A stretch of DNA of 64,000 nt from Asterias amurensis (taxonomy: Eukaryota > Echinodermata > Asteroidea > Forcipulatida > Asteriidae). The notes under the pieces were generated by a model. It did no database searches, was not told the DNA's origin, and was given only the letters and a program-made list of their open reading frames with translations. Of this stretch, positions 1-64,000 are shown piece by piece. The stretch spans positions 3,970,501 to 4,034,500 of the forward strand of contig NC_092661.1 of NCBI RefSeq assembly GCF_032118995.1, in the 5' to 3' direction. A program made the position numbers and the translations under genes. Every line of letters starts with the position of its first letter. The first letter of the stretch is position 1.

Positions 1-343
1 GCGTTTGTAACCGTTTTTTATAAAATGCATATGGTTGGAAAGATGTTTTAAAAGTAGAATACAATGATCCACACAAGTTTGCCTCGAAATTGCGTGGTTT
101 TTCTTCTACTGTGCGAACTAACATGGTCAGCCATTTATGGGAGTCAAAATTTTGACCCCCATAAATGGCCGACGTGTTAGTCGACGAGGTAAAAGGAAAA
201 CCACGCAATTTCGAGGCATGTTTGTGTGGATCATTGTATTCTACTTTTACAACATCTTTCTACCCATATGCATTTTATAAAAAACGGTTACAAACGCTTT
301 TCAAAGACCAACTCGACCGATCCAAGGCAACGTGTTCCTTTAA
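1..343. repeat. Palindromic element, family 1, cut by window edge
   Basis: The two halves are near inverted complements centred on the short palindrome at about 140-165. The right end reads GGCAACGTGTTCCTTTAA and stops at a TTAA. The left end lies outside the window. Other copies are at 11991-12215 (half), 28588-28814 (internally deleted), 37101-37491 (complete) and 62095-62341 (deleted). An open frame running through the right half is a by-product of the palindrome, not a gene. Confidence 0.85.
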
Positions 344-2165
344 CACTTTAATTAAGACATTGACCAATCTCGGGTCTATTCGAAATCTGCCAGTTTCCTA
401 TCGATCAAAATCTGTTAAATCTAGATGGAACTTCGATGTATGCCGCCATGCCAATTGTATTGCAGCCAAACCAAGACTTACCTCTCAAATTCCCTGCATT
501 CCTTTGAACGAAGACTGCGCCAAACTATTATGCAAATCTATTTGTTATGCAAATAAGACAATTCTGCGTTTGTTATACTTTTTACACAATGGCGTGTTTT
601 CATTGACATCTTGATGTAGTTCAATACGCGACAGTACAGAGCGGACCAGACACTGCTGCGCTTTAGGAATGTATTCAGCGTTATCAGTGATTGTGGCTTA
701 GTTTTAGAATTGTGTTAATGGCTTCAGTTTATGTGAATTGTTCCATTAAGTTGAGTAATGAATACACAACGAGAATGCCCGCCATTGACGTTGAACTGTG
801 GGGGACAAGAGAACTCAAGGAAATACCCAAATTTTCTCATGAAGACAACTAGAAACTTCACTACGAACTTCAAATTCGTGTAAATTGTTCCATGAAGTAA
901 TCGCCACCGGGTTGAGTACTGAATACTACGAAAATGCCGATATTGAACTGTGAGGGACAACAGAGCTCAACGACGCCCAACTTTCCCAAGACAAAACTTC
1001 TGTCAACTATGGACTATTTCTGTGCTTTCACTTGCTTTTTGAGCTCCATTATAATTAAGATGGCTTCACAAATTTCACTTGTTGCTGAGTGACAGAAGGA
1101 CTCTTTTCTAAAGAAATAATGCGGACAGGCGAAAAAGGTATTTACTTGACATCTTGCCCGCGCCGGAGAAGACGAGCCCAGCGTGCAGGGCCAGAGCTCA
1201 GTCACACAACCCCGGGGTAGGAGTTGCTGTCACACCGCCCACGGGGCCAGAGCTGCACCACACAGCCCATGGGGCCAGAGCTGCATCAGCACGGCGGGAG
1301 GATGGCTGCAAAACACAGCACAGCGTGGATTGCTGCTGCCGCTGCGTGTTCAACCAGAGTCAACGAAAGGCGTGTTGCTGTACTTCGAGCAGTGGACCCA
1401 AAGGTAAAGAACCATGTTTTTTTCAAGTTCCGGTCATGTAAAAAAAAATCTTTATTCTCCACTGGGTTGTTTTCATTTTACACTAAGTAAGTTTGTCTTC
1501 TTGTAGCTAAATACTGCAAAAAAGAAGAAGAAAGAAAAAAAAAAAAACACTCTGAACCAAAACTCAAAACATGAAAAGAGGTTCTCTGAACGAACTATAC
1601 TGAACACGGCACCAAAATTCAGTCCGAATTTTCACAGGTTTGTTCTTTTTATGCACTGTTTGGACACACTTGACAATTACCAAACGTCTCCAGTGTCTTT
1701 AAGAGTGCTTTGTTCGACTGCTGTTTTTTGAGACAAATTAAACATAGTAGTTATAAGGTTTGTTTGTGCTTGTAAATTAATGGGCTAATGGCGGTCAGAT
1801 TCGCTCTCTTAAAGCAGCGGCTGTACCAGCACCACCCGCAATTTTTCTTCTCTACATTCGAATTGCCACCCTTAAAAATGTTCCTGAATTCTTTTAAGGA
1901 TCCCCTTTTTCGAATCGCTTAAGACAAAACAATTCCCCAATTGAAAAGCACCAGTTCACGACAGTGGCACTTTTGATGTGTACATGTATACATGAAAAGA
2001 AATTGCAGTCGGTCCTTCCTCCATGCTATTTGCAAGCAGCAGTTTCACTAGCTCCGCCCAATGTGTCAATCAACTGATTGCAGCTGTGCAGCCAGATGTT
2101 GGTTCGTGTTCGCGGTTACGATTGGTCAATACATGAAAAGGGGGCGGGGCACGATTGATGACCCT
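344..2165. other. Intergenic stretch with no gene recognised
   Basis: It holds a diverged direct duplication (about 731-830 and 880-985, both around a GTTGAGTA-like core and an AACTGTG-GGGACAA block). A locally GC-rich patch at 1150-1300 repeats GGGGCCAGAGCTGCA about three times. At 2050-2165 there is a CCAAT-like and GC-box-like patch (GATTGGTCAAT, GGGGGCGGGGC) with no coding sequence behind it. Short open frames around 1154-1490 overlap each other and look fortuitous. Confidence 0.5.
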
Positions 2166-2690
2166 GTTATTTGGTTGGTTGTTGAAGATGCTAAGTAATT
2201 GGCGGTGTAATACATTCATTTAAATGTGATACATTGTAATACATTAAATAAAATAATGGTTACTAGACATTGAGAGTTTGTGCACAAACTATTTGGTTGG
2301 TTGGTGAAGATACTAAGTAATTGGCAGTGTAATACATTCATTGAAAATGTAATACATTATAAAATAATGGTAACTGGACATTGAGAGTTTGTGAACAGAC
2401 TAAAGATACTGAGTAAATGGCAGTGTAATACATTCATTTAAAATGTAATACATTAAATAAAATAATGGTAACTGGACATTGAGAGTTTGTGAACAAACTT
2501 TTTGGTTGGTTGTTGAAGATACTAAGTAATTGGCAGTGTAATACATTCATTTAAAATGTAATACATTAAATAAAATAATGATAACTAGACATGGAGAATT
2601 TGTTGGTTGGTTGTTGATGATACTAAGTAAATGGCGGTGCAGTACATTCATTTGCAATGTAATACATTAAATAAAATAATGGTAATGATT
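2166..2690 (+). repeat. Tandem array of about five units of 95-121 bp
   Basis: The unit contains TAATACATTCATTTAAAATG, then AATAAAATAATGGTAACTGG, then TTGAGAGTTTGTGAACAAAC, then TTTGGTTGGTTGTTGAAGAT. Copies begin near 2207, 2329, 2425, 2538 and 2641. Unit length varies because the TTTGGTTGG part is missing from some copies. There is no coding potential. Confidence 0.85.
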
Positions 2691-2805
2691 TTCTCGTGCG
2701 CATTTTCTTGTAGGCATATACACGAGTTTTCTTTTATTATTATTCCTTTTTTAAATTATTATTTTTAAACATTATTATTAAATCTAATGTTTGAATTGAC
2801 ATTCA

Positions 2806-2945
2806 TAAATACCTCAGACAGTTCGTAATTCTTATTGATGGAGAGCGCGTCACGTGGTGTGTGTAAACCTTTGTTTATGACCAGTAAAAAGTGTTGAAAC
2901 ATGGGCGTGACGCGCGAGCTTGAACAGCACAGTTTTATAATCTAA
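2806..2945 (+). repeat. Dispersed repeat, copy 1
   Basis: The block starting TTCATAAATACCTCAGACAG, followed by GAGAGCGCGTCACGTGG and ATGGGCGTGACGCG, recurs at 22228-22360 with about 85% identity by eye. It is therefore a dispersed element and not a unique regulatory region, although it carries the E-box-like CACGTG. Confidence 0.7.
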
Positions 2946-3725
2946 ACTTCTTTGATTTAGGTACACACTAAGACAAGATTTATCTTTTTTTTTTTTCATT
3001 TTTTTTTTCATCGGTTATACTCAGCGCAGGATTAAAACATTTGCAAGATTCAAACTCAACATTTGAGAAAAGATATTGAACTTACAAAGATAAAACACTA
3101 TCGGACTTGTCCTCTCTTAAGTTTGCCCGACAGTGGACCACTGGCCTCGAGTGGTGCAAACATGACATGACCAACTTGCTGATGCATACCGTGCTATTTG
3201 TATTATTTCACGAAAACTACAGGTGGGGAAATATATTTCAAGTGTTGTAGGCCTAACCGAAAGTTAATTGTACTAAACACTTGGCCTAAAACATGTTTGG
3301 TCTGTCTTGTTTTCAGATCTTTCACCGACTCTGGCTGTCAGTAAAGTTGAAGGTTTCTATGGAGTGTGTGGTATTGGTTTTCTGACGATGTGGAGTTCTA
3401 CAAATGTAGAGCAAGATCTTGGGGACATCGACTGGTAAGAGAAGATCTAACACGTTTCCCTCCATTGACTCTCAACAGGTACTCGACTTGGTATTTGCTG
3501 ATGTTAACGTTTATGGTTTTATGTAGTCTCATAAAAAGGGTCAACTCATTTTTGTATTCTTGGCCCCATCAGCGCTAATAACGCAGTCATATTTCTAGTG
3601 CCCAACGAAACACCCGATCCGCGCAGCTCTCGATCAATGCTACTGTACTTGCACATAACCCTACTGCTAAAGTATGCTAAAACATCACATCTTTTTTGAG
3701 AGTGAAATTAACAAAAAATATTTCA
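2946..3725. other. Intergenic stretch with no supported gene
   Basis: The stretch holds T-rich runs near 2988-3009 and a stretch at 3317-3433 bounded by TTTTCAG and GGTAAG, open in one frame. That could be an isolated exon, but I recognise no domain and see no neighbour exon, so it is not called. Confidence 0.35.
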
Positions 3726-3957
3726 ACGATCCTTGACAACTTGCTTATGGAGAACTTGTACACACGTTTTCATAAAATAATACCTTTTCTTATATAGTAT
3801 ACATAAGTGAGAAATTATACCGTTTTATCAAAAACTACGTCACTTCAGAGGGAGCCGTTTCTCACAATGTTTTATTTTATCAACAGCGTTACCAAGTAAG
3901 TCTTTATGCTAACATTATGAGTAGTTACCAATAGTGTCCAGTGCCTTTTAATACACT
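3726..3957. repeat. Palindromic element, family 2, fragment
   Basis: It carries the diagnostic GGGAGCCGTTTCTCACAATG block and the right end AATAGTGTCCAGTGCCTTTT. A second fragment of the same family lies at about 4505-4697, ending GTCCACTGCCTTTAAAA. Confidence 0.75.
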
Positions 3958-4154
3958 TAGACCAAAAGAAATGTATAGTTTTTTTACATTAATTCACAAT
4001 ATCAAGACATTCCAAACAGTTCACGAGGTTGATGATAATTAATCCAAAGTTGATGGATCGATTTAACAACGAGCTGGCAAAGATCTATCTTTTGGTTGCT
4101 GAACAAAGAGTGACACCAAATAAATTCACTGTGGCCATATATTATTGACAATAT

Positions 4155-4441
4155 TGGAGACTTTGAGGCGGTAGGTGGCAGCAGACTTACCAGATAAATT
4201 TCCATTTTTTACGTAGTAAGGCCGTGTCCGAATTGGCGACTTCGGCTACAGCTACGGCTAGATCAGCGCGTCTGTCAGTGTTGAAGAATAGCAGACGCGC
4301 GCGCCCTAGCCGTAGCTGTAGCCGAAGTCGCCAATTCGGACACGGCCTTAGTTTCCATTGTTTACGCATGCGCACATTACCGAGAACAATGGATTTTACC
4401 TGGTAAGTCTGCTGCCACCAAGCGTCCTGAAAGTCTCCCAT
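4155..4441. repeat. Nested palindromes: hairpin inside another inverted-repeat element
   Basis: An outer inverted repeat (GGTGGCAGCAGACTTACCAG at about 4169-4190, and its complement at about 4400-4420) encloses an inner, almost perfect hairpin at 4217-4350. The inner arms start TAAGGCCGTGTCCGAATTGG and end with its exact complement. Arm length is about 45 bases and the loop about 40. This is a small non-autonomous DNA element inserted into another one. Confidence 0.8.
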
Positions 4442-4833
4442 TCATCTAAGTGCTTGTGAAATCGGCCTTTGGTTTTGTTTTATAAATACAGAATCGGTTT
4501 TCATACGGAATCTAATTTTGAGGTCTCGAAATCGAATTCGTGGAAAATTACTTCCTTCTCGAAAGCTACGTAACTTCAGAAGGAGCTGTTTCTCAATGTA
4601 GTTGATACTATCAATCTCTCACCATTACTCAATACCAAGTTTACGGTTTTTGCTAATACTTATAATAGTTACAATAGAGTCCACTGCCTTTAAAATGAAT
4701 CTTAGCACTTTGTGAAATCGGTCCCTGGTTTTGATGTAATACGTCACACAATAATGACTATTTTATGCGTCAGATTTAAAAAAAATATATTTCGCTATAC
4801 AAAAGCGACGTTGGACTTTTACTGCACGCATCG

Positions 4834-6066
4834 TTATTTACAGCCAAGCAGCTCAAAACGCAGTGTGATGGCAACGTTCCACTCAACGGGCACGATGCGA
4901 ATCTTGACCGCCAAGACGGGCTTGAAGAAGCGCCTCTCCACGATGCTGTTTGTGTCGGTGTTGCCAGTGAATACCTGGAAGGGGGTAAAGAGCAAACCCT
5001 TTTACTGTATTAAGAGGGGATTTTATTATCTGTGAAAGATATACAACTAAATGGATACTATATCAGCATACCTGAGTTTGTTGACCAAGCTGGTCTTTCA
5101 CGTCAAAAAAACATGCCGGTGAGGGCGGTTCGAACTGCACTTTGTACTTAGTCAGCCACTGTTGTTTTACACCATAACGCCCCTGTGTGAGTACCCCAGT
5201 GACGTAGGTCGGGTTGCCCAAATCCACCTGTATCCACTGGTTGGTATCCTTTACCCTAGCATGCCACGCTCCCATGGTTTTATCATCAGGCGGTAGCTTG
5301 TTGAGACGGCCACCAGCCGGTGTTGATATTTCACGTCCGGAAAAGCTACTTGATGCGGAGAGGCTCTCATCGGGGACCGAACCATCTTCAAGACCGAGTT
5401 TCTCTGCATCGGGAACATGAATATACATTAATTATTCAGCACATAATGTCTACAATAATACATAAGATAATGAACATAACACTTTTTTTTTTTTTATTGG
5501 CAAAAAATATCATGCAACCGTCCCGACTTGCAGCAAATTAGTAATACTCACCAAAACTCCCACTGGCCTTCAACGGTGTACAGTTCCCGCAGCCGGAAAA
5601 ATGACTGTTCTGTTAAGGGATGCAGATATCAATACAATTTAAAACTTTAATTTAAAGACCTTCCCTTTGTCTTTGTCAAACAAATATTTAAAAAACACGG
5701 CTAACTAATGTAAGTAAAATTAACACATACCTGACAAGTCATTGGTTTTGCAGGTGCGTCGTAGTATGAAAAATAATGAATTCCTAGAAATTTGTCGCAG
5801 ATTTTCTCTCCAGTGACGCTGTTCAGATGACAGACTTGGTTGATGTTATCGTAGTTCAAAGAGAAACATCCATGATGGCTGAGACACCGAACTGAACATC
5901 TGACGGCAGAGATGCCTGAGATATTCATGAAGGACTGGCCTAGTAGGGAGTAGTGTTCTACCGATTGGTGACAGACCCCTCGGTAAATACCACTCACACT
6001 ATAAGACGCTGAAACCTCAAGAAACATCTCAAGCAAGAGGAAAATCAAACTACTCAAGTCGGCCAT
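4834..6066 (-). CDS. PD-A: secreted PAN/Apple plus F5/8 type C (discoidin) protein, four exons
   Basis: The minus-strand exons are 6066-5731, 5609-5552, 5403-5072 and 4974-4834. All have AG/GT borders, with phases 0, 1 and 0, and together encode 288 residues without a stop. Exon 1 gives a signal peptide (MADLSSLIFLLLEMFLEVSA) and a PAN/Apple-like domain at about residues 25-112 (core AVRCSVRCLSHHGCFSLNY). Exons 3 and 4 give an F5/8 type C fold at about 131-288, with LGLEDGSVPDESLSASS, WIQVDLGNPTYVTGV and the closing FELLGCK. Such domains bind glycans or phospholipids, so an extracellular lectin-like or matrix role is likely but inferred. Oddity: in the linker exon the second Cys seen in PD-B, PD-C and PD-E (KDC or KVC) is Ser (KAS), which may change the disulfide that closes the discoidin domain. 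The gene runs opposite to the other copies. Confidence 0.85.
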
Positions 6067-6242
6067 TTTTTCACTCAGGCTGATTGTTCAGTTTTGCCGT
6101 AAACCAATACAATAACTACTTAAGAATTTAAGTTATTCTTACGCAGTGACCTCCAGAAATTTCGGGTAATAAAAAATTAATGCGAATCCATTTCGATGGT
6201 TCATATTCACCCAGTAATTACGACAAGAGATCCATTTCATAG

Positions 6243-6435
6243 CTTAAAGGGTTTCAATACTTTTTTGCAACACAAAACAATATGACAACAGATGTACATT
6301 AAGCATACAGGGTTTGAAGATAATGATCGTAGAAAGCTTCCCTTCAAATATTACTTGCTGATGTGCTGTAGTTTTTGAGAAATGAGTAAAACAATGTCAC
6401 GAAAACAATTTTCGTCTCGGTTGACGATCATTGTT
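6243..6435. repeat. Palindromic element, family 4, half copy, plus SINE-type tail
   Basis: TTAAAGGGTTTCAATAC, then the block TTTGAAGATAATGATCGTAG and AGAAATGAGTAAAACAATG. The complete palindromic copy is at 33350-33712. Immediately downstream (about 6450-6520) is a SINE-like tail, GAAAAGCGCTATATAAAAAC followed by an ATT-rich microsatellite. Confidence 0.65.
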
Positions 6436-6749
6436 TGAGCACGTACAAGGGTAAAAATGCGCTTTGGACGCCCCGTCCGGGTGTGAAAAGCGCTATATAA
6501 AAACTATTTATTATTATTGGGCCCATATTTTCGAAAAACTAATTGTCGTTAACAAAATATCCAGTTAACCAGTTCTGCAAGCGAATAAATGAATCGGGGT
6601 TATAGGTTGGGATAGAAGTTGCCCCTTAAGGCATTTGGTTTTTGGAACAACTCGATTGTATTAATGTTATACGCAACACGTAACAACCAAATATTATATA
6701 GGTCTAACTTTTAAAAACTGTTTTGTAATTATACAGTCATGTTGTATCT

Positions 6750-7100
6750 TAATGCCTGCATGAGCCTATTAAAAGTATGTTCTCTCTAATCTCTTCAGTC
6801 TCCTGACGATGACTTGAGCAAGCTAGTCGAAACGTTGAGACCATTTCAAAAACTGACTCCGTGGTAGTGCAGTTAAGTACGATCCTATTTAAAGCTAAAG
6901 AAGTATAGTCCCAGCCTATTTTCGTTACCATCCACCCGGTTAATATAGTTAAAAAGCAGGACAGTTATTTTCAGAACTGAGAAGTCTCCCGAACACCCGA
7001 ACAATCTACTCCGCGGTAGTAGAATAAAGAAAGACAGTTCTCTAAGAACAAAACTCTACCTGGCAAGTAGATACACACATGGTGTTACCGCAAACCAAAT
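6750..7100 (+). mobile_element. Penelope-like terminal-repeat remnant carrying a hammerhead motif
   Basis: The block from the hammerhead motif at 6798 through GTTAAAAAGCAGGACAGTTA (about 6948) recurs, more decayed, at about 17855-18150. The combination of a hammerhead motif with a long non-coding terminal repeat is known from Penelope-like retroelements. No reverse transcriptase frame is visible nearby, so only the terminal repeat remains. Confidence 0.5.
6798..6841 (+). ncRNA. Hammerhead ribozyme candidate
   Basis: The order is GTCTC (stem I, 5' side), core CTGACGA, a hairpin whose arms are GACT and AGTC (stem II), core GAA, ACGT (a minimal self-complementary stem III), T (cleavage position) and GAGAC (stem I, 3' side). 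GTCTC and GAGAC are exact complements. The conserved core CUGANGA...GAA and a pyrimidine at the cleavage position are present. One unpaired T sits between the core and stem II. The very short stem III is typical of hammerheads in Penelope-like elements. Activity is inferred from pattern only. Confidence 0.6.
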
Positions 7101-7670
7101 ATACATTGATACCTCACCATGCAATGCCTCAAATCCTATATTTATGTCCGTGTACTTTAAAGAATTGGGTTATGAATAATAAATATGCGGTAAATTGTAC
7201 GCCCATTAAGTACTCAATGCGTGGTTTTTGGTAATATTGCAATAATGGACCATTGCTGATTATAGCAACCCATTAAGAGTGCTTCAAAATTTGCTCTTTG
7301 CATTTTTTTTTAATAATGCATCTCAGTCAAGAACAAGTTTATCAGAAACAAAATGCTTCGTTGAAACCTAAAAGCAAAATTAGGATATAAATGTTTCATT
7401 GTTATTAAAAATTGGGTCTATAAAAATATTGTACGTCTTTGTCAAGAGTATAACGCCAATGGATTCATCACTCCTCCACCTAATTGGTCGAAGTATATGA
7501 TGAGTCTAGAAACATCACTATATTTTCATTGCCACAACTTGTTATAGTAGAATTGGATGCAAAACGGTAAATCAGTCTGGTATCAATTCAGTGGTAGCAA
7601 ATGATCTTACCGATGCTGTGAAGTTGTTGAGGGAGCCAGACGAAACATGGGCCCAATTTCATAGCGATTG
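7101..7670. other. Intergenic stretch, AT-rich, nothing recognised
   Basis: No frame of meaningful length, no domain and no clear repeat copy can be seen between the Penelope-like remnant and the family 2 element at 7671. Confidence 0.5.
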
Positions 7671-8058
7671 TTAAAGGCAGTGGACACTATTGGTAATGAC
7701 TCAAAATAATTATTAGCATAAAACCTTTCTTGGTGACGAGTAATGGGGAGAGGTTGGTAGTATAGAATATTGTGAGAAACGGCTCCCTCTGAATTAGTGC
7801 TGTAGTTTTTGAGAAAGAGGTAATTTTCCACGAATTTGATTTCGAGACCTCGGATTTAGAATTTGAGGTCTCGAAATCAAGCATCTGAAAGCACACAACT
7901 TTGTGCGGCAAGGGTGTTTCTTTCATTAATATCTCGCATCTTCGACGACCGATTGCGTTCATATTTTCACAGGTTTGTTATTTTATGCATATATGTTGAG
8001 ATACACCAACTGTGAAGACTAGTCTTTGACAATTATCAATAGTGTCCAGTGTCTTTAA
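7671..8058. repeat. Palindromic element, family 2, complete copy
   Basis: It is bounded by TTAA on both sides: TTAAAGGCAGTGGACAC on the left and GTCCAGTGTCTTTAA on the right. The arms are interrupted inverted complements. The centre holds an inner palindrome with GAGGTCTCGAAATCAA and its complement. The conserved GTGAGAAACGGCTCCCTCTG block marks the family throughout the window. Confidence 0.85.
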
Positions 8059-8884
8059 GCAAAAAAAATAAAAAGGCAGACCAGAATACCAGTAACAAAT
8101 CGTACCAAGGATACGAAGTGGCTCTCTTTACATTCTGATTTCTGATGGTGTCAACATTCCAATGGGTTTCCCTGGTAAGGCGTGTTGGTCGTAGCCAGTG
8201 ATGCGTTTTCGTTAGATTTGGATATCATTTAACTTGGACAATTTCCCCGGAGAGAAGTCTCAAACCGAAGTTCCCAGTAACTGACATAATTTCACAAAAT
8301 TGCCACAAAATTATTGCCCGGACATTTATAGCGCCCTCTTATGGCACAATTTAACCAACTTTATTGGCTGAAACAATTTACAACAAGCGCAGTATACCAT
8401 CCATTATCAATCACTGACGTCTTGGGCCAAGACTACTTGTCAACAGGCTTAGGGAAATAAGTATATGGCCCTTTTCGAAACCACGGCTTCGTCTTCAGGC
8501 TCCGTTCACTCATCTGAAGCCCTGTGAGCACGTAAAGCAAAGCACGTAAAATAATTATTGTCAGAGCAACCTTGGGGTCAAGGTATAGCCTAAGCCGAAT
8601 ATGGAGCCGAATCCGTGGGTTCAAAAAGGGCCTATGCCTACAGGTGATTTATCTTTCCTTTGAACGGGTTAAAGTATTTGTAGGGAACCCAAGTGCGCCC
8701 TCAGTGTTCATTGTAAAAAGTTTACTTTTGGGTCGTGACCTCCTGTAGATTCACTCTCTTTTTTTCTGTTTTGTGCACGAGAGTATTTCTCTATATCTTG
8801 TTAGGACTATGGCTCTGGCCATGCTATAAATACTATTCCAAAGGGAGAGATAGTTTTCTAGAACAGTATGTAAGTATTGTCTTG
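8059..8884. other. Intergenic stretch with one inverted-repeat element
   Basis: About 8459-8640 is a repeat with GGCCCTTTTCGAAACCACGG at its left end. It is related, in opposite orientation, to the insertion just after the IgR1 stop codon (36220-36390). No gene is seen. Confidence 0.5.
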
Positions 8885-9245
8885 TATTAATAATAATAGT
8901 AATAATAATATCGAAGTCTTATATAGCGCACGTATCTACCAAACAAGGTACTCAAGGCACTGAGTATATACAAACTTTCAGAAAGATAGGTTATTGTAGT
9001 GATGAATTCTGAGACCCAGTTATTTAGCACCTTATAAGGGTTTACAAGGTGCTACGGCGCATTAAGCAGCCACAACCAGGAACACCGGGGCGAACCCCTA
9101 CTTTTTTCGATAAGTGCACTGGGTTCTTTTACATGCGTTACACAACACATGGGACCAACGGCTTTACGTCCCATCCGAAGGACGAAGCAATGGTTAAGTG
9201 TCTTGCTCAAGGACACAGTGTCACGGCTGGGGATTCGAACCCACA
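8885..9245 (-). mobile_element. tRNA-derived SINE, reverse orientation
   Basis: Read on the minus strand it has a B-box-like GGATTCGAA (as GGTTCGAATCC elsewhere), then the body CTTAAGCAAGACACTTAACC-like block, a CCTTCGGATGGGACGTAAAG block, the GTGCACTTATCGAAAA block and an ATT-rich microsatellite tail at 8885-8905. The same body is at 12779-13218, 16620-17130 and 39238-39670. Confidence 0.75.
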
Positions 9246-9459
9246 TTGTATTGAAATCCTCAATTTTTATTCCCGAAATATTGTGATGTGTAAGGCTGCT
9301 TTTGGATTGGGTCATAACGTGGTTATTGCCAGCCTCATTTGCGCATGAAGCCCATCCTCGTGATGTGCTTACTTTTTGTCACTTTAAATTTTAGTCATAA
9401 TAATAAGTGACTGTGTTTTTGTGTCGTGTATTGTATATTGTGTGCTGTGGTATTAGAAT

Positions 9460-9862
9460 GGCACTGGACACCTTTTGCAATTATCATAGACCAGTCTTCA
9501 CACTTGGTGTAGCTCAACATATGCACAAAATAACAAAACCTGTGAAAGTTTGAACTCAATTGGTCGTCGAAGTTGCGAGATAATGATGGAAGAAAACACA
9601 CCCTAATTTGTCACACGAAGTTGTGTGCTTTCAGATGTGTGAATTCGAGACCTCACAATCAAATTCTGAGGTCTCGAAATCAAATTCAAATATCATTAGT
9701 GAGAAATAACATCTTTCTCGAAAACTACGTTACTTCAGAGGGAGCCGTTTCTCACAATGTTTTATACTACCAACAACAGCTCTCAATTGCATGTTACCAA
9801 GTCAGTTTTTATGCTATAACAACTGTTTTGAGTTATTACCAATAGTGACCATGTGCCTTTAA
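9460..9862. repeat. Palindromic element, family 2
   Basis: The left end GGCACTGGACACC and right end GTGACCATGTGCCTTTAAA bracket the family 2 body, with the inner palindrome GAGGTCTCGAAATCAA. The left TTAA is no longer recognisable. Confidence 0.75.
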
Positions 9863-10197
9863 AACCAGTACAAAAGATCATTATTGTAGACCTCACTTAT
9901 TGGTTGTATTTTAGCAAAATGCTCGCCCTTGTTAATTAAAAGACCGGTTTAATACCCCATTATACCACCCCAACGCACGAAATAGCGCGCTGAGTCTTAA
10001 ATGTCAATAAGTTAAAAAAAAAAAAAGCTAAAAAAACTACAGACACAAAACACAACATAAATTAATAATAATAATTATTGATAATTTTGTGAGACTAATT
10101 ACCCTCACAGGAAGATGAGGGGCAGAATTTCGAACGACGTGGCTATAAAACAAACCAAAATCGATGTCATATTTTATTCATAAGGGCAAGGTACAAC

Positions 10198-10551
10198 CTA
10201 GACTTGGCTCAAGTCCCAATCCCGTGCCATCGCCAGAAAACTATTGTTTTGTGACGCAGCTCTGCATTCCCCAACCTGTTCCGCACACGGGATAGCCTTT
10301 TGTCAATGCCTTTATTGCTTGGACATTTTCGTCGAGCCACGACACGATCCCTAGCGACCGGAACGGTATAGTCGAGACCAAATCGGCACTCGCGCGTATG
10401 GTCTGCGAAGTTGTTCAAGCCGCAAAGGTCTTGACAAAAGGCTATACGCAGGACCATTTTTTTTTTGACGGCGAGCGCGCACTGTGAAGCTTGTTGTTGC
10501 GATATGCTTATAGGGACCTCTCACATGAGAAAGGGACTTGAATCAAGTCTA
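10198..10551. repeat. Inverted-repeat element upstream of PD-B, copy 1
   Basis: The ends are TAGACTTGGCTCAAGTCCC and GGGACTTGAATCAAGTCTA, an inverted pair. The internal GACGGCGAGCGCGCACTGT and GGACCTCTCACATGAGAA recur in a shorter copy at 61565-61770, which lacks about 130 bases present here. It ends about 65 bases before the PD-B start codon, so it may form part of that gene's promoter region. Confidence 0.7.
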
Positions 10552-10615
10552 TGTGAAGGAAAAAACCCTTGGCCCGAGAGTGTTGCGCTAGCGGTATTTA
10601 CTTATGTGGTAGAAA

Positions 10616-13600
10616 ATGGCCATCGTCGGTTCGATTCTCCTTTTGCTTGAGATGTTTCTTGAGGTTTCAGCATCTTATAGTTTTAGAGGAGCCTTGTATC
10701 AACCGATAGAGCACTATGCCCTTCTTGGCCAGTCCTTCATGAATATCTCGGGCATCTCTGCCGTCAGATGTTCCGCTCAGTGTATAAGGAACAGTAGATG
10801 TTTCTCCTTTAATTACGATCGCATAAACCGAGTTTGTCAGATGAACGGCGACCCTGAAGGGATAAACTGTTCTCATTTCCAAGACTTGTTATCGTTTTCA
10901 TATTACGATGCTAATGCAGACACCATGACTTGCCAGGTATGTGTTATTGAATCCTTCAAATTTATTTGTTTTTAAGATTTATAACATAACGATTTATGTG
11001 TGAAAAGGTACTGGATACCTTTCGTTAATGTCAAATACCAGTCTTCTCACTTGGTGTATCTCAACATATGCATAAAAAACAAACCTGTGAAAATTTGGAC
11101 TCAATTGGTCTTCGAAGTTGCGAGAAAATAATGGAAAAAAATAACGCAAAAGATGTGTGATTTCAAATCTTGAATTCGAGACTTCAACTAAGGTCTCGAA
11201 TTCAATTTTAGTGAGAAATTTACTTCTTTCTCCAAAACTATACGTTAGATCAGATGGAGCCGTTTATCACAATGTTTTATACCATCATCAACAGCTCTCC
11301 ATACCTCGTTACACATTAAGTTTTTAATGCTAACAATGGTTAATTTGAGTAATTACCAATAATAATAATAAAACAGTATTTATATAGCGCAATATGAATT
11401 GGCATTCCTCAAAGCGCTTATAACAGCAAAATGAAAAGCATTACAAGAACACAAAACTTATAGGCCTAAATTCCCCAATTAAATCCCCAAAACAAATAAT
11501 TATAAAATTAGGCTAGACCAGCTGTTACTTACACGTGCAGTAATGTCCAGATCCTTTAAACCAATCTACTGTTTTGTTATCATTGCTATGAGTGCTTGGA
11601 ACTAGGACAGTAATAACACGTGAAAATGTCTTCCCTATTAGTCAAGGCCGTATAGTTTTTTATTTAATTTATTTGTTTCATTTCTCGGGAACAAAAAATG
11701 CAATATTGATTCTGAAATACAAGTGAAGCAACAGACAACAGAATTGTTATGTCTGTGAGTGAAGTGAAGCACACTATAGCGGGTTCTTGTTCTGGTATGG
11801 TTTAAGTTTTTTCTCCTCAAAATAATATTTGAGTTGATGTCACGAAACAAGCCGTTTGTAAAATACTGACACGACAAATATTGTTGATATGGATTGTACA
11901 CAAAGCTTAATTTAGCAATTGTGTTTCTGGACGTACAAATTTGTTGCCAATTTGTTACATTTGTTTGTGTAAATAGACAAACAACGGTCATTAAAGGGAC
12001 ACGTTGCCTTGGATCGGGCGAGTTGGTCTTCGAAAAAGCACTTGAGACCGTTTGTTATGAAATGCATATATGGTTTGGTTAGATAGATGTTTTACAAGTA
12101 GAACATAATGATCCACACAAACATGCCTCGATGTTCCACGGTTTTCCTTTTACGTCGCGAAATAACACGGTCGGCCATTTTGTCAAAAATGTTGATTCCA
12201 TAAAATGGCCGACAATCCCTAAATGATTGCCGATAGTCCCGAGCGTTTATGTCCACGCAGAAAGACAATCCCAAGTTGAATACACAATTTGAGAAACGTT
12301 ACTACAGTAACGGTTGTCAAATTAAAGTTTTGGGGTATAAAAAACATCTATCTTCGAAGTGAAATGTTTCTCAAAATAGTTTGCACTATCGAAAACTAAG
12401 TAGGATTTGAAACTCTGCTTTGTGGAAGTACGATATAGAAAGGTTTACGACAACACCATGCAATGAAAGCTATATCGAAGGCTGATGTATGCAATCTAAC
12501 CGACAGTTTTGTTGGCATTAATAAGAGTGGTTTACCAACATGTACCTTTCGTTGTAAAGTGATTTATCAATAACAATAATTGTATCTACCTTGCTTTACA
12601 GATCAGTTTAGATGGAAACTGTACGCCTTTAAAAGACTGTTGGGGTTTTGGTGAGTATTTAAGGTGTTTCTTATCGTGTTAAAGAACGTAATTGGATGTG
12701 ATTTATAGTTTGGTTTTCTTGATTTTTCTTTTGGTTCGTTCTTGCATAAACGATGTGTTTCCATGGATTTGTGTATTGTGTTAAGAGCACCGGACTCAAG
12801 CTGTGGTGCTTTTTTATCAGCAGAGTGTGAGTTCGAGTCCCGTTCGTGACGTTTGTGTCCTTAAGCAAGACACTTAACCATGAAGTTTCGTCCTTCGGAT
12901 GGGACGTAAAGCCGTTGGTCTCGTGTGTTGTAAAATAACCCAGTGCACTTTCGTTAAGAGAAGGGGTGATTTTCCAGGGGTTCCTGGGATGGATTTCACA
13001 GTTAGGACTAGTCTTATCTCGAGTTAGGACCAGTTACTCGTCCTAACTTAGGACTATCCATGCAATTTGTATAACTCCTAGGACTAGTCCTAAGTTAGGA
13101 CTGGTCCTAACTCTTTGTGAAATCGACCCCTGGTTTGATTGGCAGCATATTACGCCACAGCTCCTTGTAAACCATTCGGTGCTGCAAAAGGAGTAGGTCT
13201 CGTAATTCAAACTTAGTCACACATACTTGGGAGGAACTTACTGAATGCTGAAGCTCCGAGCGTCACTGAGTGACGGATATGAGCGCTAAAGGTATTATCT
13301 CGCTATCCCCGTTCCAGACAAACTCGGTCTTGAAGATGGTTCGATCCCCGATGAGAGCCTCTCCGCATCAAGTAGCTATGACCTAATCCGGACTTCAACA
13401 CCGGCTGGTGGCCGTCTCAACAAGCTACCGCCTGACGATGATACTATAGGGGCATGGCATTCTAAAGTTAAGGATACCAACCAGTGGATACAGGTGGATT
13501 TAGGCAACCCGACCTACGTCACTGGGGTACTCACACAGGGGCGTACTGGTGGAAACGCCCAGTGGGTGACAAAGTACAAAGTGCAGTTCGAACCGCCCTC

Positions 13601-13886
13601 ACCGGCATGTCTCTTTGAAGTGAGAGACAAAACTGGTCACACTCAGGTACGCATGCAATTACTATTCTTATTGTCTGTTTTAAATTTGTTTTCCAGATGT
13701 TAGGAACCCCCCATTACAACCCATGCTATTATTCCCTGCTTCTAGATATTCGACGGTAACTTCGACCGAGATAGCATCGTAGAGAGGCGCTTCTTCAAGC
13801 CCGTCTTGGCGGTCAAGATTCGCATCGTGCCCGTTGAGTGGTATGCAGTCATCTGTCTGCGTTTTGAGCTGCTTGGCTGTAAATAA
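10616..13886 (+). CDS. PD-B: secreted PAN/Apple plus F5/8 type C protein, four exons
   Basis: Exons are 10616-10936, 12602-12650, 13318-13646 and 13746-13886, total 840 bases and 279 residues, intact, with the same phases (0, 1, 0) as PD-A. Exon 1 encodes a signal peptide (MAIVGSILLLLEMFLEVSA) and a PAN-like domain with Cys at AVRCSAQC, SRCFSF and RVCQM. The linker exon is ISLDGNCTPLKDCWGFG. The discoidin part has LGLEDGSVPDESLSASS, WIQVDLGNPTYVTGV and ends in ELLGCK. Exon 1 is clearly diverged from the other copies (RNSRCFSFNYDRINRVC against SHHGCFSFNYDHINQVC), while exons 2-4 are nearly identical to those of PD-C. That mismatch suggests recombination in intron 1. Intron 1 (1.67 kb) holds family 2 and family 1 elements. 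Ligand unknown; a lectin-like extracellular role is inferred. Confidence 0.85.
11005..11559. repeat. Family 2 element split by a younger repeat, in PD-B intron 1
   Basis: The left part ends at AGTAATTACCAATA (about 11360) and the right end TAATGTCCAGATCCTTTAAA resumes at about 11540. The intervening 180 bases start with an AAT microsatellite and a SINE-tail-like TATATAGCGCAATATGAATT block. Confidence 0.65.
11991..12215. repeat. Family 1 element, left half only, in PD-B intron 1
   Basis: It begins TTAAAGGGACACGTTGCC and follows the family up to the central GGCCGAC palindrome, then breaks off. The right arm is missing. Confidence 0.7.
12779..13218 (+). mobile_element. tRNA-derived SINE with nested palindromic element (family 3), in PD-B intron 2
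   Basis: A tRNA-like head (GTTAAGAGCACCGGACTCAA, then B-box-like GAGTTCGAGTCCC) is followed by the SINE body. A family 3 palindrome, built from repeats of TTAGGACTAGTCCTAA type, is inserted at about 12984-13133. The same composite is present at the equivalent position in PD-C intron 2, so the insertion predates that duplication. Confidence 0.7.
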
Positions 13887-13966
13887 GTTAAGCGCAGTAT
13901 TACGACCAACCGCCACATTTGTTGCAGAATGGGGAAGCTATTAATTAACATGAAACGTAATTTACA

Positions 13967-14078
13967 CGACCAATTGAGCTCAAATGTTCACAGGTTTGTT
14001 ATGTTATGCATATGTTGAGATACCCCAAGTGAGAAGACTGGTCTTTGACAACTACCAATAGTGTCCAGTGTCTTTAAA
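13967..14078. repeat. Family 2 element, right-end fragment
   Basis: The stretch from TTCACAGGTTTGTTATGTTA through AATAGTGTCCAGTGTCTTTAA matches the right quarter of complete copies. Confidence 0.7.
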
Positions 14079-14097
14079 CAAACAAAACCTTTTGTTC

Positions 14098-15105
14098 AAC
14101 CAACTCGATCTAAAGTAATTTATAAACTTTAACATTTTAATCTGCATGTGGAAACGTCAGGCCATGAATTATTATTTACATTAGATCCATTTTATTTTCC
14201 CGTTTCGTACTATAAAATACATGAGGCACAAGTTGTGTGTTTCACTATTTGCCTAGTTGCAATCCCCAAAGTGTTGAACGTCATTGATATCCAAAACTTG
14301 ACTATTCCAATCTAGAATGGGATAAATACACAAGACTGTTGTTTTTTAATGGGCTGTTGGTAAAATAAAAATCCAAAGTCATATCCAGTGTACAAAATCT
14401 TCTGCTTGTCTCACTGCCAAGGTAAACACAGCCCACACACATCAAAACATATGACAGAGATGAACAATGGCAGCCATCTTTGTTGTTTTGGGCGGTGCAT
14501 TGGATGTCTGTCAGACAATCTTGGTTGCTGTGGTTTCCACCACCCTATTCATCAGTAATTAAACGTTATTGTAGCCTCGAAGATGGAACGTAATGTAACC
14601 GGCATTTTATGTGAAGTTTGGATAGCGCGCAATCACAAAACGGTTTATAGGCAAGCACTGTTGTGGCCATAACATGAGGAAAAATATTGAGCTATTTTGA
14701 ACTGCTTCGATCTAAATATATGAACTTAATGGTAAAAATCTGCAATTAAAGGCACTGTACACGTGCAAGTGTCAAAGGAAAATATTCTCACTTGGTGTAT
14801 TCCAACATGCATACAATAAAACAAAATTGTGAAAATTTGGTCTCAACTGTTAATCGAAGTTGCAAGAAAAGAAAAAAAAAAGAAAAAACACCCTTGTTGC
14901 ACAAATTTGTATGCTTTCAGATGCCTGAAAGGGGGCTTCTTTTAGTGCTAGTGAGAACCTATTTCTGTCTCAAGAGTTACGTTACTTCAGATTCAGAGGG
15001 AGCCGTTTCTCACAATGTTGTATTTTATCAACGGCTCTCCGTTGCTTGTTATTAGGTCAGTTTATATGCTAATATGTTTTGAGTCAATAGATGTTAAATC
15101 TCGGT
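14098..15105 (+). repeat. Segmental duplication, copy 1, downstream of PD-B
   Basis: About 1 kb is repeated at 18930-20110 with few differences. It includes the sentence-like blocks ACAAGTTGTGTGTTTCACTA and GGATGTCTGTCAGACAATC. It ends in a family 2 element starting at 14746; here that element carries a family 3 palindrome near its right end (about 15118-15292, outer end TTTAA at 15299-15303) that is absent from copy 2. Confidence 0.8.
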
Positions 15106-15486
15106 AAAATTTTCAAGAACCAGCCGTCGATTTCACCAAACTCTTCCTAACTTAGGATTAATCTTAGGACTTAGGACGGGTTCAGTTCCGTATCCAAATA
15201 CGTAGGACGCATTGAACCCATCCTAAATTAGGATGGGTTACTCGTCCTAACTCGAGTTAGGATTAATCCTAGCGTTTCGTGAAATCGGCCGCAGTGCCTT
15301 TAAACGATCAGCATAATTTTATTACCTTAATGCGATAGACGCAACGTTATGGCGAGAACCAATATAATCTAATCCAATATAATACAATACAATATAATCT
15401 TGTCAAGAGTAATAAATAAATTATAAACAACACAATTACAAATAAGAGCAACGTAGCAAGTCTACCATGACAACTAATGCGGTGTT

Positions 15487-15494
15487 TATATAAA
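15487..15494 (+). promoter_or_regulatory. TATA box of PD-C
   Basis: TATATAAA lies 96 bases before the PD-C start codon, in a block (GCGGTGTTTATATAAAATAA to the ATG) conserved in PD-D (TATATAAA, 23511-23518) and PD-E (TATAAATA, 24247-24254). Conservation across three copies supports a core promoter with a 5' UTR of roughly 60-70 bases. Confidence 0.65.
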
Positions 15495-15589
15495 ATAAGT
15501 CGACGCTGTTCATCAACTATACGGTTCGTTGAGTGGGGAGTAGACAATGTTGCTATCGGCAACTCAACATTTTAAGCAATAGTGCGAAA

Positions 15590-17761
15590 ATGTCCGTCTT
15601 GTGTAGTTTGATGTTCCTCTTGCTTGAGATGTTTCTTGAGGTTTCAGCGTCTTATAGTGTGAGTGGTCTTTACCACTGGGTATGGTACCAGCCGATAGAG
15701 CACCACGCCCTACTAGGCCAGTCATTCATGAATATCTCGGGAATCTCTGCCGTCAGATGTTCAGTTCGGTGTCTCAGCCATCATGGATGTTTCTCTTTCA
15801 ACTATGATCACATCAATCAAGTCTGTCAGATGAACAACGCCAGTGCTGAGCACGTCTGTGACAACCTTCAAGGAATGCCGTATTTTTCGTATTGCGACGC
15901 AACTGCAAAACCAATGACTTGTCAGGTACTTTTGAAACAAAATTATGTGTATTTTTTTTCCAATTTGTTTTCTGTCTACTTGTTTCATGACTGACATTAT
16001 TTGGAGCAATTTTGCTTTATCAAACGAAACTAAAGTTATTACTATTACTTTTGAAGGGACAATTAAAGAGCTGGCAGTAAAGTAATTTATGTAACCCACC
16101 ATACATAAACTGACAAACCTGTAGATGGTTTGAGAAACGTTACTGCAGTAACGGTTGTCAGATTAAAGTTTTTGGGGTATAAAAAACATCTATCTTCGAA
16201 GTAAAAGGTTTCTCAAAATAGTTTGCACTATCGAAAACTAAGTAGGATTTGAAACTTTGCTTTGTGGAAGTACGATATAGAAAGGTTTACGACAACACCA
16301 TGCAATGAAAGCTATATCGAAGGCTGATGTAGGCATCTAACCGACAGTTTTGTTGGCATTAATTTTAAGAGTGGTTTACCAACATGTACCTTTCGTTGTA
16401 AAGTGATTTATCAATAACAATAATTGTATCTACCTTGCTTTACAGATCAGTTTAGATGAAAACTGTACGCCTTTAAAAGACTGTTGGGGTTTTGGTGAGT
16501 ATTTAAGGTGTTTCTTATCGTGTTAAAGAACGTAATTGGATGTGATTTATAGTTTGGTTTTCTTGATTTTTCTTTTGGTTCGTTTTTGCACAAACGATGT
16601 GTTTCCATGGATTTTTGTATTGTGTTAAGAGCACCGTACTCAAGCTGTAGTGCTTTTATTATCAGCAGAGTGTGAGTTCGAGTCCCGTTCGTGACTTTTG
16701 TGTCCTTAAGCAAGACACTTAACCATGAAGTTTCGTCCTTCGGATGGGACGTAAAGCCGTTGGTCGCGTGTGTTGTAAAATAACCCAGTGCACTTTCGTT
16801 AAGAGAATTAGAAAGGGTGATTTTCCAGGGGTTCCTGGGATGGATTTCACAAAGAGTTAGGACTAGTCTTATCTCGAGTTAGGACTAGTTACTCGTCCTA
16901 ACTTAGGACTATCCATGCAATTTGTATAACTCTTAGGACTAGTCCTAAGTTAGGACTGGTCCTAACTCTTTGTGAAATCGACCCCTGGTTTGATTGACAG
17001 CATATAACGCCACAGCACCTTGTAAACCATTTGGTGCTGCAAAAGGAGTAGGTCTCGTAATTCAAACTTAGTCACACATACCTGACAGGAACTTACTGAA
17101 AGCTGAAGCTCCTATCGTCACTGAGTGACGGATATGTGCGCTAAAGGTATAAGAAACCACTACTAAATATTATCTCGCTATCCCCGTTCCAGACAAACTC
17201 GGTCTTGAAGATGGTTCGATCCCCGATGAGAGCCTCTCCGCATCAAGTAGCTATGACCTAATCCGGACTTCAACACCGGCTGGTGGCCGTGTCAACAAGC
17301 TACCGCCTGACGATGATACTATAGGAGCATGGCATTCTAAAGTTAAGGATACCAACCAGTGGATACAGGTGGATTTAGGCAACCCGACCTACGTCACTGG
17401 GGTACTCACACAGGGGCGTACTGGTCAAAACGCCCAGTGGGTGACAAAGTACAAAGTGCAGTTCGAACCGCCCTCACCGGCATGTCTCTTTGAAGTGAAA
17501 GACAAAACTGGTCACACTCAGGTACGCATGCAAATACTGTTCTTATTGTCTGTTTTAAATTTGTTTTCCAGATGTTAGGAACCCCTCTTTACAACCCATG
17601 CTATAATTTCCTGCTTCTAGATATTTGATGGTAACTTCGACCGAGATAGCATCGTGGAGAGGCGCTTCTTCAAGCCCGTCTTGGCGGTCAAGATTCGCAT
17701 CGTGCCCGTTGAGTGGAATGTTGTCATCGCGCTGCGTTTTGAGCTGCTTGGCTGTAAATAA
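15590..17761 (+). CDS. PD-C: secreted PAN/Apple plus F5/8 type C protein, four exons
   Basis: Exons are 15590-15925, 16446-16494, 17193-17521 and 17621-17761, total 855 bases and 284 residues, intact. The start at MSVLCSLMFLLLEM is chosen over an in-frame upstream ATG at 15533 because it begins the signal peptide and matches the other copies. The PAN part (about residues 25-112) has AVRCSVRCLSHHGCFSFNY and is nearly identical to PD-E exon 1. The linker is ISLDENCTPLKDCWGFG. The discoidin part has WIQVDLGNPTYVTGV and GQNAQWVTKYKVQFEPPSP, ending ELLGCK. Introns 1 (3' part), 2 and 3 are almost the same as in PD-B, offset about 3.85-3.88 kb. A TATA box lies at 15487. Role inferred as an extracellular lectin-like or matrix protein. 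Confidence 0.87.
16620..17130 (+). mobile_element. tRNA-derived SINE with nested family 3 palindrome, in PD-C intron 2
   Basis: This is the duplicate of the composite at 12779-13218: tRNA-like head, body, and a TTAGGACTAGTCCTAA palindrome at about 16840-16990. Its presence in both copies dates it before the duplication. Confidence 0.7.
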
Positions 17762-17854
17762 GTTAAGTGCAGTAAAACGACCAACCGCCACATTTGTTGT
17801 GGAAAAGGAAAAGTATAATTCACATGAAGTCATAATGTATCAGGATTAATATCA

Positions 17855-18150
17855 GCCCCCTGGCGATAACTAGAGAAAGCTAGTCGAAACGTTGAGACCA
17901 ATAGTGCAGTTAATAACAATCATGCTAACAGTCTCCTGGCGATGACTAGAGCAAGCTTTTCGAAACGTTAAAAACAATTAAGAACTTATTCCGCGGTAAT
18001 GATAACGATCCTCTATACGCTCATGTAGTAGTAGACCCAGCCAATTGTAAACCTTCCACCCAGGTAGTAGTTAAAAAGCAGGACAGTTACTTCAGAATGA
18101 GACTTATGTCTCTCGAATACCAAAAATGTGGTAGTATGGCAAGACGGTTC
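17855..18150 (+). mobile_element. Decayed Penelope-like terminal repeats with two hammerhead-like motifs
   Basis: Two tandem motifs (about 17857-17900 and 17931-17972) contain CTGGCGA in place of the CTGACGA core, then a CTAG stem and CGAAACGTT. The A to G change in the core should abolish ribozyme activity. The following GTTAAAAAGCAGGACAGTTA block matches the repeat at 6948. Confidence 0.5.
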
Positions 18151-18493
18151 CTGCAAAAAAAAAAATTGTTATGACACCCCTTACCAATATTCTGCCTTTT
18201 CCTTTGTTTAGAGCGCGTCACATAATATGTCTTAGTTTTACTAGACGACGGCCGTGTGATAGTGCATCGGTTTGCTGTGCGCTAGTTCGCCGACCATTTT
18301 CACACGGCGTGCAGTACCCAGACGTCCGTTGCGTGTAGGACGATTATAAATTAATAGTCTGTAACCATTTCGGATTACATGACACTACATGCAGCACAGT
18401 AAAAGTTTTTGCAATCTGTGTTTGCGTCGTCCGATGATCGTAGCATTCAGGTCTGTAACTTAATAGTACAGTATTTAGAAATGTTTGGGGTGC

Positions 18494-18494
<1 letters not shown>

Positions 18495-18590
<96 letters not shown>

Positions 18591-18591
18591 T
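18495..18591 (+). repeat. Compound microsatellite (AAT)n then (ACG)n
   Basis: About 18 AAT units pass directly into about 13 ACG units. The poly-Asn/poly-Asp or poly-Ser/poly-Leu frames through it are artefacts. Confidence 0.95.
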
Positions 18592-18636
18592 GTATAAAAC
18601 AAATATTGACGTCTTTTACTCGTGCAATGGTTAAAA

Positions 18637-18730
18637 CTATGACTCCCTCGGTGATCCTGGAGGGTTCTATTTTCCCTCGGCTTCGCCTCGGGGAAATAGA
18701 CCGCTCCGGGGATCACCTTGGGAGTCATCC
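18637..18730. repeat. Hairpin element
   Basis: GACTCCCTCGGTGATCC on the left pairs with GGATCACCTTGGGAGTC on the right, with further inner arms around CTCGGCTTCGCCTCGGGG. Similar in architecture to 22637-22746. Confidence 0.7.
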
Positions 18731-18929
18731 ATAGCACTCGAAGCAGTCAATAGTTGTATACTAGTACCCGGCAAGTAGACACACACACACATGGTGTGGT
18801 TATCTTAAGCCAAATATGTATTATTATTATATTTCATTTATATTATCATTACTATTCGTCTTGACCGTGTTTCAGAGTAGTAGTCTACCCCATACAGCAC
18901 GGTGCATAAAAATTAATATTTCAATCAAC

Positions 18930-19871
18930 TCGGTCTAAACTCTTTTCTTAACTACTTTGAATTTACATTTTCCGGATAAATACTATGCTTTTATTTTTCC
19001 TTCAACGAGAAAACGAGTAATATATGGTTTTGTTTGGTCTTATTTCACAAGTAAAATATTAATTTCCATCTTTTAGATCCCGTAGGACTCTGCTAGTGGT
19101 AAACGTCAGGCCATTAATTATTATTTACATTAGATCCATTTTATTTTCTCCGTGTCGTACTACAAAAAACATGAGGCACAAGTTGTGTGTTTCACTATTT
19201 GCCTAGTTGCAATCCCCAAAGTGTTGAACGTCATTGATATCCAAAACTGGACTATTCCAATCTATAATGGGGTAAATACCCAAGCTGGACTATTCCAATC
19301 TATAATGGGGTAAGTACCAACTTTGTAAATACCCAAGACTGTTGGTTTTTTAATGGGCTGTTGGTAAATTAAAAATCCAAAGTCATATCCAGTGTACAAA
19401 ATCTTCTACTTGTCTTACTGCCAAGGTAAACACAGCCCACACACACCAAAACATATGACAAAGATGAACAATGGCAGCCATCTTTGTTGTTTTGGGCGGT
19501 GCCTTGGATGTCTGTCAGACAATCTTGGTTGATGTGGTTTCCACCACCCTATTCATCAGTAATTAAACGTTATTGTAACCTCGAAGATGGAACATAATGT
19601 AACCGGCATTTTATGTGACGTTTGGATAGCAGGCAATCACAAAACGGTTTATAGGCAAGCTGCTGTGGCCATAACATGGGGACAAATATTGAGCTATTTT
19701 GAACTGATTCGATCTAAATATTGAGCTTTATGGTAAAAATGTGCAATTAAAGGCATGTACACGTGCAAGTGTCAAAGGAAAATATTCTCACTTGGTGTAT
19801 TCCAACATGCATACAATAAAACAAAATTGTGAAAATTTGGTCTCAACTGTTAATCGAAGTTGCAAGAAAAG

Positions 19872-19908
<37 letters not shown>

Positions 19909-20110
19909 ACCCTTGTTGCACAAATTTGTATGCTTTCAGATGCCTGAAAGGGGGCTTCTTTTAGTGCTAGTGAGAACCTATTTCTGTCTCAAGAGTTACG
20001 TTACTTCAGATTCAAAGGGAGCCGTTTCTCACAATGTTGTATTTTATCAACGGCTCTCCGTTGCTTGTTACCAAGTCAGTTTATATGCTAACATGTTTTA
20101 AGTCAATAGA
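18930..20110 (+). repeat. Segmental duplication, copy 2, downstream of PD-C
   Basis: Second copy of 14098-15105. It includes a family 2 element at 19747-20186, in which an A-tract has expanded to nearly 40 bases (19869-19908), against a short GA-interrupted tract in copy 1. A short local triplication of CTATTCCAATCTATAATGGG lies at about 19251-19310. Confidence 0.8.
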
Positions 20111-20186
20111 TGTTAAATTTGCATCGGGGACAAAGAATAATAATTTTGGTTTTTACCTATTTACCAAAAGTGTTCAGTGACTTTAA

Positions 20187-21785
20187 TGTCAAGTTGATTA
20201 TAACTAATATAATATGCGGCCTTGTAGCCTTTCATACGGCCTTACAGTCGGATCAAGTATTGTTCTCTCATAGGGGGATCTCAATTGTGTTCCTTATTTA
20301 CCTTTGTTTCAAAGCCAAGTACTATATGTACACATCTTATGCTAAAGGTTTTTAGCAGGTCGTACATTTCTTTGTGAATAGCAATAGCATTATCTGAATA
20401 AGGGGTAATTAACATTCTTTGATCAAAAAAATAGCCAATATCCTTTACTAAAAATTAATGGCAAATAAAAAAAACCTTCGGTTAGATGCAGCTTTCGATA
20501 GTTGTGAGAAAGTTTTACGTCGAAGTAACGAAGTTATTAAAAGCTTGAACCCGATAAGCGTTACTGTTATAACGTTTCTCATATTGTGTATTCCTGTTTA
20601 GGGGTTATTCTTACAGCGTGGGCATTATTCACTCCGGATTAATTTTCTTTAATATCTCAAAAACAAGACCATTTTGAATGGAATTTTCAAAAGTAATTTC
20701 TACTGTTCATATCGACATTGATGTAGGAAAACGGAAGGTAGTAAAACAAATGTATAGTTTGCCTTTAAATGTGGTTGGTATTCTTTTTGCATAATGTTTT
20801 TGCGCAGGAATTTTTTCAACGGCAAAATGTAGTATCGTATACGAAAGTCTGGGTCGATTTCCTAATTTTCTCCTATAACCTAGGATCAATTCACGGATTT
20901 AAGATCGATCCTATACGTTAGACCGCTCCTAGGATCGATTTTGCAAAACTCGTCCACAGTGGTTTAAAACCCTATGTGACCCCGACATCGACAAGTTTCT
21001 GTATAATAATCGGTCAAAATACCTTTATAATATCCTAAGCATGTCTCAATGTCATCTTTAGGTAGATAACGAATGGTTACTTTACTAATCTATTACATAT
21101 TTTAGCATTTCGTCCAGGCCCTTAATGGCTTATTTTAAAGATGTGTGGCGGTATTTTTTTTATAAGTAGCATTTTTTGACATTTTTAGTCGAAGATTTCA
21201 AAGCATTTTTGCCGTATCATCAAAACTTCGGTCCGTATTTAATTTTCTACAGTGCGAAAGGTCACTTATACAGATAATTGAAAAACAATATTTGTTTTCT
21301 CAAACAATTTTTATATGCCTACCCAGGTATTTTTTGTAACATAAGGGTTTGTGATTTTTGCTGAATATAAACGTATGTCACAATATACGAACTACAATTC
21401 CTTAAAAAACCAAGGTAATACATTAAAAAAAAAAAAAATTCTTCAACAAATTATTTCTTCTTGTTCAAGTCACCAAAGATATGTAGTTATCTCAGAAAAA
21501 AAAAACGGACCTGATGTCTGGGTTTTAAACCACTGTGTCGTCTTAAGCAGGACGAGTTGCAAGTGTTATAAAACCACAAACGAATTCCTGGACGAGGCTG
21601 AACACTGTAAAGATCCAGTGTTTGTCGATCTCGTACCCAGTTGTGTTCGATCTCTTGTCGCCATTTTCCTAAGAAAGCCCTGTTCAATCATTAGGGCCCA
21701 AATTGTTATAACACAAAATCCTTTTAGTTTCAAGGTTGATACAGTACAAATAAATCAATCCTCCAATCCAATGACTAATTAAGCC
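20187..21785. other. Intergenic stretch with one family 3-like palindrome
   Basis: About 20853-20958 is a diverged palindrome of CCTAGGATCGATTTTGC type. An open frame at 21351-21782 has no recognisable domain, is Lys/Asn-rich at its start and has no supporting neighbour, so no gene is called. Confidence 0.45.
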
Positions 21786-22143
21786 AGGCACAGGACACGT
21801 TTGGTTATAATTGTCAAAGACCAGTTTTCTCACATGGTGTATCCAAACATAATATGCATAAAATAACGAATCTAAGAAAATTTGGGCTAAAAGTCAATGA
21901 AGTTGCAAGAGAACAATGAAATAAAAAAAAAACACCCTTGTTGCATTTTGTGTGCTTTCAGGTTCATGAAAAAAGGCTTCAGGCCTAAAGTAATCTAGTG
22001 GGAAATTACCTCTTTGTAAAAAACTACCTCACTTCAGAGAGAGTTTCTCACAGTGTGTTATCAACAGCTGTCCATTGCTTGTTACCGAGTAAGATTCATG
22101 CTAAGATTCATTCTTAATTACCAGTAGTGTCCAGTCCCTTTAA
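21786..22143. repeat. Palindromic element, family 2
   Basis: Left end GGCACAGGACACGTTTGG, right end AGTGTCCAGTCCCTTTAA, with the shared TTCTCACAGTGTGTTATC-like interior. Confidence 0.7.
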
Positions 22144-22227
22144 GTATTTTACTAACCTGTTCTCAAGCTTAAACTATTGTTTTTCTTAAACACTTTTCCC
22201 TGTTGGTATACAAAGGTGTTTTATTCG

Positions 22228-22360
22228 GTATTCATAAATACCTCAGACAGTTTCGCTATTCCTATTGGTGGAGAGCGCGTCACGTGGATGTGTAATAAAC
22301 CTTTGTTTATTACCGGTTGATCCATGGGCGTGACACGCAACCTTGCACCTGTTCTTATAA
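22228..22360 (+). repeat. Dispersed repeat, copy 2
   Basis: Matches 2806-2945: TTCATAAATACCTCAGACAG, GAGAGCGCGTCACGTGG and ATGGGCGTGACACGC in the same order. Confidence 0.7.
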
Positions 22361-22636
22361 GACGGTTTCTTCATTCCTATTGTTCGAGAGCAACGGCTGA
22401 AACAGTTGTGCCACATCACGCGATACGCGCAACGCGCACAGCATTCCCTTGTAAGGAGTTGTTTACCCGAGGGCGGCGGAGGGCTTTACCATTTCATAAC
22501 TGGAGGGGTGTTGTGTTGAAAGAAATCATTTATTTACAATTATAATTTTTGCATTTATTTTACTTTTTGACCAAAAAGTGATGATGTTTTTGACCGAAAA
22601 TGTATTTATGTTTTGGAATCAAAGTATGTTGAATCG

Positions 22637-22746
22637 GTTTTCAACTAGTGGTTTAAACCCGCCGAGGCCTGTAATTTACCTCGACTTCGTCTCGGTAAAA
22701 TTATCAAGAACCAGGCCTCGTTGGGATTAAACCACTAGTTGACAAC
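22637..22746. repeat. Hairpin element
   Basis: GTTTTCAACTAGTGGTTTAA on the left pairs with TTAAACCACTAGTTGACAAC-like sequence on the right. Inner arms GAGGCCT and AGGCCTC flank TACCTCGACTTCGTCTCGGT. Confidence 0.75.
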
Positions 22747-23424
22747 CTCTTCACCACACATTGATTCCCTTATTCATATCTTGAAACCTCACCTGATATT
22801 ATAATACTTTTTTACACACGGACTATGGGAGCGGAACAGCCGTACAGCGCCAGGGGCGTCACTGCGTGACGGACATGCGCGCTATATAAGAAGCCAATAT
22901 TACTTTATTATTATCCTGGAAGGTATTACGTTTTGAAGCTACGTTTTATAGCACCATGTAGTGGTTTACAAGTTGTTGTGGCGCATTCTCTGGCTGTGCT
23001 TTGTGGTCATAATGGGTCGATGTTGCTGGCAGCCAAAGGCGCCCTTGCATGCCTGCTTCTTGGTCCAAGACGTCACTATGTCATGCTCGTAAACGTAACG
23101 TTACGTAACCTAACCCTAACGTAACGTAACGTTACGTAACGTTACGTAACGTAACGTAACGAAACGAAATGTAACGTAACGTATAGTAATGTGACGCAAT
23201 GTAGCGTAGTAATGTAATGCAATGTAATGTTACGTACTTCACGTGATAATTCTACCGATGGCGCGCTTTTCTTCTTGATTTAAGTTCGGTTGATGACTGT
23301 TTGCTGGAAATCGAACCAAGAATAGACCTGCGCAATGCTAGCGGGCGATACGGCGCGCTGCCCATTATAGCGAAATTAGACTTTACGCAAAGCTAGGAGG
23401 CTTAGCATTTAAGAAAATCCCTTG
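22747..23424. repeat. Intergenic stretch with a TAACG simple-repeat block
   Basis: From 23092 to about 23235 the DNA is built of degenerate GTAACGTAACG and its palindromic form GTTACGTAAC, decaying into TGTAATGCAATG. A SINE-tail-like GTGACGGACATGCGCGCTAT is at about 22868-22890. No gene is seen. Confidence 0.7.
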
Positions 23425-23653
23425 TCAAGAGTAATAAATAAATTATAAACAACACAATTATACAAATAAGAGCAACGTAGCAAGTCTACCATGACAACTA
23501 ATGCGGTGTTTATATAAAATAAGTCGACACTGTTCATCAACTACGGTTCATTGAGTGGGGAGTAGACAATGTTGCTATCGGCAACTCAACATTTTAAGCA
23601 ATAGTGCGAAAATGTCCGTCTTGTGTAGTTTGATGTTCCTCTTGCTTGAGATG
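23425..23653 (+). pseudogene. PD-D: promoter plus signal-peptide fragment of a PAN-discoidin gene
   Basis: It is nearly identical to the 5' flank and first 14 codons of PD-C (MSVLCSLMFLLLEM, ATG at 23611), including TATATAAA at 23511-23518. Homology stops abruptly at 23653, inside the signal peptide, and the frame then reads into unrelated sequence and a stop. No PAN domain remains. If the promoter still works it would drive a short non-functional transcript. Confidence 0.8.
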
Positions 23654-24246
23654 TCTGTCGTATTAGTTAATAATTTTTTTCCCAAGGGGAAGGTGGATAT
23701 CTCTTGATTGGACTCATATTTGGGGGTAGTTTCCTTGTCGAAGGATTTGCCTGATGCTTATTTATGTCAATTCACATGGATATGTAGACTGGGTCGTAGT
23801 AAAACGTTGATATAGACAAAGAACCAGTCTACCTATAGAACATTGCGCAACAATGTTACGAAGATTAATTGACAGTTGCAACGGCTGGAAAAGCGTATAA
23901 TTATACGCTGGCCTTTTACCGCTTTTGGGCTTTTTAATCATTTTACACCACTAAATTGCGTAAACGGTGGGCCGGTGTGTCCCTTTAAAGGAGGCTTAGC
24001 CGTTACAAAAAATTCCCTTGTCAAGAGTAACTTAATACATTTACAAATAAGAGCAATGTAGCAATTGCACCATGGCAACTAATGCGGTGTTAATAATTTC
24101 ATGCTCCTTCGCTGCGCTCATACGCATAAAAAACAGTTTCACTTTTTTGTAGGACACACAACAATACACACTTTGAAAACATTATTTAGTTTCAGAATTT
24201 ATTAAAACATTGGAGTAGGCCGTTGCTAAACAACTAGAGCGGTGTT
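23654..24246. other. Spacer between PD-D and PD-E
   Basis: About 24005-24100 again matches the PD-C 5' flank (CCTTGTCAAGAGTAA, AATAAGAGCAATGTAGCAA). It is then interrupted by roughly 150 bases with a CTCCTTCGCTGCGCTCATAC hairpin-like block, after which the promoter homology resumes near 24236. Confidence 0.5.
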
Positions 24247-24254
24247 TATAAATA
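24247..24254 (+). promoter_or_regulatory. TATA box of PD-E
   Basis: TATAAATA in GCGGTGTTTATAAATAAGTC, 99 bases before the PD-E start codon and aligned with the TATA boxes of PD-C and PD-D. Confidence 0.6.
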
Positions 24255-24345
24255 AGTCAACGCTGTTCATCAACTACGGTTCGTTGAGTGGGGAGTGGGT
24301 ATTGTTTGGTATCGGCAACTCATCATTTTAAGCAATAGTGCGAAA

Positions 24346-25275
24346 ATGGCCGTCTTGAGTAGTTTGTTGCTCCTCTTCCTTGAGATGTTTCTTGAGGTTT
24401 CAGCGTCTTATAGTGTGAGTGGTCTTTACCGAGGGGTCTGGTACCAGCCGATAGAGCACAACGCCCTACTAGGCCAGTCCTTCATGAATATCTCAGGCAT
24501 CTCTGCCGTCAGATGTTCAGTTCGGTGTCTCAGCCATCATGGATGTTTCTCTTTCAACTACGATCACATCAATCAAGTCTGTCAGATGAACAACGCCAGT
24601 GCTGAGCACGTCTGTGACAACCTTCAAGGAATGCCGTATTTTTCGTATTGCGACGCAACTGCAAAACCAATGACTTGTCAGGTACTTGTAAAATTTGTTC
24701 ATCTGTATTTTTTTTCACATTTTATTGGTGACAGACATCATTTGAAGCATTTTTCTTTAGTGAAACGTAACTAAAGGGACATTTGCATGCATAATTGCTG
24801 GCAGAAAGCACTTTATGTAACCCACCATATACATAAACTGATAAACCCGTAGCAGTTTGAGATAATCGGCCATCTGGTTCACGAGAAAATAGTGGAAGTC
24901 GATAACAAATTGTGCACGACATCGACTAAAAAAAAAAAAGAAATCGATTACTGAGCGATAAAATCCAAACTGGGGTATTAGTTTTATTTATTTGCATCAA
25001 ATATGACATTTCAGAGAGAAGAATTTCAAGGGATGTTTTCTACGATCATCGTCATTAGACAGTGTCAGTTTTACAGCTGTGATCCAAGACGATTTTGTTT
25101 TCTAACCCATTCTGTATTGTTCCTTTAAAACGAAACTAAGTTTTTATTATCACTTGCAATAAAACATTTTAATTATACATCGGTGACAACTTCTTCTTTT
25201 TTGTCCTTTCTCTGAAGAATGACAATGTTTCGTGTAACGAGAAATGCGCTCCTTTGAAAGTTTGTGGGTATTTTG
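24346..25275 (+). pseudogene. PD-E: PAN-discoidin gene with only its first two exons
   Basis: Exon 1 (24346-24681) encodes the signal peptide and PAN domain and is almost identical to PD-C exon 1. Exon 2 (25218-25275) has proper AG/GT borders and encodes NDNVSCNEKCAPLKVCGYFG, with two or three Cys as in the family but otherwise divergent. No discoidin exon can be found downstream: the next 250 bases are repeat-like and then a 6.1 kb fold-back element begins at 25528. It is either a broken gene or a PAN-only product whose last exon I cannot recognise. Both visible exons are intact in frame, so recent loss of the 3' half is plausible. Confidence 0.7.
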
Positions 25276-28200
25276 GTAAGTAACCATAACATTATTTATA
25301 TTAGAAAAAAAATATATTGTATAGCGAGGAGGGTGCCCAAAGCGCTTCAAATTATTACCCCTGGTCACTGAGCCTGAATTCACTCCTTAAACCATCTCAG
25401 CTCCCTGGTGGGGAGTATGCTGCCTGTGCAACATTAATATGCGCTACTCGGCTAAATCAATCACAAGAACCATCTCTGCCCTCACAGGTACGCATTCACC
25501 CGTGGGTGGAGAGAAGCAATTATAGTCAAGAGTCAGTTCAGGTAAATAATTGACATAGTTGCTCACGGTCAAAAAATGATTTTTTTTAATACTTTGTTGG
25601 TGGAAGGGCCTTGGGGTGCAAGTAAACAAAATTGCCTTTTCAATTCTATATATAGCCCGTTGCCATGGTTACGGCTCATTTTGTTTTTTGGCCATTTTAG
25701 GCCGATTTTGGGGTTTGAAAAACTGGTTTTTAGCTCATATTTACAACTCCACCTCACCAAAATGCAAAATTATTTCAAAAAACCTTTTATATCACTACAA
25801 AGTATTATCCTTGGCCTTCCTTGAGAAAAAAATTATTGATTTAAATATCACCCTTGTGCTATTTTTGCATCATGCATTACAGTATGTTTTTAGAACTTGC
25901 AAAATCGACATTTTTACCTTATTTTTGGACCCCCAAATGTCAACTTGCCAGGGGTCTCAGAAAATTTTCCTTTCGGCTGTGATTAGGGCCAACATTGGTC
26001 TTTCCATATCTCGTGTCAAAAACTTGGGCAATTGTATCCTGTTGTTACAGTACTGCCTCAAAACTAGACTTTTTTCCCCAAAACGTGAAAAATTCCTTTT
26101 TAAGGGTCTTTTCACATAATATCGACATACGTGTCCACGGTAAAAAAAAAAGGAATATTTTTCTTATACTTTGTGGATGGTAGGGACTTGGGGTCCAAAT
26201 TAACAACATTTACATTTCAAATCATAATATAACACGTTGCCATGGTAACAGTTCATTTGTGTTTAAGCCACTTTAGGCCGATTTTGGGGTATGAAAAACT
26301 GTTTTTTTTAGTTAATATTTACAACTCCAACCCACCCAAAAACAAAAATATTTCATAAAACCTTTTACCTCACTACAAAGTATCATCCTTGGCTTTACTT
26401 GAGACAAAAAAATGTTGCTATAAATTTCACCCTTGTGCTATTTTTAGAACGTGCATTAGAGTATGTTTTTAGAACTTGCAAAATCAACATTTTCACCATA
26501 TTTTTTGCCCTCAAAATTTCATTTTGAATTGTTTTTTCTTTATATTGATTTCCTAACATTAAAAAGTAATAGTTCTATCAATCTTGCAGCTTTTCCTAAG
26601 CATTAGTGGATTACCCAACATTGATCAGGAACTGTTGATGACCTTAATTTTAGAATTTGCCCGGCCCAGCCCCAATCATATTTCTTGACATTGCATAAAA
26701 CAATGTTTTGTGAATAGCGCCTCTTTTTTGAAAGTGTTCCCTTTCGGTTGTTATTGGTGTTTTCATGTCTTCTGGGTAGGAAAAATGCACGTTCTTAAAA
26801 AAGCACAAGGGTGAAATTTATAGCAACATTTTTTTGTCTCAAGTAAAGCCAAGGATGATACTTTGTAGTGATGGAAAAGATTTTATGATTTTTTTTTTTT
26901 TTTTTTTTTGGTGGGGTGGAGTTGTAAATATTAACTAAAAATCAGTTTTTCAGACCCCCAAATCGGCCTAAAGTGGCCTAAACACAAATGAACTGTTACC
27001 ATGGCAACGTGTTATATTATGATTTGAAATGTAAATGTTGTTAATTTGGACCCCACGTCCCTACCATCCACAAAGTATAAGAAAAATATTCCTTTTTTTT
27101 TTACCGTGGACACGTATGTCGATATTATGTGAAAAGACCCTTAAAAAGGCATTTTTCACGTTTTGGGGAAAAAAGTCTAGTTTTGAGGCAGTACTGTCAC
27201 AACAGGATACAATTGCCCAAGTTTCTGACACCAGATATGGAAAGACCAATGTTGGCCCTAATCACAGCCGAAAGGAAAATTTTCTGAGACCCCTGGCAAG
27301 TTGACATTTTGGGGTCCAAAAATAGGGTAAAAATGTCGATTTTGCAAGTTCTAAAAACATACTGTAATTCATGATGCAAAAATAGCACAAGGGTGGTATT
27401 TAAAGCAATAATTTTTGTTCTCAAGGAAGGCCAAGGATGATACTTTGTAGTGATATAAAAGGTTTTTTGAAATAATGTTGCATTTTGGTGGGGTGGAGTT
27501 GTAAATATGAGCTAAAAACCAGTTTTTCAGACCACAAAATCGGCCTAAAATTGCCAAAAAACAAAATGAGCCGTAACCATGGCAACGGGCTATATATAGA
27601 ATTGGAAATGCAATTTTGTTTACTTGCACCCCAAGGCCATTCCACCCACAAAGTATTAAAAAAATTCATTTTTTGACCGTGAGCAACTATGTCAATTATT
27701 TACCTGAACTGACTCTTAAGAGTCTTTTGTCTTTTTTATTTCTGTTAAGAAAAACTTGGCAAGTGTATCCTGATGTTAACAGTACTGTCTCAAAAATAGA
27801 CTTTTTTCCTCAAACAGAAAAATGCATTTTGAATTGTTTCTTCTTCATATTGAATTTCTAACATTAAAAAGTAATAATTCTATCAATCTTGCAGCTTTTC
27901 CTTAGCACTAGTGGATTACCCAACATTGATCAGGAACTGTTGATGACCTTAATTTTACAATTTGCCCGGCCCAGCCCCAATCATATTTCTTGACATTGCA
28001 TAAAACAATGTTTTGTGAATAGCGCCTCTTTTTGTGAAAGTGTTCGGTTGTTATTGGTGTTTTCATGTCTTCTGGGTAGAAACACTGTGTTTATTGTATC
28101 CTGTTGTGACTGATCATGCCTTAAGTATAGTAATTTTTCCAAAAACAATGCATGCTCGTTAAAAATCTGGCACTGTTTCCATGCCCTTTGAGTAATGAAT

Positions 28201-28587
28201 ACAAAGTTTTTATTTAAACATAATGGTATCCAACCAAACCATAACCAATGCTTTGCCACTGAGAGTTCTTGATTTGGCTACTTTACCTATTGTATAGGTA
28301 TGATTCCCATTGCAAGTAGAGTGCGATGAGCATTCTTTACAAGTTGTCTTTAATACAGGGCCTACTCTCCTTGGTCCCTGCCTGCTACCAAATGTAAAAC
28401 TTTTCTTAGAGATAGAGATCATAAACAATGTAGTTTCTGTGCTTGCGGCAGATGGTTTGGAGCATTCAATCATATCCAACACAAACGTGGGAAATTAAAA
28501 AGCCCGCTTAAAAGTGTTGGAAAAGTTTGCCAAGATCTTATTAAAAACAATGATACTAACGATTTGCAAGATGAGCGTAAGAGATTA

Positions 28588-28814
28588 TTTAAAAGGAACA
28601 CGTTGCCTGGGATCGGTTAAGTTGGTCTTTGAAATGCGTTTGTAACGGTTTGTTTTAAAATGCATGGTTAGAAAGATGTTTTTGAGTGATACTTGTATGG
28701 ATCATTATATTCTACTTTTAAAATATCTTTCTAATCATATGCATTTTTTAATAAACGTTTACAAACGCTTTTCAAATACCAACTCGACCGATCCAAGGCA
28801 ACGTGTTCCTTTAA
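28588..28814. repeat. Family 1 element inside the fold-back element
   Basis: TTTAAAAGGAACACGTTGCC to GCAACGTGTTCCTTTAA, with most of the central palindrome deleted. Confidence 0.8.
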
Positions 28815-29770
28815 TGAAACAACATTGAAAGAAGTTGTAAAAACTTGCACCTGCTGAACATAAATAAGTAAGATGCATTTGCAGTGACAAAAGTCTATTC
28901 AGGCTAGTTTGATTATTTTTTCCATTCACTATCTTACTAATTCATAATTATTATATATGTCTCTGAGAACGATCAACAAAAAACATTGAATTGTTCATCA
29001 CGTTAAATAAACCAACTCTTTTATTGTTTGCAACAGTACAATTGAAAGGAACCCCACCATAGATGGGGGAACTGCTTACAGAAGGCCAAAGCAGGTGAAT
29101 GGCCATTTAGCCTTTTAGTCCCTGCACCGCCCGAGTTTGCTGAAATCCAATTTCTCAAGAGTCTTGCAGTAAATTACTGGAATCATATATCAAATTTTAA
29201 AAGATAGCCATGGCTTCATATGTATGCACAATTTTTTACCCTTTCGGTAATATTTGTATAAAAGTTCTCATGGGAACAATAAATGCCTCTCGTTAAACGG
29301 CTACGGTAATTTTTATGGCGAATATTTTTGTGCACGGATAAAATGAACACAATAGCTTTTTAAGGCTTTTTTCTGGCTCAATGCTCATACTGATTAAATG
29401 CGAAGGCGTTAATTTTTGACAATATCATAAATAATGAACAGTTTCCTGTTTACAAATGAGCGTTTTATTTTTCGTAAGAGCTAAATTATTTCAGATTCAT
29501 CATTAGCTTCGACAAGTCAACTGTGAAGGGAGAATAAATAACGATCTATAACAACTAGATATATTAACAAATGCGTAGACCTACTAATGACTATCGAGTT
29601 TTCTTTTGATGTTCCTTTTTTTCTACAAACACAAGCTAGCGAGGTTTCCTCGTACCGCATACAGTGTATCGCTATAATGCGGCTGGGCGGTACGGCGGCT
29701 AAATGGTTAGATACTTTGGATGCAGTACTTGCTCACTTTTAGAGCCTCTTTGTTCTGATTAGGATGATAA
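28815..29770. other. Central spacer of the fold-back element
   Basis: AT-rich, with no frame or domain recognised. It is the only part of the element between the innermost inverted segments, so it would form the loop. Confidence 0.45.
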
Positions 29771-31597
29771 TGTTTAGTTTGGTAGCGGGCAGGGGACCAA
29801 GAAGACTGTTATAAGGCCATGTAAAGACAAAAACAGTAAAGATTGCTCATCGCACTACTTCTCTTCTTGCAATGTGAATCATACCTGTACAACTAGGTAA
29901 AGTAGTTATGACAAAACAAGAACTCAGTGGCTTAAAGAGAATGGAAACAGTGCCATATTCTTTTAACAAGCATGCTCGTTTTTGTTTTTTATCAATTCAA
30001 ACTAAGGGATAACTTCAAAATGCATTTTTACTGTTTTTGGAAAAATTACCATTTTTGAGGCAGAAGTGTCAAAACAGGATACAATAAACCAAAGTGTTTC
30101 TCCCCAGTAGACGTGCAAACCATAATGATAGCCCATCAAAACAAAAGGGGAAATATTCCGAGAACCAATAAAACATTAAAGACAGTACAAACTTTCTTGA
30201 TGTGCAAGGGGAATTAAAAAATGTGACTTTCAAAAAAGAGGCGCTGTTCACAAAACTGTTATTTTATTTTATGCAATGTCAAGAAATATGATTGGGCCAG
30301 GGCCGGGGTGGGGCAAATTATAAGATCCTGATCAATGTTTGGTAATGCACTAAACCTACAAAGTGCTTATAAAAAGCTGCCAGATTGATGGAATTATAGC
30401 TAACTTCTTCATGTTATAAATTCAAAATGAAGCAAATATTTCAAAATGCATTTCTCTATGTTTTCGGGGAAAAGGGTCTATTTTTGAGACAGTTCTGTTA
30501 CATCAAGATACAATTGCCCGAGTTTTTCTTACCAGAAATAAAAAGACAAATTTTGGCCCTGATCAAAACCGAAAGGAAAATATTCTGAGACCCCTGAAAA
30601 AATGGAATTTTGAGGGCAAAAAATATGGTAAAAATGTTGATTTTGCAAGTTCTAAAAACATACTGTAATGCACGTTCTTAAAATAGCACAAGGGTGAAAT
30701 TTATAGCAATATTTTTTTGTCTCAAGTAAAGCCAAGGATGATACTTTGTAGTGATGTAAAAGGTTTTATGAAATAATTTTGTTTTTTGGTGGGGAGGAGT
30801 TGTAAATATTAACTTAAAAAAACAGTTTTTCATTCCCCCAATATCGGCCCAAAGTGGCCTAAACACAAATGAACTGTTACCATGGCAACGTGTTATATTA
30901 TGATTTGAAATGTTAATGTTGTTTATTTGCACCCCAAGTCCCTACCATCCACAAAGTATAGGAAATATATTCCTTTTCTTTTACCATGGACACGTATGTC
31001 GATACTATGTGAAAAGACCCTTAAAAAGGCATTTTTCATGTTGTTGGGAAAAAAGTCTAGTTTTGAGGCAGTACTGTCACAACAGGATACAATTGCCCAA
31101 GTTTTTGACAACAGATATGGAAAGACCACTGTTGGCCCTACTCACAGCCGAAAGGGAAATTTTCTGAGACCCCTGGCAAGTTGACATTTTGGGGTCCAAA
31201 AATAGGGTAAAAATGTTGATTTTGCAAGTTCTAAAAACATACTGTAATGCATAATGCAAAAATAGCACAAGGGTGTTATTTAAAGCAATAATTTTTTATC
31301 TCAAGGAAGGCCAAGGATGATACTTTGTAGTGATATAAAAGGTTTTTTGAAATAATGTTGCATTTTGGTTGGGTGGAGTTGTAAATATGAGCTAAAAACC
31401 AGTTTTTCAGACCCCAAAATCGGCCTAAAATGGCCAAAAAACAAAATGAGCTGTAACCATGGCAACGGGCTATATATAGAATGGAAAATGCAATTTTGTT
31501 TACTTGCACCCCAAGGCCCTTCCACCCACAAAGTATAAAAAAAATTCATTTTTTGACCGTGAGCAACTATGTCAACTATTTACCTGAACTGACTCTT

Positions 31598-31860
31598 AAG
31601 TGTCTTGCTAAGGGACACGAGTGTAACGACCGGGACTCGAACACACACTCTGCTGAACAGAAGCACCAGAGCTTGAGTTCGGTGCTCTTATCCGCTCGGC
31701 CACGACACCCTTATCCGCTCGGCCACGACACCCTACAATCCGCTCGGCCACGACACCCTTATCCGCTCGGCCACGACACCCTACAATCCGCTCGGCCACG
31801 ACACCCTTATCCGCTCGGCCACGACACCCTTATCCGCTCGGCCACGACACCCTACAATGC
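31598..31860 (-). mobile_element. SINE head with a tandem array of its pol III A-box region
   Basis: On the minus strand this is the tRNA-like SINE head (B-box at about 31630: GGGACTCGAACAC in plus sense). Its 5' end is multiplied: CCGCTCGGCCACGACACCC occurs seven times between 31691 and 31852, spaced by TTAT or TACAAT. Read in reverse, each unit contains TGGCCGAGCGG, a good A-box match from a tRNA-Leu-like ancestor. Confidence 0.75.
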
Positions 31861-31900
31861 GCTTGACATTATTTAGGTCATTGGACCCTAACATCCCTTT

Positions 31901-32244
31901 AAAGGCACTGGGCACTATTGGTAATTGTCAAAGATCAGTCTTTTTACTTGGTTTATCTCAACATATGCATAAAATAACAAGCCTGTGAAAATTTGGACTC
32001 AATTGGTCATTATACCCTGATTGCTTCGCAACTTTGTGCGCTTTCAGGTGCACAATAAAAAGGCTTCAGGCATGAAGGGTTTTAATTACATGAGTGACCT
32101 CTTTCTCAAAAACTACGTTACTTCAGAGGGAGCCGCTTCTCACAATATGTTATATTATCGACAGCTCTCCATTGCTCGTTATACCAAGAAATTTTCATGG
32201 AAACTTTTTTTGAGTAATTTTCCAACAGTGTCCAGTGTATTTCA
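31901..32244. repeat. Palindromic element, family 2
   Basis: TTAAAGGCACTGGGCACTA on the left and CAGTGTCCAGTGTATTTCAA on the right, with GGGAGCCGCTTCTCACAATA in the interior. Confidence 0.75.
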
Positions 32245-32420
32245 AAGGATTTCAGGCGTAGCTAAACTATTTTGTGACTTTTTGCAACAAAGCATTTGCC
32301 TCATTACCGTCAATATCGTAAACTTTTAGTGTTCATAATGTTATCATAATTTGCAATCTTACAGGCTTTAATGTTTATGTCAATTATGTGATAAAATATC
32401 ACTTTACGTTACAAGGAATT

Positions 32421-32545
32421 CAGGCTACATCTTCAACAATTGGGGTGACAGGGCTTTTGTTCATGCTGGTCCTTTACTTTGGAATAATTTGCCACTTAAT
32501 TAATATCCGTAACATGCTTCTATTCCGGAAACCGGCGCAATATAA
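32421..32545 (+). pseudogene. Non-LTR retrotransposon fragment (C-terminal end of reverse transcriptase ORF)
   Basis: One frame reads GDRAFVHAGPLLWNNLPL, matching the well known GDRAF...P..WN.LP motif that closes the reverse transcriptase ORF of many LINEs. It is followed at once by stops. Only about 40 codons survive. Confidence 0.65.
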
Positions 32546-32776
32546 GTGTTCCTGTTATTATTATTATAGGGGGTTTTCATCCCAGTTCGTCTAAAAACGT
32601 ATTGTTTTCCCCTGTCAGCTTCAATGTAAACATTTCTCATGAGGAATTGGTAAGCACTTTATAGAATCGGTAAGCTTTCGTATAATTAAAAGAACCTTAC
32701 AAAATTGGTTTAATGCGCTTACCTGACAGCAACTGTTTTGTTAGCACACAAAATGAAGTAAGTATGTAATGCTCCT

Positions 32777-33154
32777 TTAAAGGCAGTGGACACTGCCTAA
32801 AACCTTAATCTTAAGCATAAAACCTTACTTGGTAACGAGTAATGAGGAGAGGTTGCTAGAATAATACATTGTGAGAAACGGCTCCCTCTAAAGTGAAGTA
32901 GTTTTCGGGAAAGTATTTTTTCACGAATTTGATTTTGAGACCTCAGAATTCGAAGTTGAGGTCTCGAAATCAAGCATCTGAAAGCACACAACTTCGTGTG
33001 ACAAGGATGTTTTTTCTTTCATAGTTGAGCAAATGAAAGAGTTTTCACAAATTGAGCTAAAACTTTCACAGGTTTGTTATTTGATGCATATGTTGAGATA
33101 CACCGAGTGAGAGGACTGGTCTTAGACAAACACCAATAGTGTCCAGTGTCTTTA
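32777..33154. repeat. Palindromic element, family 2, complete copy
   Basis: TTAAAGGCAGTGGACAC to AGTGTCCAGTGTCTTTA, with the central GAGGTCTCGAAATCAA palindrome. Confidence 0.8.
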
Positions 33155-33349
33155 CACAATGTACTTCAATATAAATAAATATAACACATGTTGTTAATTT
33201 CTGTTTAAAGGGATTCGATACCTTTTGTGTATCACGTTTTTGCGGTGACATTAGTTCCAATATACGATTTAAAGATCTTCAAAATAAAATGATTCGTGCA
33301 TTGATTCCCGATTCCATTATAATCCCAACAAACGTCATTCATTCAATCA

Positions 33350-33712
33350 TTAAAGGATTTGGGTACCTTTTCAAAATGTCCATAGATTTTCATAAAACTT
33401 ACAGGATTTGAAGATAATGATAATGGAAAGCTTCCTTTCAAATTTTACTTACTGAGGTGCTGTAAATTGGGAGAAATGAGTGAAACAATGTCATGAAAAT
33501 ACGTTTGTAAATAATTAAAATATTTGTCATCTCATGAGACGAAAATTATTTTCATGACATTGTTTTACTCATTTCCCGAAAACTACAGCACCTCAGCACG
33601 TAATATTTTTCAGGAAAGCTTTCTACTATCATTATCTTCAAACTGTGTAAATTTAGTGTAAATCTGTGGAAATTGTGTTTTTTGTCCTACAAAAGTTACA
33701 TAGACACTTTAA
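33350..33712. repeat. Palindromic element, family 4, complete copy
   Basis: TTAA on both sides. The arms contain TTTGAAGATAATGATAATGG and its complement CATTATCTTCAAAC, and GAGTGAAACAATGTCATGAA with its complement. The half copy at 6243-6435 and the related elements begin the same way. Confidence 0.8.
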
Positions 33713-33892
33713 TCTGAAGAGTTTAATGTAAAATGTAGGAGCAGTTACCATTTAATAAAAACAACATTAGTTTCAGTTTTGAAGCTCTTCTGTTATAAAC
33801 TTTGTATCAGCGCAATCCTCCAGATAGTATGTTTTTAAACTCTTGTTAAACTCTTGTTTGCCGACCGTAAAACTGTGGAGTTAGTGACATTC

Positions 33893-34045
33893 TCTCATAC
33901 CTCGGCTACGGTATCCTCCGGATGTCCCGTGAGGACGTACGCCCCGCATCCATAACACAATACAAAAACAACCACAACCAATATATACATCTTTTTCCAA
34001 AGTTTCAATATGGTTGAAGAAATATACGAGGTCTTCATGGATCAA
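33893..34045 (-). pseudogene. Inverted fragment of an IgR1-type receptor gene (5' end)
   Basis: Read on the minus strand from the ATG at 33990 it encodes a signal peptide MYILVVVVFVLCYGCGA and then TGHPEDTVAEV, very close to the start of IgR1 (MYPSVVLVVLVLSYGCGA, TGHPEDTVAEVGENAT). The codon after EV is TGA where IgR1 has GGA, and homology ends about 12 bases later. It lies head-to-head with IgR1, 745 bases away. Confidence 0.85.
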
Positions 34046-34249
34046 GTAGAATTTTTTTTTTGGGTGTTTAGAAACTCTACGATCTCCAAATGTATTATTT
34101 TCCCAGTTTATTTCAATAACAAAAGTCTTTATCATTCGCCAAACAAAATTGGATTTAAAAAGCCACCGACACTATTATTAGCTCTTTTATAAAAATATGC
34201 TTGTGTTTTCTCTATTATTCTTCCTCTTTTGCATCAAGTTCAACAACTG

Positions 34250-34500
34250 TTTTAGGTTTTGACAAGCAGGAAGTATTTTTTTATCGTTTGTTCCTGTATT
34301 TTTTCTTGAGTTGTTTAAAAACCCTTGCCCGAGGCAGTTCAGAATGACAACTGGATCGAATACCTCAATTTACACGACAATTTATTTTTATAAAGAGAAA
34401 GCGTTTTCGTGTTCCTTTTTGGTGTACGGTTTACGTAATTCCGCTTTTGTAGCAGATGTTCTACAAAGACAAAATACATTTTCTTGTTGTTCACCAGCAA
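34250..34500 (-). other. Inverted copy of an IgR1-type 3' flank
   Basis: The reverse complement of about 34255-34340 matches 39007-39085 (downstream of IgR1) and 54545-54650 (downstream of IgR4), sharing for example the complement of GACAAGCAGGAAGTATTTT. On the minus strand a receptor 3' flank is therefore followed by a receptor 5' end (33893-34045), as if two neighbouring units had once stood there in reverse. Confidence 0.7.
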
Positions 34501-34735
34501 TTATGCAGAAACAAGTTACATAATATCTGTGGGATCGATTTGTGCATCCAAAATAAGTAATTGTGTGATTCTATCAAATGATACTGTAGACTTCATTGTT
34601 GGCAGCCAATCTAAAACAAGGAAGAGGTTGGTACAATTCTAGCTTGCTGTTTCCACGCACCAGACAAATTTGTTTGACCGAAGCCACGAGGACCTCGATT
34701 CTTTCTTCCACCATTCGTTGAAGCTTTGGAAGAAG

Positions 34736-36211
34736 ATGTATCCATCAGTTGTTTTGGTTGTTCTTGTATTGTCTTATGGATGCGGAGCGTGTGACTTCAC
34801 GGGACATCCAGAGGATACCGTAGCCGAGGTAGGAGAGAATGCCACGCTGACATGTACCACTGACTTTACAAACTGTCAAGCAAGTAGGTGTGCAGTTCAT
34901 TGGGAGCGTGAAACAAACAACGGATATGAAGCACTTTCTGTATGTAATTATGTGTATCCTGAGTATCCGAACAGATATTTAGTGTCTTCTGGTCCTGACT
35001 GGTCTTTGACGATTACAGGAGTCCAGTCAAGTGATATGGGGCGATATCGATGTAGCATTTACTCATATGAAAGTCGAAGTTCACAACAGTCTCTCTCTGC
35101 AACCCTCATCATACCATCACTAATCGACATCATTGTTGAGCCGCCTCGTCCTCCAATAACAATGGGAGATATTGCTACATTTCACTGTAACGTTCAGTCA
35201 CAGCGTGGAGCTCTACCGACCCTCAACGTGAAATGGTTTGTGAATGGAACCAACATCAGAAGATTTCAATATCAATCATTTTATCATTTGGATAACGACG
35301 GATACACCGTAACATTTCTTAAGATAAGTGTTAACAACACCAACGTGTACTGTAAGGCATTCAGTGGTACTAAATACGTGAAACGCAGTGATAAATATCT
35401 GATACTCATTCATCCTCGGAAGAAACCGATAACATCCACTACTCAAATACCTGAGACTGAAAAGTCTCTCACCATCAACCCTACTGAGTTTTCTCCCGAC
35501 ACTGATGAGCCTTCCGCTACTCAAGTACCTGAGACTGAAGAGTCTCTCACCGTCAACCCTGCTGAGTTTTCTCCCGACACTGATGAGCCTTCCGCTACTC
35601 AAGTACCTGAGACTGAAGAGTCTCTCACCGTCAACCCTACTGAGTTTTCACCCGACACTGATGAGCCTTCCACTACTCAAATACCTGAGACTGAAAAGTC
35701 TCTCACCGTCAACCCTACTGAGTTTTCTCCCGACACTGATGAGTCTTCCGCTATTCAAGTACCTGAGACTGAAGAGTCTCAGCCCAACTCTGGCAGCACA
35801 ACTTCCCGCAACATGGTGCCTTCACACTCAACAATACCAACCAAAAGAAACATACCAAGTGTGACCGTAGAGGGAGCACATCAGTCCCCATCCATCGATC
35901 CTTCTACTAAGAATCCTGATCCTAAACTCCAAGACTCATCCTCGGTCGATAATTATACATTCATTGGCTTCATAGTAGGGTGGTCACTAGCGGCTGTCTC
36001 CACCTTGCTCTTCCTTGCATTGCTCCTGTACATTATCGTGTCCAAAAGAAGATCCAAAGCCAATCCTAATTCAACCCGTTTAGTTCAAACAGCTCCAGAT
36101 GAAGATGCAGAGGCGTATGAGGAAATGGAAACCCAACTACACGGGCAAGCTGCTTCTACTGGCCCTAAAGAAACCTCACCATCCAGCTACCAAGATCTGA
36201 TATTCAAGTAG
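34736..36211 (+). CDS. IgR1: two-Ig-domain membrane receptor with repeat stalk and short tyrosine tail
   Basis: Single exon, 491 residues. The start at MYPSVVLVVLVLSYGCGA is preferred over an in-frame ATG 66 bases upstream because it begins the signal peptide. Ig-like domain 1 spans about 20-130, with Cys40, Trp56 and DMGRYRC (Cys106). Domain 2 spans about 135-230 (ATFHC, VKWFVNG, NVYCKAF). The stalk (about 238-350) has four 26-residue repeats of PETEESLTVNPTEFSPDTD type and a partial fifth. The transmembrane segment is about 409-434, with no charged residue, and is followed by KRRSK. The tail has YEEM at Tyr461 (PI3K SH2-type YxxM) and SSYQDL at Tyr485 (ITIM-type SxYxxL); they are 24 residues apart, too far for a classical ITAM. 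A cell-surface recognition receptor is inferred. Its tail is shared with IgR4 only. Confidence 0.9.
   Translation: MYPSVVLVVLVLSYGCGACDFTGHPEDTVAEVGENATLTCTTDFTNCQASRCAVHWERETNNGYEALSVCNYVYPEYPNRYLVSSGPDWSLTITGVQSSDMGRYRCSIYSYESRSSQQSLSATLIIPSLIDIIVEPPRPPITMGDIATFHCNVQSQRGALPTLNVKWFVNGTNIRRFQYQSFYHLDNDGYTVTFLKISVNNTNVYCKAFSGTKYVKRSDKYLILIHPRKKPITSTTQIPETEKSLTINPTEFSPDTDEPSATQVPETEESLTVNPAEFSPDTDEPSATQVPETEESLTVNPTEFSPDTDEPSTTQIPETEKSLTVNPTEFSPDTDESSAIQVPETEESQPNSGSTTSRNMVPSHSTIPTKRNIPSVTVEGAHQSPSIDPSTKNPDPKLQDSSSVDNYTFIGFIVGWSLAAVSTLLFLALLLYIIVSKRRSKANPNSTRLVQTAPDEDAEAYEEMETQLHGQAASTGPKETSPSSYQDLIFK
35450..35790 (+). repeat. 78-bp coding tandem repeat in the IgR1 stalk
   Basis: CCTGAGACTGAA starts repeats near 35450, 35528, 35606, 35684 and 35762, exactly 78 bases (26 codons) apart. 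Copies are nearly identical, which suggests recent expansion and likely length polymorphism. Confidence 0.9.
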
Positions 36212-36219
36212 TCTATGGT

Positions 36220-36390
36220 CCTTGTAAAAACCAGGGCTTTAGCTTTGGATTCGGCTCAGGCTAGCTTGGCCCCGTGGTTGTTTGCGTATGCTTTGCGTAT
36301 ACGCGCCCACAGGGTTTCAAACGAGAAGACGGAGCCTGAAGCCGAAGCCGTGGTTTCGAAAAGGGGCCGTGTTCCTCAAACTAATGGACG
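36220..36390. repeat. Repeat element inserted just after the IgR1 stop codon
   Basis: From nine bases after the stop, the sequence is a repeat related to 8459-8640 (GAGCCTGAAGCCGAAGCCGTGGTTTCGAAA). It is missing at the same place downstream of IgR4, where AAGTAGTCTGTG leads straight into the shared 3' flank. A possible poly(A) signal AATAAA for IgR1 is at 36468-36473. Confidence 0.65.
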
Positions 36391-37100
36391 CCATCTGTTG
36401 CACTTGTGTAGCAATACACCGTTTAATGTTAAAGTTAGTTTTAAGGAATGCATATCTAATAAATCGTCAGCTTTAAACAGTAGTTTTTAAAAGAACATTT
36501 AACCGGAGAATGGCGCTGATATAACAATGTATAACCGGTGAGCTTCAATACTGAAACTGTTTTTTTTTCTTCTTTTTTTCTTTTTTTCTTCAATGATCAC
36601 CGCTCCTTCATTTTACATTAAACTCTTCTGATTAGTGATTCATGAATGAAACAATTTTCGGAGATCATAATGGATTCTGTAATCAAGAAAAAGCGATGAT
36701 TGTTGGAGATCTTTAAAATCGAAATCCCTCGAATGTTGCATGAAGAAATTATTGTTTAGAGAGGTTACTTTGCGTAAGAACTTTATGCTTTCGGTTGTTC
36801 TACAGTGACCAATCTTACATGAAAACATTTAACTGCAAAGTACCAAGTTCTTGTATAAATAATTAGTCTTTGTTCTCATGATTTACATTGTTATCAAACT
36901 CAGATAATAAGACATATTATGTCTAGCTACATATTATGTCTATTATTAGGCAATAGCTTGTCACGTGGATATGACGTCGACGAAACCTGCATGCATCGCT
37001 GAATATTTATTTAAGAAATCACCACATGTCAAGCATAAATTACTTATAAATGAATAACTTTAAATTGAGGTACACGTTTGGTACTTACTCAAAACAAATA
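36391..37100. other. IgR1 3' flank, shared with IgR4
   Basis: ATCGTCAGCTTTAAACA and GGCGCTGATATAA blocks match the region after IgR4 (54105-54165). No other gene is seen. Confidence 0.6.
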
Positions 37101-37491
37101 TTAAAGGAACACGTTGCCTTGGATCGGTCGAGTTGGTCTTTGAAAAGCGTTTGTAACCGTTTTTTTTAAAAATGCATATGGGTAGAAAGATGTTGTAAAA
37201 GTAGAATACAATGATCCACACAAACATGCCTCGAAATTGCGTGGTTTTCCTTTTACCTCGTCGACTAACACGTCGGCCATTTATGGGGGTCAAAATTTTG
37301 ACTCCCATAAATGGCCGACCATGTTAGTTCGCACAGTAGAAGGAAAACCACGCAATTTCGAGGCAAACTTATGTGGATCATTGTATTCTACTTTTAAAAC
37401 ATCTTTCCAACCATATGCATTTTATAAAAAACGGTTACAAACGCTTTTGTTTTGACCAACTCGTCCGATCCAAGGCAACGTGTTCCTTTAA
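37101..37491. repeat. Palindromic element, family 1, complete copy
   Basis: TTAA and AGGAACACGTTGCC on the left, GGCAACGTGTTCCT and TTAA on the right. It is a long near-perfect palindrome centred at about 37290 on GTCAAAATTTTGAC. This copy defines the family. Confidence 0.9.
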
Positions 37492-38391
37492 CTTAAACAC
37501 TTACTTGGCAATGAGCAATGTAGAGAGTTGATAGTATAAAACACATTGTGAGAAACGGCTCCCTCTGAAGAAGCACAGATTTTGAGAAAGAGGTAAATTC
37601 TCAATAAAATAATAAAATACTTCTAGCCAGAAGTCTTTTATTCCTTTCTGAAAGCACACAAATTCGTCCAACAAGGGTGTTTTTTCTGTCATCATTTTCT
37701 TGCAACTTCGATGACCAATTGAGGTTAAATTTTCACAGGCTTGTTATTGTATACTTTTGTTGGGATACACCAAGTAAGAAGACTGGTCTTTGACTGTTAC
37801 CAAAGGTGTCCAGTGCCTTGAAATAAAATATAGAAATTCATACGCCAAAATACTCACAGCCAGAATTTTAAATCAGAGAACATTCGGCCTAAAGGCACTT
37901 GACACATTTTGATAATTACGGTAACGAGAAATGGAGACATATTGTGAGAAACGGCTCTTTCTGAAGTAACGTAGTTTTTTTTTTTTTTTTTTATTTTTTT
38001 TTAAGACATTTCACACTACAGTATTTGAATCCGAGAAAAACTTCAGGTCTGAATTCTAAAGCATCTGATCAAAGGGTTTTTTTTGCATTATTTTCTTGCA
38101 ACTTCGGCGACCAATTATATATATGTTTTTTACAAACTGGTTAATTGCCGCATAGGTTGGGAAAATTCAAATGAGAAAACTAGTCTTTGACAATTCTCAA
38201 TAGTGTCCAGCCGTCGATTTCACCAAACTCTTCCTAACTTAGGATTAATCTTAGGACTTAGGACGAGTAAAGTTTCGTATTCAAATACGTAGGACGCATT
38301 GAACCCATCCTAAGTTAGGACGGGTTACGCATCCTAACTCGAGTTAGGATTCATCCTAGCGTTTCGTGAAATCGGCTGCAGTCCCTTTAAA
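37492..38391. repeat. Two family 2 elements, the second carrying a family 3 palindrome
   Basis: A 5'-truncated copy runs to about 37825 (GTGTCCAGTGCCTTGAAA). A second starts at about 37889 (AAAGGCACTTGACAC). Near its right end, after GTGTCCAG, a family 3 palindrome (CCTAACTTAGGATTAATC, GTTAGGATTCATCCTA) is inserted. The same nested composite is at 14746-15303. Confidence 0.75.
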
Positions 38392-39237
38392 ATGTTCTCA
38401 TCAGATATGAATCCACTCTGATAACCCACGGGTCCGAATAAACCATGATTTCGGGTCACGTGGGGTTTACCCATTTCGGGGTCAGTAAGACCCGGAATCA
38501 ATGTCTATTAAAAACCCGGAAAATTGTCAAAGAAAAGCAAAATCCAACTTAAAATCCATGGTTTTTACACCAGTTTTAGGGGTCCCCCTACACCCGGACT
38601 GGAATCCGGGTGAGTTCTGATGCCGTAGTTTTAGAGTGAAGTGAGGTTGTTATGACAGTAACTCACATTAGTTGTTGGTTTAATTGGATCTGGATTTTCA
38701 ACGTGTATTGCGTGCAATGTTAAACATAACACAGGCTTGCACAGTTTGAGCTAAATCAAAAGTAGAATTTTCTAAAACTCCTTTTATTTTTAAGAAAAAG
38801 TGTTAGTTTTTACAGGGTAAAAAGATAGGGAAATAAAATTGTTGATGTAAGTATTTTGACTCCTTAATGACTTTGACCTTAAAAACGTATAGTATACTAT
38901 CATGTTTTTAAGAAATGTTTTGAACGAGGAAACATAGTATGAGGAAATAAGGAAATTATAAAGAAAATGCAAGTTGAAGGATCTAGTGCAGTTATAACAA
39001 ACGTTCTAAACTGCCTCAGGGTAATGGTTTTAACAGACTTCATAACGAAATACAGGAACAAACGATCATTCAAAAATACTTCCTGCTTGTCGTAGCCAAC
39101 GAACCTTTTTTTATAACCAAATAAGGTCCGGAGGTCATTTCAACGTTAATATTGTGTGATTGTGATTGTCAGACATTTTTGATTAACGACTACATCGTGG
39201 TTTTAAAAGTGTATCAGAGTGTAACAGTAATATTGGA
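38392..39237. other. Continuation of the IgR1-type 3' flank, no gene
   Basis: About 39000-39100 (CTGCCTCAGGGTAATGG, ATACTTCCTGCTTGTCG) matches the flank after IgR4 at 54545-54650 and, inverted, 34255-34340. The rest is AT-rich with no domain. Confidence 0.5.
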
Positions 39238-39670
39238 AGTGTCAAGGCCGAACGGTTAAAGAGCACCGAATTCAAACTCTGGTGTTTCCGATCAGCAGAG
39301 TGTTGGTTCGAATCCCAAGCCGTGACACTTGTGTCCTTAAGCAAGACACCCAACCATTGCTTTATCCTTCGGATGGGACGTTAAGCCATTGGTCCCGTGT
39401 GTTGTTTAACGCACGTAAAAGAACCCAGTGCACTTAACTTATCGAAAAGAGGAGGGGTTCGCCCCGGTGTTCCTGGCTGGATTGGCGGCATATTGTGCCC
39501 AGCACCTTGTAAACCATTACATGATGTTATGTAAAAGGAGTAGATCTCACAATTCAAACTTAGTCCCATACCTTGCATACAATAATGATATGTTTCAGCG
39601 CTTTGAGACGCCCTTCGGGTGTATAAAGCGCTACTTAAATTTAAACTATTATTATTATTATTATTATTAT
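39238..39670 (+). mobile_element. tRNA-derived SINE, most complete copy
   Basis: A-box-like AAGGCCGAACGGTTAAAG and B-box GGTTCGAATCC sit in a tRNA-Leu-like head. The body has CTTAAGCAAGACACCCAACC, CCTTCGGATGGGACG, GTGCACTTAACTTATCG and TATAAAGCGCTACTTAAAT, closing in an (ATT)n tail at 39648-39670. Confidence 0.85.
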
Positions 39671-39702
39671 CATACACGTCTCTGTAAACCTCCTTGATTT
39701 AG

Positions 39703-40061
39703 AGGGAAGGTACACGTTTGGGAATTGTCAAAGACCAGTCTTCTCACTTGGTGTGTCCCATCATAAGTATAAAATAACAAGCCTGTGAAAATTTGGGCTC
39801 AATCGGACATCGAAATTGCGAGAAAATGATGAAAGAAAAAACACCCTTGTTGGACGATATTGTGTGCTTTCAGATAGGAATAATAGACTTTTTAAGCTAG
39901 AAGTCTTTTATTATTTTAGTGAGAAATTACCTCTTTCTCAAAAACTACGTTTCTTCAGAGGGAGTTGTTTTATACTATTAACAGCTCCCCAATGCTCGTT
40001 ACCAAGTAAGTTTTTAAGATGATATTTGTTTTGAGTAATTACCAAACGTGTACCTTCCCTT
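39703..40061. repeat. Palindromic element, family 2 variant
   Basis: The ends AAGGTACACGTTTGG and CCAAACGTGTACCTT are exact complements. The interior carries the family 2 block (AGAGGGAGTTGTTTTATAC) in which part of the usual motif has been deleted. Confidence 0.75.
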
Positions 40062-40427
40062 GAAGACTACACTTTAATACGTTCGGATACCATGGTATTC
40101 GAGATGTACAGTACGTACTGTTCCGTTAAAAACCGATGGCTGTGTACAAAATGGTGTCATGAACTTGACATTTGGAATTAAAAAAATGTGTAGGCCTGTA
40201 AATGCTTAGTAGAGACGGAGTATTGTCAGTCATTTTGTAAAACAACGAGCTGTATTTATTGTTGAAGTTCTTTGAAGTGTGACCCTTTCACAGAATTATG
40301 AAGGAAATGATAGAACGTACATGTAAGCTATACGGTAATGCTGATAAAATTATAACACCATTTTATACCTTTTTGAATCTCGATTAAAGGAAACATCTTT
40401 TAATATTTTCGGTTGAAAATTACAAAA

Positions 40428-42770
40428 ATGGATGGAAGGATGTCCATGTATGTTTTGTTGGTGTGTGTTTGGTGTTCACTTGATGCAGGCGGACTCCTGA
40501 TGGAGTCACTGCTCAACCAACAGTGTCTGCTAAGATCTTTACACCAGAGGCTGATCGTAAGGTGGGCGGGCAGGTCAGGGGCGTCAATCCGTCTTGAAAG
40601 GTGGTTGGGGGACATAAAATTTACGGCGTGGGGTCCGGGGCCCGCTTTAGGGCCCCTGGATTTTTTTAGCCCGTAGATGCTCTCTGGTGCAATCTAGTGA
40701 ATCTGAGGGGTGATGTTCCCCCTCTCAGATGTTGGAATTTAATGCCTATTTCAAGCTATGATGCACCTATTCTTGCTATCATGTTTATTATATCTAAAAA
40801 GCAACTCAATTATAGCTTCGTTATATCAATATTGTTTCAACATTCTAATGCTCAGACGGCGTTTCATCCCTACCATCACCAGACCGAAGACAAAAGTTTT
40901 ATGGGGCAAATCTGTCAGAATGGAACAGAATATCTATAAAATGTGAGCAGCAGTAGAACCTTTTGGGTTGACAGCATCTTCAAGTGCGGATATATGAACC
41001 AAGTTTTAGGGGGGAAATCTGTCGAAGAGTGAGCTGGCGAGTGCGAAACCTTTACGGCATGGGTCCGGGCCCGCTGAAGGGCCCGAGAAAATTTTGCATT
41101 CTAGATGCTCTGTGGTGCAATCTTAGGCCAATTAGAGGCATACAGAACGGAACAGAACATCTGTAAAATGTGAGCAGCAGTAGAACCTTTTGGGTTGACA
41201 GCATCTTCAAGTGCGGATCTATGAACCAAGTTTTAGAGGGAAAAACTATCGAAGAGTGAGCTCACGAGTGCGAAACCTTGACGGCATGGGTCCGGGCCCG
41301 CTTAAGGGTCCGGGCCCGCTTAAGGGCCCGAGAAAATTTTGCATTCTAGATGCTCTGTGGTGCAATCTTAGGCCAATAAGAGGCATACAGAACGAAACAG
41401 AACATCTGTAAATTGTGAGCAGCAGTAGAACCTTTTGGGTTGACAGCATCTTCAGGTGCGGATCTATGAACCAGATGCTCTGTGGTGCAATCTTGGGCCA
41501 ATAAGAGGCATACAGAACGAAACTGAACATCTGTAAAATGTGAGCAGCAGTAGAACATTTTGGGTTGACAGCATCTTCAGGTGCGGATCTATGAACCAAG
41601 TTTTAGGGGGAAATAGTGTCCAAGAGTGAGCACGTGAGTGTGAAACCTTTGCGGCATGGGTCCGGGCTCGCCCAAGGGCCCGGGAAAACTTTTTAATCTG
41701 TACATGCTCTGTGGTGCAATCTTTAGGCCATTTAGCGGCCAAATGGCGGCCAAATGGCGGCCAAATGGCAAACGAAACAGAACAATGAGCTGTGTGAATA
41801 TTGTGTTCCAGTGCTCCACAGTTCCACAGTGCAAAACACGATTTTCATGATAAAGGTGGTCAAATGACACGGGGAACATTTGATACTGTGTCTCCCACCC
41901 TTCGAAAATGGGGTAGGGTGGGGTGGGGTGGGGTACACTTCCCTTCCACTCTTTAAAGGGGAGCAAATCTGTCAACGATGAGCATGCGTGTGAGACGCCT
42001 TTACGGCTCGGGTGCGGGCCCGATTAAGGGCCCGGGAAAATTTTGCATTTTAGATGCTCTGTGATGCAATCTAGGGCAAATTTTGAGGGGGGGATATTGT
42101 GTCATTTTTGCCCACAGGATTAATGCCCATATAGGGACACATGGTTTTGTCTTACACAGTGCAAAACTTGGGCTTCATGATAAAGGTGGTCAAAAAGGTG
42201 GGGGGGGGGACATTTAATATTGTGTTCCCCACCCTCCAAAAGGTGGGGGGGGGACATGTCCCCCTGTCCCCCCCGGATTGACGCCCATAGGGCAGGTTGA
42301 TCTGAGGTGTACCGCTATGAACCTCGAGTCAGATTTCATTGTGGATTGGATGTCTACTAACCATGGTGTGACTCTGAGGTGGAATGACTCTACACTAACG
42401 CCCAACAGCCGGTTTATGTTCACTACAACCTATCCACACAGAGAGGGATGGTTGTTCAAGACATAACGATTACTGATCTGCAGATTGAGACTATGATGAA
42501 TATGTTTGTAGCGCCAAGTATCCCATATTGGGAGGAGGACACCTCGTTGAATCTACATCCAGCGTAATCCTGTCAGCTCCATCGTACCCAATATGCTCCC
42601 CTTCCGGACCTATCACAGTATACCCCGGCACAGAGCTACCCTTGAGATGTCTATCCGAGGCTGATAACCCTGCAAATATAGCAGCCCAGCTAATGACTGA
42701 TCCCAGTAGCTACCCCTGTGCCTGGACATCATCAAGTGTCAATGGTACGAACACATTATCAATAAATTTA
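40428..42770 (+). pseudogene. Broken two-Ig-domain gene, split by a transposon
   Basis: The first part (40428-40575) encodes a signal peptide MDGRMSMYVLLVCVWCSLDA and, after a frameshift near 40497, QPTVSAKIFTPEADRKVGGQ. A 1714-bp element then interrupts the codon run. Reading resumes at 42290 with DLRCTAMNLESDFIVDWMS, through TPNSRFMFTTTYPHREGW, frameshifts near 42455 and 42490, DYDEYVCSAKYPI (the Ig Y-C motif), then a second Ig-like unit with ELPLRCLSEAD and TNTLSINLTVEI. It runs into the IgR2-type 5' flank at about 42765. The domains are not close to IgR1-IgR5, so this is a different Ig gene. At least three frame lesions plus the insertion make it non-functional as read. Confidence 0.75.
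40576..42289. mobile_element. hAT-like non-autonomous element, 1.7 kb
   Basis: The element is flanked by an 8-bp direct repeat GGGCAGGT (40568-40575 and 42290-42297). Its ends are CAGGGGCGTCAATCCG and, inverted, TATGGGCGTCAATCCG. The 8-bp duplication and CAGGG-type end are hallmarks of the hAT superfamily. The interior has about four direct repeats of roughly 230 bases (about 40925-41680), each with GGGTCCGGGCCCGCT and GATGCTCTGTGGTGCAATCT, a G-rich run at 41908-41936 and no transposase frame. Confidence 0.85.
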
Positions 42771-43035
42771 ACGGTTGAAATAAAATTGTGGCATTGCTCA
42801 TAATCAGACAACGGCACTGTGTTGTTTTTCTGCATTCTTTCATCTTTTGTTTCTTCATCTTGTACGCTCAGTCATACGTCTCTGAATTTCGAAAACCATT
42901 ATTTACAACATTTCAGTTTTTAGGCGTGTTCCCTTTAAACCACAATGAAGGAAGTAATATCAAGAAAATTAAGTGACAAAATACAGACTATTGAGAGTGT
43001 AAACAGCTTTTTTTTTGACCAACGCTGTATTTTTC
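42771..43035. other. IgR unit 5' flank
   Basis: CATTGCTCATAATCAG, TACGCTCAGT and CCACAATGAAGGAAGTAAT blocks recur in order upstream of IgR3, IgR4 and IgR5. This marks the start of the duplicated receptor unit. Confidence 0.65.
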
Positions 43036-43067
43036 TGACGTCATTTCCAGGTTTGAGGTTTAAACAA
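43036..43067 (+). promoter_or_regulatory. IgR2 proximal promoter: CRE site and TATA-like box
   Basis: TGACGTCA at 43036-43043 is a perfect CRE-type palindrome, followed 15 bases on by TTTAAACAA at 43059-43067. The start codon is 133 bases further. The arrangement is conserved before IgR3 (47845-47880), IgR4 (52676-52707) and, with a mutated CRE, IgR5 (58174-58207). Confidence 0.55.
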
Positions 43068-43199
43068 GCTGATTGTCTTGTTTCCAAGTTTAGTTTGAAG
43101 TTGACGAGTGATTCGTAAAGATCTCTGCTTTTCATATCAACGTGAAGACTGCAGTTTGCTGTTATTTCATCACTAATTCTACACGTATCAACAGCTACA

Positions 43200-45044
43200 A
43201 TGTTTCTGCTCATTCTTGTTACGACTTGGATCGTTGGGTCACGTGGGGTGTTATATTTCAGCAGACACCCAGTTGACACCCTCGCATTGACAGGACAGAG
43301 TGTGACATTGAGTTGCACTATCGATAATGTACAATGCTCTGAAAGTGGGTCCTACTATAATTTCCACTGGGTGCGTAAGATGACGAGGGCAACAAATGAG
43401 ATCGAGTATGTGTCAAGCGGCACTACGGTGGGTTTAGACATAGCCGACAGTGAGAGGTACACAGTCTCTCAACAAGGCTGTAAGTGGACATTACGCATAC
43501 ACAACGCGAACCAGGGAGATAACGGATATTATGCATGCTATATCTACATTGTATATAACCAAGAACGTGATTTCTCCGATACGGCTAGACTGACTGTAGT
43601 TCAGTCTAGTGATCCGATAGACACTACTGTTATACCATCTCAGATTAGTGGATACGAAGTTGGTCAGGATGCAACTTTTCGTTGTGAATCTCGATCAATC
43701 ATTGAGTACGAACTGAGATACATTTGGTATATCAAACCACCGTACAATAATCAAGATGGCTCATGGCAATACGTATCGGGAAATGCAATTCGTGATAACA
43801 GTAAAACAATGACAATGCCTAGGTTGACAATGAGGGACAACGGCACTGAAGTGAAATGTATGGTGTTCAGCGGAGCCATGTCATTTACTGGTGAGACTAC
43901 CACTGGCTTGCTACTTGTTTATCAGCATGAAGCAACCACACGTGAGATGACGACATTTCAAATGACAGTGACCCCTTCCCATCCACCTACCAGCTACCCT
44001 GCAATCAGCAACACTGAACCCGTACCGAGAGATCGACCAGACCGACAGCCTACAACATCTGCACCCCAGACCCCATCCCCTCTACCGACCAAGAAGCAAA
44101 TTCCCGATCCTGACAGTAAGAACCCTTCTTCAGGATCTACGGACTCTACAGTCATCTTAGTAGGAGGAGCTGTTGGAGCTGGTTTCTTAGTTCTCCTCAT
44201 TGTAATCCTCCTGTACTTTCTTGTCTTCAGAGGACGATCTCAATCCAAGACTATTGATAGACGTCAATCTCACACACCTCAAGAAGATGGAGGAGAAAGT
44301 GATGCAGACGGGGTATCAGAAACCCAACTGCACGGAGACACTCCGAGGTGTGATCAAGAAAATGAGCACCCTAGCTCTGCAGACGAGAGGTCAGTTGAGT
44401 CCCCGAGAGATACCGTTGCTGTCACAGTAGTGACACCGGACTTACACCAGCAGGCAGAGACAAAACATGATCGAGACAATGTGGACTCTGAAACTGATGG
44501 ATTAGTCAAGGATAGGGAGAAGCCTAAAGACAAACAGATTCATCCTGAGTCCATGTATGCCGTATTGGATAAAAGTCGCGCCAAAAGTAAGACACTGGGC
44601 GCCATCTCCACTGAAAAACCGTCAAAACCTGATAAGGACAATGTGGACAAACCTCTGTCCACTGAAACTGGTGGATTAGTCAAAGATGGGAAGAACCGTA
44701 AAGGTAAGCAGATTCATCCTGAGTCCATGTATGCTGCGGTGGATAAAAGTTGCGCCAAAAGTAAGACATTGGGCGCCATTTCTTCTGAAACTCCTTCCGA
44801 GCGTCAGAAACCAACCGTCGCTGTGAAGGCTTTGCCGGTACCAGACCGCGTCGCGTCCGGTCAGAAACCCCCTCGCGTCATTCCGTACCATCTCTCCAAA
44901 CGCCGAGCAAGCACCATGACCCACCAAGCCCAGGCCGGGCTAGAGCAGACGGCAGACCGTGGTGAGGACGGTCTCGTCAAGGATGACCCAAGACAGAGGA
45001 ATGTGGAAGGTCTGATCTACGCTGACTTGAATCTATCGCGATGA
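43200..45044 (+). CDS. IgR2: two-Ig-domain receptor with ITIM-rich tail, truncated before the last motif
   Basis: Single exon, 614 residues. The signal peptide is MFLLILVTTWIVGSRG. Ig-like domain 1 covers about 17-130, with Cys39, FHWVRK, an extra Cys pair (NVQC, GCKWTL) and DNGYYAC (Cys113). Domain 2 is about 140-240 (ATFRC, YIWYIKP, EVKCMVF). The stalk is Pro/Ser/Thr-rich and the transmembrane segment about 318-344 (VGGAVGAGFLVLLIVILLYF). The tail carries ITIM-type SMYAVL (Tyr453), SMYAAV (Tyr511) and LIYADL (Tyr607), each closing a GLVKD-led module. ITIMs recruit SHP-type phosphatases in vertebrates, so inhibitory signalling is inferred. Compared with IgR3 and IgR5, a GGA codon is TGA at 45042-45044, so the final 20 residues, including an ITSM-type motif (TVYTDI by readthrough, to 45107), are lost. 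Confidence 0.9.
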   Translation: MFLLILVTTWIVGSRGVLYFSRHPVDTLALTGQSVTLSCTIDNVQCSESGSYYNFHWVRKMTRATNEIEYVSSGTTVGLDIADSERYTVSQQGCKWTLRIHNANQGDNGYYACYIYIVYNQERDFSDTARLTVVQSSDPIDTTVIPSQISGYEVGQDATFRCESRSIIEYELRYIWYIKPPYNNQDGSWQYVSGNAIRDNSKTMTMPRLTMRDNGTEVKCMVFSGAMSFTGETTTGLLLVYQHEATTREMTTFQMTVTPSHPPTSYPAISNTEPVPRDRPDRQPTTSAPQTPSPLPTKKQIPDPDSKNPSSGSTDSTVILVGGAVGAGFLVLLIVILLYFLVFRGRSQSKTIDRRQSHTPQEDGGESDADGVSETQLHGDTPRCDQENEHPSSADERSVESPRDTVAVTVVTPDLHQQAETKHDRDNVDSETDGLVKDREKPKDKQIHPESMYAVLDKSRAKSKTLGAISTEKPSKPDKDNVDKPLSTETGGLVKDGKNRKGKQIHPESMYAAVDKSCAKSKTLGAISSETPSERQKPTVAVKALPVPDRVASGQKPPRVIPYHLSKRRASTMTHQAQAGLEQTADRGEDGLVKDDPRQRNVEGLIYADLNLSR

Positions 45045-46118
45045 TCAGCAAGAATCATCAACACGGAGGAGGAGACAGTTTATACTGACATTGGAAACAA
45101 GAATTAGACTGTGGGTAAGCTGAGGGAGGGGAGTACAGGCCACGCCCTCATAAGAGATGATAAGGAGTGTACATAAAAACTAAAGTTAAATCATCGGGAA
45201 AAATCAGTCAGTGTCTCGTTTTTGTAGGTCAGTGTCTTCTTTGTTTATTAATACACTATTAGCTAGCAATGGAGAGCTGTTGATATTACAAAACATTGTG
45301 AGAAACGGCTCCCTCTGAAGTAACGAAGTTTTTGAGACAGAGCTAATTTCTCACTTATTAAATAAATAATAAAATATTTATAGGTGAAGTGTTTTGTTTG
45401 CATCTAAAAGCACACACAATTGTTTAACAATTTTAGTGTTTTTTCTTTCACTATATTCTCTTGCAACTTAGATGACCAATTGAGCCCAAATTTTCACAGT
45501 TTGTTTCTTTATTCTTTGTTCGGATACACCAAAAGTAAATATTGGTCGTTGACCATTACCAAGTTTCCACTGCCTTAATACAAAATGAGTTTAGTAATCG
45601 TTCATTTTTTTTTTATTACATTGCGTATTTTGCACTATGTTTTTGGAAATTACTTGGGGATGTTCACCCTATACGCATCGTACAATGGTGTTTATTGTAC
45701 ATTTTGAATAATAAGATGGACATGTTCTTGCCAGTTATCAGGAACTTAAATGTAAAACAAACGAGAAACTGAACACAGTCAAAATATACTCAGGAAACTC
45801 ATTAAAGGAATATACAGACAATTTCCCGCCAAATGACGGTTATTAAAAGTGCCACAGAGTTCGGACTTCCTGCATTCACTTTTCATTTTGTACACAGCTC
45901 AATGGAAGAACAAACATACATTAAAGCTTAATTATTTATATGTGGATTGCATGTTCTGGACCCAATTTGATAGAGCTGCTTAACATTGCGTAACAATTTT
46001 CTTCTAGGCAGAAATGAACAGGATACCAGCCCCAAATGGTACATTGGACATGGTAGTTTGAACTGCAACTTACTCATGTATTAAGCAAAATTTGGTTGTG
46101 CTTAGCATATTTTTGTGC
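45045..46118. other. IgR2 3' flank, duplicated after IgR3 and IgR5
   Basis: The stretch from GACTGTGGGTAAGCTGAGGG onward aligns nearly base for base with 49912-51062 and, in part, 60251-61320. It contains a partial family 2 element (about 45250-45577). No second gene is seen. Confidence 0.7.
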
Positions 46119-46391
46119 TTAAACGCAGTGGACACTATTGGTAATTACATAAAACCTTTATTGGTAACGAGTAATGGGGAGAGGTTGATGGTATAAAACA
46201 TTGTAAGAAACGGCTCCCTCTGAAGTAATGTAGTTTTCGAGAAGGGTGTTTTTTCTTCAAATATTCTCTCGTAACTTCGACGACCAATCGAGTTCAAATT
46301 TTCTTAGGTTTGTTATTTTATGCATATGCTTGGATACACCAAGTGAGAAGACTAGTTTTTGACAATAACCAATAGTGTCCAGTGCCTTTAA
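46119..46391. repeat. Family 2 element with central deletion
   Basis: TTAAACGCAGTGGACAC to GTCCAGTGCCTTTAA. The left arm jumps from TAGTTTTCGAGAAG to GGTGTTTTTTCTTC, so the centre is missing. The same deletion is in the copy at 51063-51352, hence it predates the duplication. Confidence 0.8.
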
Positions 46392-46906
46392 TAACGTTTC
46401 TTGCCAAATGGTGCTTCTTCGGTTGGAGTTTTCCGCCCACATCATAAACTGAATTTCGATTTTCAGTTTATTTTGTTGACAATTTGCTTAGCATAAAATG
46501 TTCACCTTGATAAGAACAAATTTCCTCGTGATTTTCAGGATAAGCAAACTATAGGCGAATGCCAGTAACAAGCAAAATGCAACAAATGGAAATTTGGTTG
46601 GTAATCCTGTTTTCATCAAGGAAGAAATTTCTCGCTTAGCAAATTTTTGTGCTTAGCAGCTCTATGTAATTGGGCCGTAGTTGCCATGAGAAACCTCGAA
46701 GAATAATTGAGATCAGACATTCGTCTTCAATCTACACCAAATATATTTGTGATGAGCCTGCTCTCGGGACTGAGCTGGGTCCCCCATTAGTTTAAAGTTT
46801 TAACATTTCGTCACTTGAGTCATGTTTTTAGTTCCTCAAAAGTTCTGGCATTCACTCATATTATGTGAGGTATGTATGTATATGTAAAGATAATCTAAAC
46901 GGAAGT

Positions 46907-47077
46907 AAAGGCCCAGTCACACAGGCCCCGATAACGAGAACGATAAAAATGCACACCCTCGATTGGTTGAATGAGCGTTGGCGTGTTCTGCGTGGAGCAT
47001 TTCAACCAATCGAGGGCGTGCATTTTTATCGTTCTCGTTATCGTTCTCGTTATCGGGGCCTGTGTGACCGGGCCTTA
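46907..47077. mobile_element. 171-bp palindromic element with an empty site in the neighbouring unit
   Basis: The inverted ends contain AAGGCCCRGTCACACAGGCC; the arms continue through CCCCGATAACGAGAACGATA and its complement. AAGT flanks it on both sides (46903-46906, 47078-47081). The equivalent place in the next unit (about 51864-51880) reads GGAAGTTAACGATAAG with AAGT once and no element, so insertion followed the duplication. Confidence 0.85.
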
Positions 47078-47844
47078 AAGTTAACAATAAGTTGTTTTTT
47101 AAAGGTAATGCACTAAGTTATATGTAAATTGACATGAAGTTGTACTAAAAGAGCAGTACTGACTCTAATATTTTTTATAGGATTTAAACAATCGAATGGT
47201 AACAAAAAATCAAAGGCACACTTTGCTTTTAAAGAATGCATAGCAAATGCCCGGTATACGCGATACGGCATGAAGTTAATCTTGAAATTAAACAAAATTG
47301 CCATGTATCAAACATTGTCTTCATCATGTTTCCATGATTACAAAAATGTGTATAAACACAGATATTTATTTACATAAATTCAGCGTTTTGGGCGTTGTTT
47401 CAATCACAACAAGGAAGGAAGTTTAAATAAATAAATATACAAACCGCAGACCTTTCAGATTGCTAATAAATCGTAGCTTCCTTTATCAAGTCTGCACATT
47501 TGATGAAATCAGTTCCTAAATTGATGCTTGTTAATCAATTCATGAATTGTAGTATATCAACTAGCCACGCCTTATGAAACAATGGAAGAACGATTTCTAA
47601 CCCTTTAATGGTGGAAATATTAACTTGACGTTGCTCATAATCAGAGAACGGCACCCTCTTTTTTTCTTCATATTGAACGCTCAGTAATGTGTCTCTGAAT
47701 TTCGAAAATCATCATTTACAACATTTCAGTCTTTAAGCATGTTCCCTTTAAACCAAGATGAAGGAAGTAATAATAAAGAAAATGAAGGGAGGGAGTACAT
47801 ACTATTGAGAGTGTAGACATAACTTTATTTACCAATGCTGTATC
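47078..47844. other. Spacer and 5' flank of IgR3
   Basis: It aligns with 51880-52675 and 57400-58173 (for example ATGCATAGCAAATGCCCGGT in all three). No gene is seen. Confidence 0.6.
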
Positions 47845-47880
47845 TGACGTCATTTCCAGGTTTGAGTTTTTTTTATAAAG
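47845..47880 (+). promoter_or_regulatory. IgR3 proximal promoter: CRE site and TATA box
   Basis: TGACGTCA at 47845-47852 and TTTATAAAG at 47872-47880, in the block aligned with the IgR2 promoter. The start codon is 129 bases after the TATA box. Confidence 0.58.
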
Positions 47881-48009
47881 CCTGCTGTCATTTGCAAGTT
47901 TAGTTTGAAGTTGACGAGTAAGTCGTGAGGATCTCTGGTTTTCATATCAATGTAAAGACTGCAGTTTGCTGTTATTTCATCGCTCATTCTACACGTATCA
48001 ACAGCCACA

Positions 48010-49911
48010 ATGTTTTTGCTCATTCTTGTTATGACTTTGATCTGGGGGTTGGGTGAGGCCACGTTTTTCCAGACTCACCCAGTTGACACCTTTGCCGTGA
48101 AAGGAAGTAATGTGACATTAAGCTGCACGGTCCAGAATGTATGGTGTCGTAGAAAGGACAAATATGTTATGCGTTGGAAACGTCAATTGGAAGATGAACC
48201 CTTTGCGGGGATATCTAGTTGGGATCAAGTGTACAGTGGTGTCGTTGGTAGAGAGAGGTACATGGTCACGTTAAGTGAGTGTACTTGGACTTTTCGTATT
48301 CGCAATTTCAAACAAACTGATGAAGGACATTACAGATGTTATGTATACAAAAATATCCATGGAGTAGAATCTGACGATTCTAAGGCAGCTAGACTAACTG
48401 TAGTTGATCCGATAAACACTACTGTCAGACCGTCTCAGATCGGTAGATACGAAGTGGGTCAGAATGCAACTTTTCGCTGCCAATTGCCATCAATCATTGA
48501 GTACGAACTGAGATACGTTTGGTATATCAAACCAGCGTACAATAACCAATATGGCTCATGGCAATACGTATACTCGGGAAGTCATCGAATTGCATTTCGT
48601 GAAAACCGTAAAACAATGACAATGCTGAGATTGACAATGAGAGACAACGGCACTGAAGTGAAATGTATGGTATTCAGAGGAGCCATGTCATTAACTGGAG
48701 AGACTACCAGTGGCTTGTTACTTGTTCAAGAAGTAACCACGGTTGAGATGACGACATTTCAAATGACAGTGACCACTTCCCATCCACCTACCAGCTACCC
48801 TGCAATCAGCAGCACAGAACCCGTACCGAGAGATCGACCAGACCGACAGCCTACAACATCTGCACCCCAGACTCCATCCCATATACCGACCAAGAAGCAA
48901 TATCCCGATCGAGACAGTAAGAACCCTTCTTCAGGATCTACGGACTCTACACTCATATTAGTAGGAGGAGCTATAGGAGCTGGTTTCTTAGTTCTCCTCA
49001 TTGTAATCCTTCTGTACTGTCTTGTCTTCAGAGGACGATCTCAATCCAAGACTATTGATAGACGTCAATCTCACACACCTCAAGATGATGGAGGAGAAAG
49101 TGATGCAGACGGGATATCGGAAACCCAACTGTACGGAGACACTCCGAGATGTGATCAAGAAAATGAGCACACTAGCTCCGCAGGCGAGAGGTCAGTTGAG
49201 TCCCCGAGAGATACCGTTGTTGTCACAGTAGTGACACCGGACTTACACCAGCAGGCAGAGACAAAACATGATCGAGACAATGTGGACTCTGAAACTGATG
49301 GATTAGTCAAGGATAGGGAGAAGCCTAAAGACAAACAGATTCATCCTGAGTCCATGTATGCCGTATTGGATAAAAGTCGCGCCAAAAGTAAGACACTGGG
49401 CGCCATCTCCACTGAAAAACCGTCAAAACCTGATAAGGACAATGTGGACAAACCTCTGTCCACTGAAACTGGTGGATTAGTCAAAGATGGGAAGAACCGT
49501 AAAGGTAAGCAGATTCATCCTGAGTCCATGTATGCCGCGGTGGATAAAAGTTGCGCCAAAAGTAAGACATTGGGCGCCATTTCCACTGAAACTCCTTCCG
49601 AGCGTCAGAAACCAACCGTCGCTGTGAAGGCTTTGCCGGTACCAGGACGCGTCGCGTCCGCCGGTCAGAAACCCCCTCGCGTCATTCCGTATCATCTCTC
49701 CAAACGCCGAGCCAGCACCATGACCCACCAAGCCCAGGCCGGGCCAGAGCAGACGGCAGACTGTGGTGAGGACGGTCTCGTCAAGGATGACCCAAGACAG
49801 AGGAATGTGGAAGGTCTGATCTACGCTGACTTGAATCTATCGCGAGGATCGGCAAGAATCAGCAACACGGAGGAGGAGACAGTTTATGCTGACATTGGAA
49901 ACAAGAATTAG
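48010..49911 (+). CDS. IgR3: two-Ig-domain receptor with full ITIM/ITSM tail
   Basis: Single exon, 633 residues, the most complete long-tail member. The signal peptide is MFLLILVMTLIWGLGEA. Domain 1 (about 18-132) has Cys39, MRWKRQ, the extra Cys pair (NVWC, SECTWTF) and DEGHYRC. Domain 2 has ATFRC, YVWYIKP and EVKCMVF. The stalk, transmembrane segment (GGAIGAGFLVLLIVILLYCL) and tail follow as in IgR2. Tail motifs are SMYAVL (Tyr450), SMYAAV (Tyr508), LIYADL (Tyr605) and ITSM-type TVYADI (Tyr626), eight residues before the end. Domain 1 is close to that of IgR4 but very different from IgR2 and IgR5, while the tail is almost identical to IgR2 and IgR5. An inhibitory cell-surface receptor is inferred from the motifs; ligand unknown. 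Confidence 0.92.
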   Translation: MFLLILVMTLIWGLGEATFFQTHPVDTFAVKGSNVTLSCTVQNVWCRRKDKYVMRWKRQLEDEPFAGISSWDQVYSGVVGRERYMVTLSECTWTFRIRNFKQTDEGHYRCYVYKNIHGVESDDSKAARLTVVDPINTTVRPSQIGRYEVGQNATFRCQLPSIIEYELRYVWYIKPAYNNQYGSWQYVYSGSHRIAFRENRKTMTMLRLTMRDNGTEVKCMVFRGAMSLTGETTSGLLLVQEVTTVEMTTFQMTVTTSHPPTSYPAISSTEPVPRDRPDRQPTTSAPQTPSHIPTKKQYPDRDSKNPSSGSTDSTLILVGGAIGAGFLVLLIVILLYCLVFRGRSQSKTIDRRQSHTPQDDGGESDADGISETQLYGDTPRCDQENEHTSSAGERSVESPRDTVVVTVVTPDLHQQAETKHDRDNVDSETDGLVKDREKPKDKQIHPESMYAVLDKSRAKSKTLGAISTEKPSKPDKDNVDKPLSTETGGLVKDGKNRKGKQIHPESMYAAVDKSCAKSKTLGAISTETPSERQKPTVAVKALPVPGRVASAGQKPPRVIPYHLSKRRASTMTHQAQAGPEQTADCGEDGLVKDDPRQRNVEGLIYADLNLSRGSARISNTEEETVYADIGNKN

Positions 49912-50811
49912 ACTGTGGGTAAGCTGAGGGAGGGGAGTACAGGCCACGCCCTCATAAGGGATGATAAGGAGTGTACATAAAAACTAAAGTTGAAGAATCG
50001 GGAAAAATCAGTCAGTGTCTCGTTTTTGTAGGTCAGTGTCTTCTTTGTTTATTAATACACTATTAACTAGCAGTGGAGAGCTGTTGATATTACAAAACAT
50101 TGTGAGAAACGGCTCCCTCTGAAGTAACGAAGTTTTTGAGACAGAGCTAATTTCTCACTTATTAAATAAATAATAAAATATTTATAGGTGAAGTGTTTTG
50201 TTTGCATCTGAAAGCACACACAATTGTTTAACTGTTTTTTCTTTTACTATTCTCTTGCAACTAAGATGACCAATTGAGCCCAAATGTTCACAGTTTGTTT
50301 CTTTATTCTTTGTTGGGATACACCAAAAGTAAATACTGGTAGTTGACCATTACCAAACATTTCCACTGCTTTAATACAAAATGAGTTAAGTATTTGTTCA
50401 TTTTTTTTTTTTTACATTGCGTATTTTGCACTATGTTTTTGGAGATTATTTGGGGATGTTCACCCTATACGCATCGTACAATGGTGTTTATTGTACATTT
50501 TGAATAATAAGATGAACATGTTCTTGTCAATTATAAGGAAATAAAATGTAAAACAAACGAGAAACTGAACACAGTCAAAATATACTCAGGAAACTCATTA
50601 CAGGAATATACAGACAATTTAACCCGCCAAATGACGGTTATTAAAAGTGCCACAGAGTTCGGACTTCCTGCATTCACTTTTCATTTTGTACATAGCTCAA
50701 TTGGAAGAACAAACATACAAGCTTAATTATTTATATGTGGATTGCATGTTCTGAACCCAATATTTGATAGAGCTGCTTACATTGCGTATTAATTTTTTTC
50801 TAGGCAGAAAT
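49912..50811. other. IgR3 3' flank
   Basis: Near-identical duplicate of the region after IgR2, including the partial family 2 element (about 50050-50375). Differences are small indels in A or T runs. Confidence 0.7.
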
Positions 50812-50950
50812 TCCAGGCCTGTATGCTTCGTTTTTAGGGCACCCTATGAGGAAATTGTAAATTTGTACTGTAGCATTTCAAGGGCACCAAGGCAATGACC
50901 AGGAGGCATGGAGGCAATCACCTTCGTTGCCTCCGTGAAGTATCAGGCCT
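50812..50950. mobile_element. 139-bp hAT-like element with empty site after IgR2
   Basis: The 8-bp duplication GCAGAAAT flanks it (50804-50811 and 50951-50958). The region after IgR2 has TAGGCAGAAATGAACAGG with the 8 bases once and no element. The ends are short inverted repeats around CAGGCCTG. The interior has AGGGCACC and AAGGGCACCAAGGCAATG. Confidence 0.8.
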
Positions 50951-50958
50951 GCAGAAAT

Positions 50959-52675
50959 GAGCAGGATACCAGCCCCAAATGGTACATTGGACATGGTAGT
51001 TTGAATTGCAACTTACTCAATGTATTAAGCAAAATTTGGTTGTGCTTAGCATATTTTTGTGCTTAAAGGCAGTGGACACTATCGGTAATTACTCAAAATA
51101 ATTATAATCATAAAACCTTTCTTGATAACGAGTAATGGGGAGAGGTTGATGGTATAAAACATTGTCAGAAATGGCTCCCTCTGAAGTAATGTAGTTTTCG
51201 AGAAGGGTGTTTTTTCTTCAAATATTCTCTCGTAACTTCGACGACCAATCGAGTTCAAATTTTCTTAGGTTTGTTATTTTATGCATATGCTTGGATACAC
51301 CAAGTGAGAAGACTTGTCTTTGACAATAACCAAATGTGTCCAGTGCCTTTAATAACGTTTCTTGCCAAATGGTGCTTCTTCGGTTGGAGTTTTCCGCCCA
51401 CATCATAAACTGAATTTCGATTTTCAGTCTATTTTGTTTGACAATTTGCTTAGCATAAAATGTTTACCTTAATAAGAACAAATTTCCTCGTGACTTTCAA
51501 GATAAGCAAACTATAGGCGAATACCAGTAACAAGCAATATGCAACAAATGGAAATTTGGTTGGTAATCCTGTTTTCATCAAGGAAGAAATTTCTCGCTTA
51601 GCAAATTTTTGTGCTTAGCAGCTCTATGTAATTGGGCCGTAGTTGCCATGAGAAACCTCGAAGAATAATTGAGATCAGACATTCGTCTTAAATCTACACC
51701 AAATATATTTGTGATGAGCCTGCTCTCGGGACTGAGCTGGGTCCCCCATTAGTTTAAAGTTTTAACATTTCGTCACTTGAGTCATGTTTTTAGTTCCTCA
51801 AAAGTTCTGGCATTCACTCATATTATGTGAGGTATGTATGTATATGTAAAGATAATCTAAACGGAAGTTAACGATAAGTTGTTTTTTAAAGGTAATGCAC
51901 TAAGTTATATTTAAATTGACATCAAGTTGTACTATTTAAAGAGCAGTACTGACTCTACATATTTTATAATAGGATTTTAACAATCGAATGGTAAAAAAGA
52001 AAATCAAAGGTACACTTTGCTTTTAAAGAATGCATAGCAAATGCCCGGTATACGCGTATACAGCATGAAGTTGATCTTGAAAAAAAAATTAAACAAAATT
52101 TCCATGTATCAGAAATTGTCTTCATCATGTTTCCATGATTACACAAATGTGTATAAACACATTATTTATTTACATAAATTCAGTGTTTTGGGGGCGTTGT
52201 TTCAATCCCTACAAGGAAGGAAATTAAAATAAAATAAAAACACAAACCGCAGACCTTTCAGGATGGCAATAAATATTAGCTTCCTTAATCAAGTCTACAC
52301 TTTAGATGAAATCAGTTCCTTGATTGAGGCTTTCAATCAATTTACTAATTGTAATAATTAGGTTTAAAAGAAACGCCTTATGTAACATTGGAAGAACGAT
52401 TTCTAACATTTTAACGGTAGAAATAAAAACTGGACATTGTTCATAATTAGCGAACGGCACTCTGTTATTATTTCTGCAGTCTTGTTTTTCTTTTCTGTAT
52501 CTTGTACGCTCAGTCTTGTGCCTATGAATTTTGAAAATCATTGTTTACAACATTTCAGTTTTCTATGCGTGCTCCCTTAAAACCACAATGAAGGAAGTAA
52601 TATCAAGAAAATGAAGTGACAAAATACAGACCATTGAGAGTGTAAACAGCTTTATTTACCAACGCTGTATTTTTC
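50959..52675. other. IgR3 to IgR4 spacer
   Basis: It contains a centrally deleted family 2 element (51063-51352, TTAA on both sides) and then the shared unit flank. It aligns with 46010-47840 minus the 171-bp element. No gene is seen. Confidence 0.65.
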
Positions 52676-52707
52676 TGACGTCATTTTCAGGTTTGAGGTT
52701 TAAATAA
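52676..52707 (+). promoter_or_regulatory. IgR4 proximal promoter: CRE site and TATA-like box
   Basis: TGACGTCA at 52676-52683 and TTTAAATAA at 52699-52707, aligned with IgR2 and IgR3, so the IgR4 promoter is of the long-tail class although its tail is not. Confidence 0.55.
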
Positions 52708-52838
52708 ACTGGTTGTCTTGTTTCCAAGTTTAGTTTGAAGTTGACGAGTGAGTCGTAAGGATCTCTGGTTTTCATATCAATGTGAAGACTGCAGTTTGCT
52801 GTTATTTCATCGCTCATTCACACGTATTAACAGCTACA

Positions 52839-54026
52839 ATGTTTCTGCTCATTCTTGTTATGACGTCGATCTGGGAGTTGGGTCAGGCCACATTTTTCCA
52901 GACTCACCCAGTTGACACCATCGGCTTGAAAGGAAGTAATGTGACATTGAGCTGCACACTCCAGAATGTATGGTGTAGTAATAAGGGCAAATATGTTATG
53001 AATTGGACACGTCAATTGGAAGATGAACCCTTTGCGGTGATATCTAGTTGGGATCAAGTGTACAGTGGTGTCGTTGGTAGAGAGAGGTACATGGTCACGT
53101 CAAGTGAGTGCACTTGGACTTTTCGCATTCGCAATTTCAAACAAACTGATGAAGGATATTACAGATGTTATGTATACAAAAATATCCTTGAAGTAGAATC
53201 TGAAGATTCTAAGGCAGCTAGACTAACTGTAGTTGATCCGATAGACACTACTGTCAGACCGTCTCAGATCGGTAGATACGAAGTGGGTCAGAATGCAACT
53301 TTTCGCTGCCAATCGCGATCAATCATTGAGTACGAACTGAGATACGTTTGGTATATCAAACCAGCGTACAATAATCCTGGTGGCTCATGGCAATACGTAT
53401 CGGGAAATGCATTTCGTGATAACAGTAAAACAATGACAATGCCTAGGTTGACAATGAGGCACAACGGCACTGAAGTGAAATGTATGGTGTTCAGCGGAGC
53501 CATGTCATTAACTGGAGAGACTACCAGTGGCTTGCTACTTGTTCATCAGCATGAAGCAACCACACGTGAGATGACGACATTTCAAATGACAGTGACCCCT
53601 TCCCATCCACCTACCAGCTACCCTGCAATCAGCAGCACTGAACCCGTACCGAGAGATCGACCAGACCGACAGCCTACAACATCTGCACCCCAGACCCCAT
53701 CCCCTCTACCGACCAAGAAGCAAGATCCCGATCCTGACAGTACATGTAGAAACCCTTCTTCAGGATCTACGGACTCTACGGTAACCTTAGTAGGATGGTT
53801 TCTAGCTGCTGTCGCCATCTTGCTCCTCATCGCGTCACTCCTGTACAATATTGTGACCAAAAGAAGATCCAAAGCCAATCCTAATTCAACCCGTGTAGTT
53901 CAGACAGCTCCAGATGAAGATGCAAATACGTATGAGGAAATGGAAACCCAACTACACGGGGAAGCTGCTTCTACTGGCCATAAAGAAACCTCACCATCGA
54001 GCTACCAAGATCTGATATTCAAGTAG
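52839..54026 (+). CDS. IgR4: chimeric receptor, long-tail-class ectodomain on IgR1-type tail
   Basis: Single exon, 395 residues. The start MFLLILVMTSIWELGQA is chosen over an in-frame ATG at 52782 because it aligns with the other members; the upstream frame is open here only by a small change. Domain 1 (Cys39, MNWTRQ, NVWC, SECTWTF, DEGYYRC) is close to IgR3. From SGNAFRDNSKTMTMPRLTM through HQHEATTREMTTFQ it follows IgR2 instead. After GSTDSTVTLVG (about 53790) it switches to the IgR1 membrane segment and tail: KRRSKANPNSTR, YEEM at Tyr365 and SSYQDL at Tyr389. The repeat stalk of IgR1 is absent. The IgR1-type 3' flank follows. It lacks the GLVKD modules and SMYAxx motifs. It is probably a partner receptor with different signalling; the function is inferred. 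Confidence 0.9.
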   Translation: MFLLILVMTSIWELGQATFFQTHPVDTIGLKGSNVTLSCTLQNVWCSNKGKYVMNWTRQLEDEPFAVISSWDQVYSGVVGRERYMVTSSECTWTFRIRNFKQTDEGYYRCYVYKNILEVESEDSKAARLTVVDPIDTTVRPSQIGRYEVGQNATFRCQSRSIIEYELRYVWYIKPAYNNPGGSWQYVSGNAFRDNSKTMTMPRLTMRHNGTEVKCMVFSGAMSLTGETTSGLLLVHQHEATTREMTTFQMTVTPSHPPTSYPAISSTEPVPRDRPDRQPTTSAPQTPSPLPTKKQDPDPDSTCRNPSSGSTDSTVTLVGWFLAAVAILLLIASLLYNIVTKRRSKANPNSTRVVQTAPDEDANTYEEMETQLHGEAASTGHKETSPSSYQDLIFK

Positions 54027-55025
54027 TCTGTGTTCGTCAAATGAACGTTTTTGTTTGTACTTTTGTATGATTAAGTTTGATGGTTAGTTTAAAGGACATA
54101 ATAATCGTCAGCTTTAAACAACAGTTTAAAAAAAACATTTATCCGGGGAAGGGCGCTGATATAAAATTTATTTTATGACATTACTACTAGGACAAATTAC
54201 GTAAATAATCGGTGACAGCAATAAATAACTTTAAACGGACAATGAACTATTAAAATAAATTGAGAAGTTCATACGCCAAAATACTAACAGCCATAAGTTT
54301 AAATAAAAAAGCATTCAGTTTAAAGGCACGTGACTCATTTTGATAATGATGCTTGTATTTTTTGCAGATCTATTTGCAAATACACCCTGTCTTTTATGGA
54401 AAAACGGTATATTAATTACAGGAAGTATATTTATGAACAGAAAACTGTCGATGGAAATGTTTTGACTCTTTTTGGAAACAAATGCACTATGGAGAAAAGA
54501 AAACAGTAATTTATTGGATTAAGTGCAGTTAAAACAGTCAAATGAACTTCCTCCGGGCAAGGGTGTTTTACTGTTTACAATACTCTTAACAAAATAAAGG
54601 AACCAATGGTGAAACAAATACTTCCTGCTAGTCCCAACCAAAACACTTTTTTTTACCCCAAAAAAGGCAGGCAATAATGTTAATTTTGGTGCAAAAGAGG
54701 AAGAAAACAGAGAAATGTTTTTTTGTAATTGTGCCAAGAAAATAATAAATTGTACGCAGTCCGCATCGAGAAACGATGAGAAAACGATTTGTGTGGTTTT
54801 GGGGTGTTTTGTGACGTTTCTTGGTTTAGCTTATACAAACAAGAAAGTTTAGGAAAACAAAAACAAACCACAGACCATTGATGATGCCAAAAAGTCTTAA
54901 TCTCCTTTACCAAGTCTGCATTTTAAATGAAATCAGTTCCTTAAATGAGGTTTTATTAAGTTACTAATTTGATAACAACCGGGTTTTAAATTCACATTAA
55001 CCCTTAGTAAAAATGAAAGAAAGAC
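54027..55025. other. IgR4 3' flank of IgR1 type
   Basis: ATCGTCAGCTTTAAACA, GGCGCTGATATAA, CATACGCCAAAATACT and AATACTTCCTGCTAGTC follow the order of the IgR1 3' flank (36456-39100) without the SINE and palindromic insertions. The homology therefore extends at least 700 bases past the coding switch. No gene is seen. Confidence 0.7.
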
Positions 55026-55399
55026 TTAAAGCCATTGGACACTTTCGGTAAACAGTATTGTCCAAAGGCCCACACTTCGTGTATCACAACTTGTATATAA
55101 AATAACAAACCTGTGAACATTTAGGCTCAATCGGTCATCGGAGTCGGGAGAAAATATTTGGGAAAACCCACTTTTGTTTCCGCACGTTTCGCCGTGTCAT
55201 GATATGTGTTTAAATAAATCCGTAATTCTCGATATCGAGAATTGATATTGTTTTACTGTTTTCTCAAAAAGTAAAGCATTTCATGGAATAATATTTCAAA
55301 AGAAGTCTTTCACCATTGCCTTCTGTAAACCCTGTAAGTTATTTGTAAATCGGTGAACTTTTTTTTTTTTTCTGTACCGAAAGGGTCCAATGGCTTTAA
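55026..55399. repeat. TTAA-flanked palindromic element, family 4 related
   Basis: TTAAAGCCATTGGACAC on the left, GGTCCAATGGCTTTAA on the right, with a central ATTCTCGATATCGAGAAT palindrome at about 55231. Confidence 0.75.
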
Positions 55400-55568
55400 A
55401 TGACGAATTGCTTTCAATATTATAATCTTTACTCTAAAGAACAAAGTAACGCATAAAATGAGTTACATCTGTTCAGTACTGCACAAAACTCCACTGTCGG
55501 GGCATCAATTGTGATATTTGACATCAAAGGTCTGAAATACCTATAGTTTCCAATGGCATTTCCCGGCC

Positions 55569-56783
55569 TTAAAGGCACCTGGACATATGATTTTTTTTTC
55601 TTTTAAACATAAGAGTATATGTTTATTAACAATAAAACAATTTTTTGAGTAATTGTTTGTCACGATTTATATGTTAAAAAAATTAATTAAGTGACTGGGG
55701 GGGTTGACTCCGCCTACCCCTTTTGTGACGTAGGAAAAGGAAGACTTTGCCTAGATCAAACATAGACCCCCCTCGATGCGTAGATAAACACACGTGCAAA
55801 AGTACATGTATTCTAAGACGTGAGTTTGTACGCTGCGAAAAAGGTTTTCTGGCATTTTTCCGGCAATGCCGACCAGGTGTATTGCTGCTGGATGCAGCAA
55901 AACAACTAAAGATGGGGTCAGTCTTCATCTGTTTCCTGCAGATCCCAAGTGTAGGCGGTTGTGGGCTGCGAAAGTCAGATTAACTAGAGCAAAGTGGTCC
56001 GGTCCGACGTCTTTTTCAGCACTGCAGCGAACACTTAGAGCCGTCGTGCTTCGAATCCTGGATACACAACTCATTTGACATGACGAGAAGAGCCATTCTT
56101 AAACACGACGCCGTCCCAACAATTTTTCTAGCTAGTGGGAAGTCGAAGAAGGTATCTGAAAGACGTGACGAACTCAGAGGAGCATTTGCTAAACGTGAAA
56201 AATTCGGGTAAGTTTGAACTTTGAGGGTATGTTTTTAGCTTTTGCCAAGTGACACGATTTTTTGTTGGTACCGCATGCGATTCACCGTGCGTGCAGGTCC
56301 TATGTGACCGTCCGCCCATTATACAGCAGCCATAGTGCGTGCGTGCAGTCTGCTCCGTGGCCGTATTTCTATAATAATACGTAGGCAGACCCACATCTTA
56401 CAACCCATTTGGTCACTAAAAAGTCGCATAGTTAAATGAAAATAGCAGCAATAGCTTTTGTAAAAACCACTAGGCGTTCAACATGTTCAAGTTTCAATGT
56501 ACGTATGTGTGTAAAATCGTGTCTAAATTTGTTTTGATGTGCCATGTTCCCAGACGTAATGTACGGGGGCCCAACTACAAATTTTCTCTCCAAATATCGC
56601 GCCTTGAAATACGTCACGAACAGCGCCCTCTCGGGTTGGGGCCTACTCGTAAATTTGTAAATACAATCAAAACTAAGATTTTTAAACCTTAGTTAATTTT
56701 TTATTCACATTCCTCTCATAAAAACACATATTTTAGTGACAAAAGCTTTATTAAAAAAAAATACCACTTCCAGGTGACTTTAA
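55569..56783 (+). mobile_element. TTAA-flanked element carrying a THAP exon
   Basis: TTAAAGGCACCTGGA at 55569-55583 and its near complement TCCAGGTGACTTTAA at 56769-56783 (14 of 15 match) bracket 1.2 kb that interrupts otherwise receptor-unit sequence. A THAP domain inside a short inverted-repeat element suggests a DNA transposon remnant, although no catalytic domain is visible. Alternatively the THAP exon belongs to a captured host gene. Confidence 0.55.
55866..56207 (+). pseudogene. THAP zinc-finger exon with a frameshift
   Basis: The frame from MPTRCIAAGCSKTTKDGVSL gives the first Cys pair (CIAAGC), FPADPKCRRLW and KWSGPTSFS. One base out of frame near 56019 it continues HCSEHLEPSCFE (the second zinc pair C-x2-H) and then LKHDAVPTIF, the AVPTIF box that ends THAP domains, before a GGTAAGT donor at 56208. 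All C2CH ligands are present, but no single frame contains them. THAP domains bind DNA in host factors and in P-element-type transposases. The lesion may be a mutation or a sequence error. Confidence 0.75.
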
Positions 56784-58173
56784 CAAACAACTTTTAGTTT
56801 GCAGTTTTAATCAGGACTGAAATTCACCATCTTTGCTAGCTGTTTTTTGTTGTTGTTACTATTCGTTTTCGTTTATTAAAGACACTGGACCATTTGGTAA
56901 TCACTCAAAGTAATTTGTATCATAAAAACTTACTTTCGATTTTCAGTCTATTTTGTTTGACAATTTTGCTTAGCATAAAACGTTTGCCTTGATAAGAACA
57001 AATTTCCTCGTGATTTTCAAGATAAGCAAACTATAGGTGAATGCCAGTAACAAGCAATATGCAACAAAATGGAAATTTGGTTGGTAATACCATGTAGGTA
57101 GAAGGTAATACTATTTTTATTAAGGAAGAAATTTCATGCTTAGCAAATTTGTGTGCTTAGCAGCTCTATGAAATTGGGCATTGGTTGCCAGGAGGCACTT
57201 CGAAGAATAATTGAGATCAGACGTTCGTCTTAAATTTACAGCAAATATTTTTGTGATGAGCCGGATTTCTCGGGACTGGGTACAGCTAAAAACATAATTT
57301 TAATACTCTATCGCATGAGATATGTTTTAAGTTCCTCACAAGTAATTGCATTCAGTCATATTATGTGATGTATGGGTGTACAAACAAAAACGGAAGTTTA
57401 AATTGACATAAAGTGGTACTATATAAAGAACAGCACTGACTCCACAGTACTAACTCTACATATTTTATATACGATTCAATCAATCGAATGGTTTTAAAAC
57501 AAAATCAAAGGCACACTTTGCTTTTAAAGAATGCATAGCAAATGCCCGGTATACGCGTATACATCATAAAGTTAATCTTCGAACTAAACAAAAATTGCCA
57601 TGTATCAAAAATTGTCTTCGTCATGTTTCCATGATTACAAAAATGTGTATAAACACATTATTTATTAACATAAATTCAGTGTTTTGGGCGTTTTTTTCAA
57701 TCCCAACGAGGAAGGAAGTTTAAAAAATAAGAAGACAAACCGCAGACCTTTTAGGATGCCAATAAATCTTAGCATCCTTTATTTAGTCTACACTTAGTTG
57801 AAATCAGTTCCTTAATTGATGCTTTTTAATCAATTCATAAATTGTAGTTTGACAACTAGGTTTAAACGTAACGCCTTATGAAACGATGGAAGAACAGTTT
57901 CTACCATTTTTACGGTAGAAATAAAAACTTGACATTCTCATAATCATCGACCGGCACTTTGTTATTTTTTCTGCAGTCTTTTATCTTTTTTTCTGCATCT
58001 TGTAGGTCTACGCTCAGTCTTGTGTCTCTGAATTTTGAAAATCGTTATTTACAACATTTCAGTTTTTAGGCGTGTTCTCTTTAAACCACAAGGAAGGAAG
58101 TAATTTTAAGAAAATGAAGGGGGAAGTACAGACTAGAGTGTAAACATTAGCTTTATTTACCAAAGCTTTTTTC
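56784..58173. other. IgR5 upstream flank
   Basis: A left fragment of a family 2 element (about 56876-56930) is followed at 56932 by receptor-unit flank (GATTTTCAGTCTATTTTGTT) that aligns with 51418-52670 and 46450-47840. No gene is seen. Confidence 0.6.
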
Positions 58174-58207
58174 TGACTTCATTTCCAGGTTTTAGGTTTT
58201 TATAAAG
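58174..58207 (+). promoter_or_regulatory. IgR5 proximal promoter with mutated CRE
   Basis: The position of TGACGTCA is TGACTTCA (58174-58181), while the TATA box TTATAAAG (about 58200-58207) is kept. Regulation by a CREB-like factor may differ from the other copies. Confidence 0.5.
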
Positions 58208-58342
58208 CTGGTTGTTTTCAACATTTCCAAGTTTAGTTGAAGTTGACGAGTGAGTCGTAAGGATCTCTGCGTGTTCATATCAATGTGAAGACTGTAGTTT
58301 GCTGTTATTTCATTGCTCATTCTACACGTATCAACAGTCACA

Positions 58343-60250
58343 ATGTTTCTGCTCATTCTTTTTTTGACTTCGATGTCTGGGTCATGTGGGATGTCGTATT
58401 TCAGGATTCACCCAGTTGACACCTTTGCCCTAACGGGACAAAGTGTGAGACTAACTTGCACAATCCAGAGTGGACATTGTACTGAAAGTGGGTTCTACTA
58501 TGATTTTCACTGGGTGCGTAGGATGACGACGACGACAACCCGCGCCGAGTACGTGTCCAGAGGCACTGTGGTGGAGCCTAACATCGCTGGCGGTGAGAGG
58601 TACACTGTCGCACAACAAGACTGCACGTGGACTTTAGAAATACACAATGCGTTCCTGAGCGACGGCAGACATTATTACTGTTATGTTTACGTTAAACACA
58701 ACAAAATAGGTAAACGCTCTAATATAGCGAAACTGACTGTAGTAGATCCGGTAGACACTACTGTCAAACCGTCTCAGATCGGTAGATACGAAGTGGGCCA
58801 GAACGCAACTTTTCGTTGCAAAACGCGACCAATCAGCATTGAGTACCGACTGAACTACGTTTGGTTCGTCAAACCAGCATACATTAATCAAGATGGCTCA
58901 TGGCAATACGTAACGGAAGATCATCGAATTGTATTGCGTGAAAACCGTCAAACAATGACAATGCTGAGATTGACAATGGGAGAAAACGGCACTGCAGTGA
59001 AATGTATGGTGTCCAGTGGAGCCATGTCATTTACTGGAAATACTACTAGTGGCTTGTTACTTGTTCACCAGGACGAAGTAACCACAGGTGAGTTGTTGAC
59101 ATCTCAAATGACAGTGACCACTTCCCATCCACCTACCGGATACCCTGCAATCAGCAACACTGAACCCGTACAGAGACATCGACCAGACCGACAGTCTACC
59201 CCATCTGCAACCCAGACCCCATCCCCACTACCGACCAAGAAGCCAGATCCCGATCCTGACAGTAAGAACCCTTCTTCAGGATCTACGGACTCTACAGTCA
59301 TCTTAGTAGGAGGAGCTGTAGGAGCTGGTTTCTTAGCTCTCCTCATTGTAATCCTCCTGTACTTTATTGTCTTCAGAGGACGATCTCAATCCAAGACTAT
59401 CGATAGACGTCAATCTCACACAACTCAAGATGATGGAGGAGAAAGTGATGCAGACGGGATATCAGAAACCCAACTGCACGGCGACACTCCGAGATGTGAT
59501 CAAGAAAATGAGCACACTAGCTCTGCAGACGAGAGGTCAGTTGAGTCCCCGAGAGAAACAGTTACTGTGGTAGTGACACCGGACTTACACCAGCAGGCAG
59601 AGACAAAACATGATCGAGACAATGTGGACTCTGAAACTGATGGATTAGTCAAGGATAGGGAGAAGCCTAAAGACAAACAGATTCATCCTGAGTCCATGTA
59701 TGCCGTTTTGGATAAAAGTCGCGCCAAAAGTAAGACACTGGGCGCCATCTCCACTGAAAAACCGTCAAAACCTGATAAGGACAATGTGGACAAACCTCTG
59801 TCCACTGAAACTGGTGGATTAGTCAAAGATGGGAAGAACCGTAAAGGTAAGCAGATTTATCCTGAGTTCATGTATGCCGCGGTGGATAAAAGTTGCGCCA
59901 AAAGTAAGACATTGGGCGCCATTTCCACTGAAACTCCTTCCGAGCGTCAGAAACCAACCGTCGCTGTGAAGGCTTTGCCGGTACCAGGACGCGTCGCGTC
60001 CGCTCAGAAACCCCCTCGCGTCATTCCGTACCATCTCTCCAAACGCCGAGCAAGCACCATGACCCACCAAGCCCAGGCCGGGCCAGAGCAGACGGCAGAC
60101 CGTGGTGAGGACGGTCTCGTCAAGGATGACCCAAGACAGAGGAATGTGGAAGGTCTGATCTACGCTGACTTGAATCTATCGCGAGGATCGGCAAGAATCA
60201 TCAACACGGAGGAGGAGACGGTTTATGCTGACATTGGAAACAAGAGTTAG
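58343..60250 (+). CDS. IgR5: two-Ig-domain receptor with ITIM/ITSM tail
   Basis: Single exon, 635 residues. The start MFLLILFLTSMSGSCG aligns with the other members; an in-frame ATG 30 bases upstream is less likely. Domain 1 has Cys39, FHWVRR (as in IgR2), the extra Cys pair (SGHC, QDCTWTL) and RHYYCYVY, in which the usual Gly of DxGxYxC is replaced. Domain 2 has ATFRC, YVWFVKP and AVKCMVS. The transmembrane segment is VGGAVGAGFLALLIVILLYF. Tail motifs are SMYAVL (Tyr453), FMYAAV (Tyr511, Ser at -2 replaced by Phe, a weaker ITIM), LIYADL (Tyr607) and TVYADI (Tyr628). The tail is otherwise nearly identical to IgR3. It is probably inhibitory; ligand unknown. Confidence 0.92.
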   Translation: MFLLILFLTSMSGSCGMSYFRIHPVDTFALTGQSVRLTCTIQSGHCTESGFYYDFHWVRRMTTTTTRAEYVSRGTVVEPNIAGGERYTVAQQDCTWTLEIHNAFLSDGRHYYCYVYVKHNKIGKRSNIAKLTVVDPVDTTVKPSQIGRYEVGQNATFRCKTRPISIEYRLNYVWFVKPAYINQDGSWQYVTEDHRIVLRENRQTMTMLRLTMGENGTAVKCMVSSGAMSFTGNTTSGLLLVHQDEVTTGELLTSQMTVTTSHPPTGYPAISNTEPVQRHRPDRQSTPSATQTPSPLPTKKPDPDPDSKNPSSGSTDSTVILVGGAVGAGFLALLIVILLYFIVFRGRSQSKTIDRRQSHTTQDDGGESDADGISETQLHGDTPRCDQENEHTSSADERSVESPRETVTVVVTPDLHQQAETKHDRDNVDSETDGLVKDREKPKDKQIHPESMYAVLDKSRAKSKTLGAISTEKPSKPDKDNVDKPLSTETGGLVKDGKNRKGKQIYPEFMYAAVDKSCAKSKTLGAISTETPSERQKPTVAVKALPVPGRVASAQKPPRVIPYHLSKRRASTMTHQAQAGPEQTADRGEDGLVKDDPRQRNVEGLIYADLNLSRGSARIINTEEETVYADIGNKS

Positions 60251-60394
60251 ACTGTGGGTAAGCTGAGGGAGGGGAGTACAGGCCACGCCCTCATAAAGTG
60301 ATGATAAGGAGTGTACATAAAAACTAAGGTTAAATCTAGAAAAAAAGTCAGTGTCTTGTTTTTGTAAAATAATGTCAGTGGCTTCTTTGTTTAA
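60251..60394. other. IgR5 3' flank
   Basis: Starts like those of IgR2 and IgR3 (GACTGTGGGTAAGCTGAGGG), then is interrupted by a family 2 element at 60395. Confidence 0.65.
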
Positions 60395-60781
60395 TTAAAG
60401 GCAGTGGACACTATTGGTAATTGTCAAAGACTAGCCTTAACAGTTGGTGTATCTCAACATATGCATAAAATAACAAACCTGTAAAAATTTGAGCTCAATC
60501 GGTCATCAAAGTTGCGAGATAATAATGAAAGAAGAAAACACCCTGGTCACACGAAGTTGTGTGCGTTTAGATGGTTTATTTCGAGACCTCAAGTTCTAAA
60601 CTTGAGGTCTCGAAATCAAATTCGTGGAAAATTACTTCTTTCTCCAAAACTATGGCACTACACAGGGAGCGGTTTCTCACAATGTTTTATACCACCAACC
60701 TCTCCCCATTACTTGTCACCAAGAAAGGTTTTATGCGAATAATTATTTTGAGTAAATACCAATAGTGTCCACTGCCTTTAA
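60395..60781. repeat. Palindromic element, family 2, complete copy
   Basis: TTAA at both ends, AGGCAGTGGACACTATTGG on the left and its complement on the right, with the inner GAGGTCTCGAAATCAA palindrome. It is absent from the same place after IgR2 and IgR3, so it inserted after the duplications. Confidence 0.85.
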
Positions 60782-61564
60782 CAAGCAATGAAGAGCTGTT
60801 GATAGTATAAAACATTGTGAGAAACGGCTCCCTCTGAAGTAACGAAGTTTTTGAGAAAGAGATAATTTCTCACTTAAATAAATAATAAAATATTTAAAGA
60901 TGGAGTGTTTTGTTTGCATCTGAAAGCACACACACACAGTGGTATTTTCTCTTTTACTATTCTGTTGCAACTTAGATGACCTATTGAGCCCAAATTTTCA
61001 CAGTTTGTTTCTTTATTGTTTGTTGGGATACACCAAAAGTAAATACTGGTCGTTGACAATTACCAAACATTTCCACAGCTTTAACACAAAATGAGTGATG
61101 TATTTGTTTAAAATATTGTTCTTACATTTAGTATTTTTGCACTGTGTTTTTGGAGATTATTTAGTGATGTGCACACTTTATTCATCGTATAAAGGTGTTT
61201 ATTGTACATTTTGAATAATAAAGTGGACATGTTCTTGTCAATTATAAGGAAGTAAAATGTAAAACAAACGAGGAACTGAAGACAGTCAAAATATACTCAG
61301 GAAACGCAAACGCAAATTACTGTTAAAGGGGCCACATAGTCTGGACTTCCTGCTTTCACTATTAACTTTCAGGGTTGAGATTGTTCAGTCTTTTAGCTGA
61401 ATTCAGTCTTTTTACGTTGGCCTGGTGGAGAAAATCAGACAATATTTTTTCCACAAATAAAGAAATCCTGCTCATTGGTCTACTTCTCTAGTGATTTGGA
61501 AACTGTTTCCAAAAGCTCATTGGAATCTATCGGAATCCAAAAGGTAGAAATGGCATCATTTCAA
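60782..61564. other. Receptor-unit 3' flank continued
   Basis: It holds the partial family 2 element (to about 61083) and then GTTTATTGTACATTTTGAAT as after IgR2 and IgR3. No gene is seen. Confidence 0.6.
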
Positions 61565-61770
61565 CTAGACTTGACTCAAGTCCCAATCTCGTGCCATCCA
61601 TCCCCAGGAAACTACTGTTTTGTGATGCTCTGCATTCCCTAACCTGTTTCCCATTCTCGGGACCACATTTTGACGGCGAGCGCGCACTGTACTGTACGCT
61701 TTGTTTCATAGTAAGTTGAGGTAATAGCTTAGGGACCTCTCACATGAGAATGAGACTTGAATGAAGTCTA
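61565..61770. repeat. Inverted-repeat element, copy 2
   Basis: CTAGACTTGACTCAAGTCCC to GAGACTTGAATGAAGTCTA, matching 10198-10551 but about 150 bases shorter. Confidence 0.75.
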
Positions 61771-61876
61771 CATTTCAACATACCTTTGAATTTGTATCCA
61801 AGTTTCAGACTTTTTCGTTAGTAATGACTCTCACCTCTGAACTTTGTACACAGCTCAAAGGAAGAACAAACATACA

Positions 61877-62565
61877 TTAAAGCTTAATTATTTATATGTG
61901 GATTGCATGTTCTGGGGCAAATTTCAAAGAGCTGCTTTAAAGGCAGAAACATTGCTTAACAACTTTCTTCTAAGCAGAAAATAGCAGGATACAAGCCCCA
62001 AATGGTACATTTGACATGGTAGTTTGAATTGTAACTTACTCATGTATTGAGCCAAATTTGGTTGTGCTTAGCATCTTTTTCTGCTTAAAGGAACACGTTG
62101 CCTTGGATCGGTCGGGTTGGTCTTTGAAAAGCGTCCTGTAACCGTTTGTTATAAAATGCATATGGTTGGAAAGATATTGTAAAAGTAGAATACAATGATT
62201 CACACAAAAATGCCTCGAAATTGCGTGGTTTTCTTTTAATCTCGTCGACTAACACGGTCGGCCATTTATGGGAGTCAATTTTTTATTTTTTACGCTTTTT
62301 ATAGACCAACTCGTCCGATCCAAGGCAACGTGTTCCTTTAAAGCTTAATTATTTATAATGTGGATTGCATGTTCTGGGCCAAATTTCATAGAGCTGCTTT
62401 AAAGGCAGAAACATTGCTTAACAACATTCTTCTAAGCAGAAATGAGCAGAATACAAGCCCCAAATGGTACATTTGACATGGTAGTTTGAAGTGTAACTTA
62501 CTCATGTATTGAGCAAAATTTGGTTGTGCTTAGCATCTTTTTCTGCTTAAGCTTCTCTATAAAAT
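61877..62565 (+). repeat. Direct duplication of receptor-unit flank around a family 1 element
   Basis: About 215 bases (TTAAAGCTTAATTATTTATA through TTAGCATCTTTTTCTGCTTA) occur twice, at 61877-62094 and 62339-62557. Between them lies a deleted family 1 element at 62095-62341 bounded by TTAA. Confidence 0.8.
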
Positions 62566-63026
62566 TGAGCCCTGGTGTTTACGAACTTTGTAAACGAATA
62601 AAGGTGACACGTCAAAAAACTTGTCCAGCTGTTAATTTTATAATTAACGCGATTGAAAACATGCTGTATTTGTTATTAGAAATTACCTTTTTTTCACACT
62701 TATTCAGATATTGATGGGTACGAAACCCTCCAAAGCAATTGCAATATAAGTAACTCATCATATTTTCAAGCAAATTCAATTTGACAATTAAATTTGTCTA
62801 AAGAAAATAGTTTATTATCAATTTCAACATTTTACAGTTTTGTTGACAAAGTGCTACTTTGCACACAGATACAATTTATTTGCTGTTGAATTTGTATGAA
62901 AATTACACCGAACAGTGTAAACTTCCCCTTAGACGAGACAGCAGGATTTTGCCACCCAGAAGGGCCATGGAGTGTACAAGGTCACTCATTTTGTATAATG
63001 AAGATAACATAAGTTTACTCAATAAC
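62566..63026. other. Intergenic stretch, nothing recognised
   Basis: AT-rich sequence with only short open frames and no domain or repeat match that I can see. Confidence 0.5.
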
Positions 63027-63413
63027 TTAAAGGCAGTGGACACTATTGGTAATTACTCAAAATAATTATTGGCATAAAAACGTTCTTCGTGACGAGTAAT
63101 GGGGAGAGGTTGGTAGTATAAAACATTGTGAGAAACGGCTCCCTCTGAAGTGCCATAGTTTTCGAGAAAGAAGTAATTTTCCACGAATTTGATTTCGAGA
63201 CCTCAAGTTTAGAATTTGAGGTCTCGAAATCAACTATCTAAACGCACACAACTTCGTGTGACAAGGGTGTTTTTTTCTTTCATTATTATCTTGCAAGTTC
63301 GATGACCGATTGAGCTCAAATTTGTACAGGTTTGTTATTTTATGCATATGTTGAGATACACCAACTGTTAAGGCTAGTTTTTGCCAATTACCAATAGTGT
63401 CCAATGTCTTTAA
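63027..63413. repeat. Palindromic element, family 2, complete copy
   Basis: TTAAAGGCAGTGGACAC to GTCCAATGTCTTTAA, with the central GAGGTCTCGAAATCAA and complement. Confidence 0.85.
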
Positions 63414-64000
63414 TGTGACTTGCTTAGAGTTGATTTGTTTGATTAATAAGATAACTAAAGGTATAAAGGGACGAGTTGTTCAACGGCCGTTTAACGCCGG
63501 AAACTGTCTGGGGTATTCAAGGCACCGTCTGATTTTTAGAGACAATGGTTTAAATTGATCTCGTAAACCGTAAAGTCCGTAAATTTTCTTTAAAAAAAAA
63601 AATGAAGATTTTTTTGTCTGACTATTTCCTCCGTGAAATTGTGAAAAACATACCACAACTTTTTTGAATTAATTTCATCCTAAATTTGTCAAGAAGACTT
63701 ACTACCTTTTAGACTATCTAGACACAATCTATCCCTCCTCTTTTCAGCTGGGTTTGATGAACGGAAATTTGTTTTCTGTCCTCCTCTTTTTGTCTGGTTT
63801 TGAACAACAAAATAATTGTTTTCCCTGATTTTTATGGAGGAAGTATTTTAGTACATAATTTGTTTTGCTAAACAAAAGTGTATTACTAAAAGTTTGTTCT
63901 ATGTATAAAGGTGTTTCATTTCTTACTTTGTTCTTGCAGCAATATTTTATGGAGAAAAACAGCATGATTTTAAAATTTTGAAAACAACTTTAATAAAAGT
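63414..64000. other. Intergenic stretch to window end
   Basis: AT-rich, with no gene, domain or repeat copy that can be supported. Confidence 0.5.

Follow-up and report, generated by a model that had tools for sequence, protein, structure and literature searches.

Does a run of immunoglobulin (Ig) receptor genes in an apparent invertebrate encode a recognition system with its own inhibitory signaling? The window, the whole 64-kb stretch of DNA analyzed here, carries five uninterrupted + strand frames that together span exactly the interval from 34736 (the ATG of G1) to 60250 (the stop of G5). An earlier note, made from the sequence, had placed five neighboring type I membrane genes here, and we recovered all of them: G1 (34736..36211), G2 (43200..45044), G3 (48010..49911), G4 (52839..54026), and G5 (58343..60250) are single-exon genes with intact frames and predicted type I membrane topology, each with a hydrophobic leader, an S/T/P-rich stalk, and one transmembrane (TM) segment. 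No tRNA or Rfam match was found within the window. The suggestion of an invertebrate source also held. Code 9 was the best of the mitochondrial codes tried (a comparison that left out codes 2, 4, and 11) and fits an echinoderm, scoring slightly above code 5 (ND1, 356.1 vs 353.0 bits; ND2, 118.1 vs 114.9) and tying with code 14 for ND1, in which two sites that we take to be conserved Asn positions (N59 and N251) read Asn from AAA.

The predicted outer part contains a variable V-type Ig domain. Domain 1 is V-set/Ig by Pfam in all five proteins, with V-set the best score in G2–G5. The two Ig-like domains previously claimed for each protein are less secure at the second position: Pfam finds two Ig stretches in G1, and domain 2 of G2–G5 falls below every Pfam cut-off (G5 'ig' 150-223 at E 0.018), where an Ig fold is suggested by invariant Cys/Trp columns and, at low confidence (pLDDT about 50-63), by structure modeling. 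G1 has a type-1 ectodomain and a repeat-expanded stalk (78-bp unit, 35435-35780), and G2–G5 have type-2 ectodomains. A likeness to the SIRP, Siglec, and LILR families had also been proposed; as far as compared here, it is a likeness of tail motifs. By sequence, the ectodomains matched antibody V domains, titin, contactins, CD80/CD86, and Robo1 in the PDB, with no LILR among the matches listed; in a fold search domain 1 resembled antibody V domains, and two-domain alignments among the matches listed had rmsd above 10 Å. SIRP proteins consist of a V-set plus two C1-set domains, and Siglecs have a sialic-acid-binding V-set with an essential Arg. The architecture here differs from that of SIRP in having two Ig regions before the stalk and in lacking, in each of the five proteins, a C1-set match that passes the cut-off (G1 reached 15.2 bits vs 21).

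G2, G3, and G5 share a long cytoplasmic tail (tail A) with motifs that fit the ITIM/ITSM consensus quoted in PMC8631942 (S/I/V/LxYxxI/V/L and TxYxxV/I). In G3, where tail A is complete, motif scans located the ITIMs SMYAVL (49351..49368), SMYAAV (49525..49542), and LIYADL (49816..49833) and the ITSM TVYADI (49879..49896), the LIYADL Tyr lying 21 residues N-terminal to the ITSM Tyr. The G5 tail has SMYAVL (59693..59710), LIYADL (60155..60172), and TVYADI (60218..60235), and the C-terminal end of both genes is thus an ITIM-ITSM pair. G2 carries SMYAVL (44550..44567), SMYAAV (44724..44741), and LIYADL (45012..45029), and its tail is shortened by a nonsense codon upstream of the ITSM (GGA to TGA relative to G3 and G5); the open frame downstream would give TVYTDI. 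The three long tails, their motif order, and the TVYADI near the C terminus of two genes are therefore as first described, except that the second motif of G5, FMYAAV (59867..59884), is degenerate at −2 and fails the ITIM consensus. With the ITSM included, ITIM-like motifs number 3, 4, and 3 in G2, G3, and G5 vs 0.19-0.30 expected when each tail is shuffled (p = 0.00025, 0.00025, and 0.002). A milder yardstick counts ITIM-like motifs in all six-frame frames of ≥60 aa across the window, those of the five genes among them; at 0.38 per 100 aa, it gives an expectation of about 1 per long tail. Tail A had no significant match in the PDB (best E 0.94).

The C-terminal pair recurs across the family. 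Of the 19 tail-A genes with an intact frame, 18 space its tyrosines 20-22 residues apart, and one of these 18 is a C18 member, with a tail 43% identical to that of G3; tail-A tyrosines are retained in such distant paralogues. Among the 19, G2 is without the ITSM, one gene has TVYTDI, and one has TLYAGI. The two far single-exon relatives examined, detected via their Ig part, also end in tandem tyrosine motifs (LVYADL-SEYAEL, 25 apart; VTYAEL-VDYADI, 24 apart). The pY+1 residue is Ala in both motifs of 17 of the 18 genes with the pair, and a medium-sized nonpolar pY+1, Ala included, is reported in PMC8631942 to favor SHP1 binding. On the genome side, where the gene for an SHP-type phosphatase is putative, 49 SH2 matches were found. 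PD-1 and BTLA tails likewise place an ITIM before an ITSM, with similar tyrosine spacing in PD-1 (Y223 and Y248; PMC7078208), but the motif pair alone is in common, and pY+1 of the ITIM is Gly in PD-1 and Ala in BTLA, as here (PMC8631942).

The description of three motif-bearing tails among five genes was accurate but incomplete, as G1 and G4 carry a short, distinct tail of about 48 residues (tail B) with two tyrosines in the arrangement YEEM...SSYQDL (G1, 36116..36127 and 36182..36199; G4, 53931..53942 and 53997..54014). YEEM is a YxxM sequence, presumably a PI3K motif. The stretch covering the TM segment and tail B is 89.9% identical over 248 bp between G1 (35973..36220) and G4 (53788..54035).

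Ectodomain and tail are unlinked, and the two alternative tails have repeatedly been recombined among genes of this genome. Both main ectodomain types are found with both tails. On a quick tree of 31 type-2 ectodomains, tail type changes 10 times, vs 9.8 with shuffled labels, with at least 7 changes forced, and an AU test rejects a single tail-A clade (p = 1.3e-44); the corresponding type-1 tree, with 8 rows, is uninformative (2 changes vs 2.6 shuffled). For 10 of 12 type-2 tail-A genes, the nearest ectodomain belongs to a tail-B gene, at 75-87% identity. G4 is a mosaic of this kind, combining tail B with a type-2 ectodomain near that of G3 (Ig1 87% identical). MaxChi gave p = 0.0005 in five of six tests and 0.001 in the other, and in G4, the one gene where the switch point was mapped against a tail-B donor type, the breakpoint falls at the TM segment, inside a continuous frame. 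Exchange in such an uninterrupted coding frame proceeds without exon boundaries. Similar ectodomains on different tails in clustered genes are the pattern expected of paired receptors.

The five-gene cluster is real, yet a small part of a family with two exchangeable tail types that comprises 60 loci in the stretches examined, 56 of them on one 20-Mb contig. The frame is intact in 42 of the 60, and the other 18 are broken or partial; one further gene brings the intact frames to 43. Three protein searches returned eight further members (P0001–P0008), on contigs of 0.9-2.9 kb; the best matches of P0007 and P0008 among the family's frames are 60% and 64% identical. Scoring in each search covered only the roughly 8000 candidates with the most words in common, and annotated proteomes may therefore contain further relatives. 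The other three protein matches were a barnacle irregular-chiasm-type protein, an unnamed protein, and a neuronal-adhesion-type protein. Scans of viral and genome contigs found no relative, nor did a repeat-word search. In agreement with the proposal of an undescribed system, the family was not found in the literature searched.

Constraint differs along the protein. In pairs printed during optimization, omega was 0.69-0.73 for tail A, 0.63-0.65 for tail B, 1.22-1.25 for the stalk, and 1.04-1.18 for the TM segment; the corresponding values for Ig1 were 0.71 (type 2) and 0.96-0.97 (type 1), and for Ig2 0.60-0.61 and 0.92-0.96. Mean omega is thus above 1 for the stalk and TM segment and under 1 for the Ig domains, which leaves positive selection on the V domain unsupported. 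Loops of the V domain vary more than strands, with loop groups chosen after the entropy profile was inspected. The EF loop, which faces away from the side that usually binds, varies as much as BC, and variability is therefore established for loops generally, not for the binding side specifically. Relative to other tail codons, those of the motifs showed no significant extra constraint (p = 0.096 and 0.24); because of this, and because tail omega is not low, the invariance of the tyrosines may be partly homogenization.

We consider it probable that this large, fast-evolving, intron-free echinoderm Ig family consists of paired recognition receptors in which tail A is inhibitory, through an SHP-type phosphatase, and tail B is perhaps PI3K-coupled. 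When ligand meets a tail-A receptor, Src-type kinases would phosphorylate the C-terminal ITIM-ITSM pair, and a tandem-SH2 phosphatase, putatively of SHP type, would dock on both tyrosines and damp activation in the cell, presumably a coelomocyte; the membrane-proximal ITIMs could serve as extra docking sites. Tail B might send a different, perhaps PI3K-type, signal from the same kind of ectodomain, because it is without the ITIM-ITSM pair and carries YxxM and SSYQ[DEA]L. By moving ectodomains from one tail to the other, swapping would let receptors that inhibit and receptors that do not follow the same ligands as these change.

Such an arrangement recalls the 'brake and accelerator' logic of vertebrate paired receptors, among them Siglec-11/16, CEACAM1/3, CD300A/C, SIRP, and KIR (PMC5701461 and PMC12447643), in placing variable outer parts on alternative signaling tails. 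It departs from them in its echinoderm host, its intron-free coding part, and the G4 switch within a continuous frame at the TM segment. In addition, none of the five window genes has a charged TM residue pointing to an activating adaptor, and the alternative tail has its own tyrosines. Lamprey NICIP, compared by description, also has two Ig-like domains and an ITIM (PMC5071834), but is one protein of a jawless vertebrate. A bolder version, which we put forward tentatively, is an independently evolved NK-like echinoderm system in which a combinatorial repertoire of V-type ectodomain cassettes and two signaling-tail cassettes is freely recombined in intron-free genes. Recognition specificities would thereby exist in braking and non-braking versions, and the germ line, or even somatic cells, would go on producing new pairings.

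Allorecognition or self-recognition, possibly homophilic as for Hydractinia Alr and Botryllus FcoR/fester, and not directed at pathogens or altered self, seems doubtful, as colony fusion is, to our knowledge, not known in solitary echinoderms. In its favor, Botryllus FcoR, as described in PMC12065747, is a large clustered Ig family of 53 loci (60 here, 42 intact) encoding type I proteins with a variable N-terminal V-set domain and ITIM or hemITAM tails, and the same source cites Alr as another invertebrate case of Ig recognition genes, with motifs of ITIM/ITAM type. FcoR proteins are, however, V-sushi-C2-C2, with a tail motif that varies with allele or splicing. Here the genes are single-exon, the tail varies by gene, and no sushi match was found in the eight proteins scanned: the five window proteins (E up to 1) and two further members plus the far relative D1 (E up to 0.01).

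A decoy role for tail B, as a tail-A receptor stripped of its signaling part, is similarly unlikely. A common ETQLHG stretch gives the beginning of this short tail a weak alignment to the beginning of tail A, and the ITIM-like motif count of tail B (1 each in G1 and G4) is not significant against shuffled tails (p = 0.06). P0001 retains a single tyrosine motif of the two, in altered form (YEEL, without the SSYQ motif). Against this, both tyrosines are invariant in 21 of 21 genes (a count that omits one gene whose SSYQ motif vanished through a frame change), with YxxM in 19 and YEEL in 2, and they are also present in P0007 and P0008; P0002 and P0003 stop upstream of both motifs.

Still less probable is that these are adhesion, neuronal, or gamete-surface Ig proteins, with YxxL/YxxM serving endocytosis or generic SH2 adaptors and any immune function incidental. 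Two-Ig architecture is common to adhesion proteins, and weak PDB matches include contactins, Dpr-interacting proteins, and Rst; yet near-fixed C-terminal ITIM-ITSM spacing, tail swapping, family size, and broken copies would be unusual for developmental adhesion genes. Finally, a retroposed, largely non-functional family maintained through tandem duplication would fit the missing introns, the broken or partial loci, and omega near or above 1 in the stalk and TM segment, but is very improbable given the intact frames, V domains of G2, G3, and G5 still open at dS 0.68-1.44, and omega values under 1 both for the tails and for the type-2 Ig domains.

If the paired-receptor reading is true, echinoderms make large-scale use of ITIM/ITSM inhibition and of paired receptors, both familiar chiefly from vertebrates, and both arose there in an unusual gene format. 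The continuous frame would let paired-receptor evolution be read directly from DNA, and the family offers concrete peptides and genes for asking whether inhibitory phosphatase logic predates vertebrates.

Five neighboring receptor genes (G1, 34736-36211; G2, 43200-45044; G3, 48010-49911; G4, 52839-54026; G5, 58343-60250) occupy open plus-strand frames of 395-635 residues, and their span agrees to the base with that proposed in the earlier note (34736..60250). The coding part of each is intron-free and comprises a leader, a V-set Ig domain, a second Ig-like region, an S/T/P-rich stalk, a transmembrane (TM) segment, and a tail. The note had described type I membrane proteins with two Ig-like domains; the predicted membrane topology agrees with this, but the second Ig falls under Pfam cut-offs in G2-G5, where it is assigned from conserved Cys/Trp columns and a low-confidence structure model. 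Domain 1 was modeled at about 77-93 pLDDT and can be overlaid on antibody V domains to 1.6-2.1 Å over 104-110 residues (five of the rows listed). The TM segments of the five genes lack charged residues and thus give no hint of a DAP12-type partner. The stalk of G1 is lengthened by a 78-bp tandem repeat (4.4 copies, 35435-35780).

G2, G3, and G5 bear a long tail (tail A), for which the note's multiple ITIM-like motifs were borne out: we count three, four, and three, respectively, where shuffling gives 0.19-0.30 (p 0.00025, 0.00025, and 0.002) and the motif density of all the window's six-frame frames predicts about one per tail A. Read from the tail sequences, tail A is partly an internal duplication, the SMYAVL segment recurring around SMYAAV. 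A nonsense codon, an error or an allele, lies immediately ahead of the ITSM in G2. The C-terminal motif tyrosines are 20-22 residues apart in 18/19 tail-A genes (21 in 15 genes, 20 in two, 22 in one), and the distance of this pair from the C-terminus is 5-7 residues in 17 genes and 21 in a C18 member, whose tail shares 43% identity with the G3 tail. In 17 of the 18, both tyrosines are followed by Ala, the remaining gene having TVYTDI; Ala at pY+1 agrees with a rule reported for SHP1-binding ITIMs (PMC8631942). In one family protein of 799 residues, whose ectodomain is of a third type (stretch L013, 3371-5767; C14 frame 586362-588770), tail A has four motifs: two copies of SMYAVV, LIYADL, and TVYTDI.

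Constraint was not significantly higher on motif codons than on the rest of the tail (p 0.096 and 0.24), and whole-tail omega is only moderately under 1, both of which count against selection on the motifs. Spacing in far relatives is the stronger argument for motif conservation. Two single-exon relatives, found by their Ig part at C14:5575487-5577265 (L039/L040; E 7.5e-5) and C14:14855509-14857566 (L038/L041; minus strand; E 3.0e-5), both close with a tandem pair of ITIM-like motifs (spacing 25 and 24, respectively) and hint that ITIM receptors without introns form a broader class. A Pfam scan of D1, one of the two, found three Ig stretches.

G1 and G4 instead share a short tail (tail B) that carries YEEM and SSYQDL and holds one ITIM-like motif in each gene (p 0.06 by shuffling). 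Both tyrosines are invariant in 21/21 tail-B genes, a count that omits a 22nd whose frame is changed at its end; YxxM occurs in 19, the other two having YEEL, and SSYQ[DEA]L in all 21. Of the relatives in public data, P0007 and P0008 retain the two motifs (SSYQEL, SSYQKL), P0001 has YEEL and departs from tail B after it, and the P0002 and P0003 sequences stop ahead of the motif sites.

The window corresponds to C14:3970501-4034500. Searches of the genome (491.5 Mb, 23 contigs) returned 101 matches with G3 and 97 with G1, nearly all on C14. In stretches chosen from the G3 matches, 92 matching frames collapsed to 60 loci (56 on C14, two on C17, two on C18), a low count because 900-bp merging joins a few neighbors and some G1 matches lie outside the fetched stretches. 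An intact leader-Ig-TM-tail frame is present at 42 loci, and 18 are broken or partial; 52 of the 92 frames were hand-picked, of which 42 passed rules for start, length, and TM. One further intact gene, in L037, was read later and is excluded from family and tail counts. The type-2 ectodomain (that of G2-G5) accompanies tail A in 12 intact genes and tail B in 19, and the type-1 ectodomain (that of G1) accompanies them in five and three; the rest are the third-type tail-A gene and two C18 members, one with tail A and one with another tail.

On a quick tree of the 31 type-2 ectodomains (one long branch flagged, C14:545457), the tail label changes 10 times versus a mean of 9.8 for shuffled labels, and starred branches force at least seven changes. 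A single clade of tail-A genes was rejected (p-AU 1.3e-44). The nearest ectodomain bears the other tail in 14/31 genes (shuffled, 15.2), and the nearest relative of 10 of the 12 tail-A genes is a tail-B gene, 75-87% identical. The type-1 genes, at eight, are too few to judge decoupling.

G1 and G4 are 89.9% identical over 248 bp, from the TM segment to 9 bp past the stop, versus 44% nucleotide identity over the 303 codons upstream (dS 2.57), and Ig1 of G4 is 87% identical to that of G3. MaxChi placed breaks in G4 near residues 179 (G3-like to G2-like) and 320 (G3-like to G1-like) and in G2 near residue 128, each at p 0.0005 (of six uncorrected tests with 2000 shuffles apiece, five gave p 0.0005 and the sixth 0.001). 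Among G2, G3, and G5, dS drops from 0.68-1.44 in Ig1 through 0.14-0.32 in Ig2 to 0.045-0.056 in the tail. All six G2-G5 pairs are 89-95% identical over the last 100 bp 5' of the ATG; across leader and Ig1 (four 100-bp windows) identity drops to 51-79% in every pair but G3-G4 (89-97%). From these values we infer that Ig1 is ancient and diverse and is flanked by sequence that is younger or has been homogenized. Within the V domain, a loop group selected after the entropy profile was seen averages 1.94 bits versus 1.26 for strands taken from the structure model (p 5.6e-5); the EF loop, outside that group, has 1.88. Diversity is present, but positive selection is not demonstrated, as omega for type-2 Ig1 is 0.71.

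Repeated exon-like frames of PAN or F5/8 type C (discoidin) type adjoin the cluster, a possible further recognition family: 5063-6087 (minus), 10613-10975, 13290-13703, and 24256-24774 (all plus) by Pfam, in a scan of five frames, and 15533-15994 and 17153-17578 (both plus) by resemblance. Frames 5' of G2 (42218-42803, plus) look Ig-like by eye with no Pfam match and are perhaps a broken gene of a different Ig family. A fragment matching the leader and Ig1 start of G1 lies in opposite orientation at 33883-33990 (minus; 73% identical over 37 residues), and a THAP-domain frame at 55824-56078 (plus) is possibly transposon-derived. Elsewhere in the assembly, C23 (16,427 bp) encodes ND1 and ND2, for which code 9 (echinoderm/flatworm) ranked top among codes tried, tied with code 14 for ND1. 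Together with the 22 remaining contigs, this points to an echinoderm host, possibly a sea star.

Judged by its domains, the family is not a SIRP, nor is it a Botryllus fester co-receptor (FcoR), since the sushi domain of FcoRs was not found in the eight proteins scanned. We found no echinoderm report of such a receptor family among the openly licensed papers listed by our searches. A genome search gave 49 SH2 matches. Beyond the predicted topology, motifs, spacing, recombination, and family size demonstrated here, we consider it probable, slightly less firmly because P0001 departs in tail B, that these receptors are expressed in immune cells and that their tail tyrosines are phosphorylated; tail A would then dock SHP-type phosphatases and inhibit, and tail B might pass a PI3K-type or other SH2 signal. 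They would work like Botryllus FcoRs (PMC12065747) and like vertebrate paired receptors, whose ectodomains are matched by gene conversion (PMC5112662).
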